A stretch of DNA of 64,000 nucleotides from Thoreauomyces humboldtii. Its lineage: Eukaryota; Chytridiomycota; Chytridiomycetes; Spizellomycetales; Powellomycetaceae. A program made the translations under genes and the position numbers. The notes beneath the pieces were generated by a model that did not search any database, had not been told where the DNA came from, and saw only the letters and a list, made by a program, of their open reading frames with translations. The DNA is taken from the NCBI GenBank assembly GCA_027596035.1, contig JADGJA010000029.1, positions 1 to 64,000 of the forward strand, in the 5' to 3' direction. Positions 1-64,000 of the stretch are shown here, piece after piece; position 1 is the first letter of the stretch; every line of letters starts with the position of its first letter.

Positions 1-84
1 CCCCTAACCCTAACCCTAACCCTAACCTAACCCTAACCCTAACCCTAACCCTAACCCTAACCCTAACCCTAACCCTAACCCTAA
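1..84 (+). repeat. Telomere, (CCCTAA)n
   Basis: About fourteen CCCTAA units, with one shortened CCTAA unit near base 25, start at the first base of the window. The C-rich strand runs 5' to 3' inward, as expected at the left end of a chromosome with TTAGGG telomeres. The array stops at 84 and unique sequence begins. The mirror position (66541-66624) lies beyond the window. Confidence 0.97.
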
Positions 85-429
85 TTTAGTGAATCAGCTA
101 CGGCTGCTGGTTGCGCGGCGAGAATGCGTGGGGGCCGCAGGAGCGGGCTCGTTCGAAAACACGTCCCACAGCTGTGCCCTTGCAGCGTACGTGTCTATTG
201 CGCAGTGAGAAGTCACGACTACGGCACAAGAGCGTGTTCGGCGCACGTCGCGGGGCTCCGACGTGCACCGAAGGCAACTTGGCGCAAGCCGCGCGCTGCA
301 CAGCCACTCGCGTTTTCGCAGATTCCTTGACCGGTCGTCTGCTCTGCAGAGTCGCCTGCTTGTGCCCAAGCTCAACTTCAAAGAAACGCAAACGCTCTCC
401 CACAAAGTCCACAAGTCCTTCCCTCACAA
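85..429. other. Telomere-adjacent spacer, no clear gene
   Basis: No repeat family or RNA gene is visible. A plus-strand frame open to base 500 encodes a basic, Ser-rich stretch with a KKRKR nuclear-localisation-like cluster near 380-395. It overlaps the start of the next gene in a different frame. It could be a 5' exon or frameshifted N-terminus of that gene, or chance. Confidence 0.5.
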
Positions 430-2781
430 ATGCGAGTGACAGCAGTGCAGGCGATAGCGCAACCAGCCGACGTCGCAATAAACCTGCGGAGACCCCATAA
501 ACTGACATCTATGGTGATTCAGCCCGTGGCGGATGGCATCGACCAGGAGAGTTTCAAGACACGCGCTGGGGACCTCGCCGATTTGTGCGATGTATTACAT
601 CGGGACTACGAACTGCCGACTGAAATGCAGTTGTATACTGATCGTCGCCAAGCAGCACAAGCTACGCCGGAGCTGACTGATGCGTTAATCTGGCAGTTTC
701 GTGACGCCTCCCCATCCCGCACAATCTATGTGTACTATGTCACGGCCGCCGGAAACGATGCCGCTGCTACACGTGCCGCTGAACTCTTCTGCCACGTGCC
801 TTCGTTCGAACAGAATCCTTTGTGGAATCCGACCGGCGACCTTTATTGTATTCGTCCTGTGGACCTGATACGTAGGCTGTACGACGAGCTGAGTCTAGCT
901 CTGCGCTGGTTCGTTGCGTCCCACTTGACAGCCACTGAAACCTACTACGTGTCCGGCGGCATTAAGAGAACGAGGCCAACTCGTCTGTTTTTCTCTGCTA
1001 CCGATACGCTCCGGGGCCTTAAAGGCAAGCCCCAGAAGCAGCTACATGTTGTTGCCATTTCCGATGAGAGCTACGCGCATGCTAAGAAACAGCTTAGCAA
1101 GAAGGACACAGCGGAGGAGTGGCGCTGGCCTGCGATTGAAGATGGCACAGTGCATCGTACCTTGTCAGAGTACTTCGAGCTACGCTGCGTGTGGGACTGT
1201 GACAAGCTGCTCCAACACATCAAGCGAAATCGGCAATACGGCGATGAAGCACGAGCTGCCGCAGGACGCCTGTTCCAACTGCGCAACATGGTGTTTCATC
1301 GCTCATTCTTAGCTCAAGGCTCTGAAGAAGAGATTCTCCAATACACGATGCGTGGCGTGCTCTTTTTCTTCTGGAAGACTGACGAGTTATTCAAGCAATG
1401 CAAGTCGGCACCGCTGCATGATCCGAAATTCGAAAAAGCTTTCAGCGATCATCTGCGCCAGCTGCGGCGCATGGAGAGGTTTTCGAAAAAAATGTTCGAG
1501 CGCCTGCGCCAACCGATAGTCAATCCGGATGAGGTCGAGAATTTGTTGACGAAGCTTATTGCGAGTCAAGAGAAAAACGAGGACAGAAAGGCGAACTTCC
1601 AGCTAAAAATGCAATTGGCGCTTACATTTGGCACACACTTCTCCAAGCCGCTTTCCTTTGCGCCTGACGTGACCACCGCTGATGCGACTCCAGCTCCGGG
1701 TGATTGTGAGCCTAGCGCTGCCTATCAAGCTGGTCAGGCCCGGTTACCACTTCATGAGGGTTCATCCCAACATGACAGTGCGGGTGCCCTACCGGGCGTG
1801 TTCAGCGTACAAGTAGAGTCACTGCTTGCGCGTACGCAAGTGCAACGCTGGGACTGGGACCCGAAGACTAAGCAGCCCGTACAGCGATGGTATCCTCTGG
1901 TAGATCCACTAGGCGTGAACCACGCGGACATACTTTGGCGCGGTCTCGACGCCATGTCGACCGTTTTGCACGACATCATCTTTAAGGATATTTGGATGAG
2001 AGACCATCGGGCGCGTGCATACGCCTGTGCAAGATCGAAGCCGCTTGTCAGCATCGTACTCAGTACAGTGCCGGGCCTTGAGCTTTGCGTGTTCATCCCC
2101 GAAAAGCAGCACGATGCTGATCTGGACGCGGAATACATTGATTATTTCCGCGATCCATCGATGCTGCTGCAGTCACTGCGTGAAATTTTAGAACACTACG
2201 GCCAGGTGACGCACGTACCCGCCGGATTTTTCAAGAACTTGACTAAAGACATCGAGGACGTTCTGAACTCCCGCGACATCCTGTCACATCAGTACTACAT
2301 GGAGAAGCCGGCTGCAATCGACATCGCCGGCGTGCGTCGGCGACTCAACGCCATGATGTGTGTCATTCAGGGTGCGCTCAAGCTCATCAACGTTGAGCAC
2401 CGCAAAGATTTAGACCAGCAGTGGCATGACAAAGTGGCTTGGCGACTTCTAGCAACGCTCAGAGAGGCAGCCTGCAACGATGACATCAAATCGAACTCGG
2501 GCAACTACAAGGAGTACCGAAGGCGCCAACAAGTCGGCATCACTGAACGGGCCTTCGAGCTGCGACACTCGGCTAGTGTGCGTAGTATCTTGGATTCGTT
2601 GCTGGTCAGCAAAGATGCAGCGCATTTACGTGTGGCGCGCTCGTTGCTCGATCGCTTCTTCCAGCGGGAGACCCCGGCTAGCAATTATGTCCCTATTTCT
2701 GGAGTAGCGAGCTTTGAACACCAAAATGCTTACGCGGCATTAATGGACGACATGATGGATTCTTTTGATGAAGATGTGTGA
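430..2781 (+). CDS. Subtelomeric protein with two HEPN-like motifs (putative RNase)
   Basis: This is a single-exon frame of 783 residues and the first gene inside the telomere. I do not recognise the whole protein. Two short motifs stand out: RNMVFH at residues 285-290 (DNA 1282-1299) and RDILSH at 615-620 (DNA 2272-2289). Both fit the HEPN catalytic signature, R followed by a polar residue and then H at Rx4H spacing, and both sit in predicted helices. HEPN proteins are often metal-independent RNases, so a two-HEPN-domain RNase is an inference. Residues about 410-460 form a low-complexity linker between the halves; the C-terminus is acidic. The ATG at 430 gives the longest frame, but the overlapping basic frame upstream leaves a start at residue 28 (base 511) possible. 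No signal peptide is visible. The right-arm copy is cut by the window end. Confidence 0.7.
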   Translation: MRVTAVQAIAQPADVAINLRRPHKLTSMVIQPVADGIDQESFKTRAGDLADLCDVLHRDYELPTEMQLYTDRRQAAQATPELTDALIWQFRDASPSRTIYVYYVTAAGNDAAATRAAELFCHVPSFEQNPLWNPTGDLYCIRPVDLIRRLYDELSLALRWFVASHLTATETYYVSGGIKRTRPTRLFFSATDTLRGLKGKPQKQLHVVAISDESYAHAKKQLSKKDTAEEWRWPAIEDGTVHRTLSEYFELRCVWDCDKLLQHIKRNRQYGDEARAAAGRLFQLRNMVFHRSFLAQGSEEEILQYTMRGVLFFFWKTDELFKQCKSAPLHDPKFEKAFSDHLRQLRRMERFSKKMFERLRQPIVNPDEVENLLTKLIASQEKNEDRKANFQLKMQLALTFGTHFSKPLSFAPDVTTADATPAPGDCEPSAAYQAGQARLPLHEGSSQHDSAGALPGVFSVQVESLLARTQVQRWDWDPKTKQPVQRWYPLVDPLGVNHADILWRGLDAMSTVLHDIIFKDIWMRDHRARAYACARSKPLVSIVLSTVPGLELCVFIPEKQHDADLDAEYIDYFRDPSMLLQSLREILEHYGQVTHVPAGFFKNLTKDIEDVLNSRDILSHQYYMEKPAAIDIAGVRRRLNAMMCVIQGALKLINVEHRKDLDQQWHDKVAWRLLATLREAACNDDIKSNSGNYKEYRRRQQVGITERAFELRHSASVRSILDSLLVSKDAAHLRVARSLLDRFFQRETPASNYVPISGVASFEHQNAYAALMDDMMDSFDEDV

Positions 2782-3812
2782 TGGAGTTCAGCCCCTCTGT
2801 CCTTCCCTGAACCAAGTGACCGCCGTGGCGGGCAACAACAATTTCTGAACACCGAAGCCTGGTTTGCGTCTTGCCCCGTGCTAGCATCGTAGCGCGAAGT
2901 CTCTCCACGCGGATCCGTGTCGCGCGTGTCTTGATATCACATGATTGTCGTGTGGACGGTCTCTTCTTAGATGAAGCGCTGGGATCGGGAGCAGACAGGA
3001 AGGGCAGTGTGTGCAGAGCGTTACAAATTATTCTATGGCATAATTCTATACAATAATGTCTTCGCCTTCGATGCCTGTGTTTACGGCGTCCAGAAACGGT
3101 TCCAGGCGTCAAGTTTACGAGCTCTGGCACAGGTGATCAAGATCAGTTGCTCCACAGCCATGCTTCTCGCAGGGATTGGCGAATATACGGGCAAGATGCC
3201 GATCACGATAGAAAAAAGGAAGAAGCGGCTCGGGAGGAGCTCTTCCCCTGGTCAGTAACCAATTTTCTCAATCCTACTTTCCAGAGTGATGCACTTCAAC
3301 GTTTCGACAAACATGCAACGTTGATAAGCATGCAACATCACGGCACAACCCTGATGGGGCATCACGATCTGTGAAGAGGGTGCCGTGTTTTAGTGAGTGC
3401 TACAACCGAAAGACCCTGGAGGGACGGACTTCTCGCCACCTGCAGCGGGCCCCACGAGCTTCCACGCGTAAGTAATGGTCAATCAGAACAGAGACCCACA
3501 AGACCAGTTTTATTAAACAAATAGACCCAGATGGGAAGCACCGAGAGCGTTATGATTTCCGGCCCAAGCACTTTATGCAGATAAAGTTCGCTCAAAAACA
3601 GCAATGCTTTCCCTGCGATAGGGCAGGGTCCGACTAGAAAGGTGTCGGTACCATGGCTGTCGAAGACATCCCAAAGCATCCACGTCCGTTTCTTTCCACC
3701 CGGTTGTCGCGGACTGCACTCATCGAGTGGGTCCAAACGCAGTTTCTATGGGAAAAAATAAAAGCGCACTTGTAACACTATTGACACATCATGACCCAAA
3801 AGTATTCTTATC
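2782..3812. other. Intergenic, no supported gene (mirror 62813-63843)
   Basis: Only short frames are present, most without ATG. A minus-strand frame at 3479-3736 (85 residues, hydrophobic C-terminal half) starts at TTG and has no recognisable motif. I see no repeat or RNA gene. Confidence 0.5.
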
Positions 3813-4019
3813 ATGCAAAGCTTGTCTGGGCGGGCTGTTCTCCCACTTCTGTCCAAGCACAGAGTCTCCCGCCCAGACAAGCTTAGAGAACTGGCGAAGA
3901 CGCTAGAATTGTCCGTGAACACGATTGTACGCATTCTTCAGGAGGGAGAGCAGTGCAGGACAGGAAGGAGAATCACGGTCGAGCGCCGACCAGTGGCAGT
4001 ACGCTCCGTTTACTCTTGA
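3813..4019 (+). CDS. Short ORF with helix-turn-helix-like segment
   Basis: This is a 68-residue frame from an ATG. Residues about 22-45 (KLRELAKTLELSVNTIVRIL) have the spacing of a helix-turn-helix, such as those at the N-terminus of transposases, followed by a basic RTGRR patch. No catalytic domain follows, so it would be a remnant if real. The first third overlaps a 17-bp inverted repeat. It could equally be a chance frame. Confidence 0.25.
   Translation: MQSLSGRAVLPLLSKHRVSRPDKLRELAKTLELSVNTIVRILQEGEQCRTGRRITVERRPVAVRSVYS
3818..3884. repeat. 17-bp perfect inverted repeat (hairpin)
   Basis: AAGCTTGTCTGGGCGGG at 3818-3834 is repeated as its exact reverse complement at 3868-3884, with a 33-nt loop. 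It lies inside the short HTH-like frame. Mirror copy at 62741-62807. Confidence 0.95.
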
Positions 4020-4830
4020 ACTTTTGGAACGGGCCCTCAAAATTACTTAGCAAAGGCAGCTGGTATGTATGCCAACATCGGCGTTCCTTGATGCTTTGAA
4101 GTTCACCGAAAGAAGCGGGTGAATTTCAAAGATTATCCATATAGTAGTATATATGGTATTGGTGCACTGAGAAAGATATTGAATCAAGTTAGTTGAGCTC
4201 CGCTTTCGGCAGCTAGATATGAGTCACAATGCGTCAAATCGTGCTGCCTACAAACGATTGCTCACTCGTTCAGTGGCACGCATACGACCGTGTGCCTAAT
4301 TACAGAGAGCCCTGGGCAATTACACTCCTCTTTTTAAGATAATGATGGCTACGGAAAACTCGTGTTTTTCGGGAAAGCTGTCTCATGTCCAAATTGTGAC
4401 AATGTCAGTGCAACGCGGGCGTTAATAAATTGTACGATGCATGCGTGGTGCTTTCATTGGGACAGACAACCTTTAAAGGAACGCGCCAGACTTGAGCCAC
4501 TGGGTGCAACTCGGCGACCGTTTGGAACCCTGTTGGGGTAGCGGCTGAGAGATGGGACGCGCCTACAATTGAAGCTGTCCAGTACCTCCGAAAACTGCTA
4601 CATCCTTTCATGTACCATTTAGTCTTGTGTCATAAAGCCTCGGCGGGGCCGGTCCGCGAGCGTGCCAAGCTTAAAAGCGAGCCGCTTCCCAAGGCTTAGG
4701 CGTCTGCAAGCGCTTGGGAAGGCTGGGGGAGATTGGGGAGTATCTTCGAGTGGCATACGTCCCCTCCCTTCCCCTCTAAAAAACTATTGTGTATTAGACC
4801 TGCTTTGTAGACCTCGTTTGGTGACCTATC
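4020..4830. other. Intergenic, nothing supported (mirror 61795-62605)
   Basis: There is an AT-rich patch near 4135-4165 and a pyrimidine-rich stretch near 4760. Short frames on both strands lack motifs or convincing starts. Confidence 0.5.
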
Positions 4831-5265
4831 CTATGGGCCAGTAGGAAGAGAATTTTTTTTGGAGGCGGGGGAAGGGGGGAACGTACGCCACTCGACATTG
4901 CACTGAATCTCCCCTGACAGCAGGTTGTTCACAGTCAGGAAGGCTTTGCTCGCAAAGAACAGCCTTTCCAGAACTGTTTTCTTCTCACGTTGCCGATGGT
5001 AGTATCGCGAACGAATGTCCACATGCGACTTGGTGGCGGCCGCAAGCGCTTTTGCCGAGGCGAGAGTAATGACTTTTGCAAAATCGATTTTGATTGGATG
5101 TGTGGCAATTGAGAGCACAAAGTCAAAGCGAGCTAGGAACTCACCAGGAACGTCGAGAGGTTTCTCAAGCAAGCGACATGGCACCCCAACGGCATCGAGC
5201 ACATATTGTTCAGCCTCACGTAGCAGCTCTAATGATACCGGTTCGTCATCCCAAGACAGAATCAT
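4831..5265 (-). CDS. Hypothetical protein
   Basis: This frame starts at an ATG and encodes 144 residues. The first ~125 look protein-like: amphipathic helices rich in Leu, Ala and Lys, then NNLLSGEIQCNVEW. The last residues read through a C/A-rich stretch and may be intron: a GTACGT donor-like site follows the VEWR codons. I do not recognise the family. It lies downstream of, and on the same strand as, the LanC-like remnant and could be a separate small gene or a 3' exon of a decayed one. Confidence 0.4.
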   Translation of the reverse strand: MILSWDDEPVSLELLREAEQYVLDAVGVPCRLLEKPLDVPGEFLARFDFVLSIATHPIKIDFAKVITLASAKALAAATKSHVDIRSRYYHRQREKKTVLERLFFASKAFLTVNNLLSGEIQCNVEWRTFPPSPASKKNSLPTGP

Positions 5266-5374
5266 TAAACCATTAAATACAAGTGTGCTGATATGCCAGC
5301 CTGCCCGCTTGAAGAAGCTTGAAGCTTACAATGAGAGAATGTCCACACCTCTTGACTCGTTGAATGCTGAGATA

Positions 5375-5728
5375 TCAAGACGATAGCAGGAGAACTGGTG
5401 ACATGAGCCAGCTTGCAGTGAATCTGAGCGTACAATATGGATGTGTGTGCGAATACGTGAAAGCTGTTCTGTCGAGAACTGAATCTTCCCGAGGCAGGCT
5501 GCCGAAGTCAATCCTGCCGCTATCCAACTTGAAGTCGTATAGACAGCTTCGCCACAGCGCGTTTGGCCCTCTGACCTGCATCGGGGGCACGTCCATTTTG
5601 GCGCGGAGTTGGTGGATGGGGACGACGTGGAAGGATATACCGGTGGAGGGGCGACAGCGCCACTGGTCTGGTGTCATTTGCATAGCGTCAGGACAGCCAA
5701 GATGAAGATTCCACGTGTCATAGGGCAT
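5375..5728 (-). CDS. Hypothetical frame, possible exon of a decayed gene
   Basis: This is a 117-residue frame on the same strand as the LanC-like remnant upstream. Its 5' part overlaps the distal copy of a 113-bp direct repeat that carries an intron-exon boundary. The segment after it (HVVPIHQLRAKMDVPPMQVR) reads like coding sequence. No family recognised. The ATG lies inside what looks like an intron, so the true 5' end is probably a splice acceptor near 5666. Confidence 0.3.
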   Translation of the reverse strand: MPYDTWNLHLGCPDAMQMTPDQWRCRPSTGISFHVVPIHQLRAKMDVPPMQVRGPNALWRSCLYDFKLDSGRIDFGSLPREDSVLDRTAFTYSHTHPYCTLRFTASWLMSPVLLLSS

Positions 5729-5870
5729 TTACCTGAGATTTTCTGACCATCTGCAAAGACGACGTGGAAGGATATACCGGGAAAGGGGCGACAGCGCTAA
5801 CGGTCTGGTGTCATTTGTATAGCGTCAGGACAGCCAGATGAAGGCCTTACGTGTAATGGGGTACTCACCT
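5621..5870. repeat. Imperfect direct duplication of an intron-exon segment
   Basis: Two copies of about 113 bp lie at 5621-5734 and 5758-5870, separated by 23 bp. Read on the minus strand each holds a donor-like GTRARx, a shared core GGCTGTCCTGACGCTAT, a CACCAG acceptor and an exon start containing GGTATATCCTTCCACGTCGT. The copies differ by scattered substitutions, so the duplication is not recent. Mirror 60755-61004. Confidence 0.85.
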
Positions 5871-6187
5871 GCAACATCGGGCTCCGAGAAACGCCTGCAA
5901 CCTCCTTTGCAGTCTGGAGGTACAGCTTTGCCCAATCGACAAGTGTCTTTCCTTCAACAGGAAATGCCCAGCGTGGTGACAGGAGAAAAAAAACCCCAAG
6001 CGATGGAGGTCGGTCCTGAGTAGAAGCCGAGCATATCGTCCTCGTCTCTGCCCAGAAAGGTTTCGGCGACGGGAGGATACGAGTTGACCATGTGCGCTAG
6101 CTGCTTCGCAATCTCGGCCTGGGCATCGAATGGTTGCGTTGCTCCGTCGTTTGCAAAGTGTCTCGGTCGCCCGAATCGAGTCGACAT
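5869..6187 (-). pseudogene. LanC-like protein fragment, frameshifted
   Basis: Starting at the ATG at 6187, the frame runs 64 residues to GFYSGPTSIAW. This resembles the GPTSIAY-type segment near the N-terminus of fungal lanthionine-synthetase-C-like proteins. It then shifts frame inside a run of eight A (plus strand 5986-5993). In the next frame the sequence continues as FFLLSPRWAFPVEGKTL to a GTGAGT splice donor at 5868, as that family would. One base fewer in the homopolymer would keep a single frame, so this is either a true frameshift or a sequencing indel. The expected large alpha/alpha-barrel body is not seen downstream; only the duplicated exon segment follows. Family assignment is moderate. 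Confidence 0.5.
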
Positions 6188-6602
6188 TATCGTCAGCTTC
6201 CTGTCTAGCAAAAATTGATCACGCGAAGAGGTTGAGGGAGGAAAGCGGCAAGGTTGCATGTCAGGGTCACACCCGCCAGAAATGGAGTGCCGCAACCCTG
6301 CACGTTGACTAGCCGAGTACTTACGAGTGACTTGAAGGTCAAGTACGCCCTTCACACAGACACAATGTCTCCATCTATACAATGGTAACACTCGATGTCC
6401 TCGCCATTGTACCTTGACTAGGCATGAGAACGGATAAGTAATATACACCGCGCTTCCAACATTAACCTCTTTGAAGGGTCTTCGCAACGAGCTTCGCCAA
6501 GCCATTGCGACTTGCATGGCGTCACCTCGACGTACACGGCCACCCCAGGCATTTTGCGTACCAAGATGCAACTTCAGCGAGTGACTTCATGTTTCTGATT
6601 TC
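6188..6602. other. Intergenic between same-strand genes (mirror 60023-60437)
   Basis: This stretch holds the presumed 3' UTR of the nuclease-like gene and the 5' region of the LanC-like remnant. Open minus-strand codons extend upstream of 6187 without a motif. Confidence 0.4.
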
Positions 6603-7313
6603 TCATTGGCGGTCTCGTGATACGGCCCCGAAAAGTAAGCCCGCTAGCCCGAGCACTCCCACCGTCACAGCCAGCTTAGAGCCCAATCCCATCCTTTCCG
6701 TCTCCTCCTCTTCCTTGACGTCCCCCGTTTCCTTCGTCATTTGCATCAATCCGTGCCGCGTGGGAGTGCTCGGGTAAACGACATCTCCAAAATCGGCGTC
6801 CACTGGTTCGAAGCCCACGTATGAGCACCCCACAACTTCATTGTACGGATGGAGCTCAGCCCAGGCGTTGGTATATCTCTGAACCTGTTCGCGGACCTTT
6901 TGATGGGCTTTCCTCCGGCTTTCCCGGGCAGTGGAGCCCGTTCCTGGGTGCAGCCCCTTGACTTCGACGACTAAGTACCGGGATCGGTCGCTGCTGGCAA
7001 AGACCAGGTCTCCTTCGCCAAGATGTGAAAGACCGGGTTGCGGGTTCCAGTCCCTGGCTGCGAGGATTGGGTAGCCGTCAAGGGGATTGGCGATGAGGTG
7101 GTTGCGGAGACGGCCCTCGCGCGTTTGTTGAGCTAACAAGAAAGCGCCGTGCTCCATTTGTGTGGGGTAATGTTGCATCGAGCCGTGGCGAAGCGGAGGC
7201 GATTGGAAGGGAGTCAAGGAGGAATGGCAAGTAAGGATTTCAAGAGCAATGATGGTGTGTTCGACGAAAAGGGTAGTTGCTGGAGAAGGGTTGATCAGGC
7301 CTTGCACCAACAT
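6603..7313 (-). CDS. PD-(D/E)XK nuclease-like protein with C-terminal membrane anchor
   Basis: The protein has 236 residues from the ATG at 7313; an internal Met at residue 46 is a possible alternative start. The core shows the PD-(D/E)XK pattern: D102 in GEGDLVF, then E117-x-K119 in YLVVEVKG, followed by QVQRY at 143-147, which matches the QxxxY helix of RecB-family nucleases. Residues about 213-230 (LAVTVGVLGLAGLLFGAV) form a hydrophobic segment next to a short basic tail, so the protein could be tail-anchored with its nuclease domain in the cytosol. The family cleaves DNA or RNA with a metal ion; the substrate here is unknown. Upstream on its 5' side is a CTCGAGGT repeat element also found before the NYN gene. 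Confidence 0.7.
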   Translation of the reverse strand: MLVQGLINPSPATTLFVEHTIIALEILTCHSSLTPFQSPPLRHGSMQHYPTQMEHGAFLLAQQTREGRLRNHLIANPLDGYPILAARDWNPQPGLSHLGEGDLVFASSDRSRYLVVEVKGLHPGTGSTARESRRKAHQKVREQVQRYTNAWAELHPYNEVVGCSYVGFEPVDADFGDVVYPSTPTRHGLMQMTKETGDVKEEEETERMGLGSKLAVTVGVLGLAGLLFGAVSRDRQ

Positions 7314-7460
7314 TATATCGGCCGGGACCGAGACGTACCACTATGCGTGTGTTGTCAATGCTTGTGAATCCTTTGTCTTTAGGAACGGCAAAGCGTGAAG
7401 GTCGAAACCCATCAATGGACGATGAAGCAAGGGAAGGGGAAGGGGAAGGATCCGGCCGCG

Positions 7461-7552
7461 CGTCTCGAGGTGACCGACCCACCACCCTGCCACAAGGTCA
7501 CGCTCTCGAGGTGACCACCTCGTGTCCAGGTCCCAACCTCGAGGTTGTCCCA
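7461..7552 (-). repeat. CTCGAGGTGACC repeat element upstream of the PD-(D/E)XK gene
   Basis: CTCGAGGTGACC occurs at 7464 and again at 7505, with a related ACCTCGAGGT at 7536. Read on the minus strand, the direction of the downstream gene, GGTGGTCACCTCGAG at 7505-7519 differs by one base from 9811-9825 upstream of the NYN gene, and CAGGGTGGT is also shared. A GGGGAAGGGGAAGG tract and a GC-rich stretch adjoin (7430-7463). Mirror 59073-59164. Confidence 0.7.
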
Positions 7553-7580
7553 TATCCGTCCGCGATTTCGGACAGAAATC

Positions 7581-7856
7581 TCACTTGTACTGAAGGCCAC
7601 CAGTAACTAGTTGCCCGCATGCCAACACATCCCCACAAAATTCCCGCTGCCGGTCCTTGATACGCGCGAAATCTGGTACAAAGAACTGTCGGTATGCTTG
7701 CCAGCTCGTCCAGAGCCCAAGGGCTACTTGGTGTTTGGCTCGGATGGTCGGAAAGAAACTAACCGTGAGGACGTCATCGTCCGTTGCAGAAGAACGGGGA
7801 CCAGGCAGCTGCACTCGGTGGATATTCTCGCCCAGCCAAAGTCGGCGGCCGAACAA
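7581..7856 (-). CDS. Hypothetical frame, possibly 3' exon
   Basis: This minus-strand frame has 91 residues and no ATG start. The stretch TVSFFPTIRAKHQVALGLW reads like a folded domain. A different minus frame (7724-8038) precedes it, so a frameshift or an intron near 7850 may join them into one gene. The plus strand is also open here (7611-8057), and coding direction is not certain. No family recognised. Confidence 0.3.
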   Translation of the reverse strand: MFGRRLWLGENIHRVQLPGPRSSATDDDVLTVSFFPTIRAKHQVALGLWTSWQAYRQFFVPDFARIKDRQREFCGDVLACGQLVTGGLQYK

Positions 7857-8346
7857 GACGGGGTGATGAACACGCTCGACAAAGGTTCAATCTGTGAGGC
7901 GACGACCGCTGTTCCAGAACTACCGGCGAACGAAACCGCTGCTGTCAAGCGCAGGATCACCGAGCCCGGGTGGAACATCCCACACGTGGAGTGGCTGTGC
8001 CAGTTGCTATTAGCTTCAGGGTGCGCACTCGACAGCATGTTTTCTCAATGGTTCTGATCGATAAGGTAAGAATCATCGTTGATTATCCCAGCTCGATGTG
8101 TCGCCGCGCTCATCTGACCCTGTCCCAGCGTACATCAAGGCCGTGCGTCAGTTGCGGACATCTGACAATTCATGATAACTTCCGCTCAGCTTTCTCTGTT
8201 CCGTCCGCAGCCCTTCTTTTTGCTCTTTATTCCACACTTTGGCTACCAATCAAAGCCATTCCAGTCCAATTGTATTCGAAAAGGTACATCGAGCTAACAC
8301 TTCTCTCCGGAATACACGTCTACCGCATGACCGCGAAGCTTTTCGG
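7857..8346. other. Intergenic / 3' region of the ART-like gene (mirror 58279-58768)
   Basis: Short frames exist on both strands. A 132-residue plus frame (7970-8368) overlaps the 3' end of the minus-strand gene and is probably a shadow. I see no repeats. Confidence 0.4.
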
Positions 8347-9486
8347 TCACGTATCGAAACGGCAATGAGATGGTAACTTGAGGTTGAGCGTCGCGTTGGG
8401 AATCTTGCGAGCTGCCGCGTAGGCACCAGGAAAGTTATGGTCTCGGAGGCACGAAAGGAAAATCTCCCAGTTCGAGTCCATACTCGCTGGCTCTGCTTCT
8501 AAAAAGCGGGGTTGGCCATCGAGTGTTCGAACCAAAACGACACCGTGACTCTCGTCGTCGTTGTAATCGTCGTTGAGTTCCTTGTAAGCGAGCATACGAG
8601 TAGAACGGGTGGAGAAACGTTTCATGAGCGCCCACGTGCACAGAAATGCCTCGGTCTTGGAGATGCGGAGCTCCGTGCACTTGTCGCGGAGTCGCTTGCA
8701 GTCATAATAGCGTACGACAGACCAAGATTTGATATCGCGTGGGAACTTAAATCTCCGTATCGCAGAAACTCCAAGGTGTGCTCCCTGGTGCTGTGTGTCT
8801 AGACGAGAATTAGAATTAATATTGCTTGCAAGGGGCTCCCGCCAATTGGTCTTGTGCCTCGCTGAGGTCGAGGGGTCGAAAGCTGTTGTGTATTTGAGAG
8901 CGTAGTGCTTGTCGGCGTCTGAGTCCTAGTACCACGGTCCTCCACGTACCGATGGATCAAAGCGGAGATGATCCAAATCTTGGTACTCAGCCACCAGCCT
9001 CGTAGGCACCACAAAAATCCTCGATGCAGATTGGCTCTTGTGGTAGTCGATCATCTCCAGGAAGTAGTAGGTGAAGTGATTCTGACCGTTCCCGTGAGAG
9101 CCTCGGCGAAGTATACCCTCTGTTCCGTCGAGACTCAAGTTGAAGACGACAGGTCCAAATCGCGAGTTGAGCTCGCTATTCGGGGCAACCCAGCACGTTT
9201 TTGTATGGTGGACGCACGCATACTCGGGTGGGACCGTTGTATTTTCGATGAGATTAAGTCCGCCGTTGGCTACTGTGGAGTCCGTGGAAACGCGCCCAGA
9301 AATTTGGCCGTCAATAGCGATTCGCCTGAGTGCTTCAATGTGCGTTGCGTGGACAAGACCGTCGAACTCCTCGTAGTCCTCCATGCCTGTGTCTCCAAGG
9401 GCGGTGTTGCCGAGTTTGCAGGTGGGTTTACATTGTCTGGCAGCCAGTGAGTGTACTGTTGCGGATAGTGGTTGGAGGGACCACAT
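8347..9486 (-). pseudogene. ADP-ribosyltransferase-like gene with one in-frame TAG
   Basis: The frame runs from the ATG at 9486 (or an internal ATG at residue 35) through 186 codons to TAG at 8926-8928. It continues in the same frame for 192 further codons to TGA at 8347. Both halves look coding, so this is one 379-codon frame with a single nonsense codon. The N-terminal half begins LVHATHIEALRRIAIDGQIS; an H-x-T followed by I-x(6-10)-G recalls KptA- and DarT-type ADP-ribosyltransferase folds. This is suggestive only, and I cannot place the catalytic Arg and Glu. A 24-nt GTACGT...CTAG stretch would remove the stop in frame but is far shorter than neighbouring introns. Gene decay is the simplest reading; functional truncation after 186 residues is possible. 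Confidence 0.5.
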
Positions 9487-9740
9487 CTAGGCGGGTGGCT
9501 ACAGCATAGCTGGTGCTTTCCATTAACCGTCATTGCCCGTGCAATCTTGAATTCGACACTATACGCGCGGAGATGGTCATTTGCTTTTCGCGGGAGGCTG
9601 GGGGTTCCGCCGGAGAAGAGAGGGAGGGGAAGAGTGACAACGATGTTCTTAGGGGCGCGAGTTGGATTTCCGAAACAAATACCCTTGGTAGTGTCACACG
9701 TGTATATTTGTACGTCTGAAGTCGCGGATCTGAGTCACTT

Positions 9741-9901
9741 CGCGAGACCAACCTCGGGGTCGGGGCCTGCGGACAATGGTGGTTACCTCAAGGTCCAAGC
9801 CTCGAGACAGGGTGGTCACCGCGAGATTGGCACCTTCAGGCAGGGTCGTGGTCTCGAGGTCGGGACGGGACCTTGACGTGGGGTGGCCACCTCGATTGGA
9901 G
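9741..9901 (+). repeat. CTCGAGG repeat element upstream of the NYN gene
   Basis: Degenerate repeats occur with cores ACCTCGGGGT (9751), GCCTCGAGAC (9799) and GTCTCGAGGTCGGG (9851), plus GGTGGTCACCGCGAG at 9811-9825. They match, in the same orientation relative to transcription, the element before the PD-(D/E)XK gene. A purine tract of GGGGAAGG units and a CGCGACGCGCGC stretch follow at 9973-10020. The region sits between two divergent genes. Mirror 56724-56884. Confidence 0.7.
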
Positions 9902-10058
9902 GCATGGAGACGCGGGGGCACGCCGGTCGCAGTGAGCTGAATGGTGGAAAACTGGAAGGAGGCAAGATGTGAAAAGGGGAAGGGTCAGGAAAGGGGAAGG
10001 GGAAGGGGCGCGACGCGCGCGAAAGCGGACGAGGTCTTCCTCGTGGCTTAAGGTTCAG

Positions 10059-11489
10059 ATGGTGAGACAGGTGTCTCCATTCGACCGCACGGTCCGTTCT
10101 CTGGTTAACCGACTGCGCAGTGCGCCGCGGTCCGTGGAAAACAGCAGAAAACACCGCCTCCATCCCCTAAAAGTCCAAAAACTACTTCCGCCTATCATGG
10201 CAGCTCAGCTCCGTCGAGGTGGGGTTTTGGGCCGCGTCTCACCCAAACTCCAACGTCAAAAGCAACGGAACCTTACTCATGGGATGGCGGTGTTACCTCG
10301 GATTCGCTGCTGCGGCAAGATGCCGTGGAAGACCTTACCAGCCTAGGTCTTCCCGTTATCGCTGCAAAGGATATCGTAAGCTGTTTCAAGCGTGATGAAG
10401 CAGCGGAAGCAATTGTCTACTGGGATATCGAAAATCTCGCTATCCCCTCTGTATGTCGAGTCCGCTTCCCTCCCGACCGGATCATCTCGACGCTTACGCA
10501 TGCTCCGCCACCTTCTTTGCCCTTAGGACCTCTCGGCCTCAGAGACTGTTAACCGCATCAAAGCCGGACTTCGGAGCTATGGTCTCATGAAGTCCACGAT
10601 TCAGGTATACGGCGAGCACAAGCAGCCAGCGAAATACAAACGCGCCGACCTTGTGCAGAGCGGATGCTCTTTCCTCGACACGCCGCACGACGGTACGAAG
10701 GAAATTGCCGACAAACTTCTGATTGCCGACGTGCTGTTTTGGGCCATGGACCACCCACCCCCGGTCAAAATTGTCCTTATGTGTGGAGACAAGGATTTAA
10801 GGTTCGCTTGACACCGAGTTCTTCTGCGGTCACCTTGGGTAACATTATCCTTCCACATTCTTCCTAGCTACGTAATTGCGCGACTCTGCGACAGGAAGTT
10901 CTTTGTTGTGCTGGTGCACGGTAGGGACTGCGCGGACCGTCTCAAGCGCGCTGCATCAAAGACCATCCCATGGGAGCTACTTCTAAACGCACCCGAAGAG
11001 GACGTCGCGATCGATGATGATGACGACGCAGGCGGCCTTGTGGCCAAACCCCTGGGTTCGGTTGAGGTGCCGCTAGAGCGACCGGGGAGCGCTCTCCACG
11101 TTGAGGTGGACGAGGACTCAAACGAAGTCGTCAGTGTCACGGGCAGCAGTACCGAGGCGCAACAGAATCAGCTGCTTGCATCCGGGGTCGTGCAGCTGGT
11201 TGAAGTCCTTCTGGAGCTAGACAAGGCAAAGAAAAATGTGAATCCTGCCGACCGCTGGCACAAGACCACGTTGGTGGCTGCGAGGCTCTGGGATAAATAT
11301 CCTCTGCTCAGGCAGAGGTACCCTGTAAGCCTTAAACCCCTGTACCAGCGGGCGAAATCTGAGGGTGCGGTTGATGTCTCGCACGAGGAGGGTGCCACAG
11401 GTATCAAGCATTATCGCCTCAAGCTGACAACAACGCTCACCGAGCCGTCGTCGTCTGTGGCATCTCCCTACGATGGTTTGGGGATGTAG
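10059..11489 (+). CDS. NYN-domain RNase-like protein with C-terminal LOTUS-like domain
   Basis: The gene model has four exons: 10059-10061, 10121-10450, 10527-10801 and 10868-11489, giving 409 residues. Introns are 59, 76 and 66 nt with GT-AG ends. No in-frame ATG precedes the NYN motif in exon 2, which opens after a stop at 10106, so the first exon may be a bare ATG spliced to TGC. That start is the weakest part. NYN (PIN-like) motifs are clear: VYWDIEN (Asp about 103, Asn about 106), KEIADKLLIAD (Asp about 173 and 179) and CGDKDL (about 197-202), an acidic metal site. An acidic linker (EEDVAIDDDDD) follows, then a winged-helix-like region about 335-395 (AARLWDKYPLLRQRYP ... GIKHYRLKL) that fits OST-HTH/LOTUS spacing. 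This layout resembles MARF1-type RNA regulators. It ends in a TAG. Confidence 0.75.
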
Positions 11490-11843
11490 GACAATCATAT
11501 TCCGTACCAATGCGAATTCTGATTTTATTCTGTGACGCCAATGTGACGCCAATGTGACGCTGCTTAGCAACACACATTTATTTCTCTATAGTACATGCTG
11601 CACAGTATGTGTCTTGCAGGGAGTGGTATTTATACAGGAAAGATTTCGGTAGGATAGAGAAGGCAAACGACAATTGTGGCCAGCTCTGACCTTGGTCAAT
11701 GCGTCTGCAGCTCGCTCTATCTCTCTTGGCTCCTCTGCGTTGCTGTCACTTACTGCACCGGGGAGAGCACGTGAGCTTAAGTGGGTGGTTATTCAACTTC
11801 AAATCTTTGCACGTAGGGCGGTTTACCTTGAAAGCAGAACAGT
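11490..11843. other. Intergenic between convergent genes, with 11-bp tandem repeat
   Basis: TGTGACGCCAA is repeated about three times at 11531-11561, just past the NYN stop codon. The rest is AT-rich and probably 3' UTR. Mirror 54782-55135, with the repeat at 55064-55094. Confidence 0.6.
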
Positions 11844-12248
11844 TCAGTCGCTTTCGTCAACTTCCACGTCATCACTCAAAATATCGTTCGTGTCACCGCC
11901 GTCTTCCTGATCCGCGTTTTCATCGTGCGTATCCGCCTGCTTGTTGCTACTTTTCTCCAGCGCGCTCAGAAAACGCATCCGCTTTTCCAGATCGGCTGTC
12001 AGCCACGTGATAAGGTTTGTCGTCGTCTCCTTAATTGCGTCCTCCGTTCAACGTTACGGGGAGAGTCCCAGTCCTGTAGAAGTCGTCTTGAAATTCTTGG
12101 TCAGTAGCAGGCGGGTTCTTTCTGAAGGAACGTTGTGCCCACTACCCATACAAAACCACGCGTGGCATTCCTGATCTGATCGTCCGAATAACGGACTCCC
12201 AATCCGACATTGCGCCGGCACGCTTTGCACGGCCACATAGCCCGCCAT
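11844..12248 (-). pseudogene. Hypothetical protein with acidic C-terminal tail, frame broken
   Basis: From the ATG at 12248 a 64-codon frame (AVQSVPAQCRIGSP...) ends at TAA 12054-12056; TGA follows two codons later. The same frame then stays open for about 67 codons with strong coding character: a helix (LITWLTADLEKRMRFLSALE) and a tail rich in Asp and Glu that ends DDVEVDESD. Either the gene carries stops, or an intron around 12050-12150 removes them. A GTAGTG...CTACTGAC...CTACAG stretch is a candidate, but the phases do not join cleanly. No family recognised. Confidence 0.4.
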
Positions 12249-12661
12249 GATTTACGTGTGCTTCACTAATCTCGTCAGCAAGATTCACCCGCCTGAGCGG
12301 TCCAGCTTGACACTATCTTGATGATGTCTCAGAAGATTTCCCCGATCTCGTCCTCGACTTGGCACTACGTAATGGTCCATGGAAGCTCCAAAGCGGATTA
12401 ATGGCATCCACCTTCTTTCACAGGTGTTCTTGTACCACTTTTTCACCGCTCAGGGTACGTTTGGCCGAACGTGCAGCAACGTTGTGCTAAATTACATAGG
12501 TTCTGACAGCAGGAAGACAGCTCATCGTTGCATGCGCTGGGTGCGTTCGATTCAGCGTTTCTTGCACACAGGCCATGGAGAGCAGTCAGAACGAAGCCTG
12601 ATTGCGCCGGAGGCGAAGGGGCACTACCAAAAGTCTGTGTCTAGAAGAGACCTGGAAATCT
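12249..12661. other. Gap with possible plus-strand coding remnant (mirror 53964-54376)
   Basis: A plus-strand frame opening near 12313 encodes DDVSEDFPDLVLDLALRNG, which looks coding. A second plus frame from 12379 continues past it. They may be pieces of a decayed gene; the second frame then overlaps the methyltransferase gene on the other strand and is doubtful there. Confidence 0.3.
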
Positions 12662-13851
12662 TTATTCAATCTTTACTTTCTGAAGGATTCTGTACGACAC
12701 AATGCCTTTCAGTTGCGGCCTTCTCCCGGTCTGTTCGAATATCTGATTCTATTCGGCGATCTCGTGAGTTGAATCATGTTGATCATTCCCTGAGCAAAAA
12801 CAGAACCTCAGAAACCTACCATGTTCGGCATCTCGTCCCACTTCAGCGTGCCCACTTTGACGTCGATACAGTCCTATATAAGTGATGATTTGGAAGCAAT
12901 CTATGACAGGAACCGGGACCGCAAGGGAGGACGACTTACATTCTTGGACAGAACCTGCCATTCGTCTCGTAGAACGGTGCAAACCCATTGGGAGAATTTG
13001 TCCACACCGCTCGGATGTCCATTGTCAATAATGACTAGGAGTGTTCCTGGTCCTGTCAACGCAAGAAGCCCTCTCAAGAAGTCTTCCGTTTTGCCATTCT
13101 GTCTTTGGGCATAGATAGCTGATGCGAACTTAATCATGGTGATGATGTTTGCATTTTTCATTGTCGACTTGTACTGTCATTGCAAATGCTGTTCACAATC
13201 ATGAATCAAATGCCAGTATGCGATGATGCCCTCACTTGTAAAGGTTCGTGTTTTGGGTTCGTCACATCAATATCACCTTTATACGACGTGTGGAAACCGG
13301 AGATGCCTTGAAACAGCTCGCTAGTAACAGTATAAGACTTTGTCAAGCTCCTTGTCATTCAAAGCAGAGCTGCGAGGCCCTCACTGTAACGTCTCGCTCC
13401 ATATAGCATGCTTGTCGAAAATGCTGAACGTAGCGGTAACAGGTCGATCGCCTTGAGCAAGCTCTTGAAGCCAACTAATGATGCCGCAGATGTCACTGCC
13501 GGGCCCTCCACCGAGACAAACGGCATGGAAGTTCTTCACTTTCAAAGCGGCTGAAAGCAGGTCGCGTGTTTCTGCTGGCAGGCTGTCCTTGACTTTGTCC
13601 ATTGCGTAGATAAGGAACACGACGTATGTGAATACGTAGGCGTACCGGTGACTTGAAAGCGTAAAGTCAATCGTATCTTCCCGGTAGAGCAGGTCTCGGT
13701 AGCCTGTTCTGTTTTCTTCAGATGCGGTCGCGAGATCGTCAAGAACTTTCCGCGCCTCTTCTGAAGAAGCTTCCGTATCAGACATGAGCTCGGAAAGGAC
13801 CTTGTCGGCCAAGACCAGCGGTTGCGGCAGAGCGTTGCTAGATTGAGACAT
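12662..13851 (-). CDS. Class I SAM-dependent methyltransferase-like protein
   Basis: Five exons on the minus strand (13851-13385, 13320-13236, 13173-12940, 12873-12820, 12730-12662) give 302 residues with phase-consistent GT-AG introns of 64, 62, 66 and 89 nt. Motif I of Rossmann-fold methyltransferases is clear at 111-123 (VCLGGGPGSDICG). An acidic residue ending the next strand follows (FSIFDKHAIW, Asp146), then the motif IV/V-like region MIKFASAIYA and GPGTLLVIIDN at about 225-235. The C-terminal exon ends in a beta-hairpin-like YRILQKVKIE. The stop codon overlaps an AATAAA signal. The substrate cannot be told from sequence. No lesions seen; it appears intact. Confidence 0.75.
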
Positions 13852-14006
13852 TAGGGTCCTTTTCTTTCAATCTATGCAAGGGAGAGATCCTGGAAATGGG
13901 AAGAGACGATGCCTTGGTTTGATTCATTGTTAAACGCCGTGCGCTGGTAGTCTACTGCGTATTTTCCCTCTCATATCAGATATACCTTGATCTTTCTTCT
14001 GCGAGC

Positions 14007-14225
14007 TTATCCTTCGCGAAAGAGACGACTCCGATGGGATCCAGACCGGAGGTCTTTGGCAGGAGGTCTGGGTTTGCGCGAGAGTTTGGCGATAAGGGCG
14101 TCGAAGAGCGTTGGGGAAAGGAAGCTTTTCAATCCCGGACGTCCGGACACTCGACCTTGCGGTGGGCCAGCGATCCGCTGCTGGTCTTCTGCAGGCCATA
14201 ACACCTGGAAGCTGAGCTGTGCCAT
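14007..14225 (-). CDS. Small hypothetical protein (72 aa)
   Basis: The ATG at 14225 opens a 72-codon frame: MAQLSFQVLWPAEDQQRI, a central FLSPTLFDALIAKL helix and a basic tail (SHRSRLFREG). It lies 155 bp upstream of the methyltransferase on the same strand. No homolog recognised; it could be an upstream exon or a chance frame. Confidence 0.35.
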   Translation of the reverse strand: MAQLSFQVLWPAEDQQRIAGPPQGRVSGRPGLKSFLSPTLFDALIAKLSRKPRPPAKDLRSGSHRSRLFREG

Positions 14226-14327
14226 GATATTTTGGTCATTATCACAACATATCACATATCACGCTCAGTAAGTACCTTTCACATGTGAGTCACCCATCAT
14301 TACCTCTGAATACAGTAATTTTTCTTG

Positions 14328-14771
14328 ATGAATGATAGGTTACTTGCGAATCAGGCTTTGTATGGGCCTTTTTCTATCGAATTTGCCACGGGCGCGTTCA
14401 AGCGAGCGGTCATCGAGGTCGACTCGGATGAGGACGTGGCCACACCGGTACGCGTGAATCCCCCCATCGGCGCCGTGGTTGGATTCAAGGACGAGCGAGA
14501 GGCTGCCGCTTTCGGAAAGGTGCTGCGTATCACTTCCGGCGATGTCCTGATCATGGTTTTGCGACGTGCGTCTGGGGCAAGCAATGTCCTTTGCCCAGAT
14601 GCAACGAAGGTTCTACGGAAGAATGTGGCCGAGCTTACCTGGCCGATCGACTACGAAACGAGCGGGGAAGGATATATGCTTCGCACGAATGTGGTTGCGA
14701 TGGAAGGTTTCTCTGGTGAACAAAAGATGTATATAGAACTCAACACTAAACAGCGTTCTATCGAATATTAG
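14328..14771 (+). CDS. Hypothetical protein (147 aa)
   Basis: The frame opens at ATG 14328 and runs 147 codons with coding character throughout: an acidic EVDSDEDVATP, a VGFKDEREAAAFGKVL segment and several beta-strand-like stretches (GDVLIMVLRR, YMLRTNVVAM). A GTAAGT...ATACAG pair at about 14270-14315 may be a 5' UTR intron. No signal peptide or membrane segment. It converges tail-to-tail with the kinase remnant. Family not recognised. Confidence 0.5.
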   Translation: MNDRLLANQALYGPFSIEFATGAFKRAVIEVDSDEDVATPVRVNPPIGAVVGFKDEREAAAFGKVLRITSGDVLIMVLRRASGASNVLCPDATKVLRKNVAELTWPIDYETSGEGYMLRTNVVAMEGFSGEQKMYIELNTKQRSIEY

Positions 14772-14881
14772 CTTTAACCGCAGCAAAGGTACATCAAGGC
14801 GGCCATCAATGTTCTCAAGTACCGGACTGCTCATCAATCCCTCATCCCGCGAGAACGCCTTTCTCCGCGACGTTGACAGGC

Positions 14882-15631
14882 TTATTGCAGACGTTGAAGC
14901 TCTTCCCTTGCGTACTGACCATAAGCATTGAAATTGCCCCCTGACCGCCTAAGGGCCTCAAAGCTGATATAGCCGATGCCATTCGGAGCCACATTCGGTA
15001 CCACAAACTGCTGGCCGTTGCTGCTTCGCGACACAGAGACGTGACCTTGCACCAATCGTGCGTTTGAAAGCAGGCTGTGAATCGATGCCAGTGTGGTGAA
15101 GGTTAGCCCATCATGAGCCTATAATAACAGTTAGTGTGATTTATGCCATGTAGTTAGTCGCTTTCGCTTGCCAAAGAGTACCAGTTCGACAATCTCTTCG
15201 AGCGTAGAAGGTGGAGAGGGCCCCTCCTCCCTGCGAAAATCGACAAACATCTCACGGACGATCGAATAGAAGGCCTGTATGTCCGGTAGATTTGGGGCTG
15301 ACGAAGAGTTCTCGTTTGAAAGACGCCGTTTGTCTGCCGTGGTCAGACCCACCGCACCAAAGTCGACGATGGTCGGTTCGCTCGTGTTGCGATTGACCAT
15401 GACATTGCCGGTGTGCAGATCCCAGTGTTGGATGCCGTAACGTTCGAAAAACGCAAGAGTTTCGCCGATCCCGGTGATTATAATGGTCTTGTGATCGTCT
15501 GAGAGGGGTCGATCCCTCCCCTCGAGCATGTATTTCAAGGTAACGCCCTCTACCTTTTCCATTGCAATGAAAGCATCCCCGTATTCGTCCATGATGACCA
15601 TGAAGAAGGTGTTGTACGTTGCAGGAGTCAA
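14882..15631 (-). pseudogene. Protein-kinase-like C-lobe fragment, N-terminus lost
   Basis: Two exons on the minus strand (to 15182, then 15118-14882) are joined by a 63-nt GTACTC...ACTAAC...AG intron. The first exon holds a hinge-like FIAMEKVEGVTLKYMLEG, the catalytic loop GIQHWDLHTGNVMV (Asp about 71, Asn about 76 of the open frame) and TIVDFG (Asp about 90). The second exon, too short on an ATG basis to be obvious, encodes SIHSLLSNARLVQGHVSVS onward and ends at TAA. The Gly-rich loop and the Lys-bearing strand are absent, because the frame meets a stop just upstream where an ABC-transporter fragment begins on the other strand. The catalytic residues are kept but the nucleotide-binding N-lobe is gone, so it is presumably non-functional. 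Confidence 0.6.
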
Positions 15632-15696
15632 GTTGAGTCGAGGATGTCAGATTCGAGCGCCCCTCTCTGAGCTAATACGGTTTTTATAACTTGCAG

Positions 15697-17885
15697 GCAA
15701 GTCATCCTTCTTTTCCGCGATCCTTGGTCAGATGACAAAGCTCCAGGGCCGAGTCGACATCTATGGCAACGGCAAGGTTGCATACTGTGAGCAGTCGCCG
15801 TGGATCCAGACCGCGACGGTGGAGGAAAACATTGTGTTCGGTGGCGCTTCGGATGCGGGACGTTTGCGGCACGTCCTCCGAGTGTGCTCGCTTGAAGACG
15901 ACATGCGCCAACTTTCGGCAGGCCTCGCCACTGGACTCGGTGAGAAGGGCACGAACCTCTCCGGAGGTCAACGCGCGCGGCTAGCGCTCGCCCGTGCAAT
16001 CTACGTGGAAGATACCGAGATTTTCCTTCTCGATGATCCCATCAGGTGAGCAGGAGTGTGAAGAAGTGTGTTGCAGGTGTTTGATATCTTATGTTTATCT
16101 TTGATGTCTTCTGAAAACTCGTAGCGCGCTCGATGCTCACGTCGGGCACGAAATCTTTCAGCGATGCATCAAGGATGAACTTGCAGGCAAAACCCGCGTG
16201 CTCGTCACACATCACCTGCACTTGATGCCCGAAGTCGATCGCATCATTGTGCTCCAGGCTGGTCGAGTCGTCGAGGAAGGTCCTATAGCGACTTAATGGC
16301 CGCCCAGGGTATGCTCGCTCAACTCATGAAGAATCATCACCAAAACGGGGAACCGAAAGAAAACGTTGATATCGAGGAAACCGAAAAAAGTTCAGTCCCG
16401 ACAGCTACCGACGATGACTCTTCAGATCCCAGTGGCGCTCTCATCGCAGAGGAGGGTCGAGCAGTCGGTGCCGTGCAGTGGGGGACCTACAAGGCATAGA
16501 TCAAGACAGCGGGCGGCCTGAAATACGGGTTAGCGCTCGTCTTTTGTCTCTGCGCCTACAACGCATTGAGTGTGATGACATCCTACTGGCTTGTTTGGTG
16601 GGTCGACAACAAGTTTGAAAGCTGGTCCACAAAAGACTACCAGATTGCATACGTCTGCTTCGGCGGCGGGGCAGCTGTATTCATTCTCCTGGTCAATGCT
16701 GCCATTATGATCGGCAACTACGCCGTCGCGCGCGACATTCATCGTTCAGCCCTTTCAAACCTCCTCCGAGCACCGCTTAGTTTCTTCGACACTCAGCCCG
16801 TCGGTCGTATGCTGAACCGATTCTCTAAGGACATCGAGCTAATCGACTTTCGTTTGTGGAACGAGGTCAACATCACGACATTCTGCATAGCGAGCATCTT
16901 GTCCTCTCTCGTCCTTATGTGCATTGTGCAACCGTACACACTATGCCTCTTTGTACCAGTGATAGTTATTTACTGGTTCATCCTCCGCTACTACCGCGCC
17001 ACTTTTCGGGAGCTGAAACGACTTGACAGTCTGCTGCGGTCGCCACTTTATTCCCATATCTCCGAGACGCTGACTGGTCTTCCCAGTATTCGGGCTTATC
17101 GCGCGGAGAACAAATTCATTGAGCGCCAGCGCACGCTTATGGACAAGAGTACCGCGCCTTACTACTTGCAGCTAGCTGCCGCCACCTGGATAAGCGTACG
17201 ACTGGAGATCTCGACGAGCGTCTTAATCCTGCTACTCGCGGCTTTGGGAACCGCCGGTGTGATCGGCACTTCTCTCCTCGGCCTTGCTTTCTCATACGCT
17301 ATCCCGCTTACCTCCAACATCAACTTGGTGCTTAACTCGTTTGCGAACCTCGAGTCGGATATGAATTCGATCGAACGACTGGTCGAGTACGCCCAAGATC
17401 TTCCGATTGAACCTGCGGCGCTCTTGCCCGCGGATCCGACTCCTGAGGCATGGCCCACTTCAGGGGAGATCTCGATCCAATGTTTGGAGCCTCGCTACCC
17501 GTCTCGGCCGGATCACCCGGTGCTTCAAAGTCTGTCCCTGAACTTCAAGGCCGGTGGAAAAATTGGCATCATTGGGCGCACCGGTACGTAGACCATCGGA
17601 GTTCTTTTCATTTCCCTGCCCTTTCTCATTCTTTGCGTGTCTTCACGTAGGTTCTGGCAAATCGACCCTGCTCACTGCGCTCTTCCGTCTTGTCGAACTG
17701 TCTCGTGGTTCCATTTTCATCGACGGAGTAGACGTATCGGCGCTAGGCCTGCAAACGCTACGAAGAGGCATTCAAATCATACCTCAGGAACCGGTCCTGT
17801 TCCAAGGCACTATCCGCAGTAACCTGGACCTTGAAGGCCGCTGCACCGACGACGAGGTCTGGAACGCGCTGGACCTCGCGTCCAA
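15697..17885 (+). pseudogene. ABCC/MRP-type ABC transporter, truncated at both ends
   Basis: The order is NBD1 from its Walker A lysine (GKSS), signature NLSGGQRARLALARA, Walker B IFLLDDP, then TMD2 with about six membrane helices (16570-17350), then NBD2 Walker A (GRTGSGKST) up to the Q-loop and about 50 residues beyond. Introns lie at 16046-16124 and 17584-17650. TMD1 and the start of NBD1 are missing, as is the rest of NBD2 (signature and Walker B). Inside, a one-base deletion near 16282 shifts the frame before YSDLMAAQG, and TAG at 16497-16499 interrupts YKA*IKTAGG. Full-length fungal MRP exporters have about 1400-1500 residues; roughly half remains. The 5' edge abuts the kinase fragment and the 3' edge an unrelated gene tail. 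Clearly dead. Confidence 0.9.
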
Positions 17886-18284
17886 ATTGAGCCCGCCAGC
17901 ATAGCGCATGTAAAGCTCTCAAAGAACACCAACCAGATCGTCAAGGATCTCGCCACCGTTAGGCTGAATGGTCTCAGCGCCGAAATTATCATCAAGTACC
18001 TCGACCAGTCCCTTGTCAGAACGATCTACGTCAGGGATTTCGTTACAACCCATGCCCTTGCCACAAGTGTCCGCTTTGACCAGTTTCTTATTTCTCTCAA
18101 TGATCAAGAGATTACAAACTGGATGTCTGTTAACATGAACCTCCAGCTCGATATACCGCGTCATGCAACAAGATTCCTCAACGAAGTCATGTTAGACATG
18201 CAGAACGCAGGAATGCGAATCGGCTACACTTTCAACGCATCGCGAAAGGCGTTTGGACTTATGGATTATACCCTTCGTCGATGA
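17880..18284 (+). pseudogene. C-terminal gene fragment fused to the ABC remnant
   Basis: A plus-strand frame with no early ATG is open from about 17880 to TGA at 18282-18284. It encodes some 134 residues of convincing protein, such as IVKDLATVRLNGLSAEIIIK and DIPRHATRFLNEVMLD. It lacks any start and overlaps the end of the ABC transporter frame, so it is the tail of another gene joined at about 17885. The last 68 codons recur, mutated, at 19902-20105. Family not recognised. Confidence 0.6.
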
Positions 18285-18448
18285 AGTTCGCATTGCGTTA
18301 GTATTTCGTGTTTCTTTCTACATAGTTTGTGCCTCCTATTAGTGATGTTTCTAAAACTAAAAAAGGTCGTGTCAAATCATGTTTTCGTGTCAAATCATAT
18401 TTTCGTTTAAATTATATTCTGGAAGATTAAAATGATTCTTCCAGGAAA
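18081..18448 (+). repeat. Direct repeat, copy A (gene tail plus 3' flank)
   Basis: It starts at CAGTTTCT and ends at GATTCTTCCAGGAAA. It covers the last 68 codons of the fragment above and about 165 bp of AT-rich 3' flank. Copy B lies at 19902-20256 in the same orientation. Mirror 48177-48544. Confidence 0.9.
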
Positions 18449-18463
18449 TGCAAGTGCAAGCGA

Positions 18464-18964
18464 TCAGAGAGTAACAGGTGTTTGGAAAAGAATTTTGGCA
18501 GGGAGATGCAGGATGTATCCCAAAAAAGGAGAACATATTCCCAGCAGAAATATGTATGTAGCTTCAGAACTAGTCTTGTTGACTTGCGTGGAGTACACTA
18601 CTAAGTGCACTATCATGCTGGCTATCCCAATGCAAGCACTCAGCAGGAATCCTAGCACGAGAAGCCCGAGTACAACTTCGCGGTCGACTGATGCTTTGCC
18701 GTTTTGGCGATGTACTGGGATGCGACTTTCGTACTGGCGGTGCAGTGTGTCGTTGCAATTGTGATTTTGTAGTTGTAGTGCGCCGTTGCCAGTTTCGTGT
18801 GAAGCAATCACTTCCATTCCAATAAACAGAATGTGATATACGAGGTGGATGGCGTTTGTATACGTGACAGCCTTGCCAAAGCGAGTCACGTTGTCAAGAT
18901 TGAACTTGAGAACCGTGATGCTCAGTAGAAAAGTTGCAATGAGCTGGGTCGTAACTAGGTGCAT
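18464..18964 (-). CDS. Small multipass membrane protein (166 aa)
   Basis: The ATG at 18964 opens a frame with four likely membrane segments: about 3-20 (LVTTQLIATFLLSITVL), 38-54 (AIHLVYHILFIGMEVIA), 98-125 (LGLLVLGFLLSACIGIAS) and 136-155 (TYIFLLGICSPFLGYIL). The 55-95 loop is hydrophilic with many Asn, His and Arg. The gene lies between the two direct-repeat copies and is convergent with the fragment at 17880-18284. Function unknown; topology is consistent with a small four-helix integral protein. Confidence 0.6.
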   Translation of the reverse strand: MHLVTTQLIATFLLSITVLKFNLDNVTRFGKAVTYTNAIHLVYHILFIGMEVIASHETGNGALQLQNHNCNDTLHRQYESRIPVHRQNGKASVDREVVLGLLVLGFLLSACIGIASMIVHLVVYSTQVNKTSSEATYIFLLGICSPFLGYILHLPAKILFQTPVTL

Positions 18965-19033
18965 GATTCAAGGATGAAGAAGGGCTTGGAAATGTCAAAT
19001 GCGTAGGTAGGGAACAGTATTCGCTTTTCTTAT

Positions 19034-19249
19034 TTACAGAAACAATGTGAACTTGCTTCTCACGAAACGTTTCATCCCCGCGACGCCCAGCGCCAGAATA
19101 AGAACGACCGGAAGCTCCGAAAACTCCGGAGGTCTGGCGTACCAGAACCTTTGCCAGGCTTTCACTCTGGACAAAAGTGATACTAGACAGTGAGAAAGGA
19201 GACCCACCGTTTCTGTAGGAAAACGAGTCCTACACCGTATCTCATTCAC
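19034..19249 (-). CDS. Short frame with hydrophobic C-terminus
   Basis: This 71-codon frame starts at GTG rather than ATG. Residues about 46-58 (LPVVLILALGVAG) are hydrophobic and followed by a basic tail, so it would be tail-anchored if expressed. It might be the 3' exon of a gene whose start lies beyond a splice site. Weak. Confidence 0.25.
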   Translation of the reverse strand: MNEIRCRTRFPTETVGLLSHCLVSLLSRVKAWQRFWYARPPEFSELPVVLILALGVAGMKRFVRSKFTLFL

Positions 19250-19298
19250 TTGCGACGAGGAAAACGACGAAAATGCGGTTACTCCACATTACTTTGTG

Positions 19299-19523
19299 AT
19301 GACCAAGATTTGGAAGAACGCTAAAAAATACTGTATATTTAAAGCAAGTGGTTACATTTACGAACCTATCCAGCATTGTCCATCTGCATATCAAGTAAAG
19401 TGCTCGTATTCAGAACCTGTAAACGAGGTTTTTGGCAACTGCAAAGTGTGCAAGTCGTGTCCGGGCTGCTTCAAAGAAGTTGTAAATTTGTATATGACCT
19501 TGATCTCCTCAAAGAAAGTGTGA
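19299..19523 (+). CDS. Cysteine-rich small protein (74 aa)
   Basis: The ATG at 19299 opens 74 codons with seven cysteines, four of them in the strict series CKVCKSCPGC (C-x2-C-x2-C-x2-C), a plausible metal-binding cluster. There is no signal peptide, so disulfide secretion is unlikely. Lys-rich N-terminus. No family recognised; it may be a chance frame, but the spacing is striking. Confidence 0.4.
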   Translation: MTKIWKNAKKYCIFKASGYIYEPIQHCPSAYQVKCSYSEPVNEVFGNCKVCKSCPGCFKEVVNLYMTLISSKKV

Positions 19524-19710
19524 CCTGTCTCTTTCGCTATCCTCTTATAGATCTATTCCCGCTGCCATCTTTATTCATTGTAATTTTTGATTACAATACA
19601 GCATGTTTCTGTACAGAAATTTAAGCCAACGGCAACGGGAAATTATTATGGAAACAGACGTTACCTCTATTTTGCTCTTGTTTTTTTTTGCTGAGATGGA
19701 GATCCGGAAA

Positions 19711-19903
19711 CCGACTTGACTAAAGCGCTATTGATGTTCTAGAGTAGACATTGCCGCCCTGTGCGGCAGGATAGTTCAATGCCTCGGGACGCGACAGATG
19801 CCTGGGAAACGCCGATCGACTTAACCAAAGTGCTGTTGATGTTTAAGAGTAGATATTTCCACCCTATGCGTCAGGATAGTTCAATGCCTCGGGACGCAAC
19901 ACA
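19711..19903 (+). repeat. Tandem duplication, about 101-bp period, two copies
   Basis: Units begin CCGACTTGACTAAAG (19711) and CCGATCGACTTAACCAAAG (19812). Both end GGATAGTTCAATGCCTCGGG, with many point differences. The second unit abuts direct repeat copy B. Mirror 46722-46914. Confidence 0.85.
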
Positions 19904-20256
19904 GTTTCTCATTTCACTCAACGATTAAGAAATCACAAACTGGATGTCTGTTAACATGAACCTTCACCTCGATATACCGCGTCATGCAACAAGGTTCCTC
20001 AACGAAGTCATGTTAGACATGCAGAACGCAGGAATGCACATCGACTACACGTTCAACGCATCGCAAAAGGCGTTCGGACTTAGGAGTTATACCCTTCGTC
20101 GATAAGTATGCATAGCTTTAGTATTTCGTGTTCCTTTGTACATAGTGTGTGCTCCCTATTAGTGATGTTTCTGAAAATTGTCGTGTCATGTTTTCGTGTC
20201 AAATCATATTTTCGTTTAAATCATATTCTGGAAGATTGAATGATTCTTCCAGGAAA
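19902..20256 (+). repeat. Direct repeat, copy B (mutated)
   Basis: This second copy of 18081-18448 carries scattered substitutions and small indels. Its reading frame has TAA where copy A has CAA (AACGATTAAGAA against AATGATCAAGAG), so this copy cannot encode the tail. Mirror 46369-46723. Confidence 0.9.
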
Positions 20257-21254
20257 CCCCGGCAGTCTCGAGTAGCTTGGCCCCACGTACATATCGTCTT
20301 CCGGCTCGATATGCGACGGTTCAGTGACCTGGTCCAAAATCCACGTCAAATTGGAATAACTGGGTCCGACATATTCATCGTCTGGAGGTTCGCCTCGCTC
20401 CGTTTCCGGACTTGGACGACCGTGGCGAGTCCGGGAGGTTGCCCCAAGTCCTCACAACGAGTAACTGGCGAAATTCTGTTTTCAGGTGCTTCCGCTAGCT
20501 TTGATGTTGATTGCCTTGCTTCTGAATCACCGCTCATCGATGATTTTGACTTTCCTCTGGATTCCAGGGCAAGGGAAGCTTGGCTGGGTACAGTGGTCCG
20601 AACCAAAGTTTCATAGCTCGCGTCATCGTATCTATCCATATCTGCGGTTTCATGGCTCTTTTCAAGAAGAGAGAGAGTGCTTCCTATGGCAGCTCGTGCT
20701 TCAGAAGTGTTGTTCGGCAACGACTCGTAGCTCTCGTTTTCGTAGTCGTCGTCGAGAAGCCTCCGATCTCCCGAATTCGCATCTTCGTCATCCAATCCGA
20801 AGCGACTTTCTTGCTGTGCATCGAGATTATAGGGCACTTTGCTGGCACCCGGAACATCAGTCAGTGATTCGAGGCTTCCATCGTCGTAGTTTTCCTCGGA
20901 AAGATCGCGCGACGCTTCAGGATGCTCGGGGAACGAGTCGTAACTGTCCTGGTCGTAGAGCGCCTCGGCGTGGAGGGTTGGTCCACCCGTTCGGGAGCTA
21001 TCACTTTCCTCATCGAATTCAAAGGAGTACTCATAGTGCTGGTTGGTGTTGGCTGCAGTCATATTTGGATGTCCAGCGGTAGGACCAGCCAAAATGGCCG
21101 AAAACCCCGCCGCCGTTGTCGCAGTCGAACATGAACTCCGCCTTTTCAGATCGCAGCTCCTATTTTGCAACACCACGAGAGAGTTTTGCAGCATCTCTCT
21201 TTTCTCATATCCATGCTGAACGGTGGTGCCAAGCCCCACTACCATCATGACCAT
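20221..21254 (-). pseudogene. Acidic Tyr/Ser/Asp repeat protein, C-terminal frameshift
   Basis: From the ATG at 21254 the frame encodes 302 residues and ends at 20346. A degenerate motif recurs four times: YDQDSYDSFP, YDDGSLESLT, YENESYESLP and YDDASYETLV, spaced about 30-50 residues. Past the frameshift point (CCCC at 20442-20445, plus strand) another frame stays open to TGA at 20221-20223. It holds two more, better conserved motifs, DDEYVGPSYSNL and DDMYVGPSYSRL. This indicates that the original protein was longer and that a one-base indel cut it. The N-terminus (MVMMVVGLGTTVQHG) is only mildly hydrophobic, so secretion is uncertain. No enzyme motif; likely a disordered protein. Confidence 0.55.
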
Positions 21255-21586
21255 GGCCCGGTGCTTGTTGCGGAATAACACATACTCAGATTACTACCAA
21301 CTGAAAGGACTGGACGGGCGGTCACCGCGAGTGATGCTGCCAGCCTGCCACCGTGCGATCACAACTTGTGAGCGCGCGGAGTCGCTCACTCCTGGATCCT
21401 CCACTCACCCACAACTCGCTTCAACCTCGCGCCAGGACTCCAGTAGACGGGCAGTTGCGACTACAGGTTGTAACAGCATTTATTCAAGATGTATACAAAG
21501 AGTTGGGGAATCTAGGGAGTTTGGATGAGGCTACTCTAGGACACGTCGCGTCTCACTCCCTGTGAACGCGAGTCTTCCCAGGATGA
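21255..21586. other. Intergenic between same-strand genes (mirror 45039-45370)
   Basis: This is the 3' region of the secreted (PVA)n gene, with an AATAAA on the minus strand near 21480, and the promoter of the acidic repeat gene. Confidence 0.4.
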
Positions 21587-22225
<639 letters not shown>

Positions 22226-22818
22226 TCTGGCAGGCGAGGGATCAAGGGTGGATGGACTACGGGATGAGGAGGGATGATGTGAATTGAGGAGAGGCGAACC
22301 CACGCACGTCCCTATAACAGTAAGAGTCTGTTGGGCGTCTTGCGGCTTCCCAGCGGCTTCCCACCGGCAGGCGAACTCATTGCGGGCGTGATCCGCGTGA
22401 TCCGCGTACCGGCCACACCAAAACATGCAGAATGCATTGCAGTTTTGCTTTCATTGGTGACTTTGCGTTGCGGTTTCGAGCGCTTGTTGGCTCCGTGTAC
22501 ATTTTCCGGGCGTGCTGTTCCAACTGTGCAACCGTCAGACGCGGCGGCGAACAAAATTAACTTGAAATGAACGCGAAAACCCTTCCCTTTGCTCCCAGCA
22601 CTGCGCAGCAAGGTGTGCTCAGGATTCCTATTCCCATTCACATGGCAAGGGCAAGGCAAGGATACGCCGCTCTCTCGCGTCTGGCAGAACAGAGAGGATG
22701 CCGGCACAGGCACAGAGGCGCGCAGGCAGGCGGCAGGCAGGAGGGATGAAGGGAGGCAGAAGATCAGAAGTACTTGATCAGGGCCCGCCCCTCTCTCTTC
22801 GAATACCCAAACCCCATC
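22226..22818. other. Divergent promoter region (mirror 43807-44399)
   Basis: This lies between two divergent secreted-protein genes. It contains a short GTGATCCGC direct repeat near 22386-22405 and a GCAGGCAGGCGG-rich stretch near 22720-22745. No gene seen. Confidence 0.5.
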
Positions 22819-24560
22819 ATGTTTATTTCAAGACTCACTCGCCTCCTCTTCACAGTGCCGGCCCTTCTCGCAGTCGCAGAGGCTTCCCCGCTGGCGACGC
22901 AAGCAGATGTTCCGTTAAACAGAATCTTTGACGAGACGACAATCGGGAGCTGGGCAGGAGTCAATCAATATTACCTGGCGGCCCTCGCAGCCCAGAACGA
23001 GACAGCATTTCAAAACACACTTGACAGAATTCAGGATGCCGGCTTCTTGGTCATCCGCAGCTTTTTTCAGCCGTCCGTATACGACTGCGCCAAAACGGAC
23101 AGGGTGGCAAAGCTCACCGATGTCGAAGATCCCATCGGCACGTACAACCTTCCGGTACTCTACCAATATGACCACGTGCTTAACGAGATCCGCAAGCGAG
23201 GTATGCTGCTTAATATCCGGTCTCGAAAAATCCTCCGTCTGACGCGGTAGTTCTTTGTGTTTACCGATAAGGCATGAAGGTTATTATGTCCCTTCACAAC
23301 GCCAATAACATGGGCGCATCTCCCTGCGATCGATACTGCGAGCTTGCCGGTGGGCCATACAAGCAGGACGGAATCTTGGGACGAGGGCAAGCATGGGTCA
23401 CAAACTTTTATGCAAACAGTACAAGTAAGCCCACACAGCAAATACATGGAATCTTTCCATCCATTCAACTTCCTTTTTACGCAGTCAGCGGCATGTTCAA
23501 GAAACGGTTATCTTTCATTCTTTCCACACCGATGCCACTTTTGGGCACAACCCTGGGTGCTGCAGAGGACGTCATCCTTGCCTTTGACGTTCAAAACGAG
23601 CCTATGGTGATGCTCGAAACTAGCGACCCTCTCCTGAACGGCCCCTGGCTGTGCAACATGGCCACGCACATCAAAAGCTTGGTAATCAGCACAAACATTC
23701 TGGTGTCAACAGGAGCCATCGGGGGATCTTTCAATGGAAACATCCAACCTTCCGCCTTGACTTGTCCGGCTGTCGACGTGATCGCAATTCATGGGTGAGT
23801 GGGTGGCAACCTGCAAGTACGAAGCTCGGAAAGAGAGAGCATTGACTTATTTGCGTTAAGCTACTATGACTACAATTCTTTGACAAAGTGGGACTCGGTC
23901 CTAGAGCCCATTCTGCAGCAGGTTCGACAAGCCGGAAAGATGCTCCTGATTGAAGAGTAGTTCTCGCGTACACGACGCACCGACGCCGGCATAACAGCAA
24001 AAGTGGCAGATGTGGAGCTTCAAGCCTTTGCGCTACAAAAGCTTGGACTTCCGTGGATCTATTGGGATGTCATGGACAACGTTGAAGACACTTTGTGTGA
24101 GGGGTATGACTGGACCAGCGGCGAAGATGTACGTTTCAGGTGTTTTCGACTATCATCCTGCCTAGATTTAAACTAACGTTCCCACTCTAATCTAAAACAA
24201 AAGGTCTCTGTGAACGGCGTTTACTGGCCGGTGGCCACAGTTGCCGCCGAGTTCGCCAGTTCCCATGCCATTTCGGATTCTCGATGGAGACAGCATCTAC
24301 CGCTCAAGTCCGTCCAACCCAGCCTGCTCGTTCCGCCGACTTCGTGGATCACACCGGCCTGGCGCACGCAGGCGGGAACCAAAGGTCAGCAGTGCGCCAA
24401 GGCGACTGATTGTTCAGGAGAGGAGCAGTGCATGAGCAAAGTTTGCGTTGCCTGCAACTGGGGATGTGTGTCCTGGTCCTGCAGCGCGTCGCAACCCTGT
24501 AACGCTCACAATGTTTGCTTACGAGGAACGTGCCACATCAGCTGGGACAACAACTCTTGA
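22819..24560 (+). pseudogene. Secreted GH5 glycoside hydrolase with in-frame TAG
   Basis: Five exons (22819-23200, 23272-23424, 23485-23794, 23861-24128, 24204-24560) with consistent phases encode 489 codons. A signal peptide (ISRLTRLLFTVPALLAVAEA) is followed by a GH5 barrel: GVNQYYLAAL, VIRSFFQP, VIMSLHNANN, acid/base DVQNEP (exon 3), AIHGYYDY, and nucleophile region KMLLIEE. TAG at 23958-23960 comes straight after that EE. Beyond it the frame stays open through LPWIYWDVMDN and a C-terminal domain with ten cysteines (24381-24560). Fungal relatives hydrolyse beta-mannan or related glycans outside the cell. A Trp codon TGG would fit at the TAG. The stop removes the last barrel strands, so the product is probably inactive unless read through. 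Confidence 0.75.
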
Positions 24561-25701
24561 AGGGCACATGTGGAACTCACCAAGTGCGTTTCGAGGACCT
24601 TTTGAAGAACCTCTGCACTTGTGGAAACGGGCTGCTCTAGAGAGAATGGGATGATAGATAGAGTGACATAGCGTACGAGATAGAGTATCGTAGCTTTCAC
24701 CCCGACTGGCCGCTTGGTCATTTTTACCAAGAAATGTTATTTCTTGTCGCATGTTATTTCTGTTTCCTGGCAAAAAAAAACAAGTGCATCTTTCTAGTAC
24801 GCCTGTTTGCTCATCAATGAAACAAGAGCACGATTCCGTTCTCGGCTTTACAAGGAACCTGGTTTATTTCATAGCCGGAGGCCACACACAGCTCGAGCCG
24901 GGCGCAGTTTTTTCTAGCATTTGTGTTTGTGCAGACTATTTATTGACCGCTCGTTGCATAATATCAAGCACAGCATTTAAGCACAGTAAATGTCTTTCTT
25001 CTTGACCCGCTCCTCACGGATAAGTCGATGAATTTGGTATCAAGTGTGTCGGAATGTACATTCCTTACGTGGTTGACGCTGGCTGCTTATTAATAGGCAT
25101 AGCCACGTTGGTTGCATTGCGATGCGCTGCCGAGTTATTAGCGTTTAAGGTTTTCTAGCGGCAGGCAACGGTCCCCCCGAACATTCGCGTACGTTTTACG
25201 ACCACCACGTACCGTAGAACAAACGTTCTAGAATCTATAGACAGTTCGGGAAATACAAATGTGCTTTACCATGCTCTGTACCGTATTCGGGTACAGCACA
25301 ACATCCCGCAAACCCGAGTAATCTTGCCGCTTGAACGCAGAGTTGCATATAATATTTTACAGAAATTTTCCCTTCGCTTCCTGCTTACAATGCACGTGCA
25401 AAGGCCGCCCGCTGTTGTGTACTGTGTACATATTCGCCGTGCTCTTGGTAGCGAAAAAAAAAAAAGGCAGATCAAGTGATTCGCCGCGCCGCGCGGGCAG
25501 CCAGCGCTAACCGACACTGCAGGGTCGTTTATAAAACGCACCTTCCCGGCCACATCTCTCTTTCGCTACCAAATCCTTTGTCCAAGATCCTGCTCCATTG
25601 ATTCTTGGCGTAAGTTACTCCCGCACCTTCGCGGTGGAACTTCGAACTTCAATATCATCGTCACTTTAGACATATAGCTGACCGACGCATTCATTAGCAC
25701 G
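24561..25701. other. 1.1-kb intergenic region, no gene seen (mirror 40924-42064)
   Basis: Mostly AT-rich, with a run of twelve A at 25454-25465 and an A-rich patch near 24774. Short frames on both strands lack starts or motifs. It probably holds the GH5 3' UTR and the promoter of the large secreted protein. Confidence 0.5.
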
Positions 25702-28700
25702 ATGCGAATCTGGATCTTGCTTGCCTGGGCGCTATTGCTCACAACGTACAATGCAACAGCCTTGCCACTTGTACGTCGGGCGAGGCTGAACACTCCGACA
25801 GGAAAGGCCGAATGGGACGCTCTGTTCAAGCTGAAAGCAGCTCTCGAAATCTCCGGCGACATGGTCAACGCGGGCCGTATACTTGTGAACCCGGACGGCA
25901 CCCCTCTGGCACCCGGGGACTTCAAGAGGACAGACATCCAAAACGATAGGGGCCTGATACCAGCATACATCTACCGGCCGGCCTCAGCAGCAGATCCGAC
26001 AACCTTCCCTGAGGTCATGAATAAAGTCTTTTCAGCAGTCGCAGCTGCTGTCGGAACCGCCATCAACAATGCGGTTGCTGCGGGCACAGAGCTTCACAAT
26101 GCGGTGAACGCGCAGCCTCAGGACTCGACCCGAGTGCATGAAGCGGTGAATGCCAAGAAATCCGCGGTCACGAACATGAAAGCCTTTTTCAAAAGCGCTC
26201 AGTAAGTTCCAGTGCCTTCTTCCTCGCCTTTGGCAATAGTGCTCTAAAAATGTCCCCGTACCAGACAGGGCCTAATTTACCAGAATCAAGCATTTCTGAA
26301 ACGATTCGGGGACAATAACAGCAAAGGCAAGAGCGACATCAACCTTTGGCAAAGCCACCAAGCCATCATTTTCAACTATCGAGATGGGATGAAGCAGATT
26401 CTAGACGCTTATTCCACGAACCCCGATCGACCCCGAGATTTACCGCTACACTACTTAGACGACTTCGAAGACCCGCTCGTCATCAAAGTGTTCGCTGACG
26501 CTGCTCCAGAAACGCAGAAGCAGGTGAAAAGCCTGTCGATGGACGGTGTGAAGTATTTCGAAGGCTTTGAAGATTGGACTGCTTTTACGACGGTTCTCGA
26601 GGGGTTCTCCGGAAGCACTGCAACTTTCCCTACAGGCGCTAATGCTATTGCAAAACCCGTCGACCGCAGTGACTGCGCAAATCCCCGGAAGCGCTCAGCA
26701 AAGATGCACATAGCAAGAGACTCGTGCGATGGGACCTATTCCTTGGCCCTTGAAGGATTCGACTTTTCCCTCGAAAGCGTCTTAGCTCTAGATGACCTCT
26801 ACCTCGATTTACTCAGCGAAGAAGACATGAACCCTCGTTTAGTCGACAGCGAAGCAGAAGCTTTGATCGCCATTCGCGATCTTACTGGTGACCAAGCCAT
26901 CCTGAATGGTGTTCCTGGTGTGAGTTCCCCAAATAGGCTTCAGCGTGCGCTTCACTTTTTTGAAGTCTTTGTCCCTGCAGGATCCGGACGCCGACACTTG
27001 GGAGTATTCCGTCGCGACTGACGAGGAAGGAGAGCTTGTTGGACCTGCGATGTACACGGATGCGGTCGATTTGGGCGATGCGTGGGATATGGTCGGCGAT
27101 TCCGCCCATGACTTTGTGTCTAAAGGTGGTGCGGACTCTACGAAGCTGACCACTGCGATGTCGGCATGGAAACGAGCGCTTGCGGCCCGGCTCAAAGCAA
27201 TTCAGAACAAGCTCCGCCCAACCCGTACCGAGAAGGAGGTGTCGCTCGTCCAGCGTCTTGCTGCAAACTTCGACAAGGTGATCGGAGCGGTACAAGGTGC
27301 CGCCGGGGCAAATGCGGCTTTGGACGACCAAGGTCAGCCTTTGGAGGCTTTTGGCGACTTTGGCGACTTCACGAAGTCGATTCAGCAGATAAAGTCCGAA
27401 TCGGAGCTGGAAGCGCTCAAGCAGTTCAGCATTGCCGGTGTTGCCAACATTCTCCCGGAGGGCATGGACGGACTGGCAGTCATAATTGGAAGCGACGGGG
27501 CGATGCTCGACCAGATCGACCTGGCCGGACTGTTCGATGCAAGCATCGCTGAAGGGTCGTACGATGCCTCTTGGGTCGCTGCCGGAGACGCTATAACTGA
27601 GTTTGTCTCCTCAAACTCAGCTGCCAGCGCGCTATACCCAATGAAGCAAAGTCAATACACTGCGTTGAAGCGGGGTCTGCGGGCTTTGGCAAAGTCGATC
27701 AACAAGACCCCGGGTCAAGGAGGAACGCTTCGCACTGTTTTCAACAAGATTTCGCAAGCGGTCAGCTCGATCCAGAAGTCAGCTCTCGTCAAGGACCTAG
27801 ATGCAGGATCGGCCGATGCTGCCGACTTCGGGACTGACATTCCGCCGACAGCCCGAGCATCCTCCACAACCGCGGTAGTCGCTGCCCTTCCAGAGATGGC
27901 CGCCTCCGACATCGTCACTCAGGTCTGGCCGGTCGAGAGCGCCGCCCTGGCTGAGCGCGTTATAGGAGATGCCTCCCAGATTATCCCCTCGCATGGAAAG
28001 ACCAACTTGGCGCGCGCTTGGAAGACGGTCGTCAAAGGAATCCGAAACCAACTCAAGCGGACCCCTGCGGGCACTCAACCCAATGTTGCTGTGCAGGTTT
28101 CCGCAAACAAGATTAAGACCCTTTATACCGGCATTATGAGCACCATCCGCGGCAAGGCACCGGGGGACATCGAAAAGGATCTCGACCAGCTCGGAACCGC
28201 CGTTTCGCTCTTCAACGATTACAACGACATTGGCGTTGACGCCCTGCTTGCAAATGCCGCACAGTACCAGGACCCGGACAGCGGAGCGTCCCAAACATTA
28301 ATGAACGACGATCTCCCCGATGACATTAGTCAAATGGTCCATGCAGCCGCTGTCAAGAGCGAGATTGATACGCTCGCCATCTTACAGCCTTTTGACGCCA
28401 ACATCCTTCCTTCCAATGGCATGGATTCGTCGCAGTCCGGCTCCGGTGTCTTCTACTCCGGCCTCTCAAAGCCTTATCGAGAGCTTACCCCGGCAGAGGT
28501 CTATACGCCTGGAGCTTGGTCGCAGGCCCCTGCCGCAGTTGCTACGGACGGCTGGAACCAAGGCATCACGTCCATGTTGAAGTACATGGGCACGTTTGAC
28601 GTCAAGAGTCCCGAGCAACGGGATCAGTTTAACGCCAAAATCCTCAAGGGTCTGAAGAACATGAAGAGAATGATCGGCCTCAAGCTTGCTGCGCAGAAGT

Positions 28701-29575
28701 CCAAGTCCCCCCTCGATCGACCAGACGAGCCCGCCGTCGATCTCGGCATCCACAATGAAAACTTCCGCATTCTGGTCGGCGCGGTAGCGGCTCAGGACGC
28801 TCCGAGCAACGGCATCGTGGAAGATCCCCTCCGTGGACAGGACCTGAACCAGGAAGATCTCCGGTCCGGCGAGACTGTCTCCACTGCGTTCATCGTCAAT
28901 GCGTTCTCGGATGCCAGCTCGGCGAACCCATCCGCCATCCTTCCCAACGGCGACACGGCGGCTTCTGCATCGGATGACAGCTCAATCGATCCTTCGTCCC
29001 TGTATGCCGGAACCGGATCGGTCGGCGAAGCTATCAATTCCATGACGAGCGATCTCAACAACGCTATCTCTGCCGGGTCCGCATCTGGCACTCCTCCCAC
29101 GACCAAAGCCTCGTGGCTCCGCGCCATCCGCAACATGAAGCAAAGCAAAGTGTCGATGGCGAAAATCGCCGCTTCCGGATGGGGAAAACAGGACCTTTCC
29201 GAGATCCCTGCCATCATGTCTGCCCTTGGAGCCGCTGACAACTCGGAGAACACACTCGAGACATCTTTCAAGAACACGTTGCCCAACTCGGAGGCAGGCA
29301 TGGACAACAACGCTGCGGGTACGAGCGCTGTGGAAGCTTCGGATGTTAGCACCGAGGCTATCGCCTCGCTCACAACAACGCTCGAGAACACAACCTCCTC
29401 GCGCGGAACCAAGAACAGCCAGCTTCGACTAAGGAACCTTCGTCGGCAGCTCCTCCGCCGGGCCGCGAACGGCAGGACGCCCCTCGCTTCTCGTGGAACA
29501 AACTCCCCGACCACCAGGCCAATGGGTCCTGGCTCGGGAGAAAACGGCGGACAGCGCGGCGGGGCCGGCAAATAG
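25702..29575 (+). CDS. Large secreted repeat protein (1249 aa)
   Basis: Three exons (25702-26201, 26265-26919, 26981-29575) are joined by 63- and 61-nt introns in phase. A signal peptide (MRIWILLAWALLLTTYNATA) is followed by a dibasic LVRR, a Kex2-type site. The rest is mostly alpha-helical, rich in Ala, Ser and Asp and poor in Cys. A helix of the form (A/S)(W/L)KRxLRxLK recurs about every 120-200 residues: AWKRALAARLKAI, ALKRGLRALAKSI, AWKTVVKGIRNQLK, AKILKGLKNMKRM and SWLRAIRNMKQSK. This suggests five or more diverged domains. The C-terminus is basic and Gly/Pro-rich with RR sites. Function not recognised; a secreted structural or effector-like protein is likely. It appears intact and ends in TAG. 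Confidence 0.75.
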
Positions 29576-30682
29576 ACGGTGCGCCGCACCTTCCCTTAGT
29601 TCGACATATATAGAGAGTTTAGTTAGACGCATGGAACTCTAGATTTACGGAAACATCATACACAGACCTAATGCAGCTTCGATGTTGACTGCGAGTTTAC
29701 AAGCCAAGGTGGTGGCCTCGTAAGGAGCTATAACCGACACATGTACAATCCTGGGCGAGAATCCCAATGTACGGCATTTCACGCACTTGGCGCAGAGATG
29801 TGTACTCCCCGACGGTCGCCTTCAAATAGTACCTTTTTGGGATCTCCGAAATGGCTACATGTTGGTAAGATCAAGACACAATAGGGCGTCGGGTCAGTCG
29901 AAAACCCGGACCCGGCGGACCCCAACAGACGCGACCTGCTGCTTTTGCTCCCCCTCGCGTCTGAGGATGTATGCACATGAGGGGTCATCGCTGCGTTCCA
30001 GTCCCGTAGCAGCTAAAATGGAGGGAGACTGATGTATTAGCGCTGATGACTGCCTGCGACTCATATCAACAGGAGGACCACCGCAAAAAAACAAGGAAAA
30101 GCAGAGAGTCTATGAGGGTATCCTTTCTGGGTGTTGCGATGTATGCTCTCGTGCGTATCGTCTGGGAGAGTGACTGCCGATGATCTCGAGGCGTCCAGAA
30201 CACGCAGGTAGTTAAAGAACGCTACCAGCACGATCGCAGGGTGCCTTTTGACCAGGGAATGAACACGCAGGTAGTTAAAGAACGCTACCAGCAGTATTGC
30301 AGGGTGCCTTTTGACCAGGGAATAGACACGCAGGTAGTCTGAATGGCCGCAGGCACGCTGTCATCGCCAATATACACTTCTGAAAACTAAAAAAACGCGT
30401 TTGCTCACAGAAGCTGACAGAAGGCTCCGAGGGACCAAAAGACGCTACCAGCAAGATGCAAGTCTCTCCGGAGAAAAGTTCAAAACCATGCGTGGCATTT
30501 CGTGATTTACGGTAGATAGGGTTTATCGAAATCAGGAAGCAGATTCTGTAAGAAGCTTGGCCGCCGCGAGCGCTGCCTTGTCCCTGGTTTTTGTAGAATC
30601 TCTCCCTGTGTGTACTTCCATACAAAAGCAGAAATTCCATATGGAGATAAAGTTTATTTATTGTAAACGAAAAGCCCTTTTC
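29576..30682. other. Intergenic between convergent genes (mirror 35943-37049)
   Basis: It holds the 3' ends of two convergent genes and a 63-bp tandem repeat listed separately. No coding frame with support. Confidence 0.5.
30198..30340. repeat. 63-bp tandem repeat, about 2.3 copies
   Basis: Units begin GAACACGCAGGTAGTTAAAG at 30198 and 30261, with a partial third at 30324. Each contains ACGCTACCAGCA and GGGTGCCTTTTGACCAGGGA. An isolated ACGCTACCAGCA recurs near 30442. Mirror 36285-36427. Confidence 0.95.
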
Positions 30683-32873
30683 TCACACTGAGGTTACGTC
30701 AGGGAATACCGGTGGCAAATGCCAGCAAGCTTGATTAAGCGACGGTCCATAACGGTCCTGACTCAAGCCGGTCCTGACCTCACCCGTGTTCCGTACGGTA
30801 AACTGCAAGGTACGCCCTACCGACTCGACCTCGGTGAGCGGCACGCCGTAGTTTGATAAGATCGAAAGCAGTTTTTTATGGTCACTGTTTACGGCGATCC
30901 GCATCGGGAGGTCGTTCTGTGTCCTGAGGATGTCCAGTCCGTACGTTTCGACGAAGAACTCGATCAATTCCTCGAGGCCAAACGTTAATAAACGGCATGC
31001 ACGACACAAGGCAATCAAGACTGCGTCCCCGCGGGCGCGCAGGTCAGCGCCCACGATACTGTGTAGCCAGCGAACTGGCGGGAAAATGTCGACTTCGGAC
31101 CATTGTTCGGCTACCATCAGAACCGCAGCAATATCATTGTCCATGCGGATGTCCACGCCGTTGTCCCGTAGATAAGCAAGACTTGACAGCGCGCCGGCTT
31201 CGGCAGATCGGTAGAAAAGCCGGTTGTTATCGCTGGCCAGATCGTAGTTGAACTCCTTATGCAAAAATTGCAGCAGGTCTGGCACTTGATGCTCACTATC
31301 TTCGTTCGTGAGGACTGATTCGTCTGCTAGCTCCCGGAGGTAGGGCTTAAGATCAATGTGCAAGTCATCGCGCAGGTACTGTAAGTACGAGACTCTCCGT
31401 TCCCGTTGAGGAAGCCACCGTGGCCGCAGAGTCTTTCCGAGGTCACTGGTGTTACTGGTGTACCAGCCCAAATCTGGCTCAACAGGGAAACTGCGCAGAA
31501 ATTCATAGTATCCACGAATGATGACGTTTTTGCGTATGCGTCTCTCCAAGTCAGCCATTTCGGCCTCCTCTTCCGTGTGATGAGGTGGCTTGGCACGGGC
31601 TTCATGGTCCGCCGGGTTGGCGCCAATTTGCCAGATACAAATGAGAATATCCTCATGAGGTGCGGGAGGCAGGTTCGCCCTCTGACGGCGCTCGCAAAGG
31701 CCAATGAGACATTGCAGAGCCTCGATACGTTGCATGGTCAAGCCCAAATTCACCAAGTATTCGATGACGGACACGGTTGACCAGCTGCCCGCCGTGGAGA
31801 AGTAGTCTAGCGCTGTCCCAGATGTGGTCCGCAAGCGAGAACCAAAGTAGGAGAGCGTCCTAAATATGTCGTCCTCATTGTGGGGCCCGGTACGTCGAGA
31901 TATGATGAGTTGGACAAGGCGGCCATCGAAGGCGGCTTGGCAAGATGGCGACCGACAATGCTTTTGACACCAGGCGTCCAGGTATGCAACCACATCGAGG
32001 TGTCCTGCAACGCATGCAGCCTCAAACGGTGTTCTGGCCACTGGACAGCCCGGAGACTCATCGTTCTGCCCATCGATAAGGAGGCAAGGGGAAAGTCCAA
32101 GGCGTTCGACGATGAAACTGATGCCGTCCAGCCAGCCACCGTGAGACAACTTCCGGAAGGCATCTTCATCGACGTCCTGACAGCCCGAGCGTAGGCGCTC
32201 GGGAGCAAACAAGTTGACAAAGTCCAAAAGAGCAGGACGCCGCCACCACACAGCGCGCTCGACTAAGGTTGGGACATATGCGTCCAGGATACCACGAGAT
32301 TTAGCAGGTTGAGCTGGTAAGGGCGCAAGCTTGAGCGGGGTCACGTCGAGAGGGAACGCGTCAATGGCCAGGCCCTCCTCCACTTTCCACCAAATATACG
32401 TGATTCGGATAACGCTGGAGCACAAGATAGGTCAGCGGAAGAGCAGCAAGTCAAGGGCGCATGGCGACCGCGGTCGTTTCGTACCGTTCAGTTGAGGGCT
32501 TGTAAAGGCTCATGAGCAGGGAGCCCAGGGCTGCAATTCTCCTCTCAGCGATCTCGGGATTGCCTTTCCGGCGTACAGTCCGGAAAAAACGAACCTTCAG
32601 GCGGCACTTTGTATGTTCCGAGACGCCATGAGCGACCCGTTTGCAGGAGCAAAGAAAGTTGATGAGGTCTGGAACGGAAAAGGATTCCCTGTACCCCACC
32701 TCCTCCAAAGCAACCTCTCGGTCAAGATACAGAGCGATGTGGTTGAATATTTCGACTGGAAAAGCTTGGAAGTGCAACACAGGCATCGGAAGGGATGGGT
32801 GGGGTCGTGAAGGTTTGGTGATCGATGGTGGCTCTTGGTGGGTAACGGGTGAAAGGTGATGTGGGATTGGCAT
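30683..32873 (-). CDS. F-box protein with ankyrin-like repeats
   Basis: Two exons on the minus strand (32873-32485 and 32414-30683) are joined by a 70-nt intron (GTACGA...CTGAC...CAG), giving 706 residues; an ATG 29 codons later (32786) is an equally good start. Residues 35-82 fit an F-box: FQAFPVEIFNHIALYL, then DLINFLCSCKRVAHG. The long second part has ankyrin-like helices, best at about 257-285 (TPFEAACVAGHLDVVAYL), with others less regular near SLAYLRDNGVDI and LLSILSNYGVPL. F-box proteins act as SCF ubiquitin-ligase adaptors; the ankyrin part would bind the target. It reads away from the centre of symmetry, about 440-530 bp from it. Confidence 0.7.
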
Positions 32874-32953
32874 TCTCTCTCCATGTACGAGGCTAGACTC
32901 AACGGAAGAAAAGGGAACTTGGACCCGGTCGGTAACCCTAGCGCATCTTTGCC

Positions 32954-33298
32954 CTACGCGCGGCACCAGATTTCCCAGTGACAGAAGATGTCATAGACAC
33001 CCCCCCTATCTATGGGCTGCCCAACAGTTCGACCACGGTTCTTAGAACTTCTTACCATGGGATCCCCTGACCAGCATACTGTAGATGAAGCCCACTCGAA
33101 AGGCGGGTGCAGCAGCAGGCATTTTTCCGTTGACGTCGTCGATTTGGAGGATCCATAGAAGACCAGCAGCATGTGTGCTTGCTCAAAAGATTCGTCGAGA
33201 GACCTAACAGAGACTTGGGCGGCAATCGGAGATCTGTGTGGGTGCGATGTTCTTTCTTCCCATGCTGAGGAGGACTTTGGACGCGGGGGGGGATTTCT
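32954..33298 (-). CDS. Open frame beginning at the palindrome centre
   Basis: This minus-strand frame is open from 14 nt away from the symmetry point to TAG. It encodes about 115 residues with coding-like stretches (AAQVSVRSLDESFEQAHM, CLLLHPPFEWASSTVCW) but no early ATG (first Met near 33172). A GTAAGA donor-like site lies inside. It could be the 3' part of a gene cut by the inversion junction. Mirror copy 33327-33671. Confidence 0.3.
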   Translation of the reverse strand, partial: RNPPPRPKSSSAWEERTSHPHRSPIAAQVSVRSLDESFEQAHMLLVFYGSSKSTTSTEKCLLLHPPFEWASSTVCWSGDPMVRSSKNRGRTVGQPIDRGGVYDIFCHWEIWCRA

Positions 33299-33326
33299 TC
33301 AGAGGGCTGCCGCGGCAGCCCTCTGA

Positions 33327-33671
33327 AGAAATCCCCCCCCGCGTCCAAAGTCCTCCTCAGCATGGGAAGAAAGAACATCGCACCCACACAGATCTCCGAT
33401 TGCCGCCCAAGTCTCTGTTAGGTCTCTCGACGAATCTTTTGAGCAAGCACACATGCTGCTGGTCTTCTATGGATCCTCCAAATCGACGACGTCAACGGAA
33501 AAATGCCTGCTGCTGCACCCGCCTTTCGAGTGGGCTTCATCTACAGTATGCTGGTCAGGGGATCCCATGGTAAGAAGTTCTAAGAACCGTGGTCGAACTG
33601 TTGGGCAGCCCATAGATAGGGGGGGTGTCTATGACATCTTCTGTCACTGGGAAATCTGGTGCCGCGCGTAG
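33327..33671 (+). CDS. Open frame beginning at the palindrome centre (right copy)
   Basis: Identical mirror of 32954-33298. The two copies face away from each other, 28 bp apart. Confidence 0.3.
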   Translation, partial: RNPPPRPKSSSAWEERTSHPHRSPIAAQVSVRSLDESFEQAHMLLVFYGSSKSTTSTEKCLLLHPPFEWASSTVCWSGDPMVRSSKNRGRTVGQPIDRGGVYDIFCHWEIWCRA

Positions 33672-33751
33672 GGCAAAGATGCGCTAGGGTTACCGACCGG
33701 GTCCAAGTTCCCTTTTCTTCCGTTGAGTCTAGCCTCGTACATGGAGAGAGA

Positions 33752-35942
33752 ATGCCAATCCCACATCACCTTTCACCCGTTACCCACCAAGAGCCACCAT
33801 CGATCACCAAACCTTCACGACCCCACCCATCCCTTCCGATGCCTGTGTTGCACTTCCAAGCTTTTCCAGTCGAAATATTCAACCACATCGCTCTGTATCT
33901 TGACCGAGAGGTTGCTTTGGAGGAGGTGGGGTACAGGGAATCCTTTTCCGTTCCAGACCTCATCAACTTTCTTTGCTCCTGCAAACGGGTCGCTCATGGC
34001 GTCTCGGAACATACAAAGTGCCGCCTGAAGGTTCGTTTTTTCCGGACTGTACGCCGGAAAGGCAATCCCGAGATCGCTGAGAGGAGAATTGCAGCCCTGG
34101 GCTCCCTGCTCATGAGCCTTTACAAGCCCTCAACTGAACGGTACGAAACGACCGCGGTCGCCATGCGCCCTTGACTTGCTGCTCTTCCGCTGACCTATCT
34201 TGTGCTCCAGCGTTATCCGAATCACGTATATTTGGTGGAAAGTGGAGGAGGGCCTGGCCATTGACGCGTTCCCTCTCGACGTGACCCCGCTCAAGCTTGC
34301 GCCCTTACCAGCTCAACCTGCTAAATCTCGTGGTATCCTGGACGCATATGTCCCAACCTTAGTCGAGCGCGCTGTGTGGTGGCGGCGTCCTGCTCTTTTG
34401 GACTTTGTCAACTTGTTTGCTCCCGAGCGCCTACGCTCGGGCTGTCAGGACGTCGATGAAGATGCCTTCCGGAAGTTGTCTCACGGTGGCTGGCTGGACG
34501 GCATCAGTTTCATCGTCGAACGCCTTGGACTTTCCCCTTGCCTCCTTATCGATGGGCAGAACGATGAGTCTCCGGGCTGTCCAGTGGCCAGAACACCGTT
34601 TGAGGCTGCATGCGTTGCAGGACACCTCGATGTGGTTGCATACCTGGACGCCTGGTGTCAAAAGCATTGTCGGTCGCCATCTTGCCAAGCCGCCTTCGAT
34701 GGCCGCCTTGTCCAACTCATCATATCTCGACGTACCGGGCCCCACAATGAGGACGACATATTTAGGACGCTCTCCTACTTTGGTTCTCGCTTGCGGACCA
34801 CATCTGGGACAGCGCTAGACTACTTCTCCACGGCGGGCAGCTGGTCAACCGTGTCCGTCATCGAATACTTGGTGAATTTGGGCTTGACCATGCAACGTAT
34901 CGAGGCTCTGCAATGTCTCATTGGCCTTTGCGAGCGCCGTCAGAGGGCGAACCTGCCTCCCGCACCTCATGAGGATATTCTCATTTGTATCTGGCAAATT
35001 GGCGCCAACCCGGCGGACCATGAAGCCCGTGCCAAGCCACCTCATCACACGGAAGAGGAGGCCGAAATGGCTGACTTGGAGAGACGCATACGCAAAAACG
35101 TCATCATTCGTGGATACTATGAATTTCTGCGCAGTTTCCCTGTTGAGCCAGATTTGGGCTGGTACACCAGTAACACCAGTGACCTCGGAAAGACTCTGCG
35201 GCCACGGTGGCTTCCTCAACGGGAACGGAGAGTCTCGTACTTACAGTACCTGCGCGATGACTTGCACATTGATCTTAAGCCCTACCTCCGGGAGCTAGCA
35301 GACGAATCAGTCCTCACGAACGAAGATAGTGAGCATCAAGTGCCAGACCTGCTGCAATTTTTGCATAAGGAGTTCAACTACGATCTGGCCAGCGATAACA
35401 ACCGGCTTTTCTACCGATCTGCCGAAGCCGGCGCGCTGTCAAGTCTTGCTTATCTACGGGACAACGGCGTGGACATCCGCATGGACAATGATATTGCTGC
35501 GGTTCTGATGGTAGCCGAACAATGGTCCGAAGTCGACATTTTCCCGCCAGTTCGCTGGCTACACAGTATCGTGGGCGCTGACCTGCGCGCCCGCGGGGAC
35601 GCAGTCTTGATTGCCTTGTGTCGTGCATGCCGTTTATTAACGTTTGGCCTCGAGGAATTGATCGAGTTCTTCGTCGAAACGTACGGACTGGACATCCTCA
35701 GGACACAGAACGACCTCCCGATGCGGATCGCCGTAAACAGTGACCATAAAAAACTGCTTTCGATCTTATCAAACTACGGCGTGCCGCTCACCGAGGTCGA
35801 GTCGGTAGGGCGTACCTTGCAGTTTACCGTACGGAACACGGGTGAGGTCAGGACCGGCTTGAGTCAGGACCGTTATGGACCGTCGCTTAATCAAGCTTGC
35901 TGGCATTTGCCACCGGTATTCCCTGACGTAACCTCAGTGTGA
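33752..35942 (+). CDS. F-box/ankyrin-like protein (right copy)
   Basis: Mirror of 30683-32873. Exons 33752-34140 and 34211-35942. Same sequence; divergent from its left twin across the centre. Confidence 0.7.
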
Positions 35943-37049
35943 GAAAAGGGCTTTTCGTTTACAATAAATAAACTTTATCTCCATATGGAATTTCTGCTTT
36001 TGTATGGAAGTACACACAGGGAGAGATTCTACAAAAACCAGGGACAAGGCAGCGCTCGCGGCGGCCAAGCTTCTTACAGAATCTGCTTCCTGATTTCGAT
36101 AAACCCTATCTACCGTAAATCACGAAATGCCACGCATGGTTTTGAACTTTTCTCCGGAGAGACTTGCATCTTGCTGGTAGCGTCTTTTGGTCCCTCGGAG
36201 CCTTCTGTCAGCTTCTGTGAGCAAACGCGTTTTTTTAGTTTTCAGAAGTGTATATTGGCGATGACAGCGTGCCTGCGGCCATTCAGACTACCTGCGTGTC
36301 TATTCCCTGGTCAAAAGGCACCCTGCAATACTGCTGGTAGCGTTCTTTAACTACCTGCGTGTTCATTCCCTGGTCAAAAGGCACCCTGCGATCGTGCTGG
36401 TAGCGTTCTTTAACTACCTGCGTGTTCTGGACGCCTCGAGATCATCGGCAGTCACTCTCCCAGACGATACGCACGAGAGCATACATCGCAACACCCAGAA
36501 AGGATACCCTCATAGACTCTCTGCTTTTCCTTGTTTTTTTGCGGTGGTCCTCCTGTTGATATGAGTCGCAGGCAGTCATCAGCGCTAATACATCAGTCTC
36601 CCTCCATTTTAGCTGCTACGGGACTGGAACGCAGCGATGACCCCTCATGTGCATACATCCTCAGACGCGAGGGGGAGCAAAAGCAGCAGGTCGCGTCTGT
36701 TGGGGTCCGCCGGGTCCGGGTTTTCGACTGACCCGACGCCCTATTGTGTCTTGATCTTACCAACATGTAGCCATTTCGGAGATCCCAAAAAGGTACTATT
36801 TGAAGGCGACCGTCGGGGAGTACACATCTCTGCGCCAAGTGCGTGAAATGCCGTACATTGGGATTCTCGCCCAGGATTGTACATGTGTCGGTTATAGCTC
36901 CTTACGAGGCCACCACCTTGGCTTGTAAACTCGCAGTCAACATCGAAGCTGCATTAGGTCTGTGTATGATGTTTCCGTAAATCTAGAGTTCCATGCGTCT
37001 AACTAAACTCTCTATATATGTCGAACTAAGGGAAGGTGCGGCGCACCGT

Positions 37050-40000
37050 CTATTTGCCGGCCCCGCCGCGCTGTCCGCCGTTTTCTCCCGAGCCAGGACC
37101 CATTGGCCTGGTGGTCGGGGAGTTTGTTCCACGAGAAGCGAGGGGCGTCCTGCCGTTCGCGGCCCGGCGGAGGAGCTGCCGACGAAGGTTCCTTAGTCGA
37201 AGCTGGCTGTTCTTGGTTCCGCGCGAGGAGGTTGTGTTCTCGAGCGTTGTTGTGAGCGAGGCGATAGCCTCGGTGCTAACATCCGAAGCTTCCACAGCGC
37301 TCGTACCCGCAGCGTTGTTGTCCATGCCTGCCTCCGAGTTGGGCAACGTGTTCTTGAAAGATGTCTCGAGTGTGTTCTCCGAGTTGTCAGCGGCTCCAAG
37401 GGCAGACATGATGGCAGGGATCTCGGAAAGGTCCTGTTTTCCCCATCCGGAAGCGGCGATTTTCGCCATCGACACTTTGCTTTGCTTCATGTTGCGGATG
37501 GCGCGGAGCCACGAGGCTTTGGTCGTGGGAGGAGTGCCAGATGCGGACCCGGCAGAGATAGCGTTGTTGAGATCGCTCGTCATGGAATTGATAGCTTCGC
37601 CGACCGATCCGGTTCCGGCATACAGGGACGAAGGATCGATTGAGCTGTCATCCGATGCAGAAGCCGCCGTGTCGCCGTTGGGAAGGATGGCGGATGGGTT
37701 CGCCGAGCTGGCATCCGAGAACGCATTGACGATGAACGCAGTGGAGACAGTCTCGCCGGACCGGAGATCTTCCTGGTTCAGGTCCTGTCCACGGAGGGGA
37801 TCTTCCACGATGCCGTTGCTCGGAGCGTCCTGAGCCGCTACCGCGCCGACCAGAATGCGGAAGTTTTCATTGTGGATGCCGAGATCGACGGCGGGCTCGT
37901 CTGGTCGATCGAGGGGGGACTTGGACTTCTGCGCAGCAAGCTTGAGGCCGATCATTCTCTTCATGTTCTTCAGACCCTTGAGGATTTTGGCGTTAAACTG
38001 ATCCCGTTGCTCGGGACTCTTGACGTCAAACGTGCCCATGTACTTCAACATGGACGTGATGCCTTGGTTCCAGCCGTCCGTAGCAACTGCGGCAGGGGCC
38101 TGCGACCAAGCTCCAGGCGTATAGACCTCTGCCGGGGTAAGCTCTCGATAAGGCTTTGAGAGGCCGGAGTAGAAGACACCGGAGCCGGACTGCGACGAAT
38201 CCATGCCATTGGAAGGAAGGATGTTGGCGTCAAAAGGCTGTAAGATGGCGAGCGTATCAATCTCGCTCTTGACAGCGGCTGCATGGACCATTTGACTAAT
38301 GTCATCGGGGAGATCGTCGTTCATTAATGTTTGGGACGCTCCGCTGTCCGGGTCCTGGTACTGTGCGGCATTTGCAAGCAGGGCGTCAACGCCAATGTCG
38401 TTGTAATCGTTGAAGAGCGAAACGGCGGTTCCGAGCTGGTCGAGATCCTTTTCGATGTCCCCCGGTGCCTTGCCGCGGATGGTGCTCATAATGCCGGTAT
38501 AAAGGGTCTTAATCTTGTTTGCGGAAACCTGCACAGCAACATTGGGTTGAGTGCCCGCAGGGGTCCGCTTGAGTTGGTTTCGGATTCCTTTGACGACCGT
38601 CTTCCAAGCGCGCGCCAAGTTGGTCTTTCCATGCGAGGGGATAATCTGGGAGGCATCTCCTATAACGCGCTCAGCCAGGGCGGCGCTCTCGACCGGCCAG
38701 ACCTGAGTGACGATGTCGGAGGCGGCCATCTCTGGAAGGGCAGCGACTACCGCGGTTGTGGAGGATGCTCGGGCTGTCGGCGGAATGTCAGTCCCGAAGT
38801 CGGCAGCATCGGCCGATCCTGCATCTAGGTCCTTGACGAGAGCTGACTTCTGGATCGAGCTGACCGCTTGCGAAATCTTGTTGAAAACAGTGCGAAGCGT
38901 TCCTCCTTGACCCGGGGTCTTGTTGATCGACTTTGCCAAAGCCCGCAGACCCCGCTTCAACGCAGTGTATTGACTTTGCTTCATTGGGTATAGCGCGCTG
39001 GCAGCTGAGTTTGAGGAGACAAACTCAGTTATAGCGTCTCCGGCAGCGACCCAAGAGGCATCGTACGACCCTTCAGCGATGCTTGCATCGAACAGTCCGG
39101 CCAGGTCGATCTGGTCGAGCATCGCCCCGTCGCTTCCAATTATGACTGCCAGTCCGTCCATGCCCTCCGGGAGAATGTTGGCAACACCGGCAATGCTGAA
39201 CTGCTTGAGCGCTTCCAGCTCCGATTCGGACTTTATCTGCTGAATCGACTTCGTGAAGTCGCCAAAGTCGCCAAAAGCCTCCAAAGGCTGACCTTGGTCG
39301 TCCAAAGCCGCATTTGCCCCGGCGGCACCTTGTACCGCTCCGATCACCTTGTCGAAGTTTGCAGCAAGACGCTGGACGAGCGACACCTCCTTCTCGGTAC
39401 GGGTTGGGCGGAGCTTGTTCTGAATTGCTTTGAGCCGGGCCGCAAGCGCTCGTTTCCATGCCGACATCGCAGTGGTCAGCTTCGTAGAGTCCGCACCACC
39501 TTTAGACACAAAGTCATGGGCGGAATCGCCGACCATATCCCACGCATCGCCCAAATCGACCGCATCCGTGTACATCGCAGGTCCAACAAGCTCTCCTTCC
39601 TCGTCAGTCGCGACGGAATACTCCCAAGTGTCGGCGTCCGGATCCTGCAGGGACAAAGACTTCAAAAAAGTGAAGCGCACGCTGAAGCCTATTTGGGGAA
39701 CTCACACCAGGAACACCATTCAGGATGGCTTGGTCACCAGTAAGATCGCGAATGGCGATCAAAGCTTCTGCTTCGCTGTCGACTAAACGAGGGTTCATGT
39801 CTTCTTCGCTGAGTAAATCGAGGTAGAGGTCATCTAGAGCTAAGACGCTTTCGAGGGAAAAGTCGAATCCTTCAAGGGCCAAGGAATAGGTCCCATCGCA
39901 CGAGTCTCTTGCTATGTGCATCTTTGCTGAGCGCTTCCGGGGATTTGCGCAGTCACTGCGGTCGACGGGTTTTGCAATAGCATTAGCGCCTGTAGGGAAA

Positions 40001-40923
40001 GTTGCAGTGCTTCCGGAGAACCCCTCGAGAACCGTCGTAAAAGCAGTCCAATCTTCAAAGCCTTCGAAATACTTCACACCGTCCATCGACAGGCTTTTCA
40101 CCTGCTTCTGCGTTTCTGGAGCAGCGTCAGCGAACACTTTGATGACGAGCGGGTCTTCGAAGTCGTCTAAGTAGTGTAGCGGTAAATCTCGGGGTCGATC
40201 GGGGTTCGTGGAATAAGCGTCTAGAATCTGCTTCATCCCATCTCGATAGTTGAAAATGATGGCTTGGTGGCTTTGCCAAAGGTTGATGTCGCTCTTGCCT
40301 TTGCTGTTATTGTCCCCGAATCGTTTCAGAAATGCTTGATTCTGGTAAATTAGGCCCTGTCTGGTACGGGGACATTTTTAGAGCACTATTGCCAAAGGCG
40401 AGGAAGAAGGCACTGGAACTTACTGAGCGCTTTTGAAAAAGGCTTTCATGTTCGTGACCGCGGATTTCTTGGCATTCACCGCTTCATGCACTCGGGTCGA
40501 GTCCTGAGGCTGCGCGTTCACCGCATTGTGAAGCTCTGTGCCCGCAGCAACCGCATTGTTGATGGCGGTTCCGACAGCAGCTGCGACTGCTGAAAAGACT
40601 TTATTCATGACCTCAGGGAAGGTTGTCGGATCTGCTGCTGAGGCCGGCCGGTAGATGTATGCTGGTATCAGGCCCCTATCGTTTTGGATGTCTGTCCTCT
40701 TGAAGTCCCCGGGTGCCAGAGGGGTGCCGTCCGGGTTCACAAGTATACGGCCCGCGTTGACCATGTCGCCGGAGATTTCGAGAGCTGCTTTCAGCTTGAA
40801 CAGAGCGTCCCATTCGGCCTTTCCTGTCGGAGTGTTCAGCCTCGCCCGACGTACAAGTGGCAAGGCTGTTGCATTGTACGTTGTGAGCAATAGCGCCCAG
40901 GCAAGCAAGATCCAGATTCGCAT
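37050..40923 (-). CDS. Large secreted repeat protein (right copy)
   Basis: Mirror of 25702-29575. Exons 40923-40424, 40360-39706 and 39644-37050. Identical product. Confidence 0.75.
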
Positions 40924-42064
40924 CGTGCTAATGAATGCGTCGGTCAGCTATATGTCTAAAGTGACGATGATATTGAAGTTCGAAGTTCCACCGCGAAGGT
41001 GCGGGAGTAACTTACGCCAAGAATCAATGGAGCAGGATCTTGGACAAAGGATTTGGTAGCGAAAGAGAGATGTGGCCGGGAAGGTGCGTTTTATAAACGA
41101 CCCTGCAGTGTCGGTTAGCGCTGGCTGCCCGCGCGGCGCGGCGAATCACTTGATCTGCCTTTTTTTTTTTTCGCTACCAAGAGCACGGCGAATATGTACA
41201 CAGTACACAACAGCGGGCGGCCTTTGCACGTGCATTGTAAGCAGGAAGCGAAGGGAAAATTTCTGTAAAATATTATATGCAACTCTGCGTTCAAGCGGCA
41301 AGATTACTCGGGTTTGCGGGATGTTGTGCTGTACCCGAATACGGTACAGAGCATGGTAAAGCACATTTGTATTTCCCGAACTGTCTATAGATTCTAGAAC
41401 GTTTGTTCTACGGTACGTGGTGGTCGTAAAACGTACGCGAATGTTCGGGGGGACCGTTGCCTGCCGCTAGAAAACCTTAAACGCTAATAACTCGGCAGCG
41501 CATCGCAATGCAACCAACGTGGCTATGCCTATTAATAAGCAGCCAGCGTCAACCACGTAAGGAATGTACATTCCGACACACTTGATACCAAATTCATCGA
41601 CTTATCCGTGAGGAGCGGGTCAAGAAGAAAGACATTTACTGTGCTTAAATGCTGTGCTTGATATTATGCAACGAGCGGTCAATAAATAGTCTGCACAAAC
41701 ACAAATGCTAGAAAAAACTGCGCCCGGCTCGAGCTGTGTGTGGCCTCCGGCTATGAAATAAACCAGGTTCCTTGTAAAGCCGAGAACGGAATCGTGCTCT
41801 TGTTTCATTGATGAGCAAACAGGCGTACTAGAAAGATGCACTTGTTTTTTTTTGCCAGGAAACAGAAATAACATGCGACAAGAAATAACATTTCTTGGTA
41901 AAAATGACCAAGCGGCCAGTCGGGGTGAAAGCTACGATACTCTATCTCGTACGCTATGTCACTCTATCTATCATCCCATTCTCTCTAGAGCAGCCCGTTT
42001 CCACAAGTGCAGAGGTTCTTCAAAAGGTCCTCGAAACGCACTTGGTGAGTTCCACATGTGCCCT

Positions 42065-43806
42065 TCAAGAGTTGTTGTCCCAGCTGATGTGGCACGTTCC
42101 TCGTAAGCAAACATTGTGAGCGTTACAGGGTTGCGACGCGCTGCAGGACCAGGACACACATCCCCAGTTGCAGGCAACGCAAACTTTGCTCATGCACTGC
42201 TCCTCTCCTGAACAATCAGTCGCCTTGGCGCACTGCTGACCTTTGGTTCCCGCCTGCGTGCGCCAGGCCGGTGTGATCCACGAAGTCGGCGGAACGAGCA
42301 GGCTGGGTTGGACGGACTTGAGCGGTAGATGCTGTCTCCATCGAGAATCCGAAATGGCATGGGAACTGGCGAACTCGGCGGCAACTGTGGCCACCGGCCA
42401 GTAAACGCCGTTCACAGAGACCTTTTGTTTTAGATTAGAGTGGGAACGTTAGTTTAAATCTAGGCAGGATGATAGTCGAAAACACCTGAAACGTACATCT
42501 TCGCCGCTGGTCCAGTCATACCCCTCACACAAAGTGTCTTCAACGTTGTCCATGACATCCCAATAGATCCACGGAAGTCCAAGCTTTTGTAGCGCAAAGG
42601 CTTGAAGCTCCACATCTGCCACTTTTGCTGTTATGCCGGCGTCGGTGCGTCGTGTACGCGAGAACTACTCTTCAATCAGGAGCATCTTTCCGGCTTGTCG
42701 AACCTGCTGCAGAATGGGCTCTAGGACCGAGTCCCACTTTGTCAAAGAATTGTAGTCATAGTAGCTTAACGCAAATAAGTCAATGCTCTCTCTTTCCGAG
42801 CTTCGTACTTGCAGGTTGCCACCCACTCACCCATGAATTGCGATCACGTCGACAGCCGGACAAGTCAAGGCGGAAGGTTGGATGTTTCCATTGAAAGATC
42901 CCCCGATGGCTCCTGTTGACACCAGAATGTTTGTGCTGATTACCAAGCTTTTGATGTGCGTGGCCATGTTGCACAGCCAGGGGCCGTTCAGGAGAGGGTC
43001 GCTAGTTTCGAGCATCACCATAGGCTCGTTTTGAACGTCAAAGGCAAGGATGACGTCCTCTGCAGCACCCAGGGTTGTGCCCAAAAGTGGCATCGGTGTG
43101 GAAAGAATGAAAGATAACCGTTTCTTGAACATGCCGCTGACTGCGTAAAAAGGAAGTTGAATGGATGGAAAGATTCCATGTATTTGCTGTGTGGGCTTAC
43201 TTGTACTGTTTGCATAAAAGTTTGTGACCCATGCTTGCCCTCGTCCCAAGATTCCGTCCTGCTTGTATGGCCCACCGGCAAGCTCGCAGTATCGATCGCA
43301 GGGAGATGCGCCCATGTTATTGGCGTTGTGAAGGGACATAATAACCTTCATGCCTTATCGGTAAACACAAAGAACTACCGCGTCAGACGGAGGATTTTTC
43401 GAGACCGGATATTAAGCAGCATACCTCGCTTGCGGATCTCGTTAAGCACGTGGTCATATTGGTAGAGTACCGGAAGGTTGTACGTGCCGATGGGATCTTC
43501 GACATCGGTGAGCTTTGCCACCCTGTCCGTTTTGGCGCAGTCGTATACGGACGGCTGAAAAAAGCTGCGGATGACCAAGAAGCCGGCATCCTGAATTCTG
43601 TCAAGTGTGTTTTGAAATGCTGTCTCGTTCTGGGCTGCGAGGGCCGCCAGGTAATATTGATTGACTCCTGCCCAGCTCCCGATTGTCGTCTCGTCAAAGA
43701 TTCTGTTTAACGGAACATCTGCTTGCGTCGCCAGCGGGGAAGCCTCTGCGACTGCGAGAAGGGCCGGCACTGTGAAGAGGAGGCGAGTGAGTCTTGAAAT
43801 AAACAT
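42065..43806 (-). pseudogene. GH5 hydrolase with in-frame TAG (right copy)
   Basis: Mirror of 22819-24560. The same TAG lies at 42665-42667, so the lesion predates or accompanies the duplication, or the duplication is artefactual. Confidence 0.75.
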
Positions 43807-44399
43807 GATGGGGTTTGGGTATTCGAAGAGAGAGGGGCGGGCCCTGATCAAGTACTTCTGATCTTCTGCCTCCCTTCATCCCTCCTGCCTGCCGCCTGCC
43901 TGCGCGCCTCTGTGCCTGTGCCGGCATCCTCTCTGTTCTGCCAGACGCGAGAGAGCGGCGTATCCTTGCCTTGCCCTTGCCATGTGAATGGGAATAGGAA
44001 TCCTGAGCACACCTTGCTGCGCAGTGCTGGGAGCAAAGGGAAGGGTTTTCGCGTTCATTTCAAGTTAATTTTGTTCGCCGCCGCGTCTGACGGTTGCACA
44101 GTTGGAACAGCACGCCCGGAAAATGTACACGGAGCCAACAAGCGCTCGAAACCGCAACGCAAAGTCACCAATGAAAGCAAAACTGCAATGCATTCTGCAT
44201 GTTTTGGTGTGGCCGGTACGCGGATCACGCGGATCACGCCCGCAATGAGTTCGCCTGCCGGTGGGAAGCCGCTGGGAAGCCGCAAGACGCCCAACAGACT
44301 CTTACTGTTATAGGGACGTGCGTGGGTTCGCCTCTCCTCAATTCACATCATCCCTCCTCATCCCGTAGTCCATCCACCCTTGATCCCTCGCCTGCCAGA

Positions 44400-45038
<639 letters not shown>

Positions 45039-45370
45039 TCATCCTGGGAAGACTCGCGTTCACAGGGAGTGAGACGCGACGTGTCCTAGAGTAGCCTCAT
45101 CCAAACTCCCTAGATTCCCCAACTCTTTGTATACATCTTGAATAAATGCTGTTACAACCTGTAGTCGCAACTGCCCGTCTACTGGAGTCCTGGCGCGAGG
45201 TTGAAGCGAGTTGTGGGTGAGTGGAGGATCCAGGAGTGAGCGACTCCGCGCGCTCACAAGTTGTGATCGCACGGTGGCAGGCTGGCAGCATCACTCGCGG
45301 TGACCGCCCGTCCAGTCCTTTCAGTTGGTAGTAATCTGAGTATGTGTTATTCCGCAACAAGCACCGGGCC

Positions 45371-46404
45371 ATGGTCATGATGGTAGTGGGGCTTGGCACC
45401 ACCGTTCAGCATGGATATGAGAAAAGAGAGATGCTGCAAAACTCTCTCGTGGTGTTGCAAAATAGGAGCTGCGATCTGAAAAGGCGGAGTTCATGTTCGA
45501 CTGCGACAACGGCGGCGGGGTTTTCGGCCATTTTGGCTGGTCCTACCGCTGGACATCCAAATATGACTGCAGCCAACACCAACCAGCACTATGAGTACTC
45601 CTTTGAATTCGATGAGGAAAGTGATAGCTCCCGAACGGGTGGACCAACCCTCCACGCCGAGGCGCTCTACGACCAGGACAGTTACGACTCGTTCCCCGAG
45701 CATCCTGAAGCGTCGCGCGATCTTTCCGAGGAAAACTACGACGATGGAAGCCTCGAATCACTGACTGATGTTCCGGGTGCCAGCAAAGTGCCCTATAATC
45801 TCGATGCACAGCAAGAAAGTCGCTTCGGATTGGATGACGAAGATGCGAATTCGGGAGATCGGAGGCTTCTCGACGACGACTACGAAAACGAGAGCTACGA
45901 GTCGTTGCCGAACAACACTTCTGAAGCACGAGCTGCCATAGGAAGCACTCTCTCTCTTCTTGAAAAGAGCCATGAAACCGCAGATATGGATAGATACGAT
46001 GACGCGAGCTATGAAACTTTGGTTCGGACCACTGTACCCAGCCAAGCTTCCCTTGCCCTGGAATCCAGAGGAAAGTCAAAATCATCGATGAGCGGTGATT
46101 CAGAAGCAAGGCAATCAACATCAAAGCTAGCGGAAGCACCTGAAAACAGAATTTCGCCAGTTACTCGTTGTGAGGACTTGGGGCAACCTCCCGGACTCGC
46201 CACGGTCGTCCAAGTCCGGAAACGGAGCGAGGCGAACCTCCAGACGATGAATATGTCGGACCCAGTTATTCCAATTTGACGTGGATTTTGGACCAGGTCA
46301 CTGAACCGTCGCATATCGAGCCGGAAGACGATATGTACGTGGGGCCAAGCTACTCGAGACTGCCGGGGTTTCCTGGAAGAATCATTCAATCTTCCAGAAT
46401 ATGA
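45371..46404 (+). pseudogene. Acidic repeat protein, frameshifted (right copy)
   Basis: Mirror of 20221-21254. The first frame ends at 46279; the shifted frame runs to 46404. Confidence 0.55.
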
Positions 46405-46723
46405 TTTAAACGAAAATATGATTTGACACGAAAACATGACACGACAATTTTCAGAAACATCACTAATAGGGAGCACACACTATGTACAAAGGAACACGAA
46501 ATACTAAAGCTATGCATACTTATCGACGAAGGGTATAACTCCTAAGTCCGAACGCCTTTTGCGATGCGTTGAACGTGTAGTCGATGTGCATTCCTGCGTT
46601 CTGCATGTCTAACATGACTTCGTTGAGGAACCTTGTTGCATGACGCGGTATATCGAGGTGAAGGTTCATGTTAACAGACATCCAGTTTGTGATTTCTTAA
46701 TCGTTGAGTGAAATGAGAAACTG
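46369..46723 (-). repeat. Direct repeat copy B (right arm)
   Basis: Mirror of 19902-20256. Its partner, copy A, is at 48177-48544. Confidence 0.9.
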
Positions 46724-47101
46724 TGTTGCGTCCCGAGGCATTGAACTATCCTGACGCATAGGGTGGAAATATCTACTCTTAAACATCAACAGCACTTTGG
46801 TTAAGTCGATCGGCGTTTCCCAGGCATCTGTCGCGTCCCGAGGCATTGAACTATCCTGCCGCACAGGGCGGCAATGTCTACTCTAGAACATCAATAGCGC
46901 TTTAGTCAAGTCGGTTTCCGGATCTCCATCTCAGCAAAAAAAAACAAGAGCAAAATAGAGGTAACGTCTGTTTCCATAATAATTTCCCGTTGCCGTTGGC
47001 TTAAATTTCTGTACAGAAACATGCTGTATTGTAATCAAAAATTACAATGAATAAAGATGGCAGCGGGAATAGATCTATAAGAGGATAGCGAAAGAGACAG
47101 G

Positions 47102-47326
47102 TCACACTTTCTTTGAGGAGATCAAGGTCATATACAAATTTACAACTTCTTTGAAGCAGCCCGGACACGACTTGCACACTTTGCAGTTGCCAAAAACCTC
47201 GTTTACAGGTTCTGAATACGAGCACTTTACTTGATATGCAGATGGACAATGCTGGATAGGTTCGTAAATGTAACCACTTGCTTTAAATATACAGTATTTT
47301 TTAGCGTTCTTCCAAATCTTGGTCAT
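47102..47326 (-). CDS. Cysteine-rich small protein (right copy)
   Basis: Mirror of 19299-19523, with the same C-x2-C-x2-C-x2-C series. Confidence 0.4.
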   Translation of the reverse strand: MTKIWKNAKKYCIFKASGYIYEPIQHCPSAYQVKCSYSEPVNEVFGNCKVCKSCPGCFKEVVNLYMTLISSKKV

Positions 47327-47375
47327 CACAAAGTAATGTGGAGTAACCGCATTTTCGTCGTTTTCCTCGTCGCAA

Positions 47376-47591
47376 GTGAATGAGATACGGTGTAGGACTC
47401 GTTTTCCTACAGAAACGGTGGGTCTCCTTTCTCACTGTCTAGTATCACTTTTGTCCAGAGTGAAAGCCTGGCAAAGGTTCTGGTACGCCAGACCTCCGGA
47501 GTTTTCGGAGCTTCCGGTCGTTCTTATTCTGGCGCTGGGCGTCGCGGGGATGAAACGTTTCGTGAGAAGCAAGTTCACATTGTTTCTGTAA
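47376..47591 (+). CDS. Short frame with hydrophobic C-terminus (right copy)
   Basis: Mirror of 19034-19249; the same non-ATG start. Confidence 0.25.
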   Translation: MNEIRCRTRFPTETVGLLSHCLVSLLSRVKAWQRFWYARPPEFSELPVVLILALGVAGMKRFVRSKFTLFL

Positions 47592-47660
47592 ATAAGAAAA
47601 GCGAATACTGTTCCCTACCTACGCATTTGACATTTCCAAGCCCTTCTTCATCCTTGAATC

Positions 47661-48161
47661 ATGCACCTAGTTACGACCCAGCTCATTGCAACTTTTCTAC
47701 TGAGCATCACGGTTCTCAAGTTCAATCTTGACAACGTGACTCGCTTTGGCAAGGCTGTCACGTATACAAACGCCATCCACCTCGTATATCACATTCTGTT
47801 TATTGGAATGGAAGTGATTGCTTCACACGAAACTGGCAACGGCGCACTACAACTACAAAATCACAATTGCAACGACACACTGCACCGCCAGTACGAAAGT
47901 CGCATCCCAGTACATCGCCAAAACGGCAAAGCATCAGTCGACCGCGAAGTTGTACTCGGGCTTCTCGTGCTAGGATTCCTGCTGAGTGCTTGCATTGGGA
48001 TAGCCAGCATGATAGTGCACTTAGTAGTGTACTCCACGCAAGTCAACAAGACTAGTTCTGAAGCTACATACATATTTCTGCTGGGAATATGTTCTCCTTT
48101 TTTGGGATACATCCTGCATCTCCCTGCCAAAATTCTTTTCCAAACACCTGTTACTCTCTGA
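47661..48161 (+). CDS. Small multipass membrane protein (right copy)
   Basis: Mirror of 18464-18964. Confidence 0.6.
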   Translation: MHLVTTQLIATFLLSITVLKFNLDNVTRFGKAVTYTNAIHLVYHILFIGMEVIASHETGNGALQLQNHNCNDTLHRQYESRIPVHRQNGKASVDREVVLGLLVLGFLLSACIGIASMIVHLVVYSTQVNKTSSEATYIFLLGICSPFLGYILHLPAKILFQTPVTL

Positions 48162-48176
48162 TCGCTTGCACTTGCA

Positions 48177-48544
48177 TTTCCTGGAAGAATCATTTTAATC
48201 TTCCAGAATATAATTTAAACGAAAATATGATTTGACACGAAAACATGATTTGACACGACCTTTTTTAGTTTTAGAAACATCACTAATAGGAGGCACAAAC
48301 TATGTAGAAAGAAACACGAAATACTAACGCAATGCGAACTTCATCGACGAAGGGTATAATCCATAAGTCCAAACGCCTTTCGCGATGCGTTGAAAGTGTA
48401 GCCGATTCGCATTCCTGCGTTCTGCATGTCTAACATGACTTCGTTGAGGAATCTTGTTGCATGACGCGGTATATCGAGCTGGAGGTTCATGTTAACAGAC
48501 ATCCAGTTTGTAATCTCTTGATCATTGAGAGAAATAAGAAACTG
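48177..48544 (-). repeat. Direct repeat copy A (right arm)
   Basis: Mirror of 18081-18448. Confidence 0.9.
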
Positions 48545-48745
48545 GTCAAAGCGGACACTTGTGGCAAGGGCATGGGTTGTAACGAAATCCCTGACGTAGA
48601 TCGTTCTGACAAGGGACTGGTCGAGGTACTTGATGATAATTTCGGCGCTGAGACCATTCAGCCTAACGGTGGCGAGATCCTTGACGATCTGGTTGGTGTT
48701 CTTTGAGAGCTTTACATGCGCTATGCTGGCGGGCTCAATTTGGAC
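48341..48745 (-). pseudogene. C-terminal gene fragment (right copy)
   Basis: Mirror of 17880-18284. Confidence 0.6.
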
Positions 48746-50928
48746 GCGAGGTCCAGCGCGTTCCAGACCTCGTCGTCGGTGCAGCGGCCTTCAAGGTCCA
48801 GGTTACTGCGGATAGTGCCTTGGAACAGGACCGGTTCCTGAGGTATGATTTGAATGCCTCTTCGTAGCGTTTGCAGGCCTAGCGCCGATACGTCTACTCC
48901 GTCGATGAAAATGGAACCACGAGACAGTTCGACAAGACGGAAGAGCGCAGTGAGCAGGGTCGATTTGCCAGAACCTACGTGAAGACACGCAAAGAATGAG
49001 AAAGGGCAGGGAAATGAAAAGAACTCCGATGGTCTACGTACCGGTGCGCCCAATGATGCCAATTTTTCCACCGGCCTTGAAGTTCAGGGACAGACTTTGA
49101 AGCACCGGGTGATCCGGCCGAGACGGGTAGCGAGGCTCCAAACATTGGATCGAGATCTCCCCTGAAGTGGGCCATGCCTCAGGAGTCGGATCCGCGGGCA
49201 AGAGCGCCGCAGGTTCAATCGGAAGATCTTGGGCGTACTCGACCAGTCGTTCGATCGAATTCATATCCGACTCGAGGTTCGCAAACGAGTTAAGCACCAA
49301 GTTGATGTTGGAGGTAAGCGGGATAGCGTATGAGAAAGCAAGGCCGAGGAGAGAAGTGCCGATCACACCGGCGGTTCCCAAAGCCGCGAGTAGCAGGATT
49401 AAGACGCTCGTCGAGATCTCCAGTCGTACGCTTATCCAGGTGGCGGCAGCTAGCTGCAAGTAGTAAGGCGCGGTACTCTTGTCCATAAGCGTGCGCTGGC
49501 GCTCAATGAATTTGTTCTCCGCGCGATAAGCCCGAATACTGGGAAGACCAGTCAGCGTCTCGGAGATATGGGAATAAAGTGGCGACCGCAGCAGACTGTC
49601 AAGTCGTTTCAGCTCCCGAAAAGTGGCGCGGTAGTAGCGGAGGATGAACCAGTAAATAACTATCACTGGTACAAAGAGGCATAGTGTGTACGGTTGCACA
49701 ATGCACATAAGGACGAGAGAGGACAAGATGCTCGCTATGCAGAATGTCGTGATGTTGACCTCGTTCCACAAACGAAAGTCGATTAGCTCGATGTCCTTAG
49801 AGAATCGGTTCAGCATACGACCGACGGGCTGAGTGTCGAAGAAACTAAGCGGTGCTCGGAGGAGGTTTGAAAGGGCTGAACGATGAATGTCGCGCGCGAC
49901 GGCGTAGTTGCCGATCATAATGGCAGCATTGACCAGGAGAATGAATACAGCTGCCCCGCCGCCGAAGCAGACGTATGCAATCTGGTAGTCTTTTGTGGAC
50001 CAGCTTTCAAACTTGTTGTCGACCCACCAAACAAGCCAGTAGGATGTCATCACACTCAATGCGTTGTAGGCGCAGAGACAAAAGACGAGCGCTAACCCGT
50101 ATTTCAGGCCGCCCGCTGTCTTGATCTATGCCTTGTAGGTCCCCCACTGCACGGCACCGACTGCTCGACCCTCCTCTGCGATGAGAGCGCCACTGGGATC
50201 TGAAGAGTCATCGTCGGTAGCTGTCGGGACTGAACTTTTTTCGGTTTCCTCGATATCAACGTTTTCTTTCGGTTCCCCGTTTTGGTGATGATTCTTCATG
50301 AGTTGAGCGAGCATACCCTGGGCGGCCATTAAGTCGCTATAGGACCTTCCTCGACGACTCGACCAGCCTGGAGCACAATGATGCGATCGACTTCGGGCAT
50401 CAAGTGCAGGTGATGTGTGACGAGCACGCGGGTTTTGCCTGCAAGTTCATCCTTGATGCATCGCTGAAAGATTTCGTGCCCGACGTGAGCATCGAGCGCG
50501 CTACGAGTTTTCAGAAGACATCAAAGATAAACATAAGATATCAAACACCTGCAACACACTTCTTCACACTCCTGCTCACCTGATGGGATCATCGAGAAGG
50601 AAAATCTCGGTATCTTCCACGTAGATTGCACGGGCGAGCGCTAGCCGCGCGCGTTGACCTCCGGAGAGGTTCGTGCCCTTCTCACCGAGTCCAGTGGCGA
50701 GGCCTGCCGAAAGTTGGCGCATGTCGTCTTCAAGCGAGCACACTCGGAGGACGTGCCGCAAACGTCCCGCATCCGAAGCGCCACCGAACACAATGTTTTC
50801 CTCCACCGTCGCGGTCTGGATCCACGGCGACTGCTCACAGTATGCAACCTTGCCGTTGCCATAGATGTCGACTCGGCCCTGGAGCTTTGTCATCTGACCA
50901 AGGATCGCGGAAAAGAAGGATGACTTGC
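48740..50928 (-). pseudogene. ABCC/MRP transporter remnant (right copy)
   Basis: Mirror of 15697-17885, with the same frameshift (near 50343) and TAG (50126-50128). Confidence 0.9.
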
Positions 50929-50993
50929 CTGCAAGTTATAAAAACCGTATTAGCTCAGAGAGGGGCGCTCGAATCTGACATCCTCGACTCAAC

Positions 50994-51743
50994 TTGACTC
51001 CTGCAACGTACAACACCTTCTTCATGGTCATCATGGACGAATACGGGGATGCTTTCATTGCAATGGAAAAGGTAGAGGGCGTTACCTTGAAATACATGCT
51101 CGAGGGGAGGGATCGACCCCTCTCAGACGATCACAAGACCATTATAATCACCGGGATCGGCGAAACTCTTGCGTTTTTCGAACGTTACGGCATCCAACAC
51201 TGGGATCTGCACACCGGCAATGTCATGGTCAATCGCAACACGAGCGAACCGACCATCGTCGACTTTGGTGCGGTGGGTCTGACCACGGCAGACAAACGGC
51301 GTCTTTCAAACGAGAACTCTTCGTCAGCCCCAAATCTACCGGACATACAGGCCTTCTATTCGATCGTCCGTGAGATGTTTGTCGATTTTCGCAGGGAGGA
51401 GGGGCCCTCTCCACCTTCTACGCTCGAAGAGATTGTCGAACTGGTACTCTTTGGCAAGCGAAAGCGACTAACTACATGGCATAAATCACACTAACTGTTA
51501 TTATAGGCTCATGATGGGCTAACCTTCACCACACTGGCATCGATTCACAGCCTGCTTTCAAACGCACGATTGGTGCAAGGTCACGTCTCTGTGTCGCGAA
51601 GCAGCAACGGCCAGCAGTTTGTGGTACCGAATGTGGCTCCGAATGGCATCGGCTATATCAGCTTTGAGGCCCTTAGGCGGTCAGGGGGCAATTTCAATGC
51701 TTATGGTCAGTACGCAAGGGAAGAGCTTCAACGTCTGCAATAA
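50994..51743 (+). pseudogene. Kinase-like C-lobe fragment (right copy)
   Basis: Mirror of 14882-15631. Exons 50994-51443 and 51507-51743. Confidence 0.6.
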
Positions 51744-51853
51744 GCCTGTCAACGTCGCGGAGAAAGGCGTTCTCGCGGGATGAGGGATTGATGAGCAGTC
51801 CGGTACTTGAGAACATTGATGGCCGCCTTGATGTACCTTTGCTGCGGTTAAAG

Positions 51854-52297
51854 CTAATATTCGATAGAACGCTGTTTAGTGTTGAGTTCTATATACATCT
51901 TTTGTTCACCAGAGAAACCTTCCATCGCAACCACATTCGTGCGAAGCATATATCCTTCCCCGCTCGTTTCGTAGTCGATCGGCCAGGTAAGCTCGGCCAC
52001 ATTCTTCCGTAGAACCTTCGTTGCATCTGGGCAAAGGACATTGCTTGCCCCAGACGCACGTCGCAAAACCATGATCAGGACATCGCCGGAAGTGATACGC
52101 AGCACCTTTCCGAAAGCGGCAGCCTCTCGCTCGTCCTTGAATCCAACCACGGCGCCGATGGGGGGATTCACGCGTACCGGTGTGGCCACGTCCTCATCCG
52201 AGTCGACCTCGATGACCGCTCGCTTGAACGCGCCCGTGGCAAATTCGATAGAAAAAGGCCCATACAAAGCCTGATTCGCAAGTAACCTATCATTCAT
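51854..52297 (-). CDS. Hypothetical protein, 147 aa (right copy)
   Basis: Mirror of 14328-14771. Confidence 0.5.
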   Translation of the reverse strand: MNDRLLANQALYGPFSIEFATGAFKRAVIEVDSDEDVATPVRVNPPIGAVVGFKDEREAAAFGKVLRITSGDVLIMVLRRASGASNVLCPDATKVLRKNVAELTWPIDYETSGEGYMLRTNVVAMEGFSGEQKMYIELNTKQRSIEY

Positions 52298-52399
52298 CAA
52301 GAAAAATTACTGTATTCAGAGGTAATGATGGGTGACTCACATGTGAAAGGTACTTACTGAGCGTGATATGTGATATGTTGTGATAATGACCAAAATATC

Positions 52400-52618
52400 A
52401 TGGCACAGCTCAGCTTCCAGGTGTTATGGCCTGCAGAAGACCAGCAGCGGATCGCTGGCCCACCGCAAGGTCGAGTGTCCGGACGTCCGGGATTGAAAAG
52501 CTTCCTTTCCCCAACGCTCTTCGACGCCCTTATCGCCAAACTCTCGCGCAAACCCAGACCTCCTGCCAAAGACCTCCGGTCTGGATCCCATCGGAGTCGT
52601 CTCTTTCGCGAAGGATAA
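52400..52618 (+). CDS. Small hypothetical protein, 72 aa (right copy)
   Basis: Mirror of 14007-14225. Confidence 0.35.
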   Translation: MAQLSFQVLWPAEDQQRIAGPPQGRVSGRPGLKSFLSPTLFDALIAKLSRKPRPPAKDLRSGSHRSRLFREG

Positions 52619-52773
52619 GCTCGCAGAAGAAAGATCAAGGTATATCTGATATGAGAGGGAAAATACGCAGTAGACTACCAGCGCACGGCGTTTAACAATG
52701 AATCAAACCAAGGCATCGTCTCTTCCCATTTCCAGGATCTCTCCCTTGCATAGATTGAAAGAAAAGGACCCTA

Positions 52774-53963
52774 ATGTCTCAATCTAGCAACGCTCTGCCG
52801 CAACCGCTGGTCTTGGCCGACAAGGTCCTTTCCGAGCTCATGTCTGATACGGAAGCTTCTTCAGAAGAGGCGCGGAAAGTTCTTGACGATCTCGCGACCG
52901 CATCTGAAGAAAACAGAACAGGCTACCGAGACCTGCTCTACCGGGAAGATACGATTGACTTTACGCTTTCAAGTCACCGGTACGCCTACGTATTCACATA
53001 CGTCGTGTTCCTTATCTACGCAATGGACAAAGTCAAGGACAGCCTGCCAGCAGAAACACGCGACCTGCTTTCAGCCGCTTTGAAAGTGAAGAACTTCCAT
53101 GCCGTTTGTCTCGGTGGAGGGCCCGGCAGTGACATCTGCGGCATCATTAGTTGGCTTCAAGAGCTTGCTCAAGGCGATCGACCTGTTACCGCTACGTTCA
53201 GCATTTTCGACAAGCATGCTATATGGAGCGAGACGTTACAGTGAGGGCCTCGCAGCTCTGCTTTGAATGACAAGGAGCTTGACAAAGTCTTATACTGTTA
53301 CTAGCGAGCTGTTTCAAGGCATCTCCGGTTTCCACACGTCGTATAAAGGTGATATTGATGTGACGAACCCAAAACACGAACCTTTACAAGTGAGGGCATC
53401 ATCGCATACTGGCATTTGATTCATGATTGTGAACAGCATTTGCAATGACAGTACAAGTCGACAATGAAAAATGCAAACATCATCACCATGATTAAGTTCG
53501 CATCAGCTATCTATGCCCAAAGACAGAATGGCAAAACGGAAGACTTCTTGAGAGGGCTTCTTGCGTTGACAGGACCAGGAACACTCCTAGTCATTATTGA
53601 CAATGGACATCCGAGCGGTGTGGACAAATTCTCCCAATGGGTTTGCACCGTTCTACGAGACGAATGGCAGGTTCTGTCCAAGAATGTAAGTCGTCCTCCC
53701 TTGCGGTCCCGGTTCCTGTCATAGATTGCTTCCAAATCATCACTTATATAGGACTGTATCGACGTCAAAGTGGGCACGCTGAAGTGGGACGAGATGCCGA
53801 ACATGGTAGGTTTCTGAGGTTCTGTTTTTGCTCAGGGAATGATCAACATGATTCAACTCACGAGATCGCCGAATAGAATCAGATATTCGAACAGACCGGG
53901 AGAAGGCCGCAACTGAAAGGCATTGTGTCGTACAGAATCCTTCAGAAAGTAAAGATTGAATAA
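52774..53963 (+). CDS. Class I methyltransferase-like protein (right copy)
   Basis: Mirror of 12662-13851. Exons 52774-53240, 53305-53389, 53452-53685, 53752-53805 and 53895-53963. Confidence 0.75.
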
Positions 53964-54376
53964 AGATTTCCAGGTCTCTTCTAGACACAGACTTTTGGTA
54001 GTGCCCCTTCGCCTCCGGCGCAATCAGGCTTCGTTCTGACTGCTCTCCATGGCCTGTGTGCAAGAAACGCTGAATCGAACGCACCCAGCGCATGCAACGA
54101 TGAGCTGTCTTCCTGCTGTCAGAACCTATGTAATTTAGCACAACGTTGCTGCACGTTCGGCCAAACGTACCCTGAGCGGTGAAAAAGTGGTACAAGAACA
54201 CCTGTGAAAGAAGGTGGATGCCATTAATCCGCTTTGGAGCTTCCATGGACCATTACGTAGTGCCAAGTCGAGGACGAGATCGGGGAAATCTTCTGAGACA
54301 TCATCAAGATAGTGTCAAGCTGGACCGCTCAGGCGGGTGAATCTTGCTGACGAGATTAGTGAAGCACACGTAAATC

Positions 54377-54781
54377 ATGGCGGGCTATGTGGCCGTGCAA
54401 AGCGTGCCGGCGCAATGTCGGATTGGGAGTCCGTTATTCGGACGATCAGATCAGGAATGCCACGCGTGGTTTTGTATGGGTAGTGGGCACAACGTTCCTT
54501 CAGAAAGAACCCGCCTGCTACTGACCAAGAATTTCAAGACGACTTCTACAGGACTGGGACTCTCCCCGTAACGTTGAACGGAGGACGCAATTAAGGAGAC
54601 GACGACAAACCTTATCACGTGGCTGACAGCCGATCTGGAAAAGCGGATGCGTTTTCTGAGCGCGCTGGAGAAAAGTAGCAACAAGCAGGCGGATACGCAC
54701 GATGAAAACGCGGATCAGGAAGACGGCGGTGACACGAACGATATTTTGAGTGATGACGTGGAAGTTGACGAAAGCGACTGA
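54377..54781 (+). pseudogene. Acidic-tail hypothetical, broken (right copy)
   Basis: Mirror of 11844-12248; the same TAA (54569-54571) and TGA (54575-54577). Confidence 0.4.
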
Positions 54782-55135
54782 ACTGTTCTGCTTTCAAGGT
54801 AAACCGCCCTACGTGCAAAGATTTGAAGTTGAATAACCACCCACTTAAGCTCACGTGCTCTCCCCGGTGCAGTAAGTGACAGCAACGCAGAGGAGCCAAG
54901 AGAGATAGAGCGAGCTGCAGACGCATTGACCAAGGTCAGAGCTGGCCACAATTGTCGTTTGCCTTCTCTATCCTACCGAAATCTTTCCTGTATAAATACC
55001 ACTCCCTGCAAGACACATACTGTGCAGCATGTACTATAGAGAAATAAATGTGTGTTGCTAAGCAGCGTCACATTGGCGTCACATTGGCGTCACAGAATAA
55101 AATCAGAATTCGCATTGGTACGGAATATGATTGTC

Positions 55136-56566
55136 CTACATCCCCAAACCATCGTAGGGAGATGCCACAGACGACGACGGCTCGGTGAGCGTTGTTGTCA
55201 GCTTGAGGCGATAATGCTTGATACCTGTGGCACCCTCCTCGTGCGAGACATCAACCGCACCCTCAGATTTCGCCCGCTGGTACAGGGGTTTAAGGCTTAC
55301 AGGGTACCTCTGCCTGAGCAGAGGATATTTATCCCAGAGCCTCGCAGCCACCAACGTGGTCTTGTGCCAGCGGTCGGCAGGATTCACATTTTTCTTTGCC
55401 TTGTCTAGCTCCAGAAGGACTTCAACCAGCTGCACGACCCCGGATGCAAGCAGCTGATTCTGTTGCGCCTCGGTACTGCTGCCCGTGACACTGACGACTT
55501 CGTTTGAGTCCTCGTCCACCTCAACGTGGAGAGCGCTCCCCGGTCGCTCTAGCGGCACCTCAACCGAACCCAGGGGTTTGGCCACAAGGCCGCCTGCGTC
55601 GTCATCATCATCGATCGCGACGTCCTCTTCGGGTGCGTTTAGAAGTAGCTCCCATGGGATGGTCTTTGATGCAGCGCGCTTGAGACGGTCCGCGCAGTCC
55701 CTACCGTGCACCAGCACAACAAAGAACTTCCTGTCGCAGAGTCGCGCAATTACGTAGCTAGGAAGAATGTGGAAGGATAATGTTACCCAAGGTGACCGCA
55801 GAAGAACTCGGTGTCAAGCGAACCTTAAATCCTTGTCTCCACACATAAGGACAATTTTGACCGGGGGTGGGTGGTCCATGGCCCAAAACAGCACGTCGGC
55901 AATCAGAAGTTTGTCGGCAATTTCCTTCGTACCGTCGTGCGGCGTGTCGAGGAAAGAGCATCCGCTCTGCACAAGGTCGGCGCGTTTGTATTTCGCTGGC
56001 TGCTTGTGCTCGCCGTATACCTGAATCGTGGACTTCATGAGACCATAGCTCCGAAGTCCGGCTTTGATGCGGTTAACAGTCTCTGAGGCCGAGAGGTCCT
56101 AAGGGCAAAGAAGGTGGCGGAGCATGCGTAAGCGTCGAGATGATCCGGTCGGGAGGGAAGCGGACTCGACATACAGAGGGGATAGCGAGATTTTCGATAT
56201 CCCAGTAGACAATTGCTTCCGCTGCTTCATCACGCTTGAAACAGCTTACGATATCCTTTGCAGCGATAACGGGAAGACCTAGGCTGGTAAGGTCTTCCAC
56301 GGCATCTTGCCGCAGCAGCGAATCCGAGGTAACACCGCCATCCCATGAGTAAGGTTCCGTTGCTTTTGACGTTGGAGTTTGGGTGAGACGCGGCCCAAAA
56401 CCCCACCTCGACGGAGCTGAGCTGCCATGATAGGCGGAAGTAGTTTTTGGACTTTTAGGGGATGGAGGCGGTGTTTTCTGCTGTTTTCCACGGACCGCGG
56501 CGCACTGCGCAGTCGGTTAACCAGAGAACGGACCGTGCGGTCGAATGGAGACACCTGTCTCACCAT
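55136..56566 (-). CDS. NYN-LOTUS-like protein (right copy)
   Basis: Mirror of 10059-11489. Exons 56566-56564, 56504-56175, 56098-55824 and 55757-55136. Confidence 0.75.
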
Positions 56567-57138
56567 CTGAACCTTAAGCCACGAGGAAGACCTCGTCCGC
56601 TTTCGCGCGCGTCGCGCCCCTTCCCCTTCCCCTTTCCTGACCCTTCCCCTTTTCACATCTTGCCTCCTTCCAGTTTTCCACCATTCAGCTCACTGCGACC
56701 GGCGTGCCCCCGCGTCTCCATGCCTCCAATCGAGGTGGCCACCCCACGTCAAGGTCCCGTCCCGACCTCGAGACCACGACCCTGCCTGAAGGTGCCAATC
56801 TCGCGGTGACCACCCTGTCTCGAGGCTTGGACCTTGAGGTAACCACCATTGTCCGCAGGCCCCGACCCCGAGGTTGGTCTCGCGAAGTGACTCAGATCCG
56901 CGACTTCAGACGTACAAATATACACGTGTGACACTACCAAGGGTATTTGTTTCGGAAATCCAACTCGCGCCCCTAAGAACATCGTTGTCACTCTTCCCCT
57001 CCCTCTCTTCTCCGGCGGAACCCCCAGCCTCCCGCGAAAAGCAAATGACCATCTCCGCGCGTATAGTGTCGAATTCAAGATTGCACGGGCAATGACGGTT
57101 AATGGAAAGCACCAGCTATGCTGTAGCCACCCGCCTAG

Positions 57139-58278
57139 ATGTGGTCCCTCCAACCACTATCCGCAACAGTACACTCACTGGCTGCCAGACAATGTAAACC
57201 CACCTGCAAACTCGGCAACACCGCCCTTGGAGACACAGGCATGGAGGACTACGAGGAGTTCGACGGTCTTGTCCACGCAACGCACATTGAAGCACTCAGG
57301 CGAATCGCTATTGACGGCCAAATTTCTGGGCGCGTTTCCACGGACTCCACAGTAGCCAACGGCGGACTTAATCTCATCGAAAATACAACGGTCCCACCCG
57401 AGTATGCGTGCGTCCACCATACAAAAACGTGCTGGGTTGCCCCGAATAGCGAGCTCAACTCGCGATTTGGACCTGTCGTCTTCAACTTGAGTCTCGACGG
57501 AACAGAGGGTATACTTCGCCGAGGCTCTCACGGGAACGGTCAGAATCACTTCACCTACTACTTCCTGGAGATGATCGACTACCACAAGAGCCAATCTGCA
57601 TCGAGGATTTTTGTGGTGCCTACGAGGCTGGTGGCTGAGTACCAAGATTTGGATCATCTCCGCTTTGATCCATCGGTACGTGGAGGACCGTGGTACTAGG
57701 ACTCAGACGCCGACAAGCACTACGCTCTCAAATACACAACAGCTTTCGACCCCTCGACCTCAGCGAGGCACAAGACCAATTGGCGGGAGCCCCTTGCAAG
57801 CAATATTAATTCTAATTCTCGTCTAGACACACAGCACCAGGGAGCACACCTTGGAGTTTCTGCGATACGGAGATTTAAGTTCCCACGCGATATCAAATCT
57901 TGGTCTGTCGTACGCTATTATGACTGCAAGCGACTCCGCGACAAGTGCACGGAGCTCCGCATCTCCAAGACCGAGGCATTTCTGTGCACGTGGGCGCTCA
58001 TGAAACGTTTCTCCACCCGTTCTACTCGTATGCTCGCTTACAAGGAACTCAACGACGATTACAACGACGACGAGAGTCACGGTGTCGTTTTGGTTCGAAC
58101 ACTCGATGGCCAACCCCGCTTTTTAGAAGCAGAGCCAGCGAGTATGGACTCGAACTGGGAGATTTTCCTTTCGTGCCTCCGAGACCATAACTTTCCTGGT
58201 GCCTACGCGGCAGCTCGCAAGATTCCCAACGCGACGCTCAACCTCAAGTTACCATCTCATTGCCGTTTCGATACGTGA
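57139..58278 (+). pseudogene. ADP-ribosyltransferase-like gene with TAG (right copy)
   Basis: Mirror of 8347-9486; TAG at 57697-57699. Confidence 0.5.
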
Positions 58279-58768
58279 CCGAAAAGCTTCGCGGTCATGC
58301 GGTAGACGTGTATTCCGGAGAGAAGTGTTAGCTCGATGTACCTTTTCGAATACAATTGGACTGGAATGGCTTTGATTGGTAGCCAAAGTGTGGAATAAAG
58401 AGCAAAAAGAAGGGCTGCGGACGGAACAGAGAAAGCTGAGCGGAAGTTATCATGAATTGTCAGATGTCCGCAACTGACGCACGGCCTTGATGTACGCTGG
58501 GACAGGGTCAGATGAGCGCGGCGACACATCGAGCTGGGATAATCAACGATGATTCTTACCTTATCGATCAGAACCATTGAGAAAACATGCTGTCGAGTGC
58601 GCACCCTGAAGCTAATAGCAACTGGCACAGCCACTCCACGTGTGGGATGTTCCACCCGGGCTCGGTGATCCTGCGCTTGACAGCAGCGGTTTCGTTCGCC
58701 GGTAGTTCTGGAACAGCGGTCGTCGCCTCACAGATTGAACCTTTGTCGAGCGTGTTCATCACCCCGTC

Positions 58769-59044
58769 TTGTTCGGCCGCCGACTTTGGCTGGGCGAGAA
58801 TATCCACCGAGTGCAGCTGCCTGGTCCCCGTTCTTCTGCAACGGACGATGACGTCCTCACGGTTAGTTTCTTTCCGACCATCCGAGCCAAACACCAAGTA
58901 GCCCTTGGGCTCTGGACGAGCTGGCAAGCATACCGACAGTTCTTTGTACCAGATTTCGCGCGTATCAAGGACCGGCAGCGGGAATTTTGTGGGGATGTGT
59001 TGGCATGCGGGCAACTAGTTACTGGTGGCCTTCAGTACAAGTGA
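58769..59044 (+). CDS. Hypothetical frame (right copy)
   Basis: Mirror of 7581-7856. Confidence 0.3.
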   Translation: MFGRRLWLGENIHRVQLPGPRSSATDDDVLTVSFFPTIRAKHQVALGLWTSWQAYRQFFVPDFARIKDRQREFCGDVLACGQLVTGGLQYK

Positions 59045-59311
59045 GATTTCTGTCCGAAATCGCGGACGGATATGGGACAACCTCGAGGTTGGGACCTGGA
59101 CACGAGGTGGTCACCTCGAGAGCGTGACCTTGTGGCAGGGTGGTGGGTCGGTCACCTCGAGACGCGCGGCCGGATCCTTCCCCTTCCCCTTCCCTTGCTT
59201 CATCGTCCATTGATGGGTTTCGACCTTCACGCTTTGCCGTTCCTAAAGACAAAGGATTCACAAGCATTGACAACACACGCATAGTGGTACGTCTCGGTCC
59301 CGGCCGATATA

Positions 59312-60022
59312 ATGTTGGTGCAAGGCCTGATCAACCCTTCTCCAGCAACTACCCTTTTCGTCGAACACACCATCATTGCTCTTGAAATCCTTACTTGCCA
59401 TTCCTCCTTGACTCCCTTCCAATCGCCTCCGCTTCGCCACGGCTCGATGCAACATTACCCCACACAAATGGAGCACGGCGCTTTCTTGTTAGCTCAACAA
59501 ACGCGCGAGGGCCGTCTCCGCAACCACCTCATCGCCAATCCCCTTGACGGCTACCCAATCCTCGCAGCCAGGGACTGGAACCCGCAACCCGGTCTTTCAC
59601 ATCTTGGCGAAGGAGACCTGGTCTTTGCCAGCAGCGACCGATCCCGGTACTTAGTCGTCGAAGTCAAGGGGCTGCACCCAGGAACGGGCTCCACTGCCCG
59701 GGAAAGCCGGAGGAAAGCCCATCAAAAGGTCCGCGAACAGGTTCAGAGATATACCAACGCCTGGGCTGAGCTCCATCCGTACAATGAAGTTGTGGGGTGC
59801 TCATACGTGGGCTTCGAACCAGTGGACGCCGATTTTGGAGATGTCGTTTACCCGAGCACTCCCACGCGGCACGGATTGATGCAAATGACGAAGGAAACGG
59901 GGGACGTCAAGGAAGAGGAGGAGACGGAAAGGATGGGATTGGGCTCTAAGCTGGCTGTGACGGTGGGAGTGCTCGGGCTAGCGGGCTTACTTTTCGGGGC
60001 CGTATCACGAGACCGCCAATGA
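59312..60022 (+). CDS. PD-(D/E)XK nuclease-like protein (right copy)
   Basis: Mirror of 6603-7313; its upstream repeat element is at 59073-59164. Confidence 0.7.
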   Translation: MLVQGLINPSPATTLFVEHTIIALEILTCHSSLTPFQSPPLRHGSMQHYPTQMEHGAFLLAQQTREGRLRNHLIANPLDGYPILAARDWNPQPGLSHLGEGDLVFASSDRSRYLVVEVKGLHPGTGSTARESRRKAHQKVREQVQRYTNAWAELHPYNEVVGCSYVGFEPVDADFGDVVYPSTPTRHGLMQMTKETGDVKEEEETERMGLGSKLAVTVGVLGLAGLLFGAVSRDRQ

Positions 60023-60437
60023 GAAATCAGAAACATGAAGTCACTCGCTGAAGTTGCATCTTGGTACGCAAAATGCCTGGGGTGGCCGTGTACGTCGAGG
60101 TGACGCCATGCAAGTCGCAATGGCTTGGCGAAGCTCGTTGCGAAGACCCTTCAAAGAGGTTAATGTTGGAAGCGCGGTGTATATTACTTATCCGTTCTCA
60201 TGCCTAGTCAAGGTACAATGGCGAGGACATCGAGTGTTACCATTGTATAGATGGAGACATTGTGTCTGTGTGAAGGGCGTACTTGACCTTCAAGTCACTC
60301 GTAAGTACTCGGCTAGTCAACGTGCAGGGTTGCGGCACTCCATTTCTGGCGGGTGTGACCCTGACATGCAACCTTGCCGCTTTCCTCCCTCAACCTCTTC
60401 GCGTGATCAATTTTTGCTAGACAGGAAGCTGACGATA

Positions 60438-60756
60438 ATGTCGACTCGATTCGGGCGACCGAGACACTTTGCAAACGACGGAGCAACGCAACCATTCGAT
60501 GCCCAGGCCGAGATTGCGAAGCAGCTAGCGCACATGGTCAACTCGTATCCTCCCGTCGCCGAAACCTTTCTGGGCAGAGACGAGGACGATATGCTCGGCT
60601 TCTACTCAGGACCGACCTCCATCGCTTGGGGTTTTTTTTCTCCTGTCACCACGCTGGGCATTTCCTGTTGAAGGAAAGACACTTGTCGATTGGGCAAAGC
60701 TGTACCTCCAGACTGCAAAGGAGGTTGCAGGCGTTTCTCGGAGCCCGATGTTGCAG
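60438..60756 (+). pseudogene. LanC-like fragment, frameshifted (right copy)
   Basis: Mirror of 5869-6187; the homopolymer appears as eight T at 60632-60639. Confidence 0.5.
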
Positions 60757-60896
60757 GTGAGTACCCCATTACACGTAAGGCCTTCATCTGGCTGTCCTGA
60801 CGCTATACAAATGACACCAGACCGTTAGCGCTGTCGCCCCTTTCCCGGTATATCCTTCCACGTCGTCTTTGCAGATGGTCAGAAAATCTCAGGTAA

Positions 60897-61250
60897 ATGC
60901 CCTATGACACGTGGAATCTTCATCTTGGCTGTCCTGACGCTATGCAAATGACACCAGACCAGTGGCGCTGTCGCCCCTCCACCGGTATATCCTTCCACGT
61001 CGTCCCCATCCACCAACTCCGCGCCAAAATGGACGTGCCCCCGATGCAGGTCAGAGGGCCAAACGCGCTGTGGCGAAGCTGTCTATACGACTTCAAGTTG
61101 GATAGCGGCAGGATTGACTTCGGCAGCCTGCCTCGGGAAGATTCAGTTCTCGACAGAACAGCTTTCACGTATTCGCACACACATCCATATTGTACGCTCA
61201 GATTCACTGCAAGCTGGCTCATGTCACCAGTTCTCCTGCTATCGTCTTGA
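60897..61250 (+). CDS. Hypothetical frame (right copy)
   Basis: Mirror of 5375-5728. Confidence 0.3.
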   Translation: MPYDTWNLHLGCPDAMQMTPDQWRCRPSTGISFHVVPIHQLRAKMDVPPMQVRGPNALWRSCLYDFKLDSGRIDFGSLPREDSVLDRTAFTYSHTHPYCTLRFTASWLMSPVLLLSS

Positions 61251-61359
61251 TATCTCAGCATTCAACGAGTCAAGAGGTGTGGACATTCTCTCATTGTAAG
61301 CTTCAAGCTTCTTCAAGCGGGCAGGCTGGCATATCAGCACACTTGTATTTAATGGTTTA

Positions 61360-61794
61360 ATGATTCTGTCTTGGGATGACGAACCGGTATCATTAGAGCT
61401 GCTACGTGAGGCTGAACAATATGTGCTCGATGCCGTTGGGGTGCCATGTCGCTTGCTTGAGAAACCTCTCGACGTTCCTGGTGAGTTCCTAGCTCGCTTT
61501 GACTTTGTGCTCTCAATTGCCACACATCCAATCAAAATCGATTTTGCAAAAGTCATTACTCTCGCCTCGGCAAAAGCGCTTGCGGCCGCCACCAAGTCGC
61601 ATGTGGACATTCGTTCGCGATACTACCATCGGCAACGTGAGAAGAAAACAGTTCTGGAAAGGCTGTTCTTTGCGAGCAAAGCCTTCCTGACTGTGAACAA
61701 CCTGCTGTCAGGGGAGATTCAGTGCAATGTCGAGTGGCGTACGTTCCCCCCTTCCCCCGCCTCCAAAAAAAATTCTCTTCCTACTGGCCCATAG
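61360..61794 (+). CDS. Hypothetical protein (right copy)
   Basis: Mirror of 4831-5265. Confidence 0.4.
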   Translation: MILSWDDEPVSLELLREAEQYVLDAVGVPCRLLEKPLDVPGEFLARFDFVLSIATHPIKIDFAKVITLASAKALAAATKSHVDIRSRYYHRQREKKTVLERLFFASKAFLTVNNLLSGEIQCNVEWRTFPPSPASKKNSLPTGP

Positions 61795-62605
61795 GATAGG
61801 TCACCAAACGAGGTCTACAAAGCAGGTCTAATACACAATAGTTTTTTAGAGGGGAAGGGAGGGGACGTATGCCACTCGAAGATACTCCCCAATCTCCCCC
61901 AGCCTTCCCAAGCGCTTGCAGACGCCTAAGCCTTGGGAAGCGGCTCGCTTTTAAGCTTGGCACGCTCGCGGACCGGCCCCGCCGAGGCTTTATGACACAA
62001 GACTAAATGGTACATGAAAGGATGTAGCAGTTTTCGGAGGTACTGGACAGCTTCAATTGTAGGCGCGTCCCATCTCTCAGCCGCTACCCCAACAGGGTTC
62101 CAAACGGTCGCCGAGTTGCACCCAGTGGCTCAAGTCTGGCGCGTTCCTTTAAAGGTTGTCTGTCCCAATGAAAGCACCACGCATGCATCGTACAATTTAT
62201 TAACGCCCGCGTTGCACTGACATTGTCACAATTTGGACATGAGACAGCTTTCCCGAAAAACACGAGTTTTCCGTAGCCATCATTATCTTAAAAAGAGGAG
62301 TGTAATTGCCCAGGGCTCTCTGTAATTAGGCACACGGTCGTATGCGTGCCACTGAACGAGTGAGCAATCGTTTGTAGGCAGCACGATTTGACGCATTGTG
62401 ACTCATATCTAGCTGCCGAAAGCGGAGCTCAACTAACTTGATTCAATATCTTTCTCAGTGCACCAATACCATATATACTACTATATGGATAATCTTTGAA
62501 ATTCACCCGCTTCTTTCGGTGAACTTCAAAGCATCAAGGAACGCCGATGTTGGCATACATACCAGCTGCCTTTGCTAAGTAATTTTGAGGGCCCGTTCCA
62601 AAAGT

Positions 62606-62812
62606 TCAAGAGTAAACGGAGCGTACTGCCACTGGTCGGCGCTCGACCGTGATTCTCCTTCCTGTCCTGCACTGCTCTCCCTCCTGAAGAATGCGTACAA
62701 TCGTGTTCACGGACAATTCTAGCGTCTTCGCCAGTTCTCTAAGCTTGTCTGGGCGGGAGACTCTGTGCTTGGACAGAAGTGGGAGAACAGCCCGCCCAGA
62801 CAAGCTTTGCAT
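62606..62812 (-). CDS. HTH-like short ORF (right copy)
   Basis: Mirror of 3813-4019, containing the 17-bp inverted repeat at 62741-62807. Confidence 0.25.
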   Translation of the reverse strand: MQSLSGRAVLPLLSKHRVSRPDKLRELAKTLELSVNTIVRILQEGEQCRTGRRITVERRPVAVRSVYS

Positions 62813-63843
62813 GATAAGAATACTTTTGGGTCATGATGTGTCAATAGTGTTACAAGTGCGCTTTTATTTTTTCCCATAGAAACTGCGTTTGGACCCACTC
62901 GATGAGTGCAGTCCGCGACAACCGGGTGGAAAGAAACGGACGTGGATGCTTTGGGATGTCTTCGACAGCCATGGTACCGACACCTTTCTAGTCGGACCCT
63001 GCCCTATCGCAGGGAAAGCATTGCTGTTTTTGAGCGAACTTTATCTGCATAAAGTGCTTGGGCCGGAAATCATAACGCTCTCGGTGCTTCCCATCTGGGT
63101 CTATTTGTTTAATAAAACTGGTCTTGTGGGTCTCTGTTCTGATTGACCATTACTTACGCGTGGAAGCTCGTGGGGCCCGCTGCAGGTGGCGAGAAGTCCG
63201 TCCCTCCAGGGTCTTTCGGTTGTAGCACTCACTAAAACACGGCACCCTCTTCACAGATCGTGATGCCCCATCAGGGTTGTGCCGTGATGTTGCATGCTTA
63301 TCAACGTTGCATGTTTGTCGAAACGTTGAAGTGCATCACTCTGGAAAGTAGGATTGAGAAAATTGGTTACTGACCAGGGGAAGAGCTCCTCCCGAGCCGC
63401 TTCTTCCTTTTTTCTATCGTGATCGGCATCTTGCCCGTATATTCGCCAATCCCTGCGAGAAGCATGGCTGTGGAGCAACTGATCTTGATCACCTGTGCCA
63501 GAGCTCGTAAACTTGACGCCTGGAACCGTTTCTGGACGCCGTAAACACAGGCATCGAAGGCGAAGACATTATTGTATAGAATTATGCCATAGAATAATTT
63601 GTAACGCTCTGCACACACTGCCCTTCCTGTCTGCTCCCGATCCCAGCGCTTCATCTAAGAAGAGACCGTCCACACGACAATCATGTGATATCAAGACACG
63701 CGCGACACGGATCCGCGTGGAGAGACTTCGCGCTACGATGCTAGCACGGGGCAAGACGCAAACCAGGCTTCGGTGTTCAGAAATTGTTGTTGCCCGCCAC
63801 GGCGGTCACTTGGTTCAGGGAAGGACAGAGGGGCTGAACTCCA

Positions 63844-64000
63844 TCACACATCTTCATCAAAAGAATCCATCATGTCGTCCATTAATGCCGCGTAAGCATT
63901 TTGGTGTTCAAAGCTCGCTACTCCAGAAATAGGGACATAATTGCTAGCCGGGGTCTCCCGCTGGAAGAAGCGATCGAGCAACGAGCGCGCCACACGTAAA
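63844..64000 (-). CDS. Two-HEPN-motif protein, 3' end only (right copy)
   Basis: Mirror of 2625-2781, the last 51 codons plus stop of the telomere-proximal gene. The remainder lies past the end of the window. Confidence 0.7.
   Translation of the reverse strand, partial: LRVARSLLDRFFQRETPASNYVPISGVASFEHQNAYAALMDDMMDSFDEDV

Follow-up and report, generated by a model that had tools for sequence, protein, structure and literature searches.

A 66.6-kb telomere-to-telomere palindrome in the Thoreauomyces humboldtii assembly is probably one chromosome end written twice

Contig C212 of the T. humboldtii assembly (JADGJA010000029.1) reads from end to end as a perfect palindrome of 66.6 kb. We conclude that this structure is probably a product of short-read assembly, in which one telomeric chromosome end was written twice at a smaller inverted duplication. 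The contig gives no evidence for a palindromic minichromosome. Our analysis was centered on the first 64,000 nucleotides of the contig (hereafter the window), whose features are collected in Table 1.

Within the window, the sequence mirrors itself about the bond 33312/33313 over 30,688 base pairs with 0 mismatches and no spacer, bearing out the perfect spacer-free palindrome described by the first-pass annotation. The minisatellite claimed for both arms was likewise recovered (9-bp unit, ~12 copies), lying at 21753-21861 and mirrored at 44764-44872. The same annotation had predicted a record of 66,624 bp with identical telomeric ends, and C212 is exactly that long: bases 1-3000 recur in reverse complement as its final 3,000 bases, window positions 1-9624 likewise as its final 9,624 bases, and both ends carry CCCTAA repeats. 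The two telomere tracts are base-for-base identical, including a 5-base unit. A 24-base telomere pattern (four exact units in a row) was found in 7 contigs of the assembly, C212 being the only one with the pattern at both ends, and parts of the arm resemble the telomere-bearing contigs C234, C104, and C539.

In 20.67 Mb, chance alone would be expected to yield ~5 perfect palindromes of at least 22 bp and practically none that reach 78 bp; the observed mirror is far above this level. Among 24 further contigs examined at both ends, none was an end-to-end palindrome, and no inverted 31-mer repeats occurred within 19 ten-kb contig starts. Exact mirroring does not in itself demonstrate two physical arms, because a graph assembler writes such a mirror when walking the same edges on both strands. 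Most likely, the mirror arm repeats graph edges already written for the first arm.

Table 1 Features of the window and the evidence on which they rest.
Feature	Coordinates	Strand	Basis
Telomere tract, ~14 CCCTAA units, one 5-base unit (bases 26-30)	1..84	+	Tandem repeat found at 2-84, and letters
Arm, one subtelomeric chromosome end, probably the sole real copy	1..33312	+	Mirror analysis
Main coding part of HKX48_004363, 1249 aa	26945..29575	+	Protein search
Segment with diverged collinear copy on C383:14832-18600, deletions between	27390..32612	+	Five pieces at 86-97%
ORF of HKX48_004362, 586 aa, gene nearest the fold	30683..32425	-	Protein comparison
77-base overlap with the last 77 bases of C383, identical; mismatch at the preceding base	32536..32612	+	Comparison of contig ends
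Self-complementary edge of 1,554 bp at the center, common to arm and C383 in the model	32536..34089	.	Toy k=77 graph, continuation of C383 given as input
G8 run ending 20 bases before the fold; no other G/C run in the arm (33,312 bp) reaches 8; C8 mirror at 33333-33340	33285..33292	+	Letters
Mirror arm, exact reverse complement; the record runs on to 66,624	33313..64000	-	100% mirror matches
The 77-base overlap in mirror image; under the model, the path may exit here to the reverse complement of the arm or of C383	34013..34089	-	Mirror coordinate, 66625 minus position

A second contig, C383 (18,600 bp), meets the palindrome close to its center. Its match to the arm reaches its very last base, with 94% identity over window positions 30277-32612 (2.3 kb) and 96% over the last 713 bp (31900-32612, mirrored at 34013-34725). 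Genome searches of the examined contigs found no third contig at the junction 32536-32612 and no other contigs matching 32600-33325 or 33180-33312. Because the junction and the stretch between it and the fold drew no third contig, C383 appears, among the contigs examined, to run on into the center. These searches scored just the top candidates from a loose initial pass, and the contigs with recorded lengths all exceeded 10 kb (smallest 10,120 bp); shorter contigs with another exit may be missing.

Screening of 64 contig ends (one masked) against the contig sequence examined returned partners for two, C383 and C430, and none for the others. Of two more ends searched against the genome, one paired C60 with C42, and the end of C120 gave no partner. 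All three pairs found (C383/C212, C430/C350, and C60/C42) share exactly 77 bases, which points to a de Bruijn assembly with k=77, probably by a SPAdes-like assembler. In line with short reads, contig C800 opens with adapter-like letters, which we take to be Nextera/Tn5-like. No description of the Thoreauomyces assembly was found in the genome literature, including the accessible parts of PMC12075339 and of PMC7537106, which names the collection culture JEL0095.

In the model that we favor, the k=77 graph would hold a single 1,554-bp self-complementary edge at the center of the palindrome. The telomeric arm and C383 would both lead into this edge, and the reverse complements of both would lead out of it. 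The simplest real chromosome order would then be telomere, arm, central edge, and reversed C383; in such a chromosome, ~6 kb would be natively duplicated in head-to-head inverted orientation, and the two halves would be identical in the middle. On leaving the central edge, the path written as C212 would have turned back into the reverse complement of the arm and not into C383, and such a wrong exit would print 33 kb, including the telomere, twice. When this order (telomere-arm-center-C383) was given to a toy k=77 graph, it broke into a 32,612-bp unitig and a self-conjugate one of 1,554 bp, and the C383 side stopped at the junction, just as C383 does in the assembly. With only a true palindrome as input, the graph was one unbranched unitig of 66,624 bp. 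The model is further favored by the position of the fold beside the G8 run, a type of site that is enriched at the contig ends of this assembly: of 64 sampled contig ends, 6 have a G/C run of at least 8 within 50 bp and 3 within 30 bp, compared with 0.0008 expected per 50-bp end.

For the mis-join, the innermost 777 bp on each side must match perfectly without a spacer, though divergence between the neighboring copies is 4-6% and higher in some of the outer pieces; a perfect spacer-free palindrome of this kind is itself unusual. The model also has to suppose that the assembler preferred the arm's reverse complement over C383, and most sampled contig ends (58 of 64, one masked) have no G/C run of 8 within 50 bp. 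With SPAdes-type de Bruijn mis-joins at inverted repeats, where an edge is self-conjugate, the contig shares one exact overlap length, a self-complementary center, and identical arms; it differs in that the assembler is here deduced and undocumented. Our literature search found no paper describing exactly such a palindrome artefact, and in the accessible part of PMC6350398 repeat content is related only to assembly fragmentation.

The first-pass annotation had named a minichromosome, a breakage-fusion product, a hairpin end, and a fold-back read artefact as candidates and had leaned towards an artefact or a very young event. Its artefact half is supported, with the assembly graph and not a single fold-back read as the source, since C383 meets the center by a 77-base overlap. 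A very young event gains no support from zero divergence, because the arms are forced to be identical when one edge is written twice, which makes the lack of divergence uninformative on age.

A different assembly artefact, which we regard as unlikely, would start from a short native palindrome at the fold: its true continuation would have been lost from the graph (through poor coverage beside the G8 run, or because a short contig is missing), and the assembler would have folded back. The ~5 palindromes of at least 22 bp expected by chance would be enough for a low starting k. The enrichment of sites like the adjoining G8 run at contig ends would also suit this reading. However, C383 appears to feed the same center, so both true continuations would need to be missing, and no other examined contig matched the center.

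We consider it decidedly unlikely that C212 depicts a real ~66.6-kb telomere-to-telomere palindromic linear amplicon or minichromosome, formed by fold-back at a native inverted repeat near the telomere and existing alongside the normal end or in its place. The narrower version, in which a natural amplicon seeded at a subtelomeric native inverted repeat coexists with the ordinary chromosome end, is less probable again. The exact mirror with telomere repeats at both ends would suit such a molecule, and a surplus of arm copies would account for the exit chosen by the assembler. C383 furthermore would supply the diverged partner repeat that the mechanism needs as its substrate: the copy at 94-96% meets the center, in a chromosomal orientation that we infer from the graph. 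When a real palindrome coexisting with C383 was modeled in the toy graph (M2b and M2c), the same branches arose. Nevertheless, every one of these features is also predicted by one edge path written twice, and the telomere repeats at both ends would come automatically if one arm were written twice. Identical telomere tracts, down to the 5-base unit, are expected of a copy but not required of two independently maintained telomeres.

Known palindromic systems offer partial parallels. The rDNA minichromosomes of Tetrahymena and Physarum are linear palindromes with telomeres at both ends and rRNA genes in their arms; here, no rRNA or other Rfam family reached the gathering threshold in the 64,000 bases, which include the whole arm. 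In Leishmania, inverted repeats seed linear amplicons in which a chromosome segment lies in inverted duplication at an inverted-repeat pair; in the accessible part of that study, the amplicons measured 125-565 kb on pulsed-field gels after drug selection and were fewer without MRE11 (PMC4256157). C212, in contrast, is known only as part of a draft fungal assembly and has a simpler explanation in the assembly process. Terminal palindromes in budding yeast follow telomere loss in cells lacking telomere maintenance, as far as the accessible part of the source describes them (PMC4981268). They resemble C212 as inverted duplications near a chromosome end and differ from it in that our contig bears no sign of telomere loss.

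We regard as very improbable a fold-back that arose in the reads or during library preparation (through inverted chimeric reads or a missed long-read adapter) and was then extended by the assembler. Such chimeras fit the zero spacer and zero divergence observed, but the 77-base overlaps and Tn5-like adapter letters point to short-read graph assembly, and a rare chimera would leave the second contig meeting the same center unexplained.

Among the genes of the arm, HKX48_004362 has ankyrin-like matches below curated cut-offs, and its 90%-identical paralogue, HKX48_005986 (partial), lies on C383. Relatives of HKX48_004363 in Geranomyces variabilis are 46-48% identical. The ORF at 430-2781 was considered as a telomere-linked helicase and left unnamed, with no Pfam family, no PDB sequence match at E up to 1, and one 32%-identical protein besides the window's own. 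Each arm protein was listed once in the protein search, in which a match also named T. humboldtii.

The contig numbers resemble a length ranking that C212, C90, and C500 break. We therefore considered the idea that these contigs had been lengthened after length sorting, and rejected it, as the contig numbers, at least for the earlier names, fit an alphabetical order of length-ranked names (C212 would be name 29, C90 name 18, C2 name 10, and C3 name 100). With no absent name, 43 of 44 sampled contigs fell in order, the exception being C500; C661 (at least 79,332 bp) is a second exception. Both contigs require some absent names, and none of 20,000 trials that assumed 1 plus 5 absent names gave a fit. 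The main mis-join argument is independent of contig naming.

In summary, one 33-kb chromosome end probably appears twice in a public contig, which could be mistaken for a minichromosome. A general recipe for such cases is to check whether a second contig ends by sharing k bases with the putative palindrome, and zero divergence in a graph assembly should not be taken as youth. If the amplicon were true after all, it would represent spontaneous fold-back amplification in a chytrid, and amplification of the Leishmania type would then also occur in an early-diverging fungus, without known selection.

Direct comparison within the window places an exact mirror axis at 33312/33313, with 30,688 pairs, no mismatches and no spacer. 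The record, contig C212 of assembly G000 (20.67 Mb, 823 contigs), is 66,624 bp long, the size predicted in the first-pass annotation, and the identical telomeric ends foreseen there are also found in it: the contig end is the reverse complement of the start, with CCCTAA repeats at both. Each arm piece 85-9000, 9001-17000, 17001-25000 and 31900-32612 matched the mirror copy at 100% identity when searched; piece 25001-33312 returned no C212 match among the five of six candidates scored, and this stretch is covered by the direct comparison. The mirror is present in the record but, judged from the sequences, most likely absent from the cell.

A second contig, C383 (18,600 bp), carries at 14832-18600 a diverged version of window 27390-32612 that has deletions and aligns in five pieces (86–97% identity). 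The longest piece has 94% identity over window 30277-32612, the final 713 bp have 96%, and the match to the arm stops only where C383 itself ends. Its final 77 bases are exactly window 32536-32612, the preceding base is mismatched, and the last 150 bases hold 4 differences in total. Short, weaker matches to window 30002-30457 lie on C669, C778, C110 and C547. A genome search, in which the best candidates were scored and contigs of known size all exceeded 10 kb, found a third contig neither at this junction nor between it and the fold; among the contigs examined, C383 can therefore only continue into the centre, from 32536 towards the fold.

In the model we propose, C383 and the arm would share the sequence between 32536 and the fold, and this stretch with its mirror would form one 1,554-bp edge, identical to its own reverse complement. 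A path leaving that edge would enter either the arm or C383, each read as its reverse complement. C212 would be a walk leaving this edge through the wrong exit. A toy graph (k = 77) of a telomere-arm-centre-C383 reversed chromosome gave two unitigs, of 32,612 and 1,554 bp, and a C383 side, with two branch vertices, and the C383 side matches the observed end; because the C383 continuation was its input, the graph tests consistency and adds no independent evidence. Such a chromosome, with an arm:centre:C383 copy number of 1 : 2 : 1, is the simplest genome in which every piece is used once.

Contig ends elsewhere share 77 bases too: the overlap of C430 and C350 is exactly 77 bases, and that of C60 and C42 is 77 bases as taken from the BLAST match length. 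No further partners emerged from a screen of 64 contig ends against the contig sequences examined, nor any for the C120 end in the genome search. Repeated exact sharing of this length at contig ends is characteristic of de Bruijn assembly at k = 77, a usual last k of SPAdes. Contig C800 starts (L053, first 53 or so bases) with mosaic-end-like letters, which we take to be the Nextera/Tn5 mosaic end, followed by about 11 C; the 16-base pattern has its only exact match in the genome here. The sequence would be residual adapter in the public assembly, which agrees with short-read sequencing.

Among seven telomere-bearing contigs, C212 alone has the repeat at both ends, and no end-to-end palindrome occurs among 24 other contigs whose two ends were both read; both are further pointers to an artefact. 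Another is the G8 run 20 bases before the fold, the single G/C run of at least 8 in the arm. Of 64 sampled contig ends, 6 have a G/C run of at least 8 within 50 bp and 3 have one within 30 bp. This is an enrichment over contig interiors, where 3 runs in 179,985 bases lead to an expectation of 0.0008 per 50-bp end; the other 58 ends, one of them masked N, have none within 50 bp. Long C or G runs, of 10 to about 20, occur at the C280 end (L083) and at the starts of C90 (L038) and C1 (L034). The first-pass annotation had leaned towards an artefact or a very young event. The artefact is the probable reading, as an assembly-graph walk; youth is not supported by the zero divergence, because a single edge path printed twice necessarily yields identical arms and identical telomere tracts, which are thus evidence of neither youth nor a second telomere.

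The graph-walk model demands 777 identical bases per side without a spacer, though adjoining copies differ by 4–6%, so that the inverted duplication would call for gene conversion or some recent local event. Because of this demand, the best-candidate search and its >10 kb scope, within which a short contig could offer another continuation, two rivals keep some weight. One is an unlikely second artefact route, in which the continuation was lost and the assembly folded back at a short native palindrome; the other, a real linear amplicon of the kind described in Leishmania (PMC4256157), is slightly less likely still. Against a true 66,624-bp palindrome alone stands the toy graph, where it forms one unbranched unitig and leaves the C383 end unexplained. 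A true palindrome together with a C383 molecule yields the branches of the telomere-arm-centre-C383 chromosome, at arm:centre:C383 ratios of 2 : 2.95 : 1 or 2 : 4 : 2.

Features annotated in the arm
Feature	Window position	Strand	Basis or context
ORF, 783 aa, telomere-adjacent	430-2781	+	ORF call
Protein-kinase-like fragment PF00069	15134-15646	-	Pfam
ABC transporter transmembrane domain PF00664	16566-17591	+	Pfam
9-bp minisatellite ACAGGGGCG, ~12 copies	21753-21861		Within overlapping ORFs, both strands

The telomere-adjacent ORF has no Pfam or PDB sequence match and a single distant relative (P0007, a protein from a 2,646-bp contig; 32% identity). Window 14774-15635 (862 bp), overlapping the kinase-like fragment, is 96% identical to C661:78471-79332, perhaps through a recent duplication or mobile element. 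No Rfam family reached the gathering threshold in the window, and a scan with the bacterial code found no tRNA there. In a protein search, the arm protein HKX48_004363 of Thoreauomyces humboldtii (Chytridiomycota, Spizellomycetales) had relatives in Geranomyces variabilis (46–48% identical).

Pieces of the arm are similar, at 74–95%, to contigs C234, C104 and C539, which bear telomere repeats, and the arm thus has the look of a true chromosome end. The C104 repeat itself appears internal or chimeric, as four telomere units within C104:29740-31311 (L004) are followed by 48 mostly non-telomeric bases to the contig end. The real part of the record is probably a single 33-kb subtelomere, linked to C383 by an inverted duplication of about 6 kb in head-to-head arrangement.
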